NCBI GenBank assembly: GCA_025267735.1
Contig: CM046299.1
Location: 28,931,327-28,995,326 of the forward strand
Origin: Mactra quadrangularis
Taxonomy: Eukaryota > Mollusca > Bivalvia > Venerida > Mactridae
Direction of reading: 5' to 3'
Length of the DNA stretch: 64,000 nt
The notes under the pieces were generated by a model. The model searched no databases, was not told the DNA's origin, and was given only the letters and a program-made list of their open reading frames with translations. Positions within the stretch are counted from its first letter, which is position 1. Every line of letters starts with the position of its first letter. The translations under genes and the position numbers were made by a program. This document shows, one piece after another, positions 1-64,000 of this stretch.

Positions 1-888
1 TGCATGGAAAGTCAGTAATGCCTCAAATGAGTTTGGTGTAAGGTTTCGGAACACTTGACCTATAGGTATGTATCGGTGTTTTTTTGCTGTCCCGAGTAAT
101 TGCCATATATTTTGACTAATGGCTTTTGGATAGTGAGCAAGAAGTAATATCATCACATCAGTGTCCCTCGACCAAACAACAACATCTTGCGCCTCGCTGT
201 TTACGGCATGCAACACAAGACGTGTGTCAGCCTCTTCATGGCAACTTTTCAGAAGAACTAAATAAGTAATGGTAGGATTTGATGATTTTACCTCAAGCTC
301 ATCTACGAAGCCACCAGCTGTGACAATTTCCTTATCACGTGGAGCCTGCCGGATCAGTTCATGCGATAGGAAATTCGCAATGTCCACCTTGGTGTCAGGC
401 ATTACAAGGAAGTCTACCAAGTTTTGTGGTAAAGGTACATCACGGCCTTCCACCAGACGGCGTATAGGCTGACAGGTTTTGTTACGACGAAGCCGTGTCC
501 CACTTTTGATTGACTTATCATTGTATCTGTCAAACACAACATCAATTCTCGTGTAGGAATGACCAATTTGTGCAACAGCATTGCAAAAGGTATCTGCTAA
601 GTCACCAAATAAGAGAGCCCCAATTGGCTTTCCAACAGAAACAATAAGAGCATTACTATCAATGATCATTGTCGCTGGGTGATATGGAATGACTGATTCG
701 GGACAGGTCAATCCGTCTGTTAAACAATCAACAAGTACTGATTTATTACAGGTTCGAAGTGTACCATTCATTTCTGCTAGGGCAACCGGTACGGGCATAA
801 GTTCTTGTTTTAAAATTGCTTTCAAATCTACATCTCGGCCAGCTTCATAAGCAGTTAAAAGGCGTTGAATAACCGTCCTATCGGTTTT

Positions 889-919
889 TATTTGTTTGGG
901 TCGTCAGACCAAACAAATA
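889..919. repeat. Perfect 11-bp hairpin at a frame break
   Basis: Two 11-nt arms (889-899 and 909-919, TATTTGTTTGG and its complement) flank a 9-nt loop. The hairpin sits where the open minus-strand frame of the nuclease-like pseudogene meets a different open frame. Confidence 0.75.
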
Positions 920-1085
920 ATGGTAGCGAAATTTCAGACCCGAATGCTGTTAATTGCAAATACCGAAAGTAGTCCGCTTTTTTGAAGCGGTTACTTCCCT
1001 TTACATGGACATTAACGCCGAAAAATTCAGGGGAGATCACTGCGTGAAGATTGTCAAATGGACTGGTCCCCTGCGAACTATAATA
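905..1085 (-). pseudogene. Short open coding-like fragment of unknown family
   Basis: A minus-strand frame of about 57 codons reads through residues such as HAVISPEFFGV, NRFKKADYFRYLQL and LPLFVWSDDPNK, then stops at the hairpin near 905. Its composition looks like real protein. Its 5' edge at about 1085 follows TATTATAG, a weak acceptor-like site. It is in another frame from the nuclease-like segment that follows. I do not recognise it. It may be a diverged exon of the same element or a second captured fragment. Confidence 0.3.
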
Positions 1086-1489
1086 GGACAGGGAACCAGA
1101 TTAATTGTCAAATAACAGGCGCATTAATTTTCAAACCTGATCATGGAAGACAATATAGTTCCCGATTGGTCGAAGATTTCTAATATTGTGCAATTCTGTA
1201 ACATTTCCGCAAATTACTGGTAATATATTGAAATAATTTTGATTAAACGCACGTCAATTTTGAACTCTTCAATTAAAAGGTGTTCGCCTATGGGTTAGTT
1301 TATATAACAAATTCAATTTGTCACGTGATCAAACCACGCTGAAGAGTCAACAGAACAACCCACGGAGAAGAAAGAAAGAAGATTTGTAAATAAAATTTCA
1401 TGCAATATTTATTATACATTATCGTTTGTTGGTATTATTTATTAACAAGAAATATATGTAAAGTTGATTTCACATAACAAACCAATTAG

Positions 1490-1950
1490 TGACAGTGATA
1501 ATATTGATTAAAGCGCATACAGATTCAATTTTTTGTTGGGCACAGACACAGGTCCTTTGTTTACTTAAATAGGCCTATCATTATAAAGCGACGCCAAATA
1601 ATTTGGATCGTGTGGATGTGATTTTCAGTTTAAGAAGCTGCCTGAATACTTTTTCCACAAAACGAACAGGTTTGTGACAGTGACAACTTTGATTAAAGCG
1701 CATATATTTTAAGTAGGTCACAGTTCCTCTGTTTATTTACGTTTTAAGCGACGCCATATTGGATATTTAATGTGGATGTGATTTTCATTTGAAGAAGTTA
1801 TAAGATGCTGCGGTAATGTTGTAACTTTTTTTAAATGAAATATGACCGTAGAATTCATTTGCAACAAACACTAGTATGTGACAGTAATAAATGTGCGCGA
1901 AATCACACAGAAGTCGGAATAAGGTCACGGCTCCTTTGTTCTCGCCTAAA
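1490..1950. repeat. Degenerate ~190-bp tandem repeat, about 2.5 copies
   Basis: The block beginning GACAGTGATAATATTGATTA at 1491 recurs at 1677 (GACAGTGACAACTTTGATTA) and weakly at 1880. It shares AAGCGCATA, AAGCGACGCCA and GTGGATGTGATTTTCA in the same order. It lies inside the stretch that interrupts the nuclease-like pseudogene. No coding potential is seen. Confidence 0.6.
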
Positions 1951-3046
1951 ATTGCAAAATCATGAATTGAGGGCAACTCAATTGAGGCACCCCACTGATC
2001 GGGGACCACATTATTTTCAGTTCATTAAAATATAAATTTATAACCCTGTGGCATTGTTCTTTGAATTCATAGCATCTGTAGTATCTGTACTACATTTATA
2101 TCTCATTGTTTCCACACAACCTTCATCTTTCTTAAATTCCGTGACCCAAACAAATTCAGCGCCTTCTGTGCTTTGATTATGACTTGGCCCTTTTCTCGCT
2201 CCTTCTGGGCTTGTTACATTTGTTAATATCGTACAGCGAGGCAAATGTCTGTTGGTTATTCTTTCTGAGAGAAGCGTGTATTGGAACTCGACTACCATCA
2301 ACCAATAATCTTGCTGACACATATTCTGTCATTTCATGCTGAGCAAGATTCTGCACATTGACTAATGACTCCTGAATGCGTTGTGTAGCAAGGTCTTTAG
2401 TTGCAATGTTTTGCAAAGTAACTGGGTGTGATTCTGGGGTAAAGTTTTGAAACGCTGTAATATAGCAGAAAGTGATGACTCATCTTGTTTATCACGAGAT
2501 TGTCTTGCTTTACTGCTTTCGTTAGAAAGTTTGGTTTCAGATGGATTAAGATTTAAACATGTCGTTTGTTGCTGATGAAATGTCGGACCGCACGTTGAAT
2601 TACAAAGCCCATCTACTTAGAACTGAACGTGTTTTAGTAATACAATGTACCAACAATGCCGCCACCTATTTTACCGGTGCAGTTCAACCATTCTTGTGCT
2701 TGATCATGATCAACTTGGTTGAACTTCATTCCAGAACGTTTCACCACAAAATTGCCACGTTTAAACTCGGTCAAAACTGCTTGGGGAATCTGATGCATCT
2801 CTGTAAGATATATTGGATCCCAACGAGCATAATTTAAGTGATCATATCGCGCAAAATATGGCAACATAAGCCCAAACGACGCAAGGTATAAATCGCATAG
2901 GCCATCACGCATTGACCTGGTGAACATTAATATTAACCAAGTGGATGTATGTAAACCAAAAAGCTATGTTGACTTCCTTTGATTATTTACATACAAATTC
3001 TAAATGCAAAAAACGGGAGCTATGCAAAGCAGTTTATTTTAGGTTT

Positions 3047-3790
3047 TTACATTTTTACTTTTAGGTTACCATGGTAACCAGACTTTTTCATGATATTCAA
3101 AGAACTAAAGATCTTTACACCAGAAACATTTCTGCAACATTTAAGCATGACTGGTCCGGTAATTTTGGAATACATGTCGTTTGAATGAGCTTGCTGACAT
3201 CCAGTGTAATATGGCGGCCATTTTGAATTCAAAGATGGCTGCATTTCACAACTTCAATTTTTTACCTGTATATCTTTACTTTGTTACAAACTGGCATAGA
3301 ACGATACATTATATAGGGTTTCAATTAACTTTTAACCGACTTTATCTCAACAATGTCCAATATAAGTGTAATGCTACATGTCAAAATGAATGCTGATCAT
3401 TTTTTGAGATTTGTATAATTTTACTTTTCCGTTACCATGGTAACGAGAGTTTTATATGGGATTCTATGAACTATTTAAAGATCTTTACGCTAGGAACATT
3501 TCTGCAAAATTTTAGCAAGATTGGTATCGTAGTTTTGGAGTAATTGTCGTTTGAAGGAACTTGCTGACAATAAATGAACTATGGCAGCCATTTTGAATTT
3601 AAAGATGGCTGCATTTCAAAAGTTCAATTTTTTCACCTGTATATTTTTCCTTTATTATATACTGGCATAAAATGATACATTATATACGGTTTAAATAAAT
3701 GTTTGACCGATTTTATCTTAACAATGTCCAATATAAGTGTAACTAAAAGGAAAAATTGGTGGCCATTTTGAATTGACCTTTTGAAGGTCA
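3047..3790. repeat. Two tandem ~370-bp repeats carrying X-box palindromes
   Basis: Two diverged direct copies (about 3047-3415 and 3419-3790) share a palindromic start, AAAGATCTTTAC, a GGC(G/A)GCCATTTTGAAT-like segment, AAAGATGGCTGCATTTC and ACAATGTCCAATATAAGTGT in the same order. Each opens with the palindrome GTTACCATGGTAAC (3065-3078 and 3431-3444). There is no open frame through either copy. The short frames here are chance. Confidence 0.75.
3064..3079. promoter_or_regulatory. RFX-type X-box palindrome
   Basis: GGTTACCATGGTAACC is a perfect 16-bp palindrome that fits the X-box consensus bound by RFX factors (GTNRCC, short spacer, RGYAAC). No gene start is visible nearby, so it may just be part of the repeat. 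A near-identical site is at 3431-3444. Confidence 0.35.
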
Positions 3791-3938
3791 AGGACGCAAG
3801 ATACAGCCGTGGTAGAGCAAAAAATGGAATCAGCATACCTGAAATATGCTAAAACCGCTGACTTCCTGCTTGTACTAAAAAATGCCGTCAGACTCTTAAC
3901 GCAGTGCCTTTTTGAAATTTCTGTCTAAACTATAAAAG

Positions 3939-4098
3939 GAAAACACAATATGGTCAGAATATTGTCCTAGAGGGATAGAAAACTAATTTAGGAGAAAAAT
4001 ATATTATTTTGACTCTGTATATGTCAAAATAATATATTTTTCACCCAAATTAGTTTTTCTATCCCTGTAGGACAATCTTCAGACAATTTTGTGTTTTC
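3939..4098. repeat. Fold-back (MITE-like) element
   Basis: Two arms of roughly 70 bp, starting GAAAACACAAT and ending with its near-complement at 4098, flank a 9-nt loop around 4013-4021. The inner arms (AAAATATATTATTTTGAC) are almost perfect and the outer parts carry a few indels. There is no coding content. The next stretch to 4860 contains nothing I recognise. Confidence 0.75.
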
Positions 4099-4861
4099 TT
4101 TAAGGACTACTCCTGCGGTGGAAGATTTAGAATTTAGTGTACTGCGGCCATTTTGACCTTTGAGAATGGAAATTCCCAACTAGACATGTACACAATGTGA
4201 ATTGTGAAAAATTGAAACGTTCATGACCCACATTTCTTGATCTTATTTTGCTGCCCTAGTGTGGAGGATTCACAGGATATCACTCATTATTCCTCAATCT
4301 AGTTGTGTATGTCAGCAGAGACACTGAAACTTGGCTATTTTATATAGAAATATATAGTCGAAATTTCACAGGACCGTCACCTATATTCACTAAGCTGCAA
4401 GGGGAGCGTCATATCGTGCCTAAATCTATAATTATCTCAGTTTGTCCTTAAAACTATGGTTAGACTTTTAAAAACAAGCTTTTATAATTCTGTTATAGCA
4501 TGATAAAATATTATACCATTGGTTCTGTAAATAAACAAACAATAAAATAACTAGTAGTGGGAGGTACTGTAAACATGCCTACTGTTGTTTTTCTGTGTTT
4601 GTTTGTTGAAATTAACTACCTCTTACAATACAATAATCATAGGTCCTTTTCTTTGATAATACCTTCGAAAACCTATTAAATTATCATTCATTGATTCCGG
4701 ACTGTATTATTTTTCAACCGTTTAAATATAAACGTAGATCGGTCAATGATAATTTTCATAGTACATTGTACGAGTACAGAGATGGGGTCGCGCAAATCTA
4801 GTCTTACTACATGTAAATAAAGAAGGCTTTACACCAGCATGGTGTCGACTAATCGAAATGC

Positions 4862-5160
4862 ATTTATTTATTTATACTGCACTGGGATTAACGTCGTGTC
4901 AACACAATTTTTTAGGTAATTTTACGGCGACCCTAATCTAGCTTTTCTGGACCCTTGTCTATAACCAGTACTCACCTACATGTACCCTTCCACAAGGCCG
5001 GAAACTTCTCCATATACCTAAATAATGGAGGAAAATTGACATCATTGTCTAATTTTCAATGAAATGGTATAACCTCTCCAGGTAAGATTCGAACCCGTAC
5101 CCCCTTCGGGACACTAGATTCAAATTCCAGGTGCACCACCAACTGTGTTACCGACCCAGG
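4862..5160 (-). mobile_element. tRNA-headed SINE, family B, minus strand
   Basis: Read on the minus strand it starts at 5160 with a degenerate tRNA-like head that contains a B box (GGTTCGAATCT at about 5086-5096). It has a GC-richer body (CCACAAGGCCGGAAACTT) and ends in a TATTTATTTA-type tail at 4862. A second member lies at 27837-28122. The 3' domain (GTTGACACGACGTTAAT) resembles that of SINE family A in this window. Nothing is recognised in 5161-5406. Confidence 0.75.
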
Positions 5161-5406
5161 TTAATCGACAAATAAGCCCAACGTTTGTTAGAAGAGTAGT
5201 GTCTATAAGGGATCGAACCGAAAAGTTGAACTAGGTGGGCATGTAGATAAGGAGCGATTTTGGTGCAAAAAGTTCGTGCTATGCTCTTCGAATCAGGATT
5301 TAATTTTTGGGTTTTATCATGTCAATGGGTCAGCACAAAGTTGATCTAAATCTTTTTTATTCACATAAACATAGAATTACATTAGTGTTGTACAGATCCA
5401 CAGATA

Positions 5407-5789
5407 CAGTACCCACCAAAAGTTTGGAGACATTATCAAATTGTAGGCCTACCGAATAGCTTTAATCTAAAATTTGATAACTGTTTACTTTGAAATGCCT
5501 TGGAGTTTTACATTTTATTTGTTCATCATTCAAATTATAACTGAGACTACAAAAATAGCATAAAAGTAATGTTATGAAAAATATTTACAATAAAAATGGT
5601 CTTGGAGGCTTTAGGATGTCAGATGCTGAATCATATATATATATATATGTGTTGCATTCATGAAATTTGTTTTCATTTTATCACAAACCATTCTTAAATA
5701 TATCAAAAATAATGATTTAACAAAAATAATCATCAAAATTCAAAAATTTTTGTAAATTTCTTATGTCTCCAAACATTTGGTGGGTACTG
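5407..5789. mobile_element. Tc1/mariner-type MITE with TA target duplication
   Basis: The 383-bp element has terminal inverted repeats of about 26 bp beginning CAGTACCCACCAAA and ending TTTGGTGGGTACTG. It is flanked by TA on both sides (5405-5406 and 5790-5791). The AT-rich interior has a short (TA)n run near 5634-5648 and no open frame. Non-autonomous. Confidence 0.85.
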
Positions 5790-7141
5790 TACTCATTCAT
5801 CTATATTCGATAATGATACCAATAATACTCAAATAAGGGTTCACTTGTTGGCCTCATTGAGAATGATACGCGAGAGCAATGTATTGTTAAGTAGTCAGTG
5901 CCAGTTCTCGGACAATTCCGTGAGTAGACTTCCTGCAATATTCAGAAGAGTTCCAACTTAGAGTTAGCAAGCCAATCACAACTACTTGACAATTTTCGTG
6001 ACCTCAAAATTTGTTTTCACTGGACAAACCCGGTCGAATTCAGGAACAGAACAGAACATATAATTTATTTCAGTAATGCTACAGTCCAATAAACATAAAA
6101 AATGTCGTGAGGGCACCATGCGGGCGCCGTGCGATCAAGCTCCGCAAGGACTCGTACGAACTCTTGCGTACCCGTACGGACTGTTACGTTTTTACCAGGG
6201 TCCGTGAGATGAGCCATGGATACATGGATTATCAGTTTTAAAGTCAAGTCGTGAACACAATCGTGGCCGAGTATGGATTAAACTTGCATATCTTCCAGCT
6301 ACGGCTCCGTATGGGTTGCTGTTTTGTGTCATGTGCGTACTGTCATCTTAATGCGCAAGGCTTCCCACGGCCTACTGCTGTCTGCACGTACGGGACCGCA
6401 ACAAGCCACGATTTTATGGGACTGAGGCATAACGTATACAAAGGTATCTTGTTACAAACAATTGAATATAAACAATGTATCAGCCACGCAACACACAACA
6501 TCAAACCAAAAATTCAGGGTATTAACAAGTTTGATTGTGAGACAACTGGTCTGTAATTACATTTATCACAATAAACAATTGATTCAATGCTTTGTGGTTT
6601 CTGAAACAGTGTCATTATACACGTACATGTAATTATTGTTAATTGAAATATTTGACATAGTTTTTTCTAGAACATGATATCGTATCTTCTCTCCCACGCG
6701 GCCATTATGTAAACAATACAATATCAAATATCGTGGTAATTAATTGCTTATGATATTCTACCAGCTAATGCTGTTTATGTCCTGATATAGTCCAGCTGTT
6801 CATTGAGTCTGTGGCACTATTTTGTTATAGAAGTAATGCTATTGTACAAATTGTATGTATGCAGTACAGTTCCGCAAAGTCGAGCGATTTGTTGTGCCCT
6901 TTCCAATGAGTTCACTTTACTTGCTTGTCGAGCTTTGGGAAATACATGTATTTCACTAGATTAATGCTAAAATGCCTAATTTGAGACGAAAATTGGTCTT
7001 TAATTAAGACTGTTACAAAAACAGTGAAGTTCCGATATTAAAATCATTAAAATTGATGGTCATAATATCGGAAATTAACTGTACTTGTTTCTAACTTTAG
7101 GAGTAGTTCGTTGGTAGGACACGAGCTTTCTGGACTGTGTT
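5790..7141. other. Left flank of the tandem array, no gene recognised
   Basis: This is unique sequence relative to the rest of the window. It includes a locally CpG-richer patch at 6110-6410 with repeated CGTACGG-like words but no convincing coding frame, splice pattern or RNA gene. It ends where similarity to units 2 and 3 begins, at about 7142. Confidence 0.5.
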
Positions 7142-7567
7142 ATAGGCAAATTGTTATTTCGGTTCTTGAATAGAAAAATAAATAATTTTGACTATAAAGT
7201 TACAAAATTAAGGGGGGGGGGTGTTATAACACCTGTGTATGTGTTTGATATTAAATCATAGATGATGTTGCATTAAATATGGTATGAAAACTTGCATACT
7301 CATGTTAGTGTAAAAGTTTATGTATTATTTTCAAGAATATTTCATTCTAGAATACATGCACAAAATTTTAGAAATTTATAACTGTTAAAATTACATGTAT
7401 TCAATATATATACATGTATAACTCCATGGTTAAACTTTGAACACTATTATATTATCGGTCACAAAGCAATGAATAGTGAAGGCACAACAGAAATTTATAT
7501 CATATGTAAGGATACACCATAAAATACACATCATTATTCGGGGACTATGGTTTCATAGAATAACAAC

Positions 7568-7650
7568 AGAATTACACCTGCTTATGAAAGTTTAAGTGCT
7601 CCAGCTCATTCTAGTCGGACATTTACTTTACATACGATCTTGAAAGGTAA
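7568..7650 (+). other. Putative exon remnant with splice donor
   Basis: A frame reading ESLSAPAHSSRTFTLHTIL is followed by AAAG|GTAAGAAA, a strong donor-like site at 7646-7653. The same frame and donor are kept in unit 2 (about 28880-28960) and unit 3 (about 50720-50800). An in-frame stop lies just upstream in all three. I do not recognise the protein. It may be debris of a gene duplicated along with OAS, or chance. Confidence 0.25.
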
Positions 7651-8034
7651 GAAACTTAGTGGATCAACTGGACACAAATGACCTTGAGACCCTAAAGATT
7701 ACTTGTAACAAATAAAGACAATATCAAATTATAAGCTCAGTTTAATAAAGAGACCGTTGTATCACTTGACCATGATCAATGAGATTCAACAGACCTTGTT
7801 CGGACTCCATCCAGATTGTACTGGTTACGGTTACACGAACTTTCAGTTAGCTAGATTAACAGTGACGAGTTCATATAACATTCATACCATATCTTTCCAT
7901 GGGTTTTTACACTCTTGTTCATTTAATGTTTAGCTAATGTGTATTTGTGTTTATACTCGAGACAAGAGCTAGAAACATTGTACTCAACCATTCCCCGGTT
8001 TAGTATTATAATGATTAAGTAAGGATTTTATGAT

Positions 8035-8232
8035 GTGAGAGGCAAGAAAATCGGACAGTCAGACAAGAAACGTCAAGCAGTGGAGCAAAAAGCTAGACAA
8101 CTTAATGATAGCTTGAATATTTTTCAAGTAGAAGTAACAGACTGTAACTTAAATGAAAGAAAAGAATGTAATCTGATATGTTCCATGTTATATTTAACAT
8201 TAGAGTCTAACATACATGTACAACCATTGTAG
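8035..8232 (+). other. Small conserved lysine-rich frame, unit 1
   Basis: This is a 65-codon frame starting VRGKKIGQSDKKRQAVEQKA and ending at a TAG. It is charged and helical-looking, and nearly identical in unit 3 (51186-51383). In unit 2 (29350-29548) the same frame has a stop after QAVE and another near FQV-like residues. An acceptor-like GTGAG precedes the RGKK codons. No family is recognised. The loss in unit 2 argues against strong constraint. Confidence 0.25.
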
Positions 8233-10131
8233 GGTATCTTGGCCCCTAATTTGATGTATAAATTACACATGGATATATTTACATTTTATTAAACTATAAT
8301 ACAGCTACATAAATAGAGAAAACAAACATTTCTTTGTTTTAAAAATGCAATCATAAACATTTATATATAAATATATATATGTAAAAAAACAACAGTGCAA
8401 GAGCATGTACATTTATATTCTGTAGAGGAGATATCTTGAATCTAGTTCAGGGTCGCATTAAAATCAAAATTAGGCCAAGGTCACAATATGATCATAAGTA
8501 AGGTCACAATACATATGATGACATATAGTGAATGATCAATTATCAACCAGCTGAACTAAAATATACTCGAAATTTTATGTTATATTATTTAACAGGCAGT
8601 CAAGGCTTGCAGACATTGACCTTTAATCGAAATTTCCCTTGAAAGAGTTGCCTTTTCTACAATATACTCTAGCAAAAATATGTGCGCAATAATGCACTAA
8701 TGGCATAATTAAATAGCTAGCAGATCCTACATTTTATTCTCTTGAAAACAATATATTTTGTCATGAATCCGGAACATGGTTACAATAATTATTATGATAA
8801 CAAACTGACTGGTTGCTAAGCGACATGATCAATCTCATAGCAACTAAACAGAAACTTATCATTATTTGAACCATTACATCAACTGCTATAATTATCAATA
8901 GTTAAAACATTATTTGTTAATTAAATCAAATATTGAAAAATGATAATGTAACATATGATTGTATTCTTACTCATAAAGGCACAATATTTTATATTTATAA
9001 CATGAAGTACAAAATTAAAAACCTTTTATTGTACAACAAGTTTTGATGAGACTTACTGAAAATGTATCATTAACATTAACAATGCATTAAAATGTCATGG
9101 ACTACACACATCATGCAACTAATGGAACATAACTCTAGTGAAATATATTAGCATAAGCTCCGAACTTATCCGGGCTACTTCATACATTCTGACCAATCTG
9201 TAGGTTTGTCACGATAACCGGTTAATCGACTCTAAAATCAAATTCAGTTCCTGTAATTGATAAATTGTTCTTTTTTATAAGATCACTAAATAAAGAATGA
9301 CTCGACGATTTATAAACATTATATACTTTAATTGCTTGTGTTTTAAATGAGTCTATATATGTGGTGATATATCAGGTTATTTTAGCAGGCATTACATATA
9401 CATTTGGTACATTTATTTCACAGACTTGTTACTAATTTTTTGTCTACAATAAACCTATCCATTTAGAGTACAAGCGACTTCTAGATGAATACAATTCGAT
9501 CAATTTATACAGTAGGAATAAGTTTCAGTTACAAAATTCCTGGTTTTGCATTTTGTTATTATAATTGTGGTTGCAACAGACACACTAATACATTGATTTT
9601 GAAAATATTTCCATAATTTCTTTTCATATTTGTGGTGTTTTCTGACTTGGCCCACGCGGGTCAGGATGTAGCTACAACCGTTTAAAAATACGCAGTATAA
9701 AATTCTTTAGCCACAAATGTATCCAAACCGTCTCAAAATAAAAGTGCCTATATTTCAAGAACACTACTGAATGTGATGCAGTGAGATGAATATAGACCAA
9801 AAAGGGAAAAACGTCAATGAAAATGGCCGAAGAAGCTATTTAACTTAATTTCATGTGAATTGTGGCTTAATAACAATATGAACTAAATAATAATAGTACA
9901 AAAATCGATTAACGCAAATGTCCTAGGTCAAGACGCATAACAAAAACACACCCACAAAAGCTTGGGTAATTGGGTAAGTACCATGACATGCTTTCTAATA
10001 CCAAGGATAACACAAAAAAGAACTAGTCTTTATTTTCATTGTGGCCCTTGGTATTAGTGGCAGGACATAGAGAGGCAAAAACGTTCACAATATCATTTTT
10101 ACATGTTAATAAAATTGAATATCACATGAAG

Positions 10132-10791
10132 TACAGTCAAACCTGTGTATTGTGACCTTCACTCGGAGTTAGCCAAAAAAGTCACATTAGACAGAGGGTC
10201 ACAATATGCAGGGTACAAATACAACTCAAGTTTGGTGTACACTATTTATTTTACAAGCTATTCAGAAGTACAATGTATTCAACACAAAGGTTAATGTTAA
10301 AAATGTTTAAAAACTATAAAATCTATAAAATGTATAAAATCTATAAAATACATGTTGCCCTAAGGAAAAACTGTGTTTATCAAGTTTTTGTGGCACTCAG
10401 GAGGTCCTGCTTGAGAAAAAGTCACTAATTTTTGTCTGTTTGTGTTTCACTAACCACAGTTCTACTAATTTGTCACTCATACTGGCGGCTAAATCCATTA
10501 GTTCAACATTTCCTGTATGTTGGGAATATAATTTAAGTTTGGATGCTAAGTCTATTGCTTCCGATGTTGTTGCAACAGGAATTTGGCTCTCTCCTCTCCC
10601 TTGACACGGTCATAACACACAGAGTCGGATGCATTTTCAGCCTCAATTTCATAGGTCGCTTGTCACATTAGACAGAGGATTGTAATATACAGGTTTAATA
10701 TATAGGAAAATGTCACGGGAGACACCAAATTAGGTCACAATTGACAGATAGTCACATTATACAGAGGGTCGCTAAGGCAGGTTTGACTGTA
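10132..10791 (-). mobile_element. pogo/Tigger-like element relic with TA target site
   Basis: Terminal inverted repeats TACAGTCAAACCTG and CAGGTTTGACTGTA bound a 660-bp insertion in unit 1. The empty site in unit 2 reads GAAGTATCACAAT (about 31433-31445), showing a duplicated TA. The interior encodes a frameshifted transposase C-terminus on the minus strand (separate entry). TIRs of this CAGTCAAACC type are typical of pogo/Tigger elements. Confidence 0.85.
10397..10660 (-). pseudogene. pogo-like transposase C-terminal fragment with PIP box
   Basis: The minus-strand reading gives ATTSEAIDLASKLKLYS, then MDLAASMSDKLVELWLVKHK, then QTKISDFF before a stop at 10397-10399. A frameshift near 10590 separates this from an upstream part (EIEAENASDSV). 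QTKISDFF fits the PCNA-interacting motif QxxIxxFF, which is known at the C-terminus of pogo-family transposases. The DNA-binding and catalytic domains are missing. Nonfunctional. Confidence 0.65.
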
Positions 10792-11059
10792 TCACAATAT
10801 CGTAATATTATACATATTAAACATTAATAAGTTATTTTATTTTAATATCACAAGAATTATCACAGATTTGTTATAACCGAAAGACATAGTATTATCACAT
10901 ATACGTATCACAGAATTAATTTAATTGAAAGACGCTTATTCACATTCTTAATTGGGAAAATGACAAGAAGACGAAAAATCAACCTAAAACATTAAAGCAC
11001 CCTGGCCTAATAAAACAAATAACAAAGCAAATTAGTACATGTATAGATTAAATTAAAAA

Positions 11060-12975
11060 GCCTATGCTGAATAACAATATCTAAAATTGTATACCTTTGA
11101 TAAAAATGATTTTTGATGGCAACCTTAAAAAGTGAATTTCGTCAATGTCTGAGATACTGGTATGTAAACTTTTCCATAGTTTAGCGCCTATAAAACTAAA
11201 ATACTTAGAACCCGAACTTTTGACCCTCGGCAGGCCAAACCCCTCTTTCTGACTGAGCCTAGTGTTATAACAATGAACTCTGTACTGAGAATATATATAA
11301 TGAATCTGATTAATTTGTTCTGTGTAACTTGTAACTTTTCTTTTAAGGACATGGCCAAACCAGTATACCAAACAGAACAAGCGTAGCCAACGTGACATTG
11401 TATTAAAGACATAACAAGTAACATTTTTTGTATGCTGTGTGAGGTTATTATTTTTGCGATAAAGGAACTTTTGCTTTGCATTGGCCTTTTTAATAACTGA
11501 ATCGGCCATACTTTTACAAGACAAGCTTTGGTCTATGGTAACACCAAGATATTTGACAGATGTTGTAGAAGTTATTGATGTATTATTACAAGTTACATTA
11601 AGACTAGACTATGCCTTCAATTTTTATTTAGAACCAAAAACAATAGATTCAGTTTTACCTAAATGTAAAGAGAGTTTATTATCAATTAACCAGTGGCTGA
11701 CATACTATAAATCTACAGACAAGGATTTTTCTACCACTGATATGTTTTACTAGAAACTAATATAGCAGAATCATCAGCATACAATAACAACTTATTTTGT
11801 ATAACTGCTGACATGTCATTGACATATAATAAAAACAATAACGGGCCCAGAATAGATCCTTGAGGTACACCACAAGTTATATAAGCCGATTTAGAGTATG
11901 TACCTAAGACATCTACTTACTGCTGTCTATCAGACAAATATGACCTAAAACACCTTAACACATCTTGTCCAAACCAGATGCCTGAAGTTTCATTAAAAGT
12001 ATAGAATGATCTACAGTATCAAATGCTTTTTGAAGGTCTAATAGAATCATACCTACAACATTGCCTTGATCAATTTTGTTTCTAATAAAATCTGTTAGGT
12101 GAATGAATTAAACAGGTATCAGAAGAAAAGCCATTCCTAAAACCAGACTGAAACTCATACAGTAAATTTTTATTCTTAAAGTATGATTCAACTTGTTCAT
12201 ACACAACCGTTTCAAGAAATTTACATACAATATTTAAAATTGATACTGGTCTGTAGTTTCCAACAGAAAATTTATCTTGTTTTTTATAAAGGGGGACAAC
12301 TCTTGCAGACTTTAAATCTTCAGGCACAACACCCTGTAAGAGTGATAAATTAATTATATGAGTTAAAGGACTAGCAATAATAGGAGATCCATCCTTAACG
12401 AAGCGAGAAGGTATGCCATCTAAGCCAAATTGCTTTATTAATGCCTAGGCAGGCAACGTATTTCAAAACTTTACTCTCCAAAACTAATGAAAAGGAAAAA
12501 CATTGAGAAAAACCAAGTTAGTTTTTTTTTAAAAAGAGTTAACAAAACTATTACCATACCTATGAAGCACAGGAGGTAATTTCTTTACAAAAGTACAAGC
12601 AACTGTTGAATAAAAAATATTTAAAGTTTCAGCTATAAGTGTTTTATCAAAACATATTTTATCATTAATATTTAAACATATATTTCCATTAGAAGAACCT
12701 TTCTTAGATGGAAGACCCAGATTTTTTAAAGTTTTCCATAAGGATTTAGAATCATTTTTACGCTGTTCTATGGAATTTGTAAAATAGTTCATCTTGGCAT
12801 TATGCCCAAGATTTAAAACTTTATTTCTAAAAGCTTTAAAAGTGTTAAAATTTTCTTCTGTTTTATTAATTCTATATTTATGGAAGGAACTATCTCTATC
12901 CTTGATTGCTTGTAAAATATCTGAGTCCATCCAAGGTTCAGTTCTTTGTTTTATTCTCAATTGCATTCAAAACAT
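11060..12975 (-). pseudogene. 5'-truncated Jockey/CR1-like LINE ORF2, unit 1
   Basis: Minus-strand fragments in order: the linker after the endonuclease (12966-12529, EPWMDSDILQAIKDRD), reverse transcriptase (12327-11750, VVPLYKK, NYRPVSIL, QSGFRNG, LLDLQKAFDTVDHSIL, then GVPQGSILGP at about 11850 and an intact YADDSAI at 11761-11781), and the C-terminal part (11524-11081, GAKLWKSLHTSI). Several frameshifts and stops break it, including after CLIH near 12105. The endonuclease is absent. The element is inverted relative to the OAS-like gene. The same insertion is present in all three units, so it predates the duplication. Confidence 0.85.
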
Positions 12976-13885
12976 TTCATTGTCATTTACCTACCAGTTC
13001 AATAGCGGTTTTGACTGCATGCATTTTACACTCAATGTCAGAAAAGTGGACACATTTCACATTTTCAATGTCCCTTGGCCCACATTTTTTTTTAAAAACA
13101 GAAGGTATCTGAGATTTTTTCTCATTAGATGATGTATACAACGTATATGTACCTCCAACAAGAGTTTTGTCCCTAATTTAACATACTTTCTGGTGAAAAC
13201 TTTAATCCAAAAATACAAAAACTGTTGATTTTGCGTTGTCCCTGCATAGGGTACTTGTTTAACTACACTATAATTTTGAAATAATATAGCGTTTTGCTGC
13301 AAATGTTACCTTTACTTGTGACCATTTGGTGTAATTCAATGAAAACATAACCTTCCAAAATCAGACAATAAAATTGGCGAAAATTATAAATTATTTTCCT
13401 GTGTCCCCAAATTGGATGTAAGATACGTTAACAGTTATGGACAACATGCATTAAGTCCAAATATTTGCAATTTCACTCGGATTTATGCCAATATAAACTC
13501 CCAAGTGGTTAATGTAAGTGATAAAAAAGCTTTTGGCGTCTAATATCTAATACAGATTAACCATGTTTTTTAAAAAATTAAAAATTAAAGTGTTACTGTA
13601 AGATTTAATAAGATACGTTAACTTTTCATATGTTACAACACATAGGCTAGTACAGAAAGCAGGCAGAGTTACCTAATTTCACAATGTCTACTCCATGCAG
13701 GCATAATCCAGAGATATTTCATCCTCGAAAAGTGGGATATGCTTACTTTATGGTAAAAAATAGTAAATGTCAATAAGATAACATAAGATACGTTAACACG
13801 TATCTGGTATTTCCATATTTATCGAAAATAAATCATCTTTGGATTTACTTTCTAGCCAATTGCATTGCTAATTACTAAAATTGTG
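12976..13885. other. Unit-1-specific stretch with three identical 14-mers
   Basis: In units 2 and 3 this position holds a different ~150-bp sequence. Here TAAGATACGTTAAC occurs three times exactly (13419-13432, 13609-13622, 13784-13797), all in the same orientation, spaced 190 and 175 bp. No coding frame or terminal repeats are recognised. Confidence 0.5.
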
Positions 13886-15736
13886 TAATGGACCCCCATA
13901 AAAAGATTCAGGGCCGTCCCAGTAGAATTATATAATATTTTTAGAAAATACACTTTACAGTACGTAGTTGAAAACGAAAAAAGTAGTGTGGAAATCTAGT
14001 TTCGATTTGTTTAAGGAAGTCAATCATAATACATACACATGTATTTTGATTTTATATTACTCTAGCGTAAGACGTGTATACTTTCATGCGGATATTTGAT
14101 TAAACAGGTAATAATTAATATTTGTTTGTTTCTAGGCTAAGAACAAAAAATATATTCATTTTCATGAGTGGCCATAAAAATATCCTTAGTTTGTGAATTT
14201 AAATTTCTCAATATTTCTATCATACGTGTTATGTTTCAAATCACTGTTAACAGGCTGAAAGGAAACGCTTTGCATGAAATCTTTAAAAAAAACTAAAAAA
14301 ATGTCCAGGACCGCCTCTATAAAGTTATGAAACATAATTTACGGTGCATGGTTTATAACAAAGGGATGCATTTAAGACATAGTTTCGATTTGCTACAGCA
14401 AGTCGGGTAAAATATATAAATTTTAAACGTTTTGAGCAAAAATTATACTGTTTAAGGACTATGTACTATGTACAGAAAGGTACCTTTAAGTACCGACCCC
14501 CACAAAGTTGGTTAGGGTAAATGCAGTGCTAAAATATCATAATGTATAATCATTCCTCTTGCCTGAAATCTTTTGGACCAGGCAATATTATCGTAGGTAC
14601 TTTCCATCACCTGCGAATACAGAAATAAATACGTTATTTTCTGTGCAAGTTTCCTTTTATTCTAGCGAACAATTTCAGAATACATATACAGATAAGGAAT
14701 GCACTAATATTACTCTAGATGTACTGAGGCTTACATTTTCTATATCTGTGACTGAATTTACATATATGAACAAACAAACAAGTGGGCTCTGTAATCAAAA
14801 CTTGGGCGGCCATTTTGTGTGTATTAAAACTTATTCAATACACATCTTTGTGGAAGTCAGGGGCTAATCATAAAAACGTGTGTTCATTCGCGAACTGAAC
14901 TTCTATCTAAAGATTGCAAGATTTCAATGAAATGTCTTAAGAATGGTTTATTTTTTATAAAGTTATTATTTTATATGTCTGTAGTTTTGATAATTCATTG
15001 TTTTAAGGTATTTATTTGACGCCACGTGGGAACTTTTTTGTGCCTAATTACTTTATTTTGACATCCATCGGTTCCGTCTTAAATTGACCAATGTTTTGTT
15101 AGCAGATGACCATTTAATTGTGTCATACCACCTTTGTTTGCGTTGGCCGTGTACATGTTTGGAAAAACAAGAGTATGGTGGCTCGGTATAGCCCTCGTGC
15201 ATTTTCTTCGAGAGCTTCTTATCTTCGTTGGTGTAATTGTTCTTTGAAGTGTGTGGAACATATTGTATTCTTTAAATGTATTGTAGTTTATAATGTATTG
15301 TTGACGACAAATCATGTGACCAAAATTTGAGGGCTTCACCATTTGTCGTTGACTTAAGTCAGATCGTATTGTAGCAAATATTTTCAAGTTTTGAAAGCGT
15401 CTTTAAAATTCTCTCATCGTAAGCGCAAGATCAACGTAAGTAACTAAGATACGGAAATTTCGCTATCTTACGTAAGAGTCTTATGAAAAGGTCCCAGTTC
15501 TTTATAAGCCCTGCGTTCAGTAAGCATTTAACGTTAGCCAATCACCGTTACCGTTATGAACGGTTAATTAAACGATCCGTTGAAGTTTGTCTTTACTTCA
15601 ATTTATCAGACGAATTTTGAGAGGAGGACTTGTTTGTTGTTTACTTGTTTTTTGTAAATGTATTGATCTAAATCAACGGGAGTAACACCGCCGACTTCGT
15701 TGAATAGACCTAATCCGAAATTCAAATGTATGGGGT

Positions 15737-15830
15737 TTTCCGTCCGTGCACAGGCGGTACAAACAAAGTTTTCTACACATTATTGCTAAACAGCACGAAC
15801 TATGGATTAAATCCTATTTTTTACAGGTGT
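15737..15830 (+). pseudogene. OAS-like exon-1 upstream fragment inside the TTAA element
   Basis: This stretch aligns with about 85% identity by eye to the sequence upstream of the OAS ATG in copies 2 and 3 (about 42978-43065 and 60785-60870). Shared words include GCACAGGCGGTACAAACA, ACACATTATTGCT and TATGGATTAAATCCTAT. Similarity fades before the ATG. It includes the GTCC(A/G)TGCACAGGCGG segment that OAS copy 1 itself lacks. Confidence 0.6.
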
Positions 15831-16732
15831 TTCCATTGTAACAGTGAAAGTTTGTTTTTTATGTACCGGAGGGGAAAACCCAAATATTTTAATTCCGGAT
15901 ATAGTATATTCGCAATGGCAGTAACTAATTTGCAAAATGTTCTGGAACTATTTTGTTTCAGATTGTTTCATGCTCGTGGATTATATACTTAAACCGTTAG
16001 CTGTTGGCCTTAAACGTTTTCCCCTAAGAGGCCGTTCAATGATGACTGTTAGTGAACGTTACGAAACGCCCTACAATGACTAGTTAAAATGTGTAATTTC
16101 ATTTACATGAACTATGTGGTTAGATAAAATTCCCACTATGGTCTAACATCAATATATTTGTAAACCATGAAAATTGGAAACACAATTGAACACCTTTTCT
16201 TGATTACATCACGTTAATCATTTGGCATGCCATTGGATTAGATCTATATAAATTATAAAACAACATTCTGATGTAAAATTGTTAATGAAAATGTTTATTA
16301 ATAACAAAAGTGAGTTATTATCTTACTTTTATATGAAAATAGTGTATGGTAATTATCCGTACAAAGTAATTAGTGATATAATTTATAGATTATGACATCG
16401 TTAAAATATTAAAAATACAGTGTTCAATTAGAGACACATTTTCTGGGGAAAAAAACAGTGAATTAGTGAATTATACCTCATTTAAGTGTGTACCTTACAT
16501 TACCTGTGTCCATTATTGGACACCATACTTATTGTTTGTACTACTTCTTTTGTGTAAAGTTGTATTTTAGACATGTTGGAAATTATGAATTTTAGTTTAC
16601 AGAGATATTTTATCATACTGATTGCAGACAATGTATAAATTAATTTCTATTTTTAACTCTTAGTGCATCTCTACGGGGGTGTACACAATCTAATTGGAAG
16701 ATTTTATTTTAACTGTTTTCCCTGCCCTGCGT

Positions 16733-17030
16733 TCAGTTACCGCGAACGTTACAAAACGTTCCGTAACGATACATTCGGAACTCCCCGGTCATTCGTTGCG
16801 ATTAATCTCGGACATATTTAGACGCTGTTTTGAAACTACCGGTGTTAAAGTAAACAAATATATGATCGTTTGACATTGAGTGATGTTTCGATTTTAGTCC
16901 TTAAATTTTGAAACATCACTCATTGCCTTAACGATCTCATATTTATGTATTAGATTAGGTTATTCGCAGCGAATGGCCGAGGAGTTCCGAATGTATCGTT
17001 ATGTAACGTTCTGTAACGCTTTGTGTAATT
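16733..17030. repeat. Fold-back inside the TTAA element
   Basis: Arms around 16746-16800 (AACGATACATTCGGAACTCC) and 16966-17020 (GGAGTTCCGAATGTATCGTT) are near-perfect complements. A second, inner hairpin lies at about 16861-16945 (GAGTGATGTTTC and its complement). A related left end, CCCTGCGTTCAGTAAGC, occurs separately at 15508. Confidence 0.7.
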
Positions 17031-17653
17031 GAACACGTTACTGTTCTTCATGTAAACTTGTACAAAAGTTTACATTTTTAAACTCACTTTTTTCAAAAAA
17101 ATAAATATCAATAAACCACTTTTTATATATTTTTCTATTGAACTTACTTTTTTGTTTCATTAGGATTGAAATAAAAACTGAAATTTATAAAAATTATTTG
17201 TAAATTTCAATTATTGCAACCACGCCTATTTTAAAGCCATGAAGGACATTCGTAAATTACATAGTCCTTAACAATACGTGGTTTCTGTATTTTGATATCT
17301 ATTTACTTTAGTATAATACGTGTTTACACAGATATTTTAATTACAAGAAATATCTTTAAAAAAGATATTCGGCGCTATGCTGGGTGATTTTGTTTGAAGT
17401 ATAAATGCTGGCCATGTACGACGTAATAACTAGGTCAAAAGTAGTTTTTCTGAAATTGCAATTCAGTCACAACTAACAATTTATGTCCGAATAAATTGCC
17501 ACTCCGCTGAATTTGTCAAATTGGAAAATCCTACCAATTCTAAAGTTAAAAACATCTTTAGTCAATATAATGCCATGGATTTTCAATAAAAAAATGGCCA
17601 AACAATTTATCCTACTTTCTGGAGAACATCAAAAATTTTGATAGAAATATGAA

Positions 17654-17950
17654 ATGGCGGCCCACATTGACAAAATGAAAACCCATTTGGAGCGTGCGCT
17701 AAATGAATCACATTTGCTGTTTAGTTATACCACCGTGAGCGCTTTTAGGTTTCTTCAAATACATTCAGATGACTTGCAATCGTTACATTTCAAATTAAAT
17801 GGGCATTTTTTTGGAAACTGTACCATGTTGATCTTGCATTAGTCCAAAGACTTTCGAGAAAACAGTTGGACAAGGTTCTGTTATCATAATTTAGACCTGA
17901 AAATAGACTCAGTTAAAATAGGAGTACGGATGCCTAGTGTCAAAATTGAA
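17654..17950 (+). other. Conserved small ORF upstream of the promoter, unit 1
   Basis: It starts MAAHIDKMKTHLERALNESH and runs 62 codons. One frame change around the T-run at 17806 would extend it through LYHVDLALVQRLSRKQLDK to about 17887. The counterparts at 34949 and 57928 share the start and 50 or so codons, then end at different places because of homopolymer indels. No family is recognised. It lies about 360 bp upstream of the TATA box. It could be a decayed exon of another gene. Confidence 0.3.
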
Positions 17951-17978
17951 AATTTAGTAGAAAAATTATGACTAAATT

Positions 17979-18074
17979 GAAAAGACAAAACCGCTCTGAA
18001 ACAGGTGCAATCTATATAAGGGCTGCTGAGCAAAAGTGGCACGTCATCCGTTTTGTAGAAACCTCTCTAATTCT
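17979..18074 (+). promoter_or_regulatory. Candidate core promoter and noncoding first exon, OAS copy 1
   Basis: TATATAAG (18013-18020) is followed about 60 bp later by TTCT|GTGAGT, a strong splice donor at 18075. This fits a TSS near 18043 and a short 5'-UTR exon. GAAA half-sites (GAAAAGACAAAA at 17979 and GAAAC at 17998) lie just upstream and resemble IRF half-sites. The layout is conserved in units 2 and 3. The matching acceptor would be AACAG at 18825-18829. Assignment to OAS is inferred from position and conservation. Confidence 0.45.
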
Positions 18075-18916
18075 GTGAGTTTCCTATTAAAAAATAAATT
18101 GATGTTATATGACAGATTTTAATCGTCAAACGAAGACTTGTAAATATCCGCCGCCAGTGCCGGTGGCAAAGTGTTGGGTTTTGTCATTTATTGTGAGGGC
18201 CATTGGTGCCATCCTAAGTGGCTGTGTAAATCTCTTTAGCGCTAGAGTTATTCCGAAGTTTTCAGTGATAATGATGATTTGGAGTGACCGAGTTAAGAAA
18301 AGGATAAAGTTTTTCTGGGATAATACATTTAATATTACATTATTTGCTTAACTTATAGTCAAGTCTGCTGTTTCATTACTAAGGGTTATTATAATGAGAG
18401 ATCTAGAGACCAATACATTACTGCAGGCAACACATATGCCGGGAACGTTTAATAATATTTGTGATTCTTTGTCCCGCTTTTTGATAGTCAAATTTAGAAA
18501 CTAGCCCGACATACTTACAATCCCCGTTAGTAATACCAACAATTGTTTGGAAGTTATTCGACTAGGATCCAATCAAATTCTATTAGTTTTTTTAGAATGA
18601 ATCTAAATTATCATATAAGACATTTAAAACACATGTGGCTTGTAAGTTTTGTTAAAACACAAGTGGCATGTAAATTAAGGGCCAACAAGGTTTTACAGAT
18701 TAGTTTATCATTTATCATGAAGGATGCAAAACACTAAATCTAAATCATACGTCATATTCTAGTCTCTAGAGCTCTCTCCTCAAAGAAATACACTTTATTG
18801 TGAATATCATATTTTTGTTGTTGTAACAGATTTTGTTACACATTATTGCTGGAAAGCACGAATATGGATTAAATCCTCTAAATTTTGTTTTAACAGATAG
18901 TACTCAGCATAACAGA

Positions 18917-21900
18917 ATGTCAACAAGACAGAATCTTCCAACAGATCTGTATGATGTTGATAGTTCAAACCTTGATAAATTTATAGCAGAACGAATACAA
19001 CCAGACGACAGTTTTCTTAAACAATGTGGATTGGTTGTCAATGAAATGGCTGATAATTTAAAAGGTCCAGATTCACCATTAAAACCTAGAGAAATTATCA
19101 AGGTAAACCTGCTTTACTTAAAAAATAGTTGCATCTTTAAATATACTACGACTATTTCAACGAAGATGAACTAGCAAAAACTCCATTTTAGTGTAAACAA
19201 TTCGGTGTTTTAAAAACGTACGCTGTGTCTCGTAGTGCACCGTGTAACATTCGGCTATAATCATGGCAAGTCTCATTAATTGATACGTATAGAGTCACTG
19301 GTTTGCAAGGTTTTACATTAGTTGGAAATTGAGCTAATGCAATTAAAGTTTGTATTCATGCATTGATTTACTATTTTGAAACATGCAAGTTGGGTTATAC
19401 ATTTTGTTCCAGGCGGAACAACACACGTTTCTATAGGTTAAATATTTTTCTCACCTCTGTCATAAATATTCATGCAATTAAGATTTTCTGTCAGAAATGA
19501 AAGTCGCGAGAAAAACCATTACCCTATACGTGGTTGCCAGCAAACTTTTGCAAAGATGTCAAAGATAAGCTAAGTTGTTACACACACTGTGGTGTTGACA
19601 AGGCCGTGATGCGTTGTACAAGTTTCATATTTATTGGTATTTTAATTTAATTTTATTTCACAAACTGATGAATTACATTTATAATTTTAAAATCTTGTTT
19701 ATTTTAAGAGTGGCTCTCTAGGAAAAGGTACATCAGTGAAAGGTAACTCTGACGTTGATCTTATTGTAATGTTAAACGATCACTCAGATGTTGAAACTCA
19801 CATGAGAGAACTTCCAGATATTCTGAAACGTCTTGAAGACTTTATAAAAGAGAAAACTAGAGCTCAGCACACTAATACTACAAGATTTTCAGTACAAGCT
19901 AAAATGCTCTGTGAAGGCGATTGGCTTGAGATAGAAATTTTACCAGCAGTGGATTTGATAGGAATTGGTAAGTGACGTAGGGGTCATAAGGTCCAATATC
20001 AGATTTGTTGCATTCGTTATATCAGTTTTCTGCTTTGTCTTTACGGGGAATCTGCAAATCTGAAAATATCTTTTTTAAAACTTGACTTATAAATTGGTAT
20101 TTTGGATCAAAAGTAATAAATTTACCAATTTACAAATAACAATGTGTTTTACACATTTTACCGACTTCTCTTTATTTTTTTTGTTTTTGTTTTTGTTGGG
20201 TTTATCGCCGTGGCAACACATATAAGGTCATATAACGGCGGTCAGTTAACATACTCTCTCTTCCCGGAAAGGCCAAATCTCTGGATTTAGCTGTTAACCG
20301 ACTACTAAGCGCATACTTTCGTCAGTGACTGACAACTGCCCTACATAATTAAAAATTATTGGTAGGAGGGAGAAATAATTTCATGACCAAGCTCCACGAA
20401 AGTATGCGCCGCCCGGGAATCGAACCCACGACCCCTCGATCAGTAGACTTGTGTGCTACCAATTGAGCGAGCCGGGCGGCTTTCACTTTAGTTAAATGGC
20501 CGCTCAACGAGTTGCATGGTCTGTTTTAGCTGGATTTTATGGATTTTTCTAAAGCAAATTTGACACAATTTAATGCGCACCTTACCCAAAAATATATCTA
20601 AAGGAAGGGGTGTGTCCCCCCTAGGCTGAGTTTTTGAAGAGTTTCATATAAAGAAAGCAATCTGGATCACTACATGAAGACGACAAAAACACAAAACGGT
20701 CATATCACTTCTATTTCCTTCTTACAGGGGTACCATTGAGTGAAATTTACAATCGTATGAAAACAGCAGATAGTAGTTTGATTCATGAATACTCAGTAAC
20801 CTTGTCACCACTTCAGCTGGAAATAATTAAATATATTCCTACCAAGGTGAAGAGTTTGATCCGACTTATCAAATATTGGATAAACAACAAACTAAAAGTA
20901 AGTACAAATATAACTGTTATTTGTATTGACAAACTCATTGATAAAGACAATAAACTATGCTTAAAGCTTATGCTAAATACATGTATGAACAGTCGTTTAG
21001 AGCAAAGACATAGATAAAGCCTCCGCTTAGAGTTGGTGAAAAGGTGATTCTAGTGTCAAGCAGCTTGCACCTGAAAGAGAACGCAATTTTGAACGTTTGG
21101 TACGAAAACTATACTGTTCCACTATACGTAGTTTCAGTGACATTTTAATTTTGTTTGTACCATGTTTGGTGCAGTTGCATGCATCAAAACAAGTAAACGG
21201 GATTACAAGAGTTCAAATAGGCTTATTGATTCAGTCGTTTGTTTTCAGTTATTTCATGTCAGCTTCACTTTGATACAGTTACTAAAAATAAAATAAAACT
21301 ACGTCCAGTTTCAGTTGAAAATAAAGATACAAGATGTTACTTTAAAAACAGACTTGCCCCGACAGCAAACAGGATGCGAATATAGTAGCAGACCTAATAT
21401 GATCTTTATAAAGACTGGTCAATACTTCTCATGTAATGTTGACTTTATTTCAACCTAACTTGGATACCATTTAAACATTTTATATTGACAGGGAAGCTCT
21501 GGGCCAAGTTTTGGTAGTATCTCTGCGTGGCCAAACTCTTACAGTCTAGAGCTGATCATATTTAACCTCTGGATTCGAGCTGGTGAGCCAGAGAACTTTG
21601 ACACGATAAGAGCATTGCATAGCGTTCTGTTGTCATTGGTCAATCATAGAATATGGACAATCCGTCTAGAGAAATATTTTAAATACGATCCTAGTATTGC
21701 AAGAACTAGGTTTGTTGTTTTGCACTAAATTTGTCTTAATGATTCATATCGATACTTCCTAGATAGAGGGAGAGAGAGTGGAAAGTAGTAATAAATATTG
21801 ATACTAATAAATATTTATTAGACATTGTTATAACAGAGCAGGTAAGGCACTCAAAGAATCAAGAGGTTTGATAATTAGAAATATGTAAATAAAATAATAC

Positions 21901-22601
21901 ACTTACATATGAATTATGTCAGTTTCCATGTACATGCCAACAACCCATTTCCGTGTAGCGTACATATATCCGATATATTCATTAACAAATCTTGGTTTGT
22001 ATCTCAATGACTTAAGACGAACAGACCTTACGTGGAATTTAACGTGTTGTTGTCTAATGATAATAAAAGATGAACATTTATCGCGGTGTATGAAACTAAA
22101 GCGGTAAAAATTGTTTGTTTGTTTTTGTTGGGTTAAACGCCGTAGCAACACATTGTATAGGTCATATAACGGCGGTCAGTCAACCTACTCACTCCTCCTG
22201 GAAAGGCTAAATCTCTGGATTTAGCTGTTAACCAACTACTAAGCGCATACTCTCGTCATGACCAAGCTCCACGAAAGTATGCCCCGCCCGGGAATCGAAC
22301 TCTCGATCAGTAGACTTGCTTGCTGTGGTTAAGTGAACCAAATGTTTTGAATGATGTATTGTTAGATACTGTAAATATTCAAAATCAAGCAAAAATATTT
22401 TACTTTGAGCTTTTAATGTTCTTTTACATTTATTTTAGTGGTCTACCCTATATCATGGATCCTACGAACCCATTCAATGACTTGTACCATGGTTTGCCTA
22501 ATGGAAAGGCATTTGATTGGGCACAAATAGCCAAAAAAGCTTTACAATGGCTGAACAAGAGTTTATTTAGAGATGTAATTAACACAAAGAATCGGTGGTA
22601 A
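18917..22601 (+). CDS. 2'-5'-oligoadenylate synthetase-like protein, copy 1
   Basis: Five exons: 18917-19102, 19709-19967, 20728-20897, 21492-21709 and 22439-22601 (stop TAA). All introns are GT..AG, and the joined frame is 331 codons without a break. The N-terminal nucleotidyltransferase domain has GSLGKGTSV (65-72) and SDVDL (D77, D79). Exon 3 has the OAS signature PTKVKSLIRLIKYW (186-199). Exon 5 has PYIMDPTNPFND, the OAS1_C-type segment. OAS enzymes polymerise ATP into 2'-5' oligoadenylates in innate immunity. At position 138, where copies 2 and 3 and human OAS1 (D148) have Asp, this copy has Glu (LEIEILPAVD). Activity is therefore uncertain. The start follows the family N-terminus (LDKFI about 20 residues in). 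The frame is open upstream, so a longer N-terminus is possible. A SINE sits in intron 2 and a truncated one in intron 4. Confidence 0.93.
20175..20480 (-). mobile_element. tRNA-headed SINE, family A, in OAS copy 1 intron 2
   Basis: The minus-strand head at 20480-20408 has A-box-like and B-box (GGTTCGATTCC) motifs. The body includes CATACTTTCGTGGAGCTTGG, and the 3' domain CGGCGATAAACCCAAC ends in a T-rich/A-rich tail at 20175. The flanks TTCTCTTTA and TTCACTTTA look like a diverged target duplication. Introns 2 of copies 2 and 3 have the uninterrupted site (about 44340 and 62150), so the insertion is specific to copy 1. Confidence 0.85.
22112..22318 (-). mobile_element. Truncated SINE family A in OAS copy 1 intron 4
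   Basis: It has the same 3' domain (GTTGGGTTAAACGCCGT) and body as the 20175 copy, with an internal deletion and a shortened tRNA head. The same insertion is present in copy 2 (46047-46268), so it predates the split of these units. Confidence 0.85.
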
Positions 22602-23056
22602 AGTGGATAAATTAATCCAACACTAATTACGTTTGTATTCAGTATTTTACATTTCATAATAGCCCAAAGTAAGGAAACTTACATCCAAGTGATATTTATT
22701 ATCTATGATATTTTGAGCCATGAAGGACTATAAACCAAAATTAAAGTGACTTTTACTTTACATGTACATGTATATACATGTATCTCATTAGTCAATTTGT
22801 CTTACATTATTAAGAATCTGTTTGCTTATTCAACACGATTACAGAAAATTACAGGTAACTTTAAGACATTTAATTGAATTTACCAAATTTCTTAATAGTA
22901 GTTTTATAAAGAAAAAGAAATTATTTATATTTATATAATTGTGTATTTTATTTTTAAAACATTAGTTTGAGAAATGTTTTGCCATATGTATTATATAGTG
23001 TAATATTTTGCATTATTATACCTCACTGGAATTTCCATGCTAAAGCCATAAACCGG

Positions 23057-23100
23057 AGCGGGTGATATTTTGTTCGATCACATGGTAATATTACCCGCTA
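23057..23100. repeat. Short hairpin AGCGGGTGATATT / AATATTACCCGCT
   Basis: Two 13-nt arms with one G:T-type mismatch flank an 18-nt spacer, about 45 bp upstream of the tRNA-like sequence and within the ~470-bp stretch (about 23016-23485) that unit 2 lacks. Confidence 0.5.
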
Positions 23101-23141
23101 TCTAAGGGAGACCACTTATTAACGATTAGTAGTCGTAAATA

Positions 23142-23217
23142 GCCGCGACCGTGGCGTAGTGGTTAGCATGTCTGACTTCGAATCCGGAGATCGCGGGTTC
23201 GAATCCCGGCCGCGGCA
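23142..23217 (+). tRNA. tRNA-Arg(UCG)-like gene or tRNA pseudogene
   Basis: The sequence has a perfect A box (TGGCGTAGTGG), a perfect B box (GGTTCGAATCC) and an anticodon loop CTTCGAA (anticodon TCG, Arg). The acceptor stem GCCGCGA/CCGCGGC has six of seven pairs. The T stem has four of five, and the anticodon stem has one mismatch. A T6 run lies about 25 bp downstream. The clustered mismatches point to a pseudogene or SINE-type head, but a functional gene is not excluded. It lies in a unit-1-only segment next to a fold-back. Confidence 0.5.
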
Positions 23218-23337
23218 GTGTATATTAGTGATATAATTCAGTTTTTTATTGCACTGATTGTTTTCTTTACTGTGTTGTTATTTGTTGTTCAATAAATATT
23301 TACATGTTACAGTTTTCTTCGGTATAATAAAACTAAT

Positions 23338-23471
23338 AACACATGGCAGTGAGGGTGACAGTACAGATTATCAACCCTTGAAAATTAATATCAACCTCGG
23401 CTAGCGCCTCGGTTGATATTATTTTCCTCGAGTTGATAATCTGTACTATCACCCTCACTGCCATGTGTTAT
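23338..23471. repeat. Fold-back element with ~40-bp arms
   Basis: The arm AATAACACATGGCAGTGAGG and onward (to GATTATCAAC) is repeated inverted at 23430-23471 with one or two mismatches. The centre, TCAACCTCGGCTAGCGCCTC, has its own inverted repeat. It is absent from the equivalent place in unit 2 (about 47755). Confidence 0.8.
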
Positions 23472-23795
23472 TTATATATTAGTATTAGATACCTGTCACT
23501 AATTATAATGTTATTGATTTTTTGGGGGTCTAAAATATTTTTGTTTCTTCTATATGTGTAGATTATCAATTTAATACAAGTGACTATCAGCATGACATGG
23601 CAGGTTGTCTTTATGAAGCTTAATACATTCGTGTTTTAGTTATTGTGAAGTGAGTGTTTAGAAGATAACACGGTGTGAGAGACAAACTCGTTTACAAATG
23701 TTTTTTGCTATATATTTACAAACTAATCTAACATTGGATTGTCGATGTCTTCAATTACTGATTGATAAACTAAGCGCAAATATACCTTTAATTAA

Positions 23796-23965
23796 GAAAT
23801 AACTTACAGTTGTCTATATTTTATTGTCTAATAAAACATAGTCACGAGTTGTGATGCGCGTATGATTAAATCACGAGTGCTTTAGCACGAGTGATTTAAT
23901 TAGCGCATCAAACGAGTGCCTATGTTTTATTAGACAATAAAATATAGACAACTGTAAGTTATTTC
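23796..23965. mobile_element. Palindromic MITE with perfect 46-bp arms
   Basis: The outer arms 23796-23841 and 23920-23965 (starting GAAATAACTTACAGTTGTCT) are exact complements over 46 bp. The inner part folds again (ATTAAATCACGAGTGC, loop TTTA, complement). It is related by its ends to the MITE at 28310-28469. It is absent from unit 2. Confidence 0.85.
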
Positions 23966-24951
23966 GATTCTAACATCGCAAAATACATCCTTAGAAAAGA
24001 TATTTTTATAGAACTATTTTTTACTGTCAGAAACGCCATGCTGTTGAAATCCGCCCCCCAGTGCAAAGGCCGAAAATAGCCTTTATTTACACAGATCTCA
24101 TTGATAATTGATTCTAATTTCAAACAAATAATATTCAAATCTTAATTTTAAAAAAATGAACCCAAAACTAAATACGAATTGTCATAGTTTTATTTGTGTG
24201 TAAAACATCATTCTTTAAAATAAGCGCCGTGAAATAAACATTCGACCTTGCCCTTAGTGAGTGTCATTTTATATACACACGATGATGAAGCATTTAAGTT
24301 CGATGTTTTCGGCGGAATATTGCAAATACTGCTTAAATAATTGGATGTTAACTGAATAGGAGTGTGTTATCAGACAGTTTGATGGAGATATTTGTAAAAG
24401 GTTGGATATAAATTGGATTTATGAACGTGTGTCAAGGAAGGTTAGATTTTCGGAAAATCAGCACTGCTCGTGTCAGCTTGGATGATTACGAGCTTGAAAG
24501 AATACACGTAGCCAGTTCCATTATATTATGCTATGCACAGATTGGCTTTGATTAAATAGTCAATCTTTGTATTTTTCGTATAATGGCTGGCATGATCGTC
24601 GGATAAAGGACAGGATGAAATGAGACAACGGAACCGGGAAATGCTGGGACTTAAAAAACATCTTGAACTTCAAGTTGAAGTAGGTCTTTTTATGCTAGAA
24701 TCGTTTTAAACTCAGTTTATACCATTTTCGGTCAAATAAGAAGGTTATTACATGTTTTACATTTACTGACATGTTCCAAGGTTCTGTTAAAGTCAACCCT
24801 TATAAACTCGGGCGCTATTTTCGGCTTTGCTCATTTAACGTGGGGAGTAAAATTTCAACAGCCGTCACGAGCTATATTTTGTTGAATAATAAAGCATAGA
24901 TGACGTCACATTAAATAAAGAGTGAAAGCGCACGTGCCTATGTTAGAATTT
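23966..24951. mobile_element. ~1-kb TIR element next to the palindromic MITE
   Basis: The left end (ATTCTAACAT, then GCTGTTGAAAT and GGCCGAAAATAGC) is repeated inverted at the right end (GGCGCTATTTTCGGC, ATTTCAACAGC, ATGTTAGAAT). Unit 2 lacks the whole 23790-24955 block: its sequence passes from GCGCAAATAT to a TTTTA.CTACTAATTACGATG-type flank near 48055-48155. No transposase is recognised. Confidence 0.6.
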
Positions 24952-25401
24952 TAGATTTTTTACTAATTACGATGTAAGTTATTTGTTGTAATTTTAATTG
25001 CACTAAATAAATTTTACTTCACCAAAATATAAATTTCAGTTTCGTATCATTATACTTAAACATAAACATCTCATGTCTTTGAAATTAAATGTTCTACTTT
25101 TGTTATGATTTGTCTCAGTTTCACATTTTATTTTACACTCAGCACATGATGCATTTGAATAGAGGTACAATAGGGAAAACGTACATAGATGAGATATACA
25201 TGATACCAAGCTATGTAGATATGTTACATGTAATCATACTTTATGTCTCCATTGCACACGAAACAAGAATTACATTTTTATAATTTTAGCAATGAGTTAT
25301 GATCCCATTTACAATACTACACGTCTCTTAATTATATGTGTTGAGCTCACTTTGTGAAACTTTTGTAGCCCCTATTTCCATGCAATGAGAGATATTAAAT
25401 A

Positions 25402-25601
25402 TTCTTTCTTGGATTTAACGCCGTAGCAACACACTGTATAAGTCATATAACGGCAGTCGGACAGCCTACTCACTCCTCCAGGAAAGGCTAAACGTATTAT
25501 GGCCGTAGAAATAATTTCATGACCAAGCTCCACGAAAGTACGCCCCGCCTGATCCCTCGAATCAGTAGACTTTCGTGCTACCACTGAGCTAGCCGGGCGG
25601 C
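25402..25601 (-). mobile_element. SINE family A fragment, unit 1
   Basis: The minus-strand head GCCGCCCGGCTAGCTCAGTG at 25601, an internally deleted body, and the 3' domain ending near 25402 mark the same family as 20175-20480. The same insertion is at 48571-48861 in unit 2 with a fuller body. Confidence 0.8.
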
Positions 25602-25662
25602 AGTGATTTAAATACATCAATATATAAGTGAATGCAATCATACAAGTAATTCCATTGATATA

Positions 25663-26638
25663 TACTCGGCGTCAATGAAAACTTACCACCCTACCAACCC
25701 TCGCTTTATGATAATGGAATTAAAGTGCAGTAAAAACTTTAAATAGACACATTTTTGGCATACACATACATGTAGTCATTGCTGCCAAAAGAATCTAAAA
25801 TCGATTTACGATGTTCGAGTCCCGGACTGCACGTGCAAAATAAGATTTTTGTAAGGACGACATGTATGCAGTAGTTTGTGCAAATCATTTGTCTCTAACG
25901 AGAGTTAGTCGACAGGTTAAGAAAAAAACCTCGTATTTTCAACTATTGCTATTCAAATGCCACGTTTAGGAGACACTCAAAAGTCACTCAAATGGCGTGG
26001 GAAGGCATTTCTTGGAGGCACAAGACCCCACTTATTGTATTGCCTGGAACACTTACTGCTCATCGTTACATTGATAATGTGCTGAGGCCAGTAGTTCTTT
26101 CTTTTATTCAGACTGACGCTGACGTCAACCTTCTCCAGCAAAATAATGCACGGCCCCACTCGGCTCGCGTTACTCACGATTTCCTGCAGGATAATAATGT
26201 CCACACATCGCCTTGACCAGCATTCAGTCCCGACTTAAACCCTATAAAGCATCTTTGGGACCAACTTGACCGAAGGGTTTATGACGGCAGACGTCACGTC
26301 ATTAATTTGCAGCAACGTATACAAGCACTGACTGAGGAGTGGGATGCAATACCAAAGTACAGAATCTGCGTCTGATACGGAGTATGAGATGTAGATGTCA
26401 AGCTGAGCTTGATGCAGAGGGAGGACATACCCGCTACTGAGGTCCGTAACTTTCATTTTCGAGGTGGTCGTCTTGGTTTGCGGAGTTGATCCGTTTATGC
26501 TTAGATTCCGTACTTGCAAAGAAAAATCCTATTTTCTAATATCATATTCAAAATCATGTAAGAGTTTCATATTTGTAAGTGTTTTCATTTTTTTTAATTA
26601 GTTTGATGTAAGTGGTAAGTTTTCATTGACGCCTAGTA
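25663..26638 (+). mobile_element. Tc1/mariner element relic with TA target duplication
   Basis: The TIRs TACTCGGCGTCAATG and CATTGACGCCTAGTA, extending through GAAAACTTACCAC, bound 976 bp flanked by TA. Unit 2 has the empty site TTGATATACAATC (about 48922). The 5' part of the transposase is gone. The C-terminal part is listed separately. Confidence 0.92.
25985..26375 (+). pseudogene. Tc1/mariner transposase, C-terminal catalytic fragment
   Basis: The frame starting MAWEGISWRHKTPL reads through QQNNARPHSARV, a stop at 26213-26215, then FSPDLNPIKHLWDQLDRRVY and LTEEWDAIP. Active relatives have D in the DNARPH motif and E in NPIEHLW. Here these are N and K, so two of the three DDE/D residues are lost in addition to the stop. 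The protein cannot be active. Confidence 0.88.
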
Positions 26639-27836
26639 TACAATCATAATAGTTAAAATTTAATTAAAGACTCAGACTTAATTCAAATTATAGCTTTGAA
26701 AATTTAATGCCGTAGTTGAGCAAGCAATAAACTATCGACCATTAGATGTGGGGTAAAGTGCTGTATAACTTACTAACAAAGCTGTGCTCTATGCATGATT
26801 CATTCATAGAACAACTGATAAATGAGAGAATTAACACATGCAGTATTGCTTACCGATAATACAACTTGATTAATGTATATTGCCCCAGATCATCTATAAT
26901 TGGGTTTGGGCAACCAGTTACTGCTAGTAAAAATTTGGTTCGAGCAAACAATATAGCTGGTTGCTCATCCGGAAAAACATTTTTAAAAACTGATATCACA
27001 TATCAGTATATTCAAGCTGGTTGACATTGACACTCTATAAATACAAACTTCAGAAAGTACAAAGTACAAAATTAATGCCATTGAAACTCTTACGATAAAT
27101 GCAAATATTTCAAGTTGTATGAACTTTCTCTAGTTCATAGAAACAAACAGTCGACAATGTTTTGTAAGTATTAATTATAACTCATACAAAGACAAACAAT
27201 TAGTGAGGATTGTTTTGTTTACTGCAGTTTTCTGTTACAATTTGTTCAATAGCATAAAACAACAAAAATAAAGCAAAGTTTCTGAATGACAAAAACATCA
27301 AAACCTAAAATAAATTACATGATGAATATACAAACTAATATATTACACACAGGTTACTACATTAACAGTATTTTTATGATTGTACGTGACCAATTTATGA
27401 ATGTAATTATAGTAAAGTTTCACTATAATGATCATGAAAACCAATGATGGTAATAGGGGATTAAGACCTTTTTCTTCACAAATAAGCAATAAGTACTTCA
27501 AAATTGTCAAAAACTACAAGATTTTGCAAAAACCAAGACGGTCTTGATAGCAATACTTTACTGAACAATCATAAGACAATACAGTAGGGGGTGGAAGATT
27601 CTATGCTTTCCAAATTCATGTAGCCCTTATTTTACAGTCACAGATAATTATTCATATTGATTTGAAAAAACTATTGTGTTTTCAATGATATGATATTAAT
27701 TATATACTCTAGAAGAGTTTTAATTTCTCCTGTTGAATAAAACTATCAGCACCTATAATTTTTGTACATGTATAAATCTTGTGAACCATTTTCACTATTA
27801 TAACAGACACTGACTGATGTTATGCCTATTATATAG
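26639..27836. other. Duplicated AT-rich non-genic block, unit 1
   Basis: The same sequence is at about 48935-50015 in unit 2. Short frames differ between the copies (for example the 77-codon frame at 49210 is broken here), so no conserved gene is indicated. Confidence 0.5.
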
Positions 27837-28122
27837 TTTATTTTATTTATTTATTTATTGGAGTTAACGCTGTGCCAACACAATTTTAGGTCATTTTACG
27901 GCATCCAGCGCACCTAACCTAGCTTTTCTGGACCATTGTCTATAACCAGTACTTACCTACCCTTCCACAAGGCCGGAAACTTCTCAATATTATCTAATCA
28001 ATGGAGGAAAATCGACATTTTTTGTCAAATTTTCATGGAAGGGTATAACCTCCCCGGGTGGGATTTGAGCCTGCACCCCCTCGGGCACGAGTATCCAAAT
28101 CCCGCGCGCTATCGACCCGGGT
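27837..28122 (-). mobile_element. SINE family B, unit 1 only
   Basis: The minus-strand head (near 28122) carries a B-box-like GGCTCAAATCC. The body shares CCACAAGGCCGGAAACTT with 4862-5160 and ends in a (TTTA)n tail at 27837. The flanking TATATAG is duplicated, and unit 2 has the empty site TATATAGAGTTTAAAT (about 50014). Confidence 0.85.
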
Positions 28123-28309
28123 TATATATAGAGTTTAAATCCAGTAACACCATTGGTCATTAAATCAAGTGGTTTATGTACCTCATGGTTAAATATTTGC
28201 TGTATTATTATGTTTCTATGAAGCTGAACCTTACTGGGAACAATTGACAGACTAAGACATACGATTGCCTCGGTTTCTAGAATTTAAAAGCTCTCCTGAT
28301 TATCTTTAA

Positions 28310-28469
28310 GAAATAACATAAATTTGTCTATATTTTGTAGTACAATACAACATAGTGACAAACTTTGCTGTGCCAAAATTAAATAGTAAGATCATAAGTT
28401 ATACTATAAGAGCACCAGGATATGTGCTCATGTTTAATACTACAACAAATATAGACAAATTGTTATTTC
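28310..28469. mobile_element. Fold-back MITE at the unit 1/unit 2 junction
   Basis: The ends AGAAATAACATAAATTTGTC and its diverged complement at 28446-28469 mark a ~160-bp element with an AT-rich core. The matching copy at the unit 2/3 junction is 50211-50340, cut at its right end. Unit 1's left edge (7142-7160, GGCAAATTGTTATTTC) begins inside the right arm of this same element. Confidence 0.8.
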
Positions 28470-31400
28470 TGTTCTTAAATAGAAAAATAAATAATTTTGA
28501 CTACAAAGTTACATAATTAAGGGGGTGTTATAACACCTGTGTACGTGTTTGATATTAATACATATATGATGTTGCATTAAATATGGTATGAAAACTTGCA
28601 TACTCATGTTAGTGTAAAAGTTAAGTATTATTTTAAAGAATATTTCATTCTGGAATACATGCACATAATTTTAGAAAGTCAACAATTTATAACTGTTAAA
28701 ATTACATGTATTCAATATATATACATGTATAACTCCATGGTTAAACTTTGAACACTACTATATTATCGGTCACAAAGCAATGAATAGTGAAGGCACAACA
28801 GAAATTTATATCATATGTAAGGATACACCATAAAATACACATCATTCTTCGGGGACTATGGTTACAGAAAATAACAACAGAATAACACCTGCTGATGAAA
28901 GTTTAAGTGCTCCAGCTCATTCTAGTCGGACATCTACTTTACATACGATCTTGAAAGGTAAGAAACTTAGTGGATCAACTAACACAAATGATCTTGAGAC
29001 CCTAAAGATTACTTGTAACAAATAAAGATAATATCAAATTATAATCACAGTTTAATAAAGAGACCATTGTATCATTTGAGCATGATTTAATCAATGAGAT
29101 TCGACAGACCTTGTTGGGACTCTATACAGATTGTACTGGTTACGGTTACACGAACTTTCTGTTAGCTAGATAAACAGTGACGAGTTCATATAATATTCAT
29201 ACCTTAACTTTCCATGGGTTTTTACATTCTTGTTCATTTAATGTTTAAGCTAATGTGTATTTGTGTTTATACTCGAGACAAGAGCTAGAAACAATGTACT
29301 CAACCATTCCCCGATTTAGTATTATAATGATTAAGTAAGGATTTTATGATGTGAAAGGCAAGAAAATCGGACAGTCAGACAAGAAACGTCAAGCAGTGGA
29401 GTAAAGTGCTATACAACTTAATGACATCTTGAATATTGTACAAGTATAAGCAACAGACTGTAACTTGAATGAAAGAAAAGAATGTAATCTGGTATGTTCT
29501 ATGTTATATTTAACATTAGAGTCTAACATACATGTACAACCATTGTAAGGTAATTTGGCCCCTAATTTGATGTATAAATTACACATGGATATATTTAAAT
29601 TTTATTAAACTATAATACAGCTACATAAATAGAGAAAACAAACATTTCTTTGTTTTATAATGCAATCATGAACATTTATATATAAATATATATATGAAAA
29701 AAACCAACAGTGCAAGAGCATGTACATTTATATTCTGTAGAGGAGATATCTTGAATCTAGTTCAGGGTCGCATTAAAATCAAAATTAGGCCAAGGTCACA
29801 ATATGATCATAAGTAAGGTCACAATACATATGATGACATATAGTGAATGATCAATTATCAACCAGCTGAACTAAAATATACTCGAAATTTCATGTTATAT
29901 TATTCAACAGACAGTCAAGGCTTGCAGACGTTGACCTTTAATCGAAATTTCCATTGAAAGAGTTGCTTTTGCTACAATATACTCTAGCAACAATATGTGC
30001 GCAATAATGCACTAATGGCATAATTAAATAGCTTAGCAGTTCCTACATTTTATTCTTTTGAAAACAATATATTTTGTCATGAATCCGAAACATGGTTACA
30101 ATAATTATTATGATAACAAACTGACTGGTTGCTAAGCGACATGATCAATCTCATAGCAACTAAACAGAAACTTATCATTATTTGAACCATTACATCAACT
30201 GCTATAATTATAAATAGTTAAAACATTATTTGTTAATTAAATCAAATATTGCAAAATGTTAATGTAACATATGATTGTATTCTTACTCATAAAGGCACAA
30301 TATTTTATATTTATAACACGAAGTACAAAATTAAAAACCTTCTTTTATTGTACAACAAGTTTTGATGAGACTTACTGAAAACGTATCATTAACATTAACA
30401 ATGCATCAAAATGTCATGGACTACACACATCATGCAACTAAAGGAACATAACTCTAGTGAAATATATTAGCATAAGCTCCGAACTTATCCGGGCTACTTC
30501 ATGCATTCTGACCAATCTGTAGGTTTGTCACAATAGCCGGTTAATCGACTCTAAAATCAAATTCAGTTCCTGTGATTGATAAATTGTTCTTTTTTATAAG
30601 ATCACTAAATAAAGAATGACTCGACGATTTATAAACTTTATATACTTTCATTGCTTGTGTTTTAAATGAGTCTATATATGGGGTGATATATCAGGTTATT
30701 TAAGCAGGCATTACATATACATTTTGTACATTTATTTCACAGTTTTATTCCTATTTTTTGTCTACAATAGACCTACCCATTTAGAGTACAAGCGACTTTT
30801 AGATGAATACAATTCGATCAAGTTATACAGTAAGTTTCAGTTACAAATGTCCTGGTGTTGCATTTTATTATTATAATTGTGGCACACTGATACATTGATT
30901 TTCAAAATATTTCCGTAATTTCTTTTCATATTTGTGGTGTTTTTCTAACTTGGCCCACGCCGGTCAGGATGTAGCTACAACCGTTTAAAAATACGCAGTA
31001 TAAAATTCTTTAGCCACAAATGTATCCAAACCGTCCCAAAATAAAAGTGCCTATATTTCAAGAACACTATTGAATGTGATGCAGTAAGATGAATATAGAC
31101 CAAAAAGGGAAAAACGTCAATGAAAATGGCCGAAGAAGCTATTCAACTTAATTTCATGTGAATTGTGGCTTAATAACAATATGAACTAAATAATAATAGT
31201 ACAAAAATCGATTAACGCAAACGTCCTAGGTCAAGACGCATAACAAAATAACACCCACAAAAGCTTGGGTAATTGGGTAAGTACCATGACATGCTTCCTA
31301 ATACCAAGGATAACACAAAAAAGAACTAGTCTTTACTTTCATTGTGGTCCTTGTAAATGGTGGCAGGACATGGAGAGGCAAAAACGTTCACAATATCATG

Positions 31401-31689
31401 TTTACATGTTAATAAAATTGAATATCACATGAAGTATCACAATATCGTTATATCATACATATTAAACATTAATAAGTTATTTTATTTTAATATCACAAGA
31501 ATTATCACAGATTTGTTGTAACTGAAAGACATAGTATTATCACATATACGTATCACAGAATTAATTTAATTGAAGGACGCTTACTCACATTCTTATTTGG
31601 GAAGATGACAAGGAGGCGAAATCAACCTAAAACATTAAAGCACCCTGGCCTAATAAAACAAATAACAAAGCAAATTAGTACATGTATAG

Positions 31690-33790
31690 ATCAAATTAAA
31701 AAGTCTATGCTGAATAACAATATCTAAAATTGTATACCTTTGATAAAACTGATTTTTGATGGCAACCTTAAAAAGTGAATATTGTCAATGTCTGAGATAC
31801 TGCTATGTAAACTTTTCCATAGTTTAGCGCCTATAATACTAAAATACTTAGAACCAGAACCTTCGACCCTGGGCAGGCCAAACCCCTCTTTCTGGCTGAG
31901 CCTAGTGTTATAACAATGAACACTGTACTGAGAAATAAGATTATCATCCATGTAAACAGGTGCATGTTTGTGTTTGATTTTAAAATTATGACATAAAATA
32001 GTTAGATTAACTCTATCATTTACTGGTAACCAATTAAGGGATTTAAAATAGCTATGATCAACATGTATGAGCTCTTGGACCAATGTCTAAAATGAATCTG
32101 ATTAATTTGTTCTGTGTAACTTGTAACTTATCTTTTAACGACATGGCCAAACCAGTATACCAAACAGAACAAGCGTAGTCAAAGTGACATTGTATTAAAG
32201 ACATAACAAGTAACATTTTTTGTATGCTGTGTGAGGTTATCTTTTTGCGATAAAGGAACTTTTGCCTTGCATTGGCCTTTTTAATTACTGAATTTGCCAT
32301 ACTTTTACAAGACAAGCTTTGGTCTATGGTAACACCAAGATATTTGATAGATGTTGTAAAAGATATTGATGTATTATTACAAGTTACATTAAGACTAGAC
32401 TGTGCCTTTAATTTTTGTTTAGAACCAAAAACAATAGATTTAGTTTTACCTAAATGTAAAGAGAGTTGATTAATTAACCAGTGGCTGACATACTGTAAAT
32501 CTTCAGACAATGATTTTTCTACCACGGATATGTTTTTACCAGAAACTAATATAGCAGATCATCAGCATACAATAGCAATTTATTTTGTATAGCTGCTGAC
32601 ATGTCATTGACATATAATAATCAAAGTACTGAAAGTACTGTTGGAAGGAATTTTTGAACGATTTAAGGAGTTCAAAGTTAATATTTCGATATCCATCATC
32701 ATCTCTTTGAGTACCATTCATAATCAAATGTGTTTCATATTTCAAAAAATTTCTCCCTGTTCTACCTGCTCTCTATGGATCAATCTTCATATTTTTACAC
32801 TACGAAGACACGTATGACGTAAGCTGTGAAGAGAGTGTAGTTCAGTTTACGGTCTAAGGCAGAGTGCAGTTATCATATTTCTGAACAAAGGATTGTGTCA
32901 TTGTAATTTCTAATGCCGTATGTTAACAAGAATACATTACTGCTTTATCGAAATAGTGAAATTATGCTGATTTGTATTGCTATTAAATTTAGAACTCAAA
33001 TCACTAATTTTCAGTTTAACGCTACTTGGCCGAGTGTCAAAACAATAATACGAGATCCATCCTTAACGAAACGAGAAAGTATGCCATCTAAGCCAGTTGC
33101 TTTATTAATGCCTAGGCAGTCAACGTATTTCAAAACTTTATACTCATAAACTAATGAAAAGGAAAAAACATTAAGAAAAACCAAGTTTTTTACTTCCATA
33201 CCTATGAAGCCCAGGAGGTAATTTCTTTACGTACAAGCAACTGATGAATGAAAATTATTAAAAGTTTCTGCTATAAGTGTTTAATCAAAACATATTTTAT
33301 CATTAATTTTTAAACATACATTTCCTTTAGAAGAACCTTTCTTAGATGGAAGACCAGGATTTCTTAAAGCTTTTCATAAGGATTTAGAATAAATTTATTA
33401 TGTTCTATGGAATTTGTAAAATAGTTCATCTTGGCAAATGCCCAAGATTTTAAACTTTATTTCTAAAAGCTTTAAAAGTATTAAAATTTCAGTTTTATTA
33501 ATTCTATATTTATGGAAAGAACTATCTCCATCCTTCATTGCTTGTAAAGAGTCCATCCAAGGTTTAGTTCTTTGTTTTATTATCAATTGCTTAATTGATG
33601 CAATATTGTCAATAACAGATAAAAATATATGTTTAAAACTTTTCCAAGCTTCATTTACATTATCACAAAGTAAAACCGGATTCCAATCAATAGATAAAAG
33701 ACTAGCTTGAAAACTCTCTTTGCTATGATTTTCAAATGTCTCAGAGAAACATTGTTTTATGTCTCTCTATCTGTAATTAGAATGAATAAA
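31690..33790 (-). pseudogene. 5'-truncated LINE ORF2, unit 2
   Basis: The C-terminal part (32083-31724, CYNTRLSQKEGFGLPRVEGS) and the preceding part (32525-32058, IKYLGVTIDQSLSCKSM) remain. The former YADD site near 32555-32575 has lost a base (YADD followed by a frameshift). Most of the fingers/palm region is replaced by about 430 bp of unrelated sequence (32613-33040). The linker (33586-33398, KPWMDS) and a short stretch to about 33780 remain. Confidence 0.82.
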
Positions 33791-34948
33791 AACATTTCAT
33801 TGTCATTTACCTAACAGTTCAATTGCGGTTTTGACTGCATGCATTTTAAAGATGTTAAAACAGTTAATCATGTGACGATAAGTTGAGTCATGACGACTTT
33901 AAATGCCGGGTCAGTGGACCTGATACCATGAAATGTTTAAAATACGTGCAAAATGAAAATATAGATTCGGTCGCCCATATGGAACATATTTGGTAATGGA
34001 CCCCCATAAAAAGATTCAGGGCCGCCCCTGTAGAGTTATATGATATTTTCCGAAAATACAATCTACATTACGTAGTTGACAACAAAAGACGTAGTGTGGA
34101 AAATCTAGTTTCGATTTGTTTAAGCAAGTCAAGCATAATACATATTTTGATTTTATATTACTTTAGCGTAAGACGTGTTTACTTTTATGCGGAAATTTGA
34201 TTAAGAAGGTAATAATTAATATTTTTTTGTTTCTAAGCTAAGAACAAAATATATTCATTTTCAAGAGTGGCCATAAAAATATCCTTAGTTTGTGAATTTA
34301 AATTTCTCGATATTTCTATCATACGTGTTATGTTTCAAATCACTGTTAACAGTCTGAAAGGAAACGTTTTGCATGAAATCTTTTAAAAAAAACTATAAAG
34401 ATGTCCAGGACCGCCTCTATAAAGGTATGAAACCTGATTTACGGTACATTGTTTATAACAAAGGGTTGCGTTTAAGACCTTGTTTCGATTTGGTACAGCA
34501 AGTCGAGTAAAATATATAAATTTTGAACGTTTGGTGCAAAAATTATACTGTTTAACTATACGTGGTTTCTGTATTTTGATATCTAATTACTTCAGTATAA
34601 TACGTGTTTACACAGATATTTTAATTACAAGAAATATCTTTAAAAAAGATATTCGGCGCTGTGCTGGGTAATTTTGTTTGAAGTATAAATGTTGGCAATG
34701 TACGACGTAATAACTAGGTCAAAGTAGTTTTTCTGAAATTGCAATTCAGTCACAACTAACATTTATGTCCGAATAATTGCCACTTCGCTACATTTGCCAA
34801 ACTGGTAAATACGACCAATTCTAAAATTAAAAACATCTTTAATCAATATATTGACATGGATTTTCAGTTAAAATTACTTCTTTTCAGAATGGCCAAACAA
34901 TTTATCCTACTTTCTGACGAACATCAACAATTTTGATAGAAATATGAA

Positions 34949-35212
34949 ATGGCGGCCCACATTGACAAAATGAAAACCCATTTCGAGCGTGCGCTAAATG
35001 AGTCATATTTGCTGTTTAGTTATACCACCTCGAGCGCTTTTAGGTTTCTACAAATACATTCAGATGACTTGCAATCATTACATTGTAAATTAAATAGACA
35101 TTTAAAAAAAACTCTACCATGTGGATCTTGCATAATGCCAAAGACTTTCGATAAATTTGCTTGTTTTAGAATTTGCAGTAAAAAACTACGTGACGCCTTA
35201 TCCATTATTTAG
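34949..35212 (+). other. Conserved small ORF upstream of the promoter, unit 2
   Basis: 87 codons from MAAHIDKMKTHFERALNESY. It diverges from unit 1 after the A-run at 35104 because of indels. The unit 3 copy (57928) ends at 58113 because its A-run is one base shorter. No family is recognised. Confidence 0.3.
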
Positions 35213-35394
35213 ATGACTTTTGGGATGTAACTAAAGCATCTCGTGAGGAAATATGTATGCCTGCAGACGAGAAAACAGTTGGACAAGGTTCTGTTATCAT
35301 ATTTTTGACCTGAAACTAGACTCAGTTAAAATAGAAGTACAGATCCGTAATGTCAAACTTGAAAGTTTAATAGAAAAATCATGACTAAATTGAA

Positions 35395-35487
35395 AAGACA
35401 AAACCGCTCTGAAACAGATGCAATCTTTATAAGGGCTGCTGATCAAAAGTGGCACGTCGTCCGTTTTGTAGAAACCTCTCTAATTCT
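35395..35487 (+). promoter_or_regulatory. Candidate core promoter and first exon, OAS copy 2
   Basis: TATAAG at 35428-35433 and donor TTCT|GTGAGT at 35488 repeat the layout of unit 1. The nearest acceptor before the coding exon is CACAG at 42985-42989 or ACAG at 42999-43002. If used, the first intron would be about 7.5 kb, against about 0.75 kb in unit 1. Confidence 0.42.
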
Positions 35488-38400
35488 GTGAGTTTCCTAT
35501 CAAAGAATAAATTTATGTTATATGACAGATTTTGATTGTCAAACGAAGACTATCCGCCGCCAGTGCCGGTGGCAAAGAGTTGGTTTTTGACATATATTGT
35601 GAGGGACACTGGTGCCATCCTAAGTGGCTGTACAAATCATATTTTAGCGCTAGAGTTATTCCCAAGTTTTCAGTGATAATGATGATTTGGGGTGACCGAG
35701 TTAAGAAGAGGATAAAGTTTTTCTGAGATAACACATATAATATTACCTTATTGGCTTCACTTTTAGTCAATTCCTACTATTTCTTTACTAAGGGTCAATA
35801 TAATGAGATGTCTAGAGATTAATACATTACTGCAGGCAACACATATGCCGGGAACGTTTAACAGTTTTTTTTTATTCTTTGTCCCGCTTTTTGATGGTCA
35901 AATTTAGAAATTAGCCCGACATACTTACAAACCCTATTAGTAATACCAGCAATTGTTTCGAAGATATTTGACAAGGATCCAATAAAATTCTATTAAATAA
36001 AATAGGATTTTTTTGGAATGAATCTAGACTATCATATAAGACAATAAGCAACTTTAGTCAGTTATTTCCGCTTGCATACTCTTCATATAGGTAGGTACAA
36101 TTAGTTGGATTACTCAGATTTTATCCCTATTTTTCAATGTCAATTTGCCAAAATTAATCTTAAATAACTTTTTTGTAAATCATTTTATATGTTTGAAATT
36201 CAAGCTAAGTATTTTAGGGTAAAGAATAGGGATGCGCGATAATACCGGTACACCGGTATATTGCAATACGTTTCAAACACAATACGTACCGGTACGGTCC
36301 CGCAATATAACGCGATATTTTTATTTTAATCTAAAAGACTAATAGTGCATACTCGAACCTATTTTGCATTATTTGTGGATGCATTTGACTGGAAATTATT
36401 TCAATTTTAGGTTTCCTTTAAATCCATTTTTAGCATAAAGGTCTAGTTTAAAGTATTGACGTATCTACTTGTGACGACTTTAACATTAAGTAGGGGCAGG
36501 GGTGGAACTGATAAATATTTTTTAATAAATTGGCATTGAGTTAGATACGAAAATAATATGTGTTTTCGTAAAATTTAGTTGGCATAATAAATATTTTATT
36601 TCAATCATAACTTTTTCTTATTTTGTACGCGACCGCATTTGTGCTCTTATCCTTTGTTGACCGCCTTTTTCCATCTATATCGTCTGCCTAACGCGTCCAC
36701 CTTTAAGACTTATCTGCGATGTGCATCTATATACACATGTATTAGAGCTTTACTTTATAATATGACAATAAATGAAAATAGTGACACTTATAGTCTCTTA
36801 AACTAATGCCAGTTATGAGATTCTTTGAAATTCTTCTGCAATGGGTTTAACACCCCCTTTGAAATGTTTTAATTGTTTCAATAAGTTGTATCAGAAATAT
36901 ATCACTGAACAGGAAATTTTGTTTCCTACACCTTTTGTCCTTATTATTTTATAGATAAATAGCTACAAATCATTCTTGACCCCTATTAAACTAAGTACTA
37001 AGCAAAACGTGCACACTTCGCGGTAAACCTCCGTGCAAACAGTATACTACAGTGGATACTTTTTAGTACTAGTACGGGGGCCAGAGGGGTCCACCGTGCA
37101 CCCCCTCTAGACATTTTGCCACCTATGCTAAATTGTTCCGTAGGGTCCACTGAATCAGAATCCGCGTTGTTCTCAAAAATAAACTCTTGCGCACTACCTG
37201 AGATGTCACAGTTTCCATGGCAACCCCTTGTTTTTTATCGAAATTGTCGGTGTTTGTAAAATCATTAATAACCTGAACAAGCATTAAGCTAGAATAATAT
37301 AATTAGTGTCGTATCAAAGCTGAAGCACTGTCCTTTAGAAATATATGTAAAGCTATCGGCTAAAACACAGTTTAATTTATGAAATTATCCGAAAAACATG
37401 AAAAAAATGCTGAAAAATATCGATTTTTTTCAATTTCTTGCATATCTTTTAACTTCCAAACCCTATTTTGGAGAAATAATACATTTATTTTGTTACAAAT
37501 ATTTTAGAAAGGTATACTCTATCATATTTAAAATTATTTTTATGACAGAAGTACTATTTATGTATGTAAAAACCGTTGTCATAGCAACCGCTATTTTCAA
37601 GTAATAACTTCTATTTGGTGATTAAACTTTATTTTTTTGCTCAAATCTAACGATAGGATTGCAATATTGATATCAAATAATATCTGAGACTCATTTCTTT
37701 AATATCATTGCTGTAATCAATAAATTCAGTATCGATACCTTCATAGATATTGTTAAGAAATGTTAATCAAAGCGCTGAAAGCACCGATTTTGTTTTCGGT
37801 TTGACAGTATTAAAGTGATTCACATGTCACAACGTTTGAAGACGATGGTTATTGTGCAGTGGTGGTCTATTGAATGAAGAAATAATATAATAAGACTGAT
37901 GAGACTCTTGTTGTTTTGTTTTTGCTTTTACTGAAATAAAATTATGTTGGAATATGATTTTCTTATTTAGATTTTACGCTGTATATCATAACTTTTTAAA
38001 AGGTAATGTGCGGCGGCAGACTTTTTTACCAACTTTCCCGGACTTGTTTCTTTAACATTAATCGGTTTAGCATCTTATCCTTACATATCAAATGCATGGC
38101 TCTGTCAAAACCTGATACTTTTATTTACTCAATGACTGTTAAAGTAAAATATTTGTATTAATAAAGAGTGACCAAACTGTATAACAATGAGTCGTAAAAC
38201 TAAAATCAACATATGCGTAATATTTGTTCATTAGTTTACATCAACCAACTCGTTTAGAAAGTTTTCCTGGACCATATTCTAACAAGTGCCTACCTTCCCT
38301 CCATAAGGATCTGGTAACTTTGCCCTGATATTTGCTGTTTGCATGGAAGGCATTCTTTGTATCTATACATATTATCTCTTTTTGATAAAAAAATAAAGAT

Positions 38401-38599
38401 GGATATTTTTCTAGAAGTTAGTCTGAGGGTTTTGTTGTACTTCTACACAAACATGGTAGTATAAATGAAGTTAACAATTTCAGGGTCGAAACGTCATTGA
38501 GTTTGTTAAGAAAACTATTTACAAGGATTCTTAATAACCGTTCGACTGGCTGAACAGTGATGAGAAACATTTGATAATATCTTTGTTTAACATTGTATA

Positions 38600-40490
38600 A
38601 TAAATCACATACTTTATACTGTATTTCGCCTATCTTATTTGCACTTTTTAAATGAAATCGAGGATATGCTTATTAGTAATGGTCTTGCTGGTATAAAAGT
38701 TAGTGCTGCAACGATTCACCGGAAAGTCGATTCGATGCGATTCAATACTTTTTTTTTCGATTCGATTCTTTTCGATTCGATTCTTTTATAAATACAATTT
38801 ACTACAAATATGCATTTATACACATATTTGAGCTTCAAACTAAATAATATTATTTAAATAAAAGTGTTACTAAATTAGATAACACGAAACTCGAATATCT
38901 GATAATTTTTTATATTTGCTTTATTAAAGTACGAAATGGATTGGGTACGAATGTAAAGGTCGCGAAAATGTATTACTAATGTTATATCGACTTAAAAGGA
39001 AAGACAGCATGGATCATAAGTTGTAGAAAGATGCAGTTCTTGGTATACTATTGTACATATTAGTTAAACATACACTGTGCATGCAAAACTATTTAAATTT
39101 GAATAAACTAACATATAACTTATGTAGACACTTTTAAAAGTCAGTATCGAATCGAAACTCGCGGGTCCCGAATCGAAATCGAATCGGCACCCTTGCAATC
39201 GAGTTTCGATGTATCGAATCGAATCGTTGCAGCCCTAATAAAAGTTGATATGTTTAACATATTTTCATTTTATATGCTGAAGTTATTTTCGCTAATAGTA
39301 GAGACGAGTTACAACTAAGTATACACGTTTTTGAAGATTATTGTAAGTTATGGAAATCAGTTGTACACACTAGTAAAACTAAGGTTATGATTTTCAAAAA
39401 AAGAGGCAGGATTTCAGAGAATACTAAATTCTATTAAAGTGATATGAACTGGATATGTTTTCTCATCAAGGGGGGGGGTCATTCTTTAATACTAAAATTG
39501 TTTTGTTGGCCAAGCTTTAATAGGTATTTTAAAGTTAACAAATATTTGTATAAATTCACTGGTATTCTAAAAACATGAATTAGAACTGTAACAGTTAGAT
39601 ATATTGATATCACTCATTCTGTACTATGCAAGCCAAGTTTGGTGATTCGTCCAAGGAAATTCCATTTAACGAGTTCATTTACATTTCTGTGAAAGGTTAC
39701 TCGGGATAAAAAAAATACTCAAAATGATTTTAATCACAGTGAGTTTGGGAGGTTGAATTTTCCACCAATTCGCTATTTTAACATTATAGTAAACTATTGG
39801 GTAAAATAATTGCAAACTGATATAAATTAAAACAACAGATTTGTACCCTAATAAACCCAACTTGTGTTCTTTGTTGAATTAATGTTTGTCCTACCTTGGT
39901 TTTTATGATGCATGTACTTTTCAAGATATTGGTAATGTTCATATATCCTAAGCAATGTTAAACACATACCATATGATAATTTAATGCAAAGTTTGAACAT
40001 AGGTTAGCTAATTCAAGTAGAGCATTATTTTACAAGAATATATCAAATTTTAGTTTCAGTCATATTCAAAAACATTTCAACATTTAAGATTTAGATATGT
40101 TGTGGCTATAGACTTAAACTGTGTTCTCATAGACTACATTTTGAAACTGGTAGATGGAACAAACAAAGATCCACACCTACATGTCTGTATAAATTGTCAT
40201 ATATTAGGAGACGAGTTTCATGTCATTACAGAATGAAAATTATATTCAGAATGAAGAAATATTAAAATCCCTACATATTTTCCTTATTGATCATAGCATG
40301 TTTAAATTGACTGAACTTATTCTTACTGAAATTAAAGCTTTAACAATTCAGCTTGGTACTTATTGTTACCAATTTTCCCTAATCATGCCGAAATTATTTA
40401 GAAATCCCACCACTGTGTTACCAATTTTCTTCAATCATACTGGAGGTTTTGATTTGTCCGATGCCACCATTATATACATTAATTGATGTC
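38600..40490 (+). pseudogene. Decayed LINE reverse transcriptase C-terminal half
   Basis: Readable pieces in order across frames: SPILFALF (near 38620), EIEDMLISNGLAGIKV (ending at the MITE insertion), then ANSRDELQLSIHVFEDYCKL, KTKVMIFKKRGRIS, FETGRWNK and CINCHILGDEFHVITE (40186-40236) followed by TGA where relatives have Cys. These match the thumb/zinc-motif end of CR1/Jockey-type ORF2 proteins. Multiple stops and frameshifts are present. It is plus strand, unlike the other LINE fragments, and of a different family. Confidence 0.75.
38701..39237. mobile_element. hAT MITE with 8-bp target duplication, inside the LINE
   Basis: The TIRs TAGTGCTGCAACGATTC and GAATCGTTGCAGCCCTA bound 537 bp flanked by ATAAAAGT (38693-38700 and 39238-39245). 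The interior near both ends is rich in TTCGATTCGATT-type repeats. It interrupts the LINE frame right after GLAGIKV. Confidence 0.93.
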
Positions 40491-41155
40491 CATATGTCTA
40501 CTACAAATTTATTTCACTCACATTAACCCAGTTATAATGATAAACTACAAGAATTAAAGACATAACCAAAGACAAGAAAAATAACAACCAGAGCTAGAGA
40601 GAACCCAGTTAATAAGTAAACTTTTCTATATATACAAAAATGTATTTCCTATTGGCCTTAAAAGTTAGGTATAGTGACCGTAAAAGTCTCGGTATGAACC
40701 GTAACTTTTGAGGTTCATATCCAATTTCTAACCGTAAAAATAAGATTAGTGAGTCATACATTATACCACAAATTTTAAGGTAAATTAGATACTTACAACT
40801 TCCTTTGCCAAAATATAAATTTGTAACATTATATACAAAAAGCTTTGAAATTGGAAAATATAAGCTAAAGATGCTTGAAAATTGTCTATATGCTTTACAG
40901 CTAACAGATGTCTTGAGTATCATATGAATGTATGATACTACATGTCTATATATTAAATGACTATAATATCAAGTTTGATATACTGCAGTATTATTTTTAT
41001 GGTAATTTAATAATGAACTGACATGTCAATGTACAGGTATTTTTCACTTTGGTCGAAGACTTACCTGTGTTTATATGAACAAACTTGTAAGTTTGGATAA
41101 ATTTGTAGAAGTTAAACCGATTAGCATGCCAAGGAAAGTTGGTTAAATTAGTAAA

Positions 41156-41270
41156 TAGCACGGCACGGCACGGCACGGCACGGCACGGCACGGCACGGCA
41201 CGGCACGGCACGGCACGACACGACACGACACGACACGACACGACACGACACGACACGACACGACACAACA
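41156..41270. repeat. Pentanucleotide array (CGGCA)11(CGACA)10
   Basis: Eleven perfect CGGCA units (41161-41215) are followed by ten perfect CGACA units (41216-41265). The single-base variant switches once. The long open frames on both strands here are products of the repeat and are not genes. Confidence 0.98.
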
Positions 41271-43089
41271 TATTCTTTATTTGGCATCAAATATACTTTT
41301 TATAGCAAACAGAAAAGTAATATTACAAATACATAGTGCCCGAAAATAACATTTTAAAAAGTAATGATGTGCAGCGTAAAATCCAATTTACAAAATCATA
41401 TTCCAACATAAAACAACAAGAGTCTCTTTAGTCTTATTATATTATTTCTTCATTCAATAGACCACCACTGCACAATAACCATCGTCTTCAAACGTTATGA
41501 CATGTGAATCACTTAAATACTGTAAATCCGAAAACAAAATCGATGCTTTCAGCGCTTTGATTAACATTTCTTAACAATATCTATGAAGGTATCGATACTG
41601 AATTTATTGATAACAGCAATAATATTAAAGATATGAGTCTCAGATATCATTTAATATCAATGTTGCAATCATATCATTAGAGTTGAGCAAAAAAATCAAG
41701 TTTAATCACCAAATAGTAGTTCTTACATAGAAATAACGGTTGCTATGACAACGGTTTTTACATTCATAAATAGTACTTCTGTCATAAAAATAATTTTAAA
41801 TATGATAGAGTAGACCTTTCTTAAATATTTTGTAACAAAATAAATGTATTATTTCTCCAAAATAGGGTTTGGAAATTAAAAGATATGCATGTAATTGAAA
41901 AAAATCAATATTTTTCAGCATTTTTTCATGTTTTCGGTTAATTTCATTAATTAAACTGTATTTTAGTGAATAGTGTTACATATATTTCTAAAGGTCAGCT
42001 TAATGCTTGTTTAAGTTATCAATGATTTTACAAACACCGACAATTTCGATAAAAAAACAAGGGGTTGCCATGGAAACTGTGACATTTCAGGTAGTGCGCA
42101 AGAGTTTATTTTTGAGAACAACGCGGATTCTGATTCAGTGGACCCTACGGAACAATTTAGCATAGGTGGCAAAAAGTCTAGAGGGGGGTGCACGGTGGAC
42201 CCCTCTGGCCCCCGTACTAGTAATATTACCTATTATTTGGCAAATCAGAGGACGCTCTATGCGGCAATGAGTTAATGCGTGATATGCAATTCACAATTGG
42301 CATGCTGACACTATCAGTCTATCAGCATAGTGTCGCAAAGAACATTCGATTTAAAGTAAGATTTGTAATAATACTTATTTTACTGGACAAAAGTTGAGTC
42401 TTAAATGTTTGCAATAGCTTAAATAAAGCTTCCACAATGTATAAGTGTGTTGAATCTTTATATTGTCAGTAAAATACAAGCATGGGTGCTTAAAAAGCTT
42501 ATGTTCTAAACTTACAATATACCGCAATACGTATTGCAATACGCTGTTTGGTATCGCAATATATCGCAATACGAAATTTTCGGCGATACCCATACCTAGT
42601 AAAGAACTACGTAAATTTCATCACTGCTGTTAATATCTTTTATTAACAAGAAAGATTTTAGATGAAATATTTTGTTATCCTTACATAGGAATTCAATGAT
42701 AAAATCCGAGGATTCCAACTGTAAGGACCTACTTACCAATTGTATTGCTTCAGATTATATTAGGGAAAGATAACTGACTAAAGTCCCTAATTACAACAGA
42801 TATGGCATGTACATATAAGTTTTGGCAAATAAATTAAGGGCCAACAAGGTTTTACAGATAAGTTTATCATTTATCATGAAGGAGGCAAAACACTAAATCA
42901 TACTTCATATTCTAGAGCTCTCTCCTGAAAGAAATACACTTTATTGTGAATATCAAATTTTTGGTTGTTTTTTTTTCGTCCATGCACAGGCGGTACAAAC
43001 AGAGTTTGTTACACATTATTGCTGGAAAGCACGAATATGGATTAAATCCTATAAATTTTGTATTAACAGATAGTACTCAGCATAACAGA

Positions 43090-46000
43090 ATGGCAACAAG
43101 ACGGAATCTTCCAGCAGATCTGTATGATGTTGATAGTTTAAACCTTGATAAATTTATAGCAGAACAAATACAACCAGACGACAGTTCACTTACACAATGT
43201 GGTTTAGTTGTCAATGAAATGGCTGATTATTTAAAAGGTCCAGATTCACCATTCAAACCTAGAGAAATTATCAAGGTAAACCTGCTTTACTTATAAAAAT
43301 AGTTGCATCTTTAAATATACTACGACTATTTCAACGAAGATGAACTAGCAAAAACCTCCATTTTAGTGTAAACAATTCAGTGTTCTAAAAGCTTACGCTG
43401 TGTCTCGTAGTGCACCGTGTAACATTCGGCCATAATCATGGCTGGTCTCATTAATTAATACGTATAGAGTCACTGGTTTCGCAAGGTTTTACATAAGTTG
43501 GAAATTGAGCTAATGCAATTACAGTTTGTATTCATGCATTGATTTACTATTTTGAAACATGCAAGTTGGGTTCTACAGTTTGTTCCAGGTGGAACAACAC
43601 ACGTTTCTATTGGTTAAATATTTATCTCACCTCTGTCATAAATATTCATGCTATTAAGATTTTCTGTCTGAAGTGAAAGTCGCTAGAAAAACCATTACCC
43701 TATACGTGGTTGCCAGCAAACTTTTGCAAAGATGTCAAAGATAAGCTAAGTTGTTACACCCACTGTGGTGTTGACAAGGCCGTGATGCGTAGTACAAGTT
43801 TCATATTTATTGGTGTTTTAATTTAATTTTATTTCACAAACTGGTGAATTACATTTATAATTTCAAAACCTTGTCTATTTTAAGAGTGGCTCTCTAGGAA
43901 AAGGTACATCAGTGAGAGGTTACGCTGACATTGATCTTATTGTAATGTTAAACGATCACTCAGATGTTGAAACTCACATGAGAAATCTTCCAGACATTCT
44001 GAAACGTCTTGAAGACTTCATAAAATATAAAACTAGAGCTCAGCATACAAAAACTACAAGATTTTCAGTACAAGCCAAAATGCTTTGTAATGGTGACTGG
44101 CTTGAGATAGATATTTTACCAGCAGTAGATTTGATAGGAAGAGGTAAGTGACGTAGGGAGCATAAGGTACAAGATCAGATTTGTTGCATTCGTTATATCA
44201 GTTTTCTGCTTTGTCTTTACGGGGAATCTGCAAGTATCTGAAAATATCTTTTTGAAACCTGACTAATAAATTGGTATTTTGGATGACAGTTAATAAATTT
44301 ACCAATTTACAGATAACAATGTGTTTTACACATTTTGCCGACTTCTCTTTAGTTAAATGGTCCCTCAACGAGTTGCATGGTCTGTTTTAGCTGGATTTCA
44401 TGGATTTTCCTAAAGCAAATTCGACACAATTTTATGTGCGTCTACCCAAAAAAATATATCTAATGGGAGGGGTGTGTCCCCCCTAAGCTGTGGTTTGAAG
44501 AGTTTCATATGAAGAAAGCAATCTGGATCACTTGATAGAGACAAAACAAAACGGTGATAGAATACTTTTTTGGCTCTGATAAGGTGGAGCACAATCAAAG
44601 CTGATTGAGCAAACAATGCATTTTGCCCCACACCGGAGTTGCCATGGTAACAAGTCATGGTTATTTCTCTCTGTCAATAATCCTGGAATACTTCTTGCCA
44701 ATAGTTGCTAGTTCCTCTGTCATCCGAATCTATGTGGCCATTCAGGTGGAAGTATATCTTCCACAGAAAGATGTCTTGTGGTATAACAATAAACTCACGT
44801 TGTTGCTTCTCTGTACTTAACTTTTTACATGTGAATAACTTCTTTTTCCTACTTACAGGGACACCATTGAGAGAAATTTACAATCGTATGAAAAGAGCAG
44901 ATAGTAGTTTGATTCATGAATACTCTGTAACCTTGTCACCACTACAGCTGGAAATAATTAAAGCCCTTCCCACTAAGGTGAAGAGTTTGATACGTCTTGT
45001 CAAATATTGGAGAAACAACAAACTAAAAGTAAGTACAAATATAACTGTTATTTGTATTGACAAACTCATTGATTTACAAAAAAACTATGCTTAAAGCTTA
45101 TGCTAAATACATGTATGAACAGTCGTTTAGAGCAAAGACATAGATAAAGCCTCCGCTTAGAGTTGGTGAAAAGGTGGTTCTAGTGTCAAGCAGCTTGCTC
45201 CTGAAGGAGAACGAAATTTTGAACGTTTAGTACGAAAACTATATACTGTTCAACTGTACGTGCTTTCTGTGAAATTTTCATTTCGTTTGTACCGTGTTAG
45301 GTGCGGTTGCATGTTACAAACAAACTACGTAATAACAAGAGTTCAAATAGGCTTATTGATTCATTCGTTTGTTTTCAGTTATTTTATGTCAGCTTCACTT
45401 TGATACAGTTACTAAAATAAAATAAAACTACGTCCAGTTTCGGTTGAAAAAAATGATTTCACTTTAAAACAGACTTATCCCGACAGCAAATTTGGATGCG
45501 AATATAGTAGCAGACCTTATATGATCTTTAAAAGACTGGTCAATACTTCTCATGCAATGTTGACTTTATTTCAACATAACTTGGATACCATTTAAAAATT
45601 TATATTGACAGGGAAGCTCTGGGCCAAGTTTTGCTAGTATCTCTGCGTGGCCAAACTCTTACAGTCTAGAGCTGATCATATTAAACTGCTGGATTCGAGC
45701 GGGTGAGCCAGAGAACTTTGACATGACAAGAGCATTGCATAGCGTTCTGACGTCATTGGTCAATCATAGAACATGGACTATCCATCTAGAGAAATATTGT
45801 AAATACGATCCTGGAATGGCAAGACATAGGTTTGTTGTTTTGCACTAAATTTGTCTTAATGATTAATATCGCTATTTCCAAGAGAGAGTGAAAAGTAGTA
45901 ATAATTATTGATACAAATAAATATTGTGATAACAGAGCAGGTAAGGCACTCATAAAATCAAGAAGTTTGTTAATTAGAATTATGTGACTAAAATAAAACA

Positions 46001-46539
46001 CTTACATATGAATATTAATGTCGGTTTCCATGTACGGAAAGCGGTTAAGTTTGTTTGTTTTTGTTGGGTTAAAGACCGTAGCAACACATTGTATAGCCAT
46101 AGGTCATATAACGGCGGCCAGTCAACATACTCTCTCCTGCTGGAAAGGCTAAATCTCTGGATTTAGCTGTTAACCAACTACTAAGCGCATACTTTCGTCA
46201 TGACCAAGCTCCACGAAAGTATGCCCCGCCCGGGAATCGAACCCTCGATCAGTAGACTTGCTTGCTGCGGTTATGTGAACCAAATGTTTTGATGAATTGT
46301 TAGATACTGTAAATATTCAAAATCAAGCAAAATTATTTTACTTTGAGCTTTTAATGTTCTTTTACATTTATTTTAGTGGTCGACCCTATATCATGGATCC
46401 CACGAACCCATTCAATGACTTGTACCATGGTTTGCCTAATGGAAAGGCATTTGATTGGGCACCAACAGCCACAAAAGCTTCACAATGGCTTATGAAGAGT
46501 TTATTTAGAGATGTATACAACACAGATAATAGGTGGTAA
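43090..46539 (+). CDS. 2'-5'-oligoadenylate synthetase-like protein, copy 2
   Basis: Exons: 43090-43275, 43885-44143, 44859-45028, 45612-45829 and 46377-46539 (TAA). Junction phases 0, 1, 0 and 2 all keep the frame, giving 331 aa. The start MATRRNLP has A at -3 and G at +4. An alternative in-frame ATG at 42982 would add 36 residues but is not kept in copy 1. The P-loop-like GSLGKGTSVRGYADIDL (65-79 region) provides D77 and D79. LEIDILPAVD provides the third Asp (D138). PTKVKSLIRLVKYW is at 186-199, and RPYIMDPTNPFNDLYHG begins exon 5. All residues expected for an active OAS-type nucleotidyltransferase are present. dsRNA dependence cannot be read from the sequence. No signal peptide or membrane segment is seen, so the protein is expected to be cytosolic. 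A truncated SINE lies in intron 4. Confidence 0.94.
44638..44651. promoter_or_regulatory. X-box-like palindrome in OAS copy 2 intron 2
   Basis: GTTGCCATGGTAAC fits the RFX X-box. It is identical in copy 3 (62446-62459). Intron 2 of copy 1 lacks the surrounding ~270 bp. A function as an intronic element is a guess. Confidence 0.3.
46047..46268 (-). mobile_element. Truncated SINE family A in OAS copy 2 intron 4
   Basis: It is orthologous to 22112-22318: same 3' domain, same internal deletion, same insertion point between GCGGT and a CAAATGTTTTGA flank. Confidence 0.85.
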
Positions 46540-46665
46540 TGTGGATAAATTAATCCAACACAAATTATGTTTGTATTCAGTATTTTACATTTCATAATAG
46601 CCAAAAGTAAGGTAACTTACATCCAAGTGATATTTATTATCTATGATATTTTGAGCCATAAAGAA

Positions 46666-47654
46666 TCCCGTACAACCAATTTTCGGTCAGCTTACGGTTA
46701 ATTGCCGTGAAAGGCATGCATAAGGGACGAACAGCGTCTATAAACGCTGAAATACTGTTCAACAACTATTTAGCGCTAAAAATATGCAAAAAAAAACAAA
46801 CTTACCTCATGTCATTTCTAAATATCCTTTTTCTACGTACCTGACCTAATTTTACCTAACCGGAAGTTGCGTAACCAATATTCGGTCAGATGCTGATAAA
46901 GTATACTGCGCGTCATAGATAGCGTGACAAGATGTCATATACCATTATTATAAATATTAAACACAATATTTAACTGTTACTAACGAATAAACTTCTCAAA
47001 ACCTATTTACAGTGTGTCTTCGTGATAGTTTTTAAAGTTTACATGTGGAGGAAACACAGTTTGGACACAGGAATGTCTTTTCTTCTAATGACCCTTAATG
47101 TTATAAAAAATCGCAAAAGTAGCCGTTTAGTCATGATAATAGGGTCTTTATGACCCGCTAGTAGGCACAAGATTTTTAAAAATAACAACGAGTGAAACAT
47201 TCGGTAAATAATGTATATAAACTACAACTCCAAATATTCGAAAAAATAAGAAAAGTTCGTAAGGAGCCATATATCACAAATTCTCAACTTTTCCGTGAAG
47301 TATACTTATCGAAATATGGAAAAGTAAGTGGAGCCATATAAAATGATGCTGTGTGTCAGACGACACGCTTCGAACAAAGTGAAAAAGTTGGATTTAATAT
47401 TTAAAACACATATTTACGATGTAAAATTTTGGGAATAGTAAAAACAAGTAAAGATTTGTTGTAGGTAAGATTTATACTGTTTTTTTAACCAATTTTATCC
47501 CCAATTTTCTTTGAAAATGGTTGAATGATATGCATATGGCGTATGTAAACAAAATGTGCGTGACTAAGTGGAACGGGCGAGTTTAGTCAGCATAACTAAA
47601 ATTTTCCAGTGCCGACCGAATATTGGTTGGGACCGAAAATAGGTTGTTGCGGGA
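46666..47654. mobile_element. 989-bp TIR element 126 bp behind OAS copy 2
   Basis: The ends TCCCGTACAACCAATTTTCG and CGAAAATAGGTTGTTGCGGGA are inverted repeats. Sub-terminal copies of a GACCGAAAAT/CGGTCAG-like motif recur (46682, 46883, 47620). Unit 1 has different sequence at 22722-22875. No transposase is recognised. It could influence the 3' end of the copy 2 transcript. Confidence 0.75.
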
Positions 47655-48570
47655 ATTTACCAAATTTCTTAATGAGTAGTTTTACAAAGAAATAGAAATT
47701 ATATATATCTACTAGAAATGTTTTGCCATGTTTTATATAGTGTAATATTTTGCATTAGATACCTTTCACTTATTATAATGTTATTGTATTTTTTGTGTCT
47801 AAAATAGTTTTGTGTCTTCTATATGTGTAGATTATCAATTGAATACTAGTGACTATCAGCATGACATGGCTGGTTGTCTTTATGAAGCTTAATACATTCG
47901 TGTTTTAGTTATTGTGAAGTGAGTATTTTAGAAGATAACACGGTGTGAGAGACTAACTCTGTTTACAAATTGTTTTTGCTATATATTTATAACAAACTAA
48001 TCTAACATTGGATTGTCGATGTCTTCAATTACTGATTGATCAACTAAGCGCAAATATCTTGTTATATTTTATGTTGTAACGTGTTAGTACATGTAATTTG
48101 CAACATCATAATTATATACCTTTAATTGTAGATTTTAACTACTAATTACGATGTATGTTATTTGTTGTGATTTAAATTGCACTTAATAAATTTTACTTCA
48201 CCAAAAACAAATATTTCAGTATCATTATACTTATACATAAACATCTCATGTCTTTGAAATTAAATGTTCTACTTTAGTAATAATTTGTCTCAGTTTCACA
48301 GTTAATTTAACACTCAGCACATGATGCATTTGAATAGAGTTACAATAGGGAAAAAGGACACAGATGAGATATACATGATACCAAGCTATGTAGATATGTT
48401 ACATGTAATCATATTTTAGGTCTTCATTGCACACATTTCTTTCAATTTTATCAATGAATCATGATCCCTTTTACAATACTACACGTCTCTTAATTATTTG
48501 TTTTCTGCGCTCACTTTGTGCAACTTTTTGTAGCCGTTATTTCTATGCAATGAGAAATATTTTAAAAATA

Positions 48571-48861
48571 TTGTTTGTTGGGTTTAACGCCGTAGCAACA
48601 CACTATATAAGTCATATAACGGCAGTCAGAGACAACCTACTCACTCCTCCAGGAAAGGCTAAATTTCTGGATTTAGCTGTAACCAACTACTAAGCGCACA
48701 CTTTCGTCAGTGGCTGACAACTGCCCTACATAATTAAAAATCATTGGTAGGAGATTGAATGGCCGTAGAATTAATTTCATGACCAAGTTCCACGGAAGTA
48801 TGCCCCGCCCGATCCCTCGATCATTAGACTTTCGTGCTACCAACTGAGCTAGCTGGGCGGC
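48571..48861 (-). mobile_element. SINE family A, unit 2
   Basis: A nearly full-length member: tRNA head at 48861-48800, body with CACTTTCGTCAGTGGCTGAC, and 3' domain GTTGGGTTTAACGCCGT. It is the counterpart of 25402-25601. Confidence 0.85.
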
Positions 48862-50210
48862 AGAGATTTGAATACATCAATATATAAGTGAATGTAATCA
48901 TACAAGTATTTCTATTTCTAATTGATATACAATCGTAATAGTTTAAATGTAATCACAGACTCAGACTTAATTCAAATTATAGCTTTGAAAATTTTTAAAA
49001 TGCCGTAGTTGAGTAAGCAATAAACTATCGACCATTAGATGTGGGGTAAAGTGCTGTATAACTTACCAACAGAGCTGTGCTCCATGCATGATTCATTCAT
49101 AGACCAACAAATAAATGAGAGAATTAACACATGCAGTATAGTTTACTAAATTTGGCTCGAGCAAAAAATATAGCTGGTTGCTCATCCGGACAAACTATTT
49201 AAAAAACTAATGTCGCATATCAGTACATTCAAGGTGGTTGACATTAACGCTCTAGAAATACAAACTTCAGTTTGCAAATATTTCAAGTTGTATGAACTTT
49301 CTCTGGTTCATAGAAACAAACAGTCGAAAATGTTTTGTAGTATTAATTATTACTCATACAAAGACAAACAATTAGTGAGAATTGTTTTGTTTACTGCAGT
49401 TTTCTGTTACAATTTGTTCAATAGCATAAAACAACAAAAATAAAGCAAAGTTTCTGAATGACAAAAACATCAAAACCTAAAATATATTACATGATGAATA
49501 TACAAACTAATATATTATATACAGGTTACTACATTACCAGTATTTTTATGATTGTACGTGACCAATTTTTTAATGTAATTATAGTAAAGTTTCACTATAA
49601 TGATCATGAAAATCAATGATGGTAATAGGGGATTAAGACCTTTTTCTTCACAAATAAGCAATAAGGACTTCAAAATTGTCAAAAACTACAAGACTTTGCA
49701 AAAACCAAGCTGGTCTTGATAGCAATACTTTACTGAACAATCATTAGACAATACAGTAGGGGGGGGGGCTAGATTCTATGCTTTCCAAATTCATGTAGCC
49801 CTTATTTTACAGTCACAGATAATTATTCATATTGATTAGACAATAGTATTGTGTTTTCAATGATATGGTATGAAATGTCTACTCCAGAATATTTTTAATT
49901 TCTCCTGTTGAATAGAACTAACTCTAACTCAGCACCAATAATTTTTGTACATGTATAAATCTTGTGAACTATTTTCATTATTATAACAGACACTGACTGA
50001 TGTTATGCCTACTATATAGAGTTTAAATCCAGTAACACCATTGATCATTAAATCAAGTGGTTTATTTACCTCATGGTTAAATATTTGCTTTATTATTATG
50101 TTTCTATGAAGCTGAACCTTACTGGGAACAATTGAGAGACTTAGACATATTGCCTCGGTTTCTAGAATTTAAAAGCTCTCCCGATTATCTTTAAGAAATA
50201 ACATAAATTT

Positions 50211-50340
50211 GTCTATATTTTGTAGTACAATACAACATAGTGACAAACTTTGCTTTGCCAAAATTAAACAGTAAGATCATGAGTTATATTATAAGAGCAC
50301 CAGGATATGTGCTCATGTTTAATACTACAACAAATATAGA
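50211..50340. mobile_element. Right-truncated fold-back MITE at the unit 2/unit 3 junction
   Basis: The same element as 28310-28469. Its right arm stops at ATATAGAC and joins directly to TATAAAGTTACATAATTAAG. Relative to the unit 1/2 junction, about 47 bp between two GAC words are missing. Confidence 0.8.
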
Positions 50341-51185
50341 CTATAAAGTTACATAATTAAGGGGGGTGTTATAACACCTGTGTATGTGTTTGATATTAAA
50401 ACATAGATGGTGTTGCATTAAATATGGTATGAAAACTTGCATACTCATGTTAGTGTAAAAGTTTATGTATTATTTTCAAGAATATTTCATTCTGGAATAC
50501 ATGCACATAATTTTAGAAAGTCAACAATTTATAACTGTTAAAATTACATGTATTCAATATATATACATGTATAACTCCATGGTTAAACTTTGAACACTAT
50601 TATATTATCGGTCACAAAGCAATGAATAGTGAAGGCACAACAGAAATTTATATCATATTTAAGGATACACCATAAAATACACATCATTATTCGGGGACTA
50701 TGGTTACATAAAATAACAACAGAATAACACCTGCTGATGAAAGTTTAAGTGCTCCAGCTCATTTTAGTCGGACATCTACTTTACATACGATCTTGAAAGG
50801 TAAGAAACTTAGTGGATCAACTGGACACAAATGACCTTGAGGCCCTAAAGATTACTTAACAAATAAAGATAATATTAAATTATAAGCACAGTTTAATGAA
50901 GAGACCATTGTATCACTTGACCATGATCAATGAGATTCAACAGACCTTGTTCGGACTCCATCCAGATTGTACTGGTTACGGTTACACGAACTTTCAGTTA
51001 GCTAGATTAACAGTGACGAGTTCATATAACATTCATACCATATCTTTCCATGGGTTTTTACACTCTTGTTCATTTAATGTTTAGCTAATGTGTATTTGTG
51101 TTTATACTCGAGACAAGAGCTAGAAACATTGTACTCAACCATTCCCCGGTTTAGTATTATAATGATTAAGTAAGGATTTTATGAT

Positions 51186-51383
51186 ATGAGAGGCAAGAAA
51201 ATCGGACAGTCAGACAAGAAACGTCAAGCAGTGGAGCAAAAAGCTAGACAACTTAATGATAACTTGAATATTTTTCAAGTAGAAGTAACAGACTGTAACT
51301 TAAATGAAAGAAAAGAATGTAATCTGATATGTTCCATGTTATATTTAACATTAGAGTCTAACATACATGTACAACCATTGTAG
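51186..51383 (+). other. Small conserved lysine-rich frame, unit 3
   Basis: 65 codons, almost identical to 8035-8232 (one Ser/Asn change), starting MRGKKIGQSDKKRQ. Broken in unit 2. No family is recognised. Confidence 0.25.
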
Positions 51384-54300
51384 GGTATCTTTGCCCCTTA
51401 TTTGATGCATAAATTACACATGGACATATTTAAATTTTATTAAACTATATTCTGTAGAGGAGATATCTTGAATCTAGTTCAGGGTCGCAGTAAAATCAAA
51501 ATTAGGCCAAGGTCACAATATAATCATAAGTAAGGTCACAATACATATGATAATATATAGTGAATGATCAATAATCAACCAGCTGAACTAAAATATACTC
51601 GAAACTTTATGTCATATTATTCAACAGGCAGTCAAGGTTTGCAGACATTGACCTTTAATCGAAATTTCCCTTGAAAGAGGTGTTTTAGCTACAATATACT
51701 CTAGCAACAATATGTGCGCAATAATGCACTAATGGCATAATTAAATAGCTTAGCAGTTCCTACATTTTATTCTTTTGAAAACAATATATTTTGTCATGAA
51801 TCCGGAACATGGTTACCGTAATTATCACGATAACAAAGTGACTGGATGCTAAGCGACATGATCAATCTCATAGCAACTAAACAGAAACTTATCATTATTT
51901 GAACCATTACATCAACTGCTATCATTATCAATAGTTAAAACATTATTTGTTAATTGAATCAAATATTGCAAAATGTTAATGTAACATATGTTTGTATTCT
52001 TACTCATAAAGGCACAATATTTTATATTTATAACATGAAGTACAAAATTAGAAACCTTCTTTTATCGTACAACAAGTTTTGATGAGACTTACTGAAAATG
52101 TAACATTAACAATGCATTAAAATGTCATAGACTACACACATCATGCAACTAAATGAATATAACTCTAGTGAATAATATGAGCATAAGCTCCGAACTTATC
52201 CGGGCTACTTCATACATTCTGACCAATCTGTAGGTTTGTCACGATAACCGGTTAATCGACTCTAAAATCAAATTCAGTTCCTGTAATTGATAAATTGTTC
52301 TTTTTTATAAAATCACTTAATAAAGAATGACTCGACGATTTATAAACTTTATATACTTTAATTGCTTGTGTTTTAAATTAGTCTATATATGGGGTGATAT
52401 ATCAGGTTATTTTAGCAGGCATTACATATACATTTGGTACATTTATTTCACAGTTTTATTCCTAATTTTTGTTTTAAATATACCTACCTATTTAGAGTAC
52501 AAGCGACTTTTAGATGAATACAATTCGATCAATTTATAGAGTAAGTTTCAGTTACAAATGTCCTGGTGTTGCATTTTATTATTATAATTGTGACACACTG
52601 ATACATTTGTACATTGATTTTCAAAATATTTCCGTAATTTCTTTTCATATTTGTGGTGTTTTCTAACTTGGCCCACGCGGGTCAGGATGTAGCTACAACC
52701 GTTTAAAATACGCAGTATAAAATTCTTATGCCACAAATATATCCAAACCGTCCAAAAATAAAAGTGCCTACATTTCAAGAACACTATTAAATGTGATGCA
52801 TGTTAATAAAAATTGAATATCACATAAAGTATCACGGTATCGTTATATCATGCAGATTAATCATTAATAACATCACAAGAATTATCACAGATTTGTAATA
52901 AATGAAATACATAGTATTATCACATATACGTATCACATTATTAATTTAATTGAAGGACGCTTACTCACATTCTTAATTGAGAAGGTGACAAGAAGACGAA
53001 CAATTAACCTAGAACATGAAAGCATCCTGGCATAATAAAACTAATAACAAAGCAAATTAGTACATGTGTAGATCAAATTAAAAAGCCTATGCTGAATAAC
53101 AATATCTAAAATTTTATACCTTTGATAAAATATAAATACAAAAGAGGCAGAACTGCTATAACATTAGTCCATACATGTAGTAAAGTCCCTTCAAATTTAA
53201 GAAGACGTACCATCAATGAATTAGCACATCTATTTTCATTTTGATATCTTAATTGACTTAAAGTATGCACATGTTAACTAGACACTTTATGATTATGTCA
53301 TTGCAACAATTCTTTCATTTTGAGAAAGAAGTCTAGGCTAAAACCAAACTCATGCCGTTTTACGGAACAAAACTCACAGCAAACCAAGGAAATTTATGAT
53401 AGTGATCAAATGATTTGTCTTAGACCACTGTGAGAGAGGCTAGTGACTTTAAATAATATTTTCTCTGTTTTAGTTCATTTTTATCGGAGTTCCACTTGCA
53501 CATTTATGTGTTACGTTCGGGAAGGAAACGGGTTTTTGATAGATCAGATAGGGTACGATTAAACGTTTTTTCCTGTTTAACGTCAGATAACTTTCTTCAT
53601 TTGCTTTTCATTAATAAGCTTTTATATGCAATCGACAAATTAAGCATTTGTTTGATAAATAAGACCAAGTTTTTGAAAATCGACCAAGAAATAAAGCACA
53701 AGAGCCCGTTGAATAAGATCGGTCATTTTTTCTTGGTTTCTGAGTTGACCAATAGCATACCTTTACAATAAATATGTGTGTGTGTATAAAAAAGATTTTT
53801 TTGGGTGGGGGACTGTTTTGTGACGACAGCCTGTGAATTGTATGCGAGAGAACTTATCTTCTTAAATTAATCGTACACCTGCAGTCTGCATCGCGTAATC
53901 TTTGGAACTTTACTATCGAATCTATTATTTTGTTAACTAGTCAATCGCTGTGGTCGTTTACTGCCATTCCATCGATTGGAAAACCATCGATTTTGAAATT
54001 ATTGCATATGTACAGTATTCGATGTCAAATGAACATTTTTGTCTTCAATATCTGAACAGTCGCTCAAACAATGTGAAATTTAATTATGTTTGTCTCTAAC
54101 ACGGCTAGAACTATTTCTTCTTCTTTCTATAACTACTTAACGAAATGGGTTTAAAGAGTGGACGGGCACAGAATAAACGAAAAGTCGTCAAAAGCCTGAT
54201 CGATTAGAGACACGAACATAAAGTCCCTGGTCTGATATAGGCAAATAGCCATATTTTCGTGTGCCCGACGGGCCCAATAGACGTTTGACATTATGTCATT

Positions 54301-54506
54301 TGTGTACATAAGGGTGCATTTGCGCAATGGTGCGATTTAGATTGAACACTGGATTTATACAGTTAAATCTCCGATTCGCCAATGTCTGTTCCATTTCGTC
54401 CATTTGCGCAGAATTCTCCATTGCGTATTTAAGTCATATTCTGTTGTTTTATTGCTGATAATATATTAACGACCAAAAACGTTATTTAACAATTAAAACT
54501 TCATTT

Positions 54507-54687
54507 CGCTACTGACTGCTTTCGTCCATTTTGCCCCTAATTCTCTATTGCGTGTTTTAGTCATACCTGCAGTAAACCGTATCATGTTGCTCTATTCGCT
54601 ACTGACTGCATTTCGTCCATTTTGCCCCTAATTCTCTATTGCGTGTTTTAGTCATACCAGCAGTAAACCGTATCATGTTGCTCTATT
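54507..54687. repeat. 90-bp tandem duplication
   Basis: Units 54507-54596 and 54597-54687 (starting CGCTACTGACTGC) differ at only a few positions. A third, degenerate copy is upstream near 54390-54440 (CCATTGCGTATTTAAGTCAT). Confidence 0.9.
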
Positions 54688-54852
54688 GCCGGATGAAAAA
54701 TCAAATCTATGGAAATAAGTAGCAAGCGATTATCAGCATAATATACTAGCCGAAAACATCCGAATCAAATTTTGCAGTAATGATATGCGGAGTGGATCGG
54801 GGTTTTAGCTTAGATTCAATGCTTGGAGCTGAAATTATGGTTTGTTAACTCT

Positions 54853-54877
54853 GGAACGATGTTCAGAACATCGTTCC
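54853..54877. repeat. Perfect 12-bp-arm palindrome at the insert end
   Basis: GGAACGATGTTC, one spacer base, GAACATCGTTCC. It lies about 11 bp before the LINE sequence resumes, so it may be the terminal hairpin of the inserted element. Confidence 0.8.
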
Positions 54878-54888
54878 AAAAATGATTT

Positions 54889-56800
54889 TTGATGAAAATT
54901 TTAAAAGAGTGAATATTGTCAATGTCTGAGATACTGGTAGGTAAACTGTTCCATAGTTTAGCGCCTATAAAACTAAAGACTTAGAGCCAGAGCCTTTGAC
55001 CCTTGTTAGGCCAAACCCCTCTTTCTGGCTGAGCCTAGTGTTATAACAATGAACAGTGCACTGAGAAATAAGTTTATCATTCACACAGGTGCAAGTTTGT
55101 GTTTAATTTTAAAATTATGACATAAAATAGTTTGATTAACTCTTTCATTTACTGGTAACCAATTAAGGGATTTAAAATAGCTATGATCAACATGAGCTCT
55201 TAGAAGATATTGATGTATTATTACAAGTTACATTAAGACTAGACTATGCCTTCAACTTCTTTTAGAACCAAAGACAATAGATTTAGTTTTACCTAAATGT
55301 AAAGAGAATTTATTATCAATTAACCAGTGGCTAACAGACTGTAAGTCTTCAGACAAAGATTTTTCTACCACTGATATGATTTAACATAAACTATATAATA
55401 CATGTATAGAGCATCAGAATACAATAACAACTTATTTTGTACAACTGCAGACAAGTCATTGACATAGAATAAAAACAATAACGGGCCCAGAATAGATCCT
55501 TGAGGAACATCACAAGTTATATAAGCTGATTTAGAGTATGTACCTAAGACATCTACTTACTGCTGCCTAACAGACAAATATGATCTAAACAACCTTAACA
55601 TAACTTGTCCAAGTATAGATGCCTGAAGTTTCATTAAAAGTATAGAATGATCTACAGTATCAAATGCTTTTGTTTGAAGGTCTAATAGAATCATACCTAC
55701 AACATTGCCTTGATCAATTTTGTTTCTAATAAAATCTGTTAGGTGAAGTAAACAGGTATCAGAAGAAAAGACATTCTTAAAACCAGTATGTAACTCGTAC
55801 AATAATTTTTTATTCTTAAAATATGATTCAACTTGGTCATACACTGCCCTTTCAAGAATTTTAGATACAATATTTAAAATTGATACTGGTCTGTAGTTTC
55901 CAACAGATAATTTACCTTTTTTTAAAAACGGGACAACTCTTATGGACTTTGAATCTTCAAGCATAAAACCCTGTATGAGTGATAAATTAATGATATAAGT
56001 TGAAGGACTAACAATAATAGGACATCCATCCAAAACGAAACGAGAAGGTATGCCATCTGAGACAGTTGCTTTATTAATGCCCAGGCAGTCAATGTATTTC
56101 AAAACTTTACTCTCATAAACTAATGGAAAGGAAACAACATTGAGAAAAACCAAGTTTGTTTTTATGAAAAGAGTTAACAAATTACTTCCCTACCTATGAA
56201 GCCCAGCAGGTAATTTCTTTACAAGAGTACAAACAACTGTTGAATAAAAATTACAAAAAGAATCTGCTATAAGTGTTTCATCAAAACATATTTTATCTTT
56301 AATTTTTAAACATACATTTTCATCAGAAGAACCTTTCTTAAATGGAAGGCCTGGATTTTTTAAAGCTTTTCATAATGATTTAGAATCATTTTTATTCTGT
56401 TCAATAGAATTTGTAAAATAGTTCATCTTGGCAAAATGCCCAAGATTTAAAACTTTATTTCTAAAAGCTTTAAAAGTATTTCAATTTCTTCAGTTTTATT
56501 AATTCTTTATTTATGGAAAAAACTGTCTCTATCCTTGATTGCTTGTAAAGAGTCCATTCAAGGTTTAGTTCTTTGTTTTATTATCAATTGCTTAATTGAT
56601 ACAAAATTGTCAATAACAGATAAAAATAAATTATTAAAACTTTTCCAAGCTTCATTTACATTATCACAAAGTAAACCGGATTCCAATCAATAGATAAAAG
56701 ACTAGCTTGAAAACTCTCTTTGCTATAATTTTTCAAATGTCTTAGCGAAACATTGTTATATGTCTCTCTATCTGTAATAAGAATGAATAAAAACATTTCA
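54889..56800 (-). pseudogene. 5'-truncated LINE ORF2, unit 3
   Basis: It contains the RT region on the minus strand (56180-55557: VVPFLKKGKLSVGNYRPVSI, then LLDLQ..AFDTVDHSILLMKL with a small insertion) and C-terminal debris down to 54889. The YADD site is destroyed near 55400 (reads as TATTCTGATGCTC). GSILGP is recognisable near 55480. The linker (KRDS-like part, EF..QNKNDSKSL) is at 56400-56560. Extra bases and stops are throughout. Confidence 0.82.
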
Positions 56801-57927
56801 TTATCATTTACCTACCATTTCAATTGCGGTTTTAACTGCATGCATTTTAAACATGTTAAAACAGGTAGTCATGTGACGATAAGTTGAGTCATGACGACTT
56901 TAATAGCCAGGTCAGTGGACCTGATACCATGAAATGTTTAAAATACGTGCAAAGTGAAAATATAGATTCGGTCGCCCATATGGAACATATTTGGTAATGG
57001 ACCCCCATAAAAAGATTCAGGGCCGCCCCTGTAGAGTTATATGATATTTTCCGAAAATACAATCTACATTACGTAGTTGACAACAAAAGACGTAGTGCGG
57101 AAAATCTAGTTTCGATTTGTTTAAGCAAGTCAAGCATAATACATATTTTGATTTTATATTACTTTAGCGTAAGACGTGTATACTTTCATGCGGATATTTG
57201 ATTAAAAAGGTAATAATTAATATTTGTTTGTTTCTAGGCTAAGAACAAAAAATATATTTATTTTCATGAGTGGCCATTAAAATATCCTTAGTTTGTGAAT
57301 TTAAATTTCTCAATATTTCTATCTAACGTGTTATGTTTCAAATTACTGTTAACAGTCTGAAAGGAAACGTTTTGCATGAAATCTTTTAAAAAACTTATGT
57401 TATGAAACATGATTTACGGTACATTGTTTATAACAAAGGGTTGCGTTTAAGACCTTGTTTCGATTTGGTACAGCAAGTCGAGTAAAATATATAAATTTTG
57501 AACGTTTGGTGCAAAAAAATTATACTGTTTAACTATATGTGGTTTCTGTATTTTGATATTTAATTACTTTAGTATAATACGTGTTTACACGGATATTTTA
57601 ATTACAAGAAATATCTTTAAAAAAGATATTCGGCGCTATGCTGGGTGATTTTGTTTGAAGTATAAATGCTGGCCATGTACGACGTAATAACTAGGTCAAA
57701 AGTAGTTTTTCTGAAATTGCAATTCAGTCACAACTAACAATTTATGTCCGAATAATTGCCACTTCGCTACATTTGCCAAACTGGTAAATACGACCAATTC
57801 TAAAATTAAAAACATCTTTAATCAATATATTGACATGGATTTTCAGTTAAAATTACTTCTTTTCAGAATGGCCAAACAATTTATCCTACTTTCTGACGAA
57901 CATCAACAATTTTGACAGAAATATGAA

Positions 57928-58113
57928 ATGGCGGCCCACATTGACAAAATGAAAACCCATTTCGAGCGTGCGCTAAATGAGTCATATTTGCTGTTTAGTT
58001 ATACCACCTCGAGCGCTTTTAGGTTTCTACAAATACATTCAGATGACTTGCAATCATTACATTGTAAATTAAATAGACATTTAAAAAAACTCTACCATGT
58101 GGATCTTGCATAA
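57928..58113 (+). other. Conserved small ORF upstream of the promoter, unit 3
   Basis: 61 codons starting MAAHIDKMKTHFERALNESY, identical to unit 2 until the A-run at 58083, then ending KKLYHVDLA. This reading frame keeps the LYHVDLA residues seen in unit 1 after a frame change. Confidence 0.3.
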
Positions 58114-58374
58114 TGCCAAAGACTTTCGATAAATTTGCTTGTTTTAGAATTTGCAGTAAAAAAAACTACGTGACGTCTTATCCATTATTTAGATGACTTT
58201 TGGGATGTAACTAAAGCATCTCGTGAGGAAATATGTATGCCTGCAGACGAGAAAACAGTTGGACAAGGTTCTGTTATCATATTTTTGACCTGAAACTAGA
58301 CTCAGTTAAAATAGAAGTACAGATCCCTAATGTCAAACTTGAAAGTTTAATAGAAAAATCATGACTAAATTGAA

Positions 58375-58467
58375 AAGACAAAACCGCTCTGAAACAGATG
58401 TAATCTTTATAAGGGCTGCTGATCAAAAGTGGCACGTCGTCCGTTTTGTAGAAACCTCTCTAATTCT
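58375..58467 (+). promoter_or_regulatory. Candidate core promoter and first exon, OAS copy 3
   Basis: TATAAG at 58408-58413 and donor TTCT|GTGAGT at 58468, as in units 1 and 2. The distance to the coding exon is about 2.4 kb. Confidence 0.42.
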
Positions 58468-59204
58468 GTGAGTTTCCTATCAAAGAATAAATTTATGTTA
58501 TATGACAGATTTTGATTGTCAAACGAAGACTATCCGCCGCCAGTGCGTGCAAAGAGTTGGTTTTTGACATATATTGTGAGGGACACTGGTGCCATCCTAA
58601 GTGGCTGTACAAATCATATTTTAGCGCTAGAGTTATTCCCAAGTTTTCAGTGATAATGATGATTTGGGGTGACCGAGTTAAGAAGAGGATAAAGTTTTTC
58701 TGAGATAACACATATAATATTACCTTATTGGCTTCACTTTTAGTCAATTCCTACTATTTCTTTACTAAGGGTCAATATAATGAGATGTCTAGAGATTAAT
58801 ACATTACTGCAGGCAACACATATGCCGGGAACGTTTAACAGGTTTTTTTATATTCTTTGTCCCGCTTTTTGATGGTCAAATTTAGAAATTAGCCCGACAT
58901 ACTTACAAACCCTATTAGTAATACCAGCAATTGTTTCGAAGATATTTGACAAGGATCCAATAAAATTCTATTAAATAAAATAGGATTTTTTTGGAATGAA
59001 TCTAGACTATCATATAAGACAATAAGCAACTTTAGTCAGTTATTTCCGCTTGCATACTCTTCAAATAGGTAGGTACAATTAGTTGGATTACTCAGATTTT
59101 ATCCCTATTTTTCAATGTCAATTTGCCAAAATTAATCTTAAATAACTTTTTTGTAAATCATTTTATATGTTTGAAATTCAAGCTAAGTATTTTAGGGTAA
59201 AGAA

Positions 59205-60412
59205 TAGGGATGCGCGATAATACCGGTACACCGGTATATTGCAATACGTTTCAAACACAATACGTACCGGTACGGTCCCGCAATATAACGCGATATTTTT
59301 ATCTTAATCTAAAAGACTAATAGTGCATACTCGAACCTATTTTGCATTATTTGTGGATGCATTTGACTGGAAATTATTTCAATTTTAGGTTTCCTTTAAA
59401 TCCATTTTTAGCATAAAGGTCTAGTTTAAAGTATTGACGTATCTACCTGTTACGACTTTAACAATAAGTAGGGGCAGGGGTGGAACTGATAAATATTTTT
59501 TAATAAATTGGCATTGAGTTAGATACGAAAATAATATGTGTTTTCGTAAAATTTAGTTGGCATAATAAATATTTTATTTCAATCTTAACTTTTTCTTATT
59601 TTGTACGCGACCGCATTTGTGCTCTTATCCTTTGTTGACCGCCTTTTTCCATCTATATCGTCTGCCTAACGCGTCCACCTTTAAGACTTATCTGCGATGT
59701 GCATCTATATACACATGTATTAGAGCTTTACTTTATAATATGACAATAAATGAAAATAGTGGCACTTATAGTCTCTTAAACTAATGCCAGTTATTAGATT
59801 CTAAGAAATTCTTCTGCAACGTGTTTAACACACCCTTTGAAATGTTTAAACTGTTTCAATAAGTTGTATAAGAAATATATCACTGAACAGGAAATTTTGT
59901 TTCCTACATCTTTTGTCCGTATTATTTTATAGATAAATAGCTACAAATCATTCTTGACCCCTATTAAACTAAGTACTAAGCAAAACGTGCACACTTCGCG
60001 GTAAACCTCCGTGCAAACAGTATACTACACTGGATGCTTTACTTATCATTTGGCAAATCAGAGGACGCTCTATGCGGCAATGAGTTAATGCGTGATATGC
60101 AATTCACAATTGGCATGCTGACACTATCAGTCTATCAGCATAGTGTCGCAAAGGAACATTCGATTTAAAGTAAGATTTGTAATAATACTTATTTTACTGG
60201 ACAAAAGTTGAGTCTTAAATGTTTGCAATAGCTTAAATAAAGCTTTCACAATGTATAATTGTGTTGAATCTTCATATTGTCAGTAAAATACAAGCATGGG
60301 TGCTTAAAAAGCTTATGTTCTAAACTTACAATATACCGCAATACGTATTGCAATACGCTGTTTGGTATCGCAATATATCGCAATACGAAATTTCCGGCGA
60401 TACCCATCCCTA
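59205..60412. mobile_element. hAT-type element with 8-bp target duplication, unit 3
   Basis: TAGGGATGCGCGATA at the left and GGCGATACCCATCCCTA at the right, flanked by GTAAAGAA (59197-59204 and 60413-60420), 1208 bp. It has the same site and same ends as 36227-42598 in unit 2, so it was inserted before units 2 and 3 separated. Confidence 0.9.
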
Positions 60413-60897
60413 GTAAAGAACTACGTAAATTTCATCACTGCTGTTAATAGCTTTATTAACAAGAAAGATATTAGATGAAATATTTTGTTATCCTTACATA
60501 GGAATTCAAAGATAAAATCCGAGGATTCCAACTGTAAGGACCTTCTTACCAACTGGATTGCTTCAGATTATATTAGGGAAAGATAACTGACTAAAGTCCC
60601 TAATTACAACAGATATGACATGTACATATAAGTTTTGGCAAATAAATTAAGGGCCATCAAGGTTTTACAGATTAGTTTATCATTTATCATGATGGAGGCA
60701 AAACACTAAATCATACGTCATATTCTATAGATCTCTCCTCAAAGAAATACACTTTATTGTGAATATAAAATGTTTTGGTTTTTTCATCCATGCACAGGCG
60801 GTACAAACAGAGTTTGTTACACATTATTGCTGGAAAGCACGAATATGGATTAAATCCTATAAATTTTGTATTAACAGATAGTACTCAGCATAACAGA

Positions 60898-63800
60898 ATG
60901 GCAACAAGACGGAATCTTCCAGCAGATCTGTATGATGTTGATAGTTCAAACCTTGATAAATTTATAGCAGAACGAATACAACCAGACGACAGTTCACTTA
61001 CACAATGTGGTTTAGTTGTCAATGAAATGGCTGATTATTTAAAAGGTCCAGATTCACCATTCAAACCTAGAGAAATTATCAAGGTAAACCTGCTTTACTT
61101 ATGAAAATAGTTGCATCTTTAAATATACTACGACTATTTCAACGAAGATGAACTAGCAAAAACCTCCATTTTAGTGTAAACAATTCAGTGTTCTAAAAAC
61201 TTACGCTGTGTCTCGTAGTGCACCGTGTAACATTCGGCCATAATCATGGCTGGTCTCATTAATTAATACGTATAGAGTCACTGGTTTCGCAAGGTTTTAC
61301 ATAAGTTGGAAATTGAGCCAATGCAATTACAGTTTGTATTCATGCATTGATTTACTATTTTGAAACATGCAAGTTGGGTTCTACAGTTTGTTCCAGGTGG
61401 AACAACACACGTTTCTATTGGTTAAATATTTATCTCACCTCTGTCATAAATATTCATGCTATTAAGATTTTCTGTCTGAAGTGAAAGTCGCTAGAAAAAC
61501 CATTACCCTATACGTGGTTGCCAGCAAACTTTTGCAGAGATGTCAAAGATAAGCTAAGTTGTTACACCCACTGTGGTGTTGACAAGGCCGTGATGCGTAG
61601 TACAAGTTTCATATTTATTGGTGTTTTAATTTAATTTTATTTCACAAACTGGTGAATTACATTTATAATTTCAAAATCTTGTCTATTTTAAGAGTGGCTC
61701 TCTAGGAAAAGGTACATCAGTGAGAGGTTACGCTGACATTGATCTTATTGTAATGTTAAACGATCACTCAGATGTTGAAACTCACATGAGAAAACTTCCA
61801 GACATTCTGAAACGTCTTGAAGACTTTATAAAAGAGAAAACTAGAGCTCAGCATACAAAAACTACAAGATTTTCAGTACAAGCCAAAATGCTTTGTAATA
61901 GTGACTGGCTTGAGATAGATATTTTACCAGCAGTGGATTTGATAGGAAGAGGTAAGTGACGTAGGGATCATAAGGTACAAGATCAGATTTGTTGCATTCG
62001 TTATATCAGTTTTCTGCTCTGTCTTTACGGGGAATCTGCAAGTATCTGAAAATATCTTTTTGAAACCTGACTAATAAATTGGTATTTTGGATGACAGTAA
62101 ATAAATTTACCAGTTTACAGATAACAATGTGTTTTACACATTTTACCGACTTCTCTTTAGTTAAAAGGTCCCTCAACGAGTTGCATGGTCTGTTTTAGCT
62201 GGATTTCATGGATTTTCCTAAAGCAAATTTGACACAATTTTATGTGCGTCTACCCAAAAAAATATATCTAAAGGAAGGGGTGTGTCCCTCCTAAGCTGTG
62301 GTTTGAAGAGTTTCATATGAAGAAAGCAATCTGGATCACTTGATATAGACAAAACAAAACGGTGATAGAATACTTTTTTGGCTCTGATAAGGTGGAGCAC
62401 AATCAAAACTGATTGAGCAAACATTGCATTTTGTCCCACACCGGAGTTGCCATGGTAACAAGTCATGGTTATTTCTCTCTGTCAATAATCCTGGAATACT
62501 TCTTGCCAATAGTTGCTAGTTCCTCTGTCATCCGAATCTATGTGGCCATTCAAGTGGAAGTATATCTTCCACAGGAAGATGACTTGTGGTATAACAATAA
62601 ACTCACGTTGTTGCTTCTCTGTACTGAACTTTTTACATGTGAATCACTTCTTTTTCCTACTTACAGGGACACCATTGAGAGATATTTACAATCGTATGAA
62701 AACAGCAGATAGTAGTTTGATTCACGAATACTCAGTAACCTTGTCACCACTACAGCTGGAAATAATTAAATATCTTCCTACCAAGGTAAAAAGTTTGATC
62801 CGTCTTGTCAAATATTGGAGAAACAACAAACTAAAAGTAAGTACAAATATAGTTGTTATTTGTATTGACGAACTCATTGATTTACAAAATAACTATGATT
62901 AAAGCTTACTAGATGGGAGCCCGTGCAAGCACGGGCTTTAGGTAATGACAATAAAGGGAAATAATCGCTTCGGGGGGTCTATTTTTAGTTTTATCTAGAA
63001 CTATTTATAGACACAAAAAACCCCACTTTTTTGTTGATTTTGGCAGTTTTTGCAAATATCAAGAGGCTTTGTCAAAAAAGAATTGTCAACTTGATATGCC
63101 TGTAAATAGGTGATCCAGCGACAAACAAAAGATTTATTCAAAGCTGCACAGTTTCTTCCGCAAAACAGGAAACTCGCAAATTTAATAAAATAGATGCTAA
63201 ATACATGTAAGAACAGTCGTTTAGAGCAAAGACATAGATAAAGCCTCCGCTTAGAGTTGGTGAAAAGGTGGTTCTAGTGTCAAGCAGCTTGCTCCTGAAA
63301 GAGAAAGAAATTTTAAACATTTGGAACGAAAACTATACTGTCCACTATACGTAGTTTCTGTGACATTTTTATTTCGTTTGTACCGTGTTAGGTGCGGTTG
63401 CATGTTACAAACTAATTACATAATAAGATTTCAAATGGGCTAACTGATTCAGTCGTTTGCTTCACTTTGATACAGTTACTAAAAATAAAACTACGTCCAG
63501 TTTCAATTGAAAATAAAGCTACAAGATGTTACTTTAAATACACACTTACCCCGACAGCAAACAGGATGTAAATTTAGTAACAGACCTTTTATGATCTTTA
63601 TAAAGACTGGTCAATATTTCTCATGTAGTGTAAGATTGATTTCAACTTAACTTGGCATTTATACAATTTATATAATATATAACAATTTTACAGGGAAGCT
63701 CTGGACCAAGTTTTGCTAGTATCTCTGCGTGGCCAAACTCTTACAGTCTAGAGCTGATCATATTAAACTGCTGGATTCGAGCGGGTGAGCCAGAGAACTT

Positions 63801-64000
63801 TGACATGACAAGAGCATTGCACAGTGTTCTGACGTCATTGATCAATCATAGAACATGGACAATTCATCTGGAGAATTATTGTAAATACGATCCTGGAATG
63901 GCAAGACCTAGGTTTGTTGTTTTGCACTAAATTTGTCTTAATGATAAATATCGCTACTTCCAAGAGAGAGTGAAAAGTAGTAATAATTATTGATACAAAT
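60898..64000 (+). CDS. 2'-5'-oligoadenylate synthetase-like protein, copy 3 (3' end outside window)
   Basis: Exons 60898-61083, 61693-61951, 62667-62836 and 63694-63911 are intact with the same lengths and phases as copies 1 and 2. The last exon should lie beyond 64000. The start is MATRRNLPADLYDV, and an alternative in-frame ATG is at 60790. D77 and D79 (YADIDL) and D138 (LEIDILP) are present, as is PTKVKSLIRLVKYW. It is closest to copy 2 by eye. Intron 3 is lengthened by a 286-bp Helitron (62909-63194). No frame-disrupting change is seen in the visible four fifths of the coding sequence. Confidence 0.92.
62909..63194 (-). mobile_element. Short non-autonomous Helitron in OAS copy 3 intron 3
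   Basis: On the minus strand it begins A^TCTATTTTATTAAATTTGCG (63194) and ends with the hairpin GCCCGTGC..GCACGGGC (62919-62936) followed about 10 nt later by CTAG^T (62909). Copies 1 and 2 have the uninterrupted AAGCTTATGCTAAA site. TC start, terminal hairpin, CTRR end, A/T insertion point and no target duplication are all the Helitron hallmarks. Confidence 0.93.

Follow-up and report, generated by a model that had tools for sequence, protein, structure and literature searches.

The 64-kb stretch of Mactra quadrangularis DNA analyzed here (the window) contains three OAS-like genes, which very probably arose when a gene for an OAS-family nucleotidyltransferase expanded in tandem at this locus; copies 2 and 3 are predicted to be active, and copy 1 may be catalytically weakened or altered.

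Organization of the tandem array

Self-BLAST of the window revealed three homologous blocks arranged head-to-tail, as a sequence-only reading of this DNA had proposed. Positions 7141-10133 align with 28450-31436 at 94.5% identity, 7184-8298 with 50333-51449 at 96.3%, and 8414-9780 with 51446-52800 at 92.9%. Every block alignment has E≤1e-20, and the similarity is far beyond chance. We placed the unit edges at 7141, 28125 and 50013. Unit 1 (7141..28124) and unit 2 (28125..50012), both on the + strand, have approximate edges taken from the self-alignment; unit 3 (50013..64000, + strand) has an approximate left edge, and its right side is cut by the window end. With the edges so placed, the homologous share of a unit varies between pairs, from 44% to 82%. 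The left parts of the units are offset by about 21.3-21.9 kb, in agreement with the 21-22 kb units described before, whereas the gene-to-gene spacing from exon coordinates (24.2 and 17.8 kb) does not fit that figure. One cause of the uneven spacing is a 5.2-kb insert that unit 2 carries and unit 3 does not. Mobile-element pieces also lie inside the units. Rfam gave a single tRNA-like match in the window, and a tRNA scan of the same stretch gave nothing informative.

Structure of the three genes

Copy 1 (18917..22601, + strand, 331 aa) consists of exons at 18917-19102, 19709-19967, 20728-20897, 21492-21709 and 22439-22601, with the stop within exon 5. Copy 2 (43090..46539, + strand, 331 aa) has its exons at 43090-43275, 43885-44143, 44859-45028, 45612-45829 and 46377-46539. 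Copy 3 (60898..63911, + strand) shows exons 1-4 at 60898-61083, 61693-61951, 62667-62836 and 63694-63911, encoding 277 aa within the window; exon 5 is expected beyond 64000. Exons 1-4 measure 186, 259, 170 and 218 nt in all three copies, and exon 5, seen in copies 1 and 2, measures 163 nt; the exon lengths give intron phases 0, 1, 0 and 2. The description of three five-exon genes with the same exon lengths and phases is therefore accurate for copies 1 and 2, while copy 3 displays four exons alone. Vertebrate OAS1 probably has the same five-exon layout; our literature search on OAS exon structure found nothing useful.

All 11 introns of the three copies are GT-AG, and their reading frames contain no internal stops. 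The term "intact" suits the coding frames and the splice sites of the two five-exon copies, and the four exons of copy 3, but does not extend to promoter, transcription or activity. An OAS-core profile was run over the window, translated in six frames and divided into 2,882 pieces; at E≤1 it matched 14 of them, precisely the known exons (5+5+4), and it found no additional OAS copy in the window. Neither stop, that of copy 1 or that of copy 2, has an AATAAA within 400 bases, and the window yielded no identifiable promoter or first exon. An in-frame stretch before the assigned Met of copy 1 (18830..18916, + strand), located behind an AG acceptor-like site, could be either 5' UTR or extra coding sequence.

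Family assignment and closest relatives

Pfam OAS1_C (PF10421) matches copies 1, 2 and 3 with E=8.8e-18, 8.3e-20 and 2.3e-14 (65, 71.6 and 53.8 bits; cut-off 19.9). SMODS (PF18144) scores 27.9, 27.4 and 30.1 bits against a cut-off of 26.5, and the NTP_transf_2 cut-off is exceeded by copy 1 alone. The P-loop SGSLGKGT, with the core motif G-S-x-G-K-G, is present in all three. Among solved structures, copy 2 is best matched by human OAS2 (1.8e-41) and OAS1 (4ig8, at 1.1e-28). A fold search with the AlphaFold model of a Mactra antiquata relative, which is 75% identical and stands in for the window proteins, returned porcine OAS1 (1.6e-19) and human OAS1 (3.8e-19), with cGAS at 5e-7 at best among the matches listed. 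These results support the assignment of the window genes to the OAS family, consistent with the OAS-like identity first suggested. The domain search placed none of them in another nucleotidyltransferase family: cGAS, bacterial CD-NTase and CCA enzyme are all weaker than OAS by Pfam, structure matches and fold. Mab-21 is absent from the Pfam matches of the three copies up to E=1, and in NCBIfam, which covers prokaryote families, the CBASS cyclase scores of 60.4 and 63.6 bits are well under the cut-off of 200.

The first of 51 matches to copy 2 is a Mactra antiquata OAS (P0001, 473 aa), with 75% identity across the full 331-aa query. In the tree the three copies form a single clade (100/98) adjoining Mactra antiquata (100/100), in line with the lineage-specific expansion claimed earlier. 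Copy 1 differs from copy 2 at 46/331 amino acids and from copy 3 at 37/277, whereas copies 2 and 3 are 96.5% identical in coding bases. By its closest relative and the tree, the array appears to be a recent local expansion of an OAS-family gene.

Divergence and constraint

There are no exon indels in any copy pair, while the aligned introns show 22, 10 and 11 gap openings (Fisher p=7e-5, 0.009 and 0.02 for three pairs that share sequence and are not independent). The counts use aligned stretches, and an intron 2 stretch is non-homologous between copy 1 and copies 2 and 3. The dN/dS values of the three pairs are 0.60, 0.52 and 0.21, with bootstrap ranges of 0.36-0.97, 0.31-0.91 and 0.08-0.44. 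These data indicate that the reading frames are under constraint. Exon and aligned intron divergence are 7.9% versus 6.3%, 7.3% versus 7.0% and 3.5% versus 3.9% (p=0.12, 0.80 and 0.66), and a second computation gave similar figures. Since the exons diverge about as fast as the aligned introns, constraint is mild in the pairs that involve copy 1. Strong positive selection was rejected because every dN/dS value falls under 1 and exon divergence does not differ significantly from intron divergence. Copies 2 and 3 are 9.7-9.8% different in intron 3 and just 0.8% different in the highly conserved intron 1.

The same figures bear on whether part of the array is an assembly artefact, with uncollapsed haplotypes placed end to end. 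The 3.5% coding difference between copies 2 and 3 is within the range that heterozygous bivalves might show, and the insert confined to unit 2 is of a kind seen between haplotypes. However, the amino acid differences of copy 1 from the other two speak against this, and the patchwork of introns 1 and 3 looks more like an older duplication with conversion. Judged from divergence, which is the one line of argument here, we consider such an artefact very unlikely.

Catalytic site and nucleotide-binding loop

The three catalytic Asp residues (D77, D79 and D138) are complete in copies 2 and 3. Position 138 is Asp in 49/49 homologues with that column, whereas copy 1 carries Glu (E138). PMC4446440 attributes the inactivity of human OASL in part to a Thr in place of the third carboxylate, at position 152, and counts both Asp and Glu as polymerase triad residues. 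As Glu is still a carboxylate and is itself counted as a triad residue, copy 1 has not necessarily lost its activity.

The P-loop bears on how these enzymes might be switched on. The position occupied by Ser in mammalian OAS1 (GSSGKG) is Leu in 49 of the 51 rows with the motif, the copies included, and Met in one; the sole Ser belongs to rodent OAS1 (P0048). The hydrophobic residue of GSLGKG makes a strict dsRNA dependence doubtful. It is tentatively possible that the window genes encode a dsRNA-independent or non-antiviral OAS, in which 2'-5' oligonucleotides would be made constitutively for a regulatory role and not for virus sensing. At this position the model of the relative has a predicted short helix (207-210). 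Predicted models often show one bound-like state, which limits the weight of this helix. A bulky residue at the P-loop position has been tied to an aN4 helix that forms intrinsically, as it does where enzymes are constitutively active (PMC4446440), and the available portion of PMC6307210 concludes that ancient OAS acted without dsRNA and describes oyster and limpet, both OAS-bearing, as lacking RNase L. However, the vertebrate OAS1-like proteins P0044 and P0046 carry Leu too, so the residue alone is not decisive. Lysines aligned with nucleic-acid contacts are also partly retained (K62 and K183), while L179 stands at R195 of OAS1, which, like K199, we take to be a nucleic-acid contact. K62 aligns with K66 of OASL, where a charge swap weakens dsRNA binding (PMC4446440, in part).

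Absence of detectable zinc fingers

P0001 has about 140 more N-terminal residues than the window copies, with C2H2 fingers (zf-C2H2_6, 1.6e-6, above the Pfam cut-off). A strict C2H2 pattern was found in none of the six frames of the window, and residues 1-136 of P0001 gave nothing beyond chance by tblastn (best E=3.2). The finger profile had its best match on the minus strand, at a sequence E of 0.4; it is a weak profile, the best window score of 9.0 bits being as high as those of some true finger proteins (6.1-17.7), and it is blind to a finger split by an intron. A candidate minus-strand remnant at 57884-57994, with counterparts in units 1 and 2, was rejected (17 aligned residues, i-Evalue 0.34, wrong strand, no C2H2 spacing). 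The window proteins thus seem to be short OAS cores without the N-terminal finger module of the relative. In an octocoral clade, two rows have finger-like N termini. No title or abstract start on zinc-finger OAS in molluscs appeared in our literature search, which was not exhaustive.

The missing finger exon, sought by pattern, tblastn and profile, could also mean that the copies are decaying duplicates which lost their 5' finger exons and promoter and are becoming pseudogenes. The closeness of exon to intron divergence, the loss of an otherwise invariant Asp in copy 1 and the mobile-element pieces would fit such decay. Nevertheless, the exons seen in the three copies have no stops, frameshifts or broken splice sites, dN/dS is below 1 in all pairs, and short forms are common among the matches, 23 of the 48 with the motif having fewer than 95 residues before it (some are fragments). 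We therefore believe that decay is unlikely.

Discussion

Under the preferred explanation, a local expansion with two active copies, copies 2 and 3 would encode enzymes linking ATP (or other NTPs) through 2'-5' bonds into oligonucleotides, and the products may serve innate nucleic-acid defence. In copy 1, Glu in place of the third metal-binding Asp might weaken or alter catalysis, and this paralogue could perhaps have a role limited to binding or modulation. An antiviral function and dsRNA sensing are putative roles of the window genes, and dsRNA does not necessarily activate the enzymes.

OAS has been recorded from oyster, limpet and further invertebrates (PMC6307210), none turned up in one study of Aplysia (PMC9334734), and some bivalve genomes reportedly encode more than 200 cGAS-like receptor proteins (PMC9980059). 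The array adds to an enzyme family already known in bivalves, and the surprise is limited by these invertebrate records and by the bivalve cGAS-like receptor expansions. Less expected than the family itself are the fingers not found and the Glu of copy 1 at the third catalytic position. No paper on an OAS array was among the matches listed in a loose literature search, and the available portions of PMC6353905, PMC6723221, PMC10611208, PMC2852836, PMC5869526, PMC13385679 and PMC13129866 held nothing decisive.

OAS enzymes are found in animals that reportedly have neither interferon nor RNase L. With two copies that keep the triad and one that varies at the catalytic site, all in the same genome, this recent tandem set lends itself naturally to comparison, and the C2H2-finger plus OAS architecture among the bivalve matches, together with the octocoral N termini, is a lead on early OAS nucleic-acid recognition. 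A bolder scenario, which we regard as rather improbable, is that an OAS gene of this clam lineage shed ancestral zinc fingers and then multiplied, and that one copy independently changed the same carboxylate as human OASL, giving a mixed, convergently OASL-like array, with active enzymes next to a catalytically altered partner, without interferon or RNase L.

Among known systems, Mactra antiquata P0001 shares the OAS core, the P-loop SGSLGKGT and the triad of copies 2 and 3, and differs in its finger-bearing extension. Mercenaria mercenaria P0002, P0004 and P0006 (OAS1-like, OAS1A-like and OAS2-like) contain OAS1_C, share 48-51% identity with copy 2 and fall outside the clade of the window copies; all three have an N-terminal C2H2-like pattern, with no Pfam finger above cut-off. 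Human OAS1 (4ig8) belongs to the same family by sequence and shares its fold with the model of the relative (27% identity in the fold match), but its P-loop carries Ser instead of the Leu of the window copies, and it alone of these enzymes has an established activation by dsRNA. Human OASL is, like copy 1, an OAS paralogue changed at the third catalytic carboxylate, but the residue is Thr and not Glu, and OASL has two ubiquitin-like domains (PMC4446440, in part) that copy 1 lacks. The animal cGAS-like receptors (cGLRs) belong to the same nucleotidyltransferase superfamily, but sequence places the window genes nearer to OAS than to cGAS, and fold does so for the relative.

Organization of the OAS array

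The sequence-only reading had proposed three five-exon OAS-like genes of identical exon lengths in head-to-tail duplicated blocks. Comparison of the window with itself bore out three such blocks, with left ends at about 7141, 28125-28450 and 50013-50333 (units 1-3: 7141-28124, 28125-50012 and 50013-64000, edges approximate). Each contains one OAS-like gene on the + strand (copies 1-3: 18917-22601, 43090-46539 and 60898-63911). A profile of the OAS core was built from seven relatives and searched against 2,882 six-frame stop-to-stop pieces of at least 15 amino acids. The 14 pieces found at E≤1 are exactly the assigned exons of copies 1-3, confirming three gene copies in the window. With gene starts placed at the Met preceding N-L-P, copies 1 and 2 indeed have five exons of 186, 259, 170, 218 and 163 nt; of copy 3, only four exons (186, 259, 170 and 218 nt) are present in the window, which ends before exon 5. 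All 11 introns are of the GT-AG type, and a GT donor is present 3' of exon 4 of copy 3. A 94-base stretch at 15724-15817 resembles (85-89%) the sequence just upstream of the assigned start codons; it would be either a relic of the 5' end of the gene or a repeat of the dispersed type.

With block edges set by us, the share of one block that has homologous sequence in another ranges from 44% to 82% among the pairs. The block-private parts include mobile-element sequence. Unit 2 harbors a ~5.2-kb insert (37063-42226) with inverted arms of about 0.9 kb (37064-38013 and 41340-42225, 86.8% alike), resembling a DNA transposon or fold-back element. The corresponding empty site lies in unit 3 at about 60039/60040. 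Reverse-transcriptase pieces (PF00078) on the - strand of unit 1 (12082-12444, below cut-off) and unit 3 (55557-56189, above cut-off) are probably LINE remains. A dispersed repeat is found at 20192-20480, inside intron 2 of copy 1, and at 48574-48861 (80.6% alike); around the former, copy 1 no longer aligns continuously with either of the other copies. Other repeats are a five-base GCACG tandem run of about 22 copies (41158-41266) and two repeats of a 91-base unit (54505-54687, 97%). The tRNA-like match at 23145-23217 (Rfam RF00005, 30.4 bits, just above cut-off; no ARAGORN call) is probably a tRNA-derived SINE. Left of the array, an ORF on the - strand (2634-2963) weakly matches DUF6589 (8e-4, below cut-off).

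Family membership and origin of the copies

A domain search of the joined translations upheld the OAS-like identity, with Pfam OAS1_C in all three copies (8.8e-18, 8.3e-20 and 2.3e-14 for copies 1, 2 and 3). In a sequence search against solved structures, copy 2 best matched human OAS2 (1.8e-41), followed by OAS1 (1.1e-28) and the bacterial CD-NTase CdnC (1.9e-10). The protein search gave 51 matches at E≤0.001, led by Mactra antiquata with 75% identity; the named ones are OAS-type or hypothetical proteins of bivalves, gastropods, the octocoral Dendronephthya and vertebrates. The predicted model of the M. antiquata relative, which is not a model of a window protein (mean pLDDT 81.7, 23 sequences), has porcine and human OAS1 as its best fold matches.

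A midpoint-rooted tree of 47 rows was obtained after 7 of 54 rows, all shorter than 290 aa, were dropped; copy 3 was retained at 277 aa. The three copies form a single clade (100/98), within which copies 2 and 3 group with copy 1 as outgroup (100/95). Their sister is the protein of M. antiquata (100/100), Mactra being a mactrid bivalve. The Mercenaria proteins come next (99/92), and one Mya protein lies just outside the Mactra/Mercenaria group (100/98). Judged by this one protein family, the window therefore most likely belongs to a mactrid-like clam, and the array is probably younger than the split from M. antiquata, or has been homogenised since, with a single Mactra protein among the matches. 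In Sinanodonta, the loci of two OAS matches are numbered in direct succession (041441 and 041442), so adjoining OAS genes are probably not unique to this genome.

Coding constraint

No internal stop is found in the reading frames of copies 1-3 (exons in the window). For pairs 1-2, 1-3 and 2-3, respectively, the BLAST-aligned stretches contain no exon gaps in 984, 826 and 833 bases, versus 22, 10 and 11 intron gap openings in 1762, 1295 and 1794 bases (Fisher p=7e-5, 0.009 and 0.02; the pairs share sequence). In the same order, dN/dS (NG86) is 0.60, 0.52 and 0.21, with bootstrap 95% ranges of 0.36-0.97, 0.31-0.91 and 0.08-0.44 (500 resamples). Counter to these signs of constraint, exons and aligned introns diverge about equally (7.9% versus 6.3%, 7.3% versus 7.0% and 3.5% versus 3.9%; p=0.12, 0.80 and 0.66). 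We read this as a constrained frame in which amino acids would be fairly free to change between copy 1 and copies 2 and 3.

Intron 1 (19103-19708, 43276-43884 and 61084-61692) is 95.7% alike between copies 1 and 2, 95.5% between 1 and 3 and 99.2% between 2 and 3, at least as conserved as the exons; conversion in patches or an unrecognized functional element may be the cause.

Active site and trigger

D77 and D79 are retained in all three copies. Copies 2 and 3 have Asp at position 138, as do 49 of 49 homologues for which this column holds a residue; copy 1 has Glu. Of 61 columns conserved in at least 80% of homologues, six show a difference in one copy or more. Within these six, only D138 shows no variation among homologues, and no other column is altered solely in copy 1. 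Judging by family and triad, copies 2 and 3 would catalyze OAS-type nucleotide polymerisation. In the part of PMC6307210 cited here, mammalian paralogues with altered Asp sites are said to lack enzymatic activity, and loss of the third carboxylate is given as part of the reason for the inactivity of human OASL (Thr at 152; PMC4446440, cited in part). Whereas OASL has Thr at this site, copy 1 has Glu. Because Glu retains the charge, it is a fair guess that the activity of copy 1 would be reduced rather than absent.

The trigger of the OAS copies is uncertain. OAS1 R195 and K199 are nucleic-acid contact residues; in the alignment, K199 corresponds to K183 of the copies and R195 to L179. The counterpart of K62 of the copies in human OASL is K66, and swapping the charge of K66 reduces dsRNA binding according to the passage cited (PMC4446440). 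In the P-loop, the copies have Leu66 versus Ser in mammalian OAS1. The same source links a bulky residue there with a helix that is ordered intrinsically, the state found in enzymes with constitutive activity, and ancient OAS is described as dsRNA-independent in a passage of PMC6307210. As Leu also occupies this position in two vertebrate OAS1-like rows, the P-loop argument for dsRNA independence is weaker.

Zinc fingers

The closest relative, the 473-aa M. antiquata 2'-5'-oligoadenylate synthetase (P0001), has N-terminal C2H2 fingers (PF13912 above cut-off at 1.6e-6; a strict pattern gives two fingers and a loose pattern three), whereas none were found in the window for the array copies. Among ten relatives scanned, only P0001 has a Pfam finger match above cut-off; in the others, fingers are indicated by the spacing pattern. 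At least 95 residues precede the P-loop motif in 25 of the 48 motif-bearing matches, and 19 (strict) or 21 (loose) of these 25 have the C2H2 pattern, compared with 0 of the 23 with short N termini. The rows of this tally are not independent, several being near-identical oyster-type proteins, and the long group includes a few proteins with two domains or with unrelated N termini. P0040 from Dendronephthya has a finger-like N terminus (zf-C2H2 at 0.023, below cut-off), as does its tree neighbour P0042 (strict pattern), a hint that the finger-plus-OAS architecture may be old and predate bivalves.

The strict pattern is absent from all six frames of the window. With tblastn, P0001 residues 1-136 gave nothing beyond chance (best E=3.2), while the core exons matched P0001 at E=1e-21 or better. 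The top score of a finger profile against the window was E=0.4, on the - strand, with a weak control: the profile gave all six of the other finger-type proteins scores from 17.7 down to 6.1 bits, compared with 9.0 bits for the top-scoring piece of the window. Since these scores overlap, a finger exon could have been missed if it is divergent, split by an intron or, in the case of copy 1, located left of the window.

Comparison with known systems

As for a receiver of the OAS product, no RNase L is reported from oyster and limpet in the cited part of PMC6307210. According to the part cited of an oyster mortality-syndrome study (PMC6971885), two resistant families, RF23 and RF48, showed under-representation of an OAS transcript, making an immune link plausible, with a sign that would not be simple. 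Among the publications listed in literature searches, none deals with zinc-finger OAS in molluscs by title or start of abstract, which does not prove absence. Publications already cover OAS in molluscs (PMC6307210) and, for bivalves, related cGAS-like receptors in very large numbers (PMC9980059), as far as the cited passages go. Therefore the array is not a new kind; it is a further example of the OAS family already known in molluscs, and its apparent finger loss and catalytic change are modest, testable variants.
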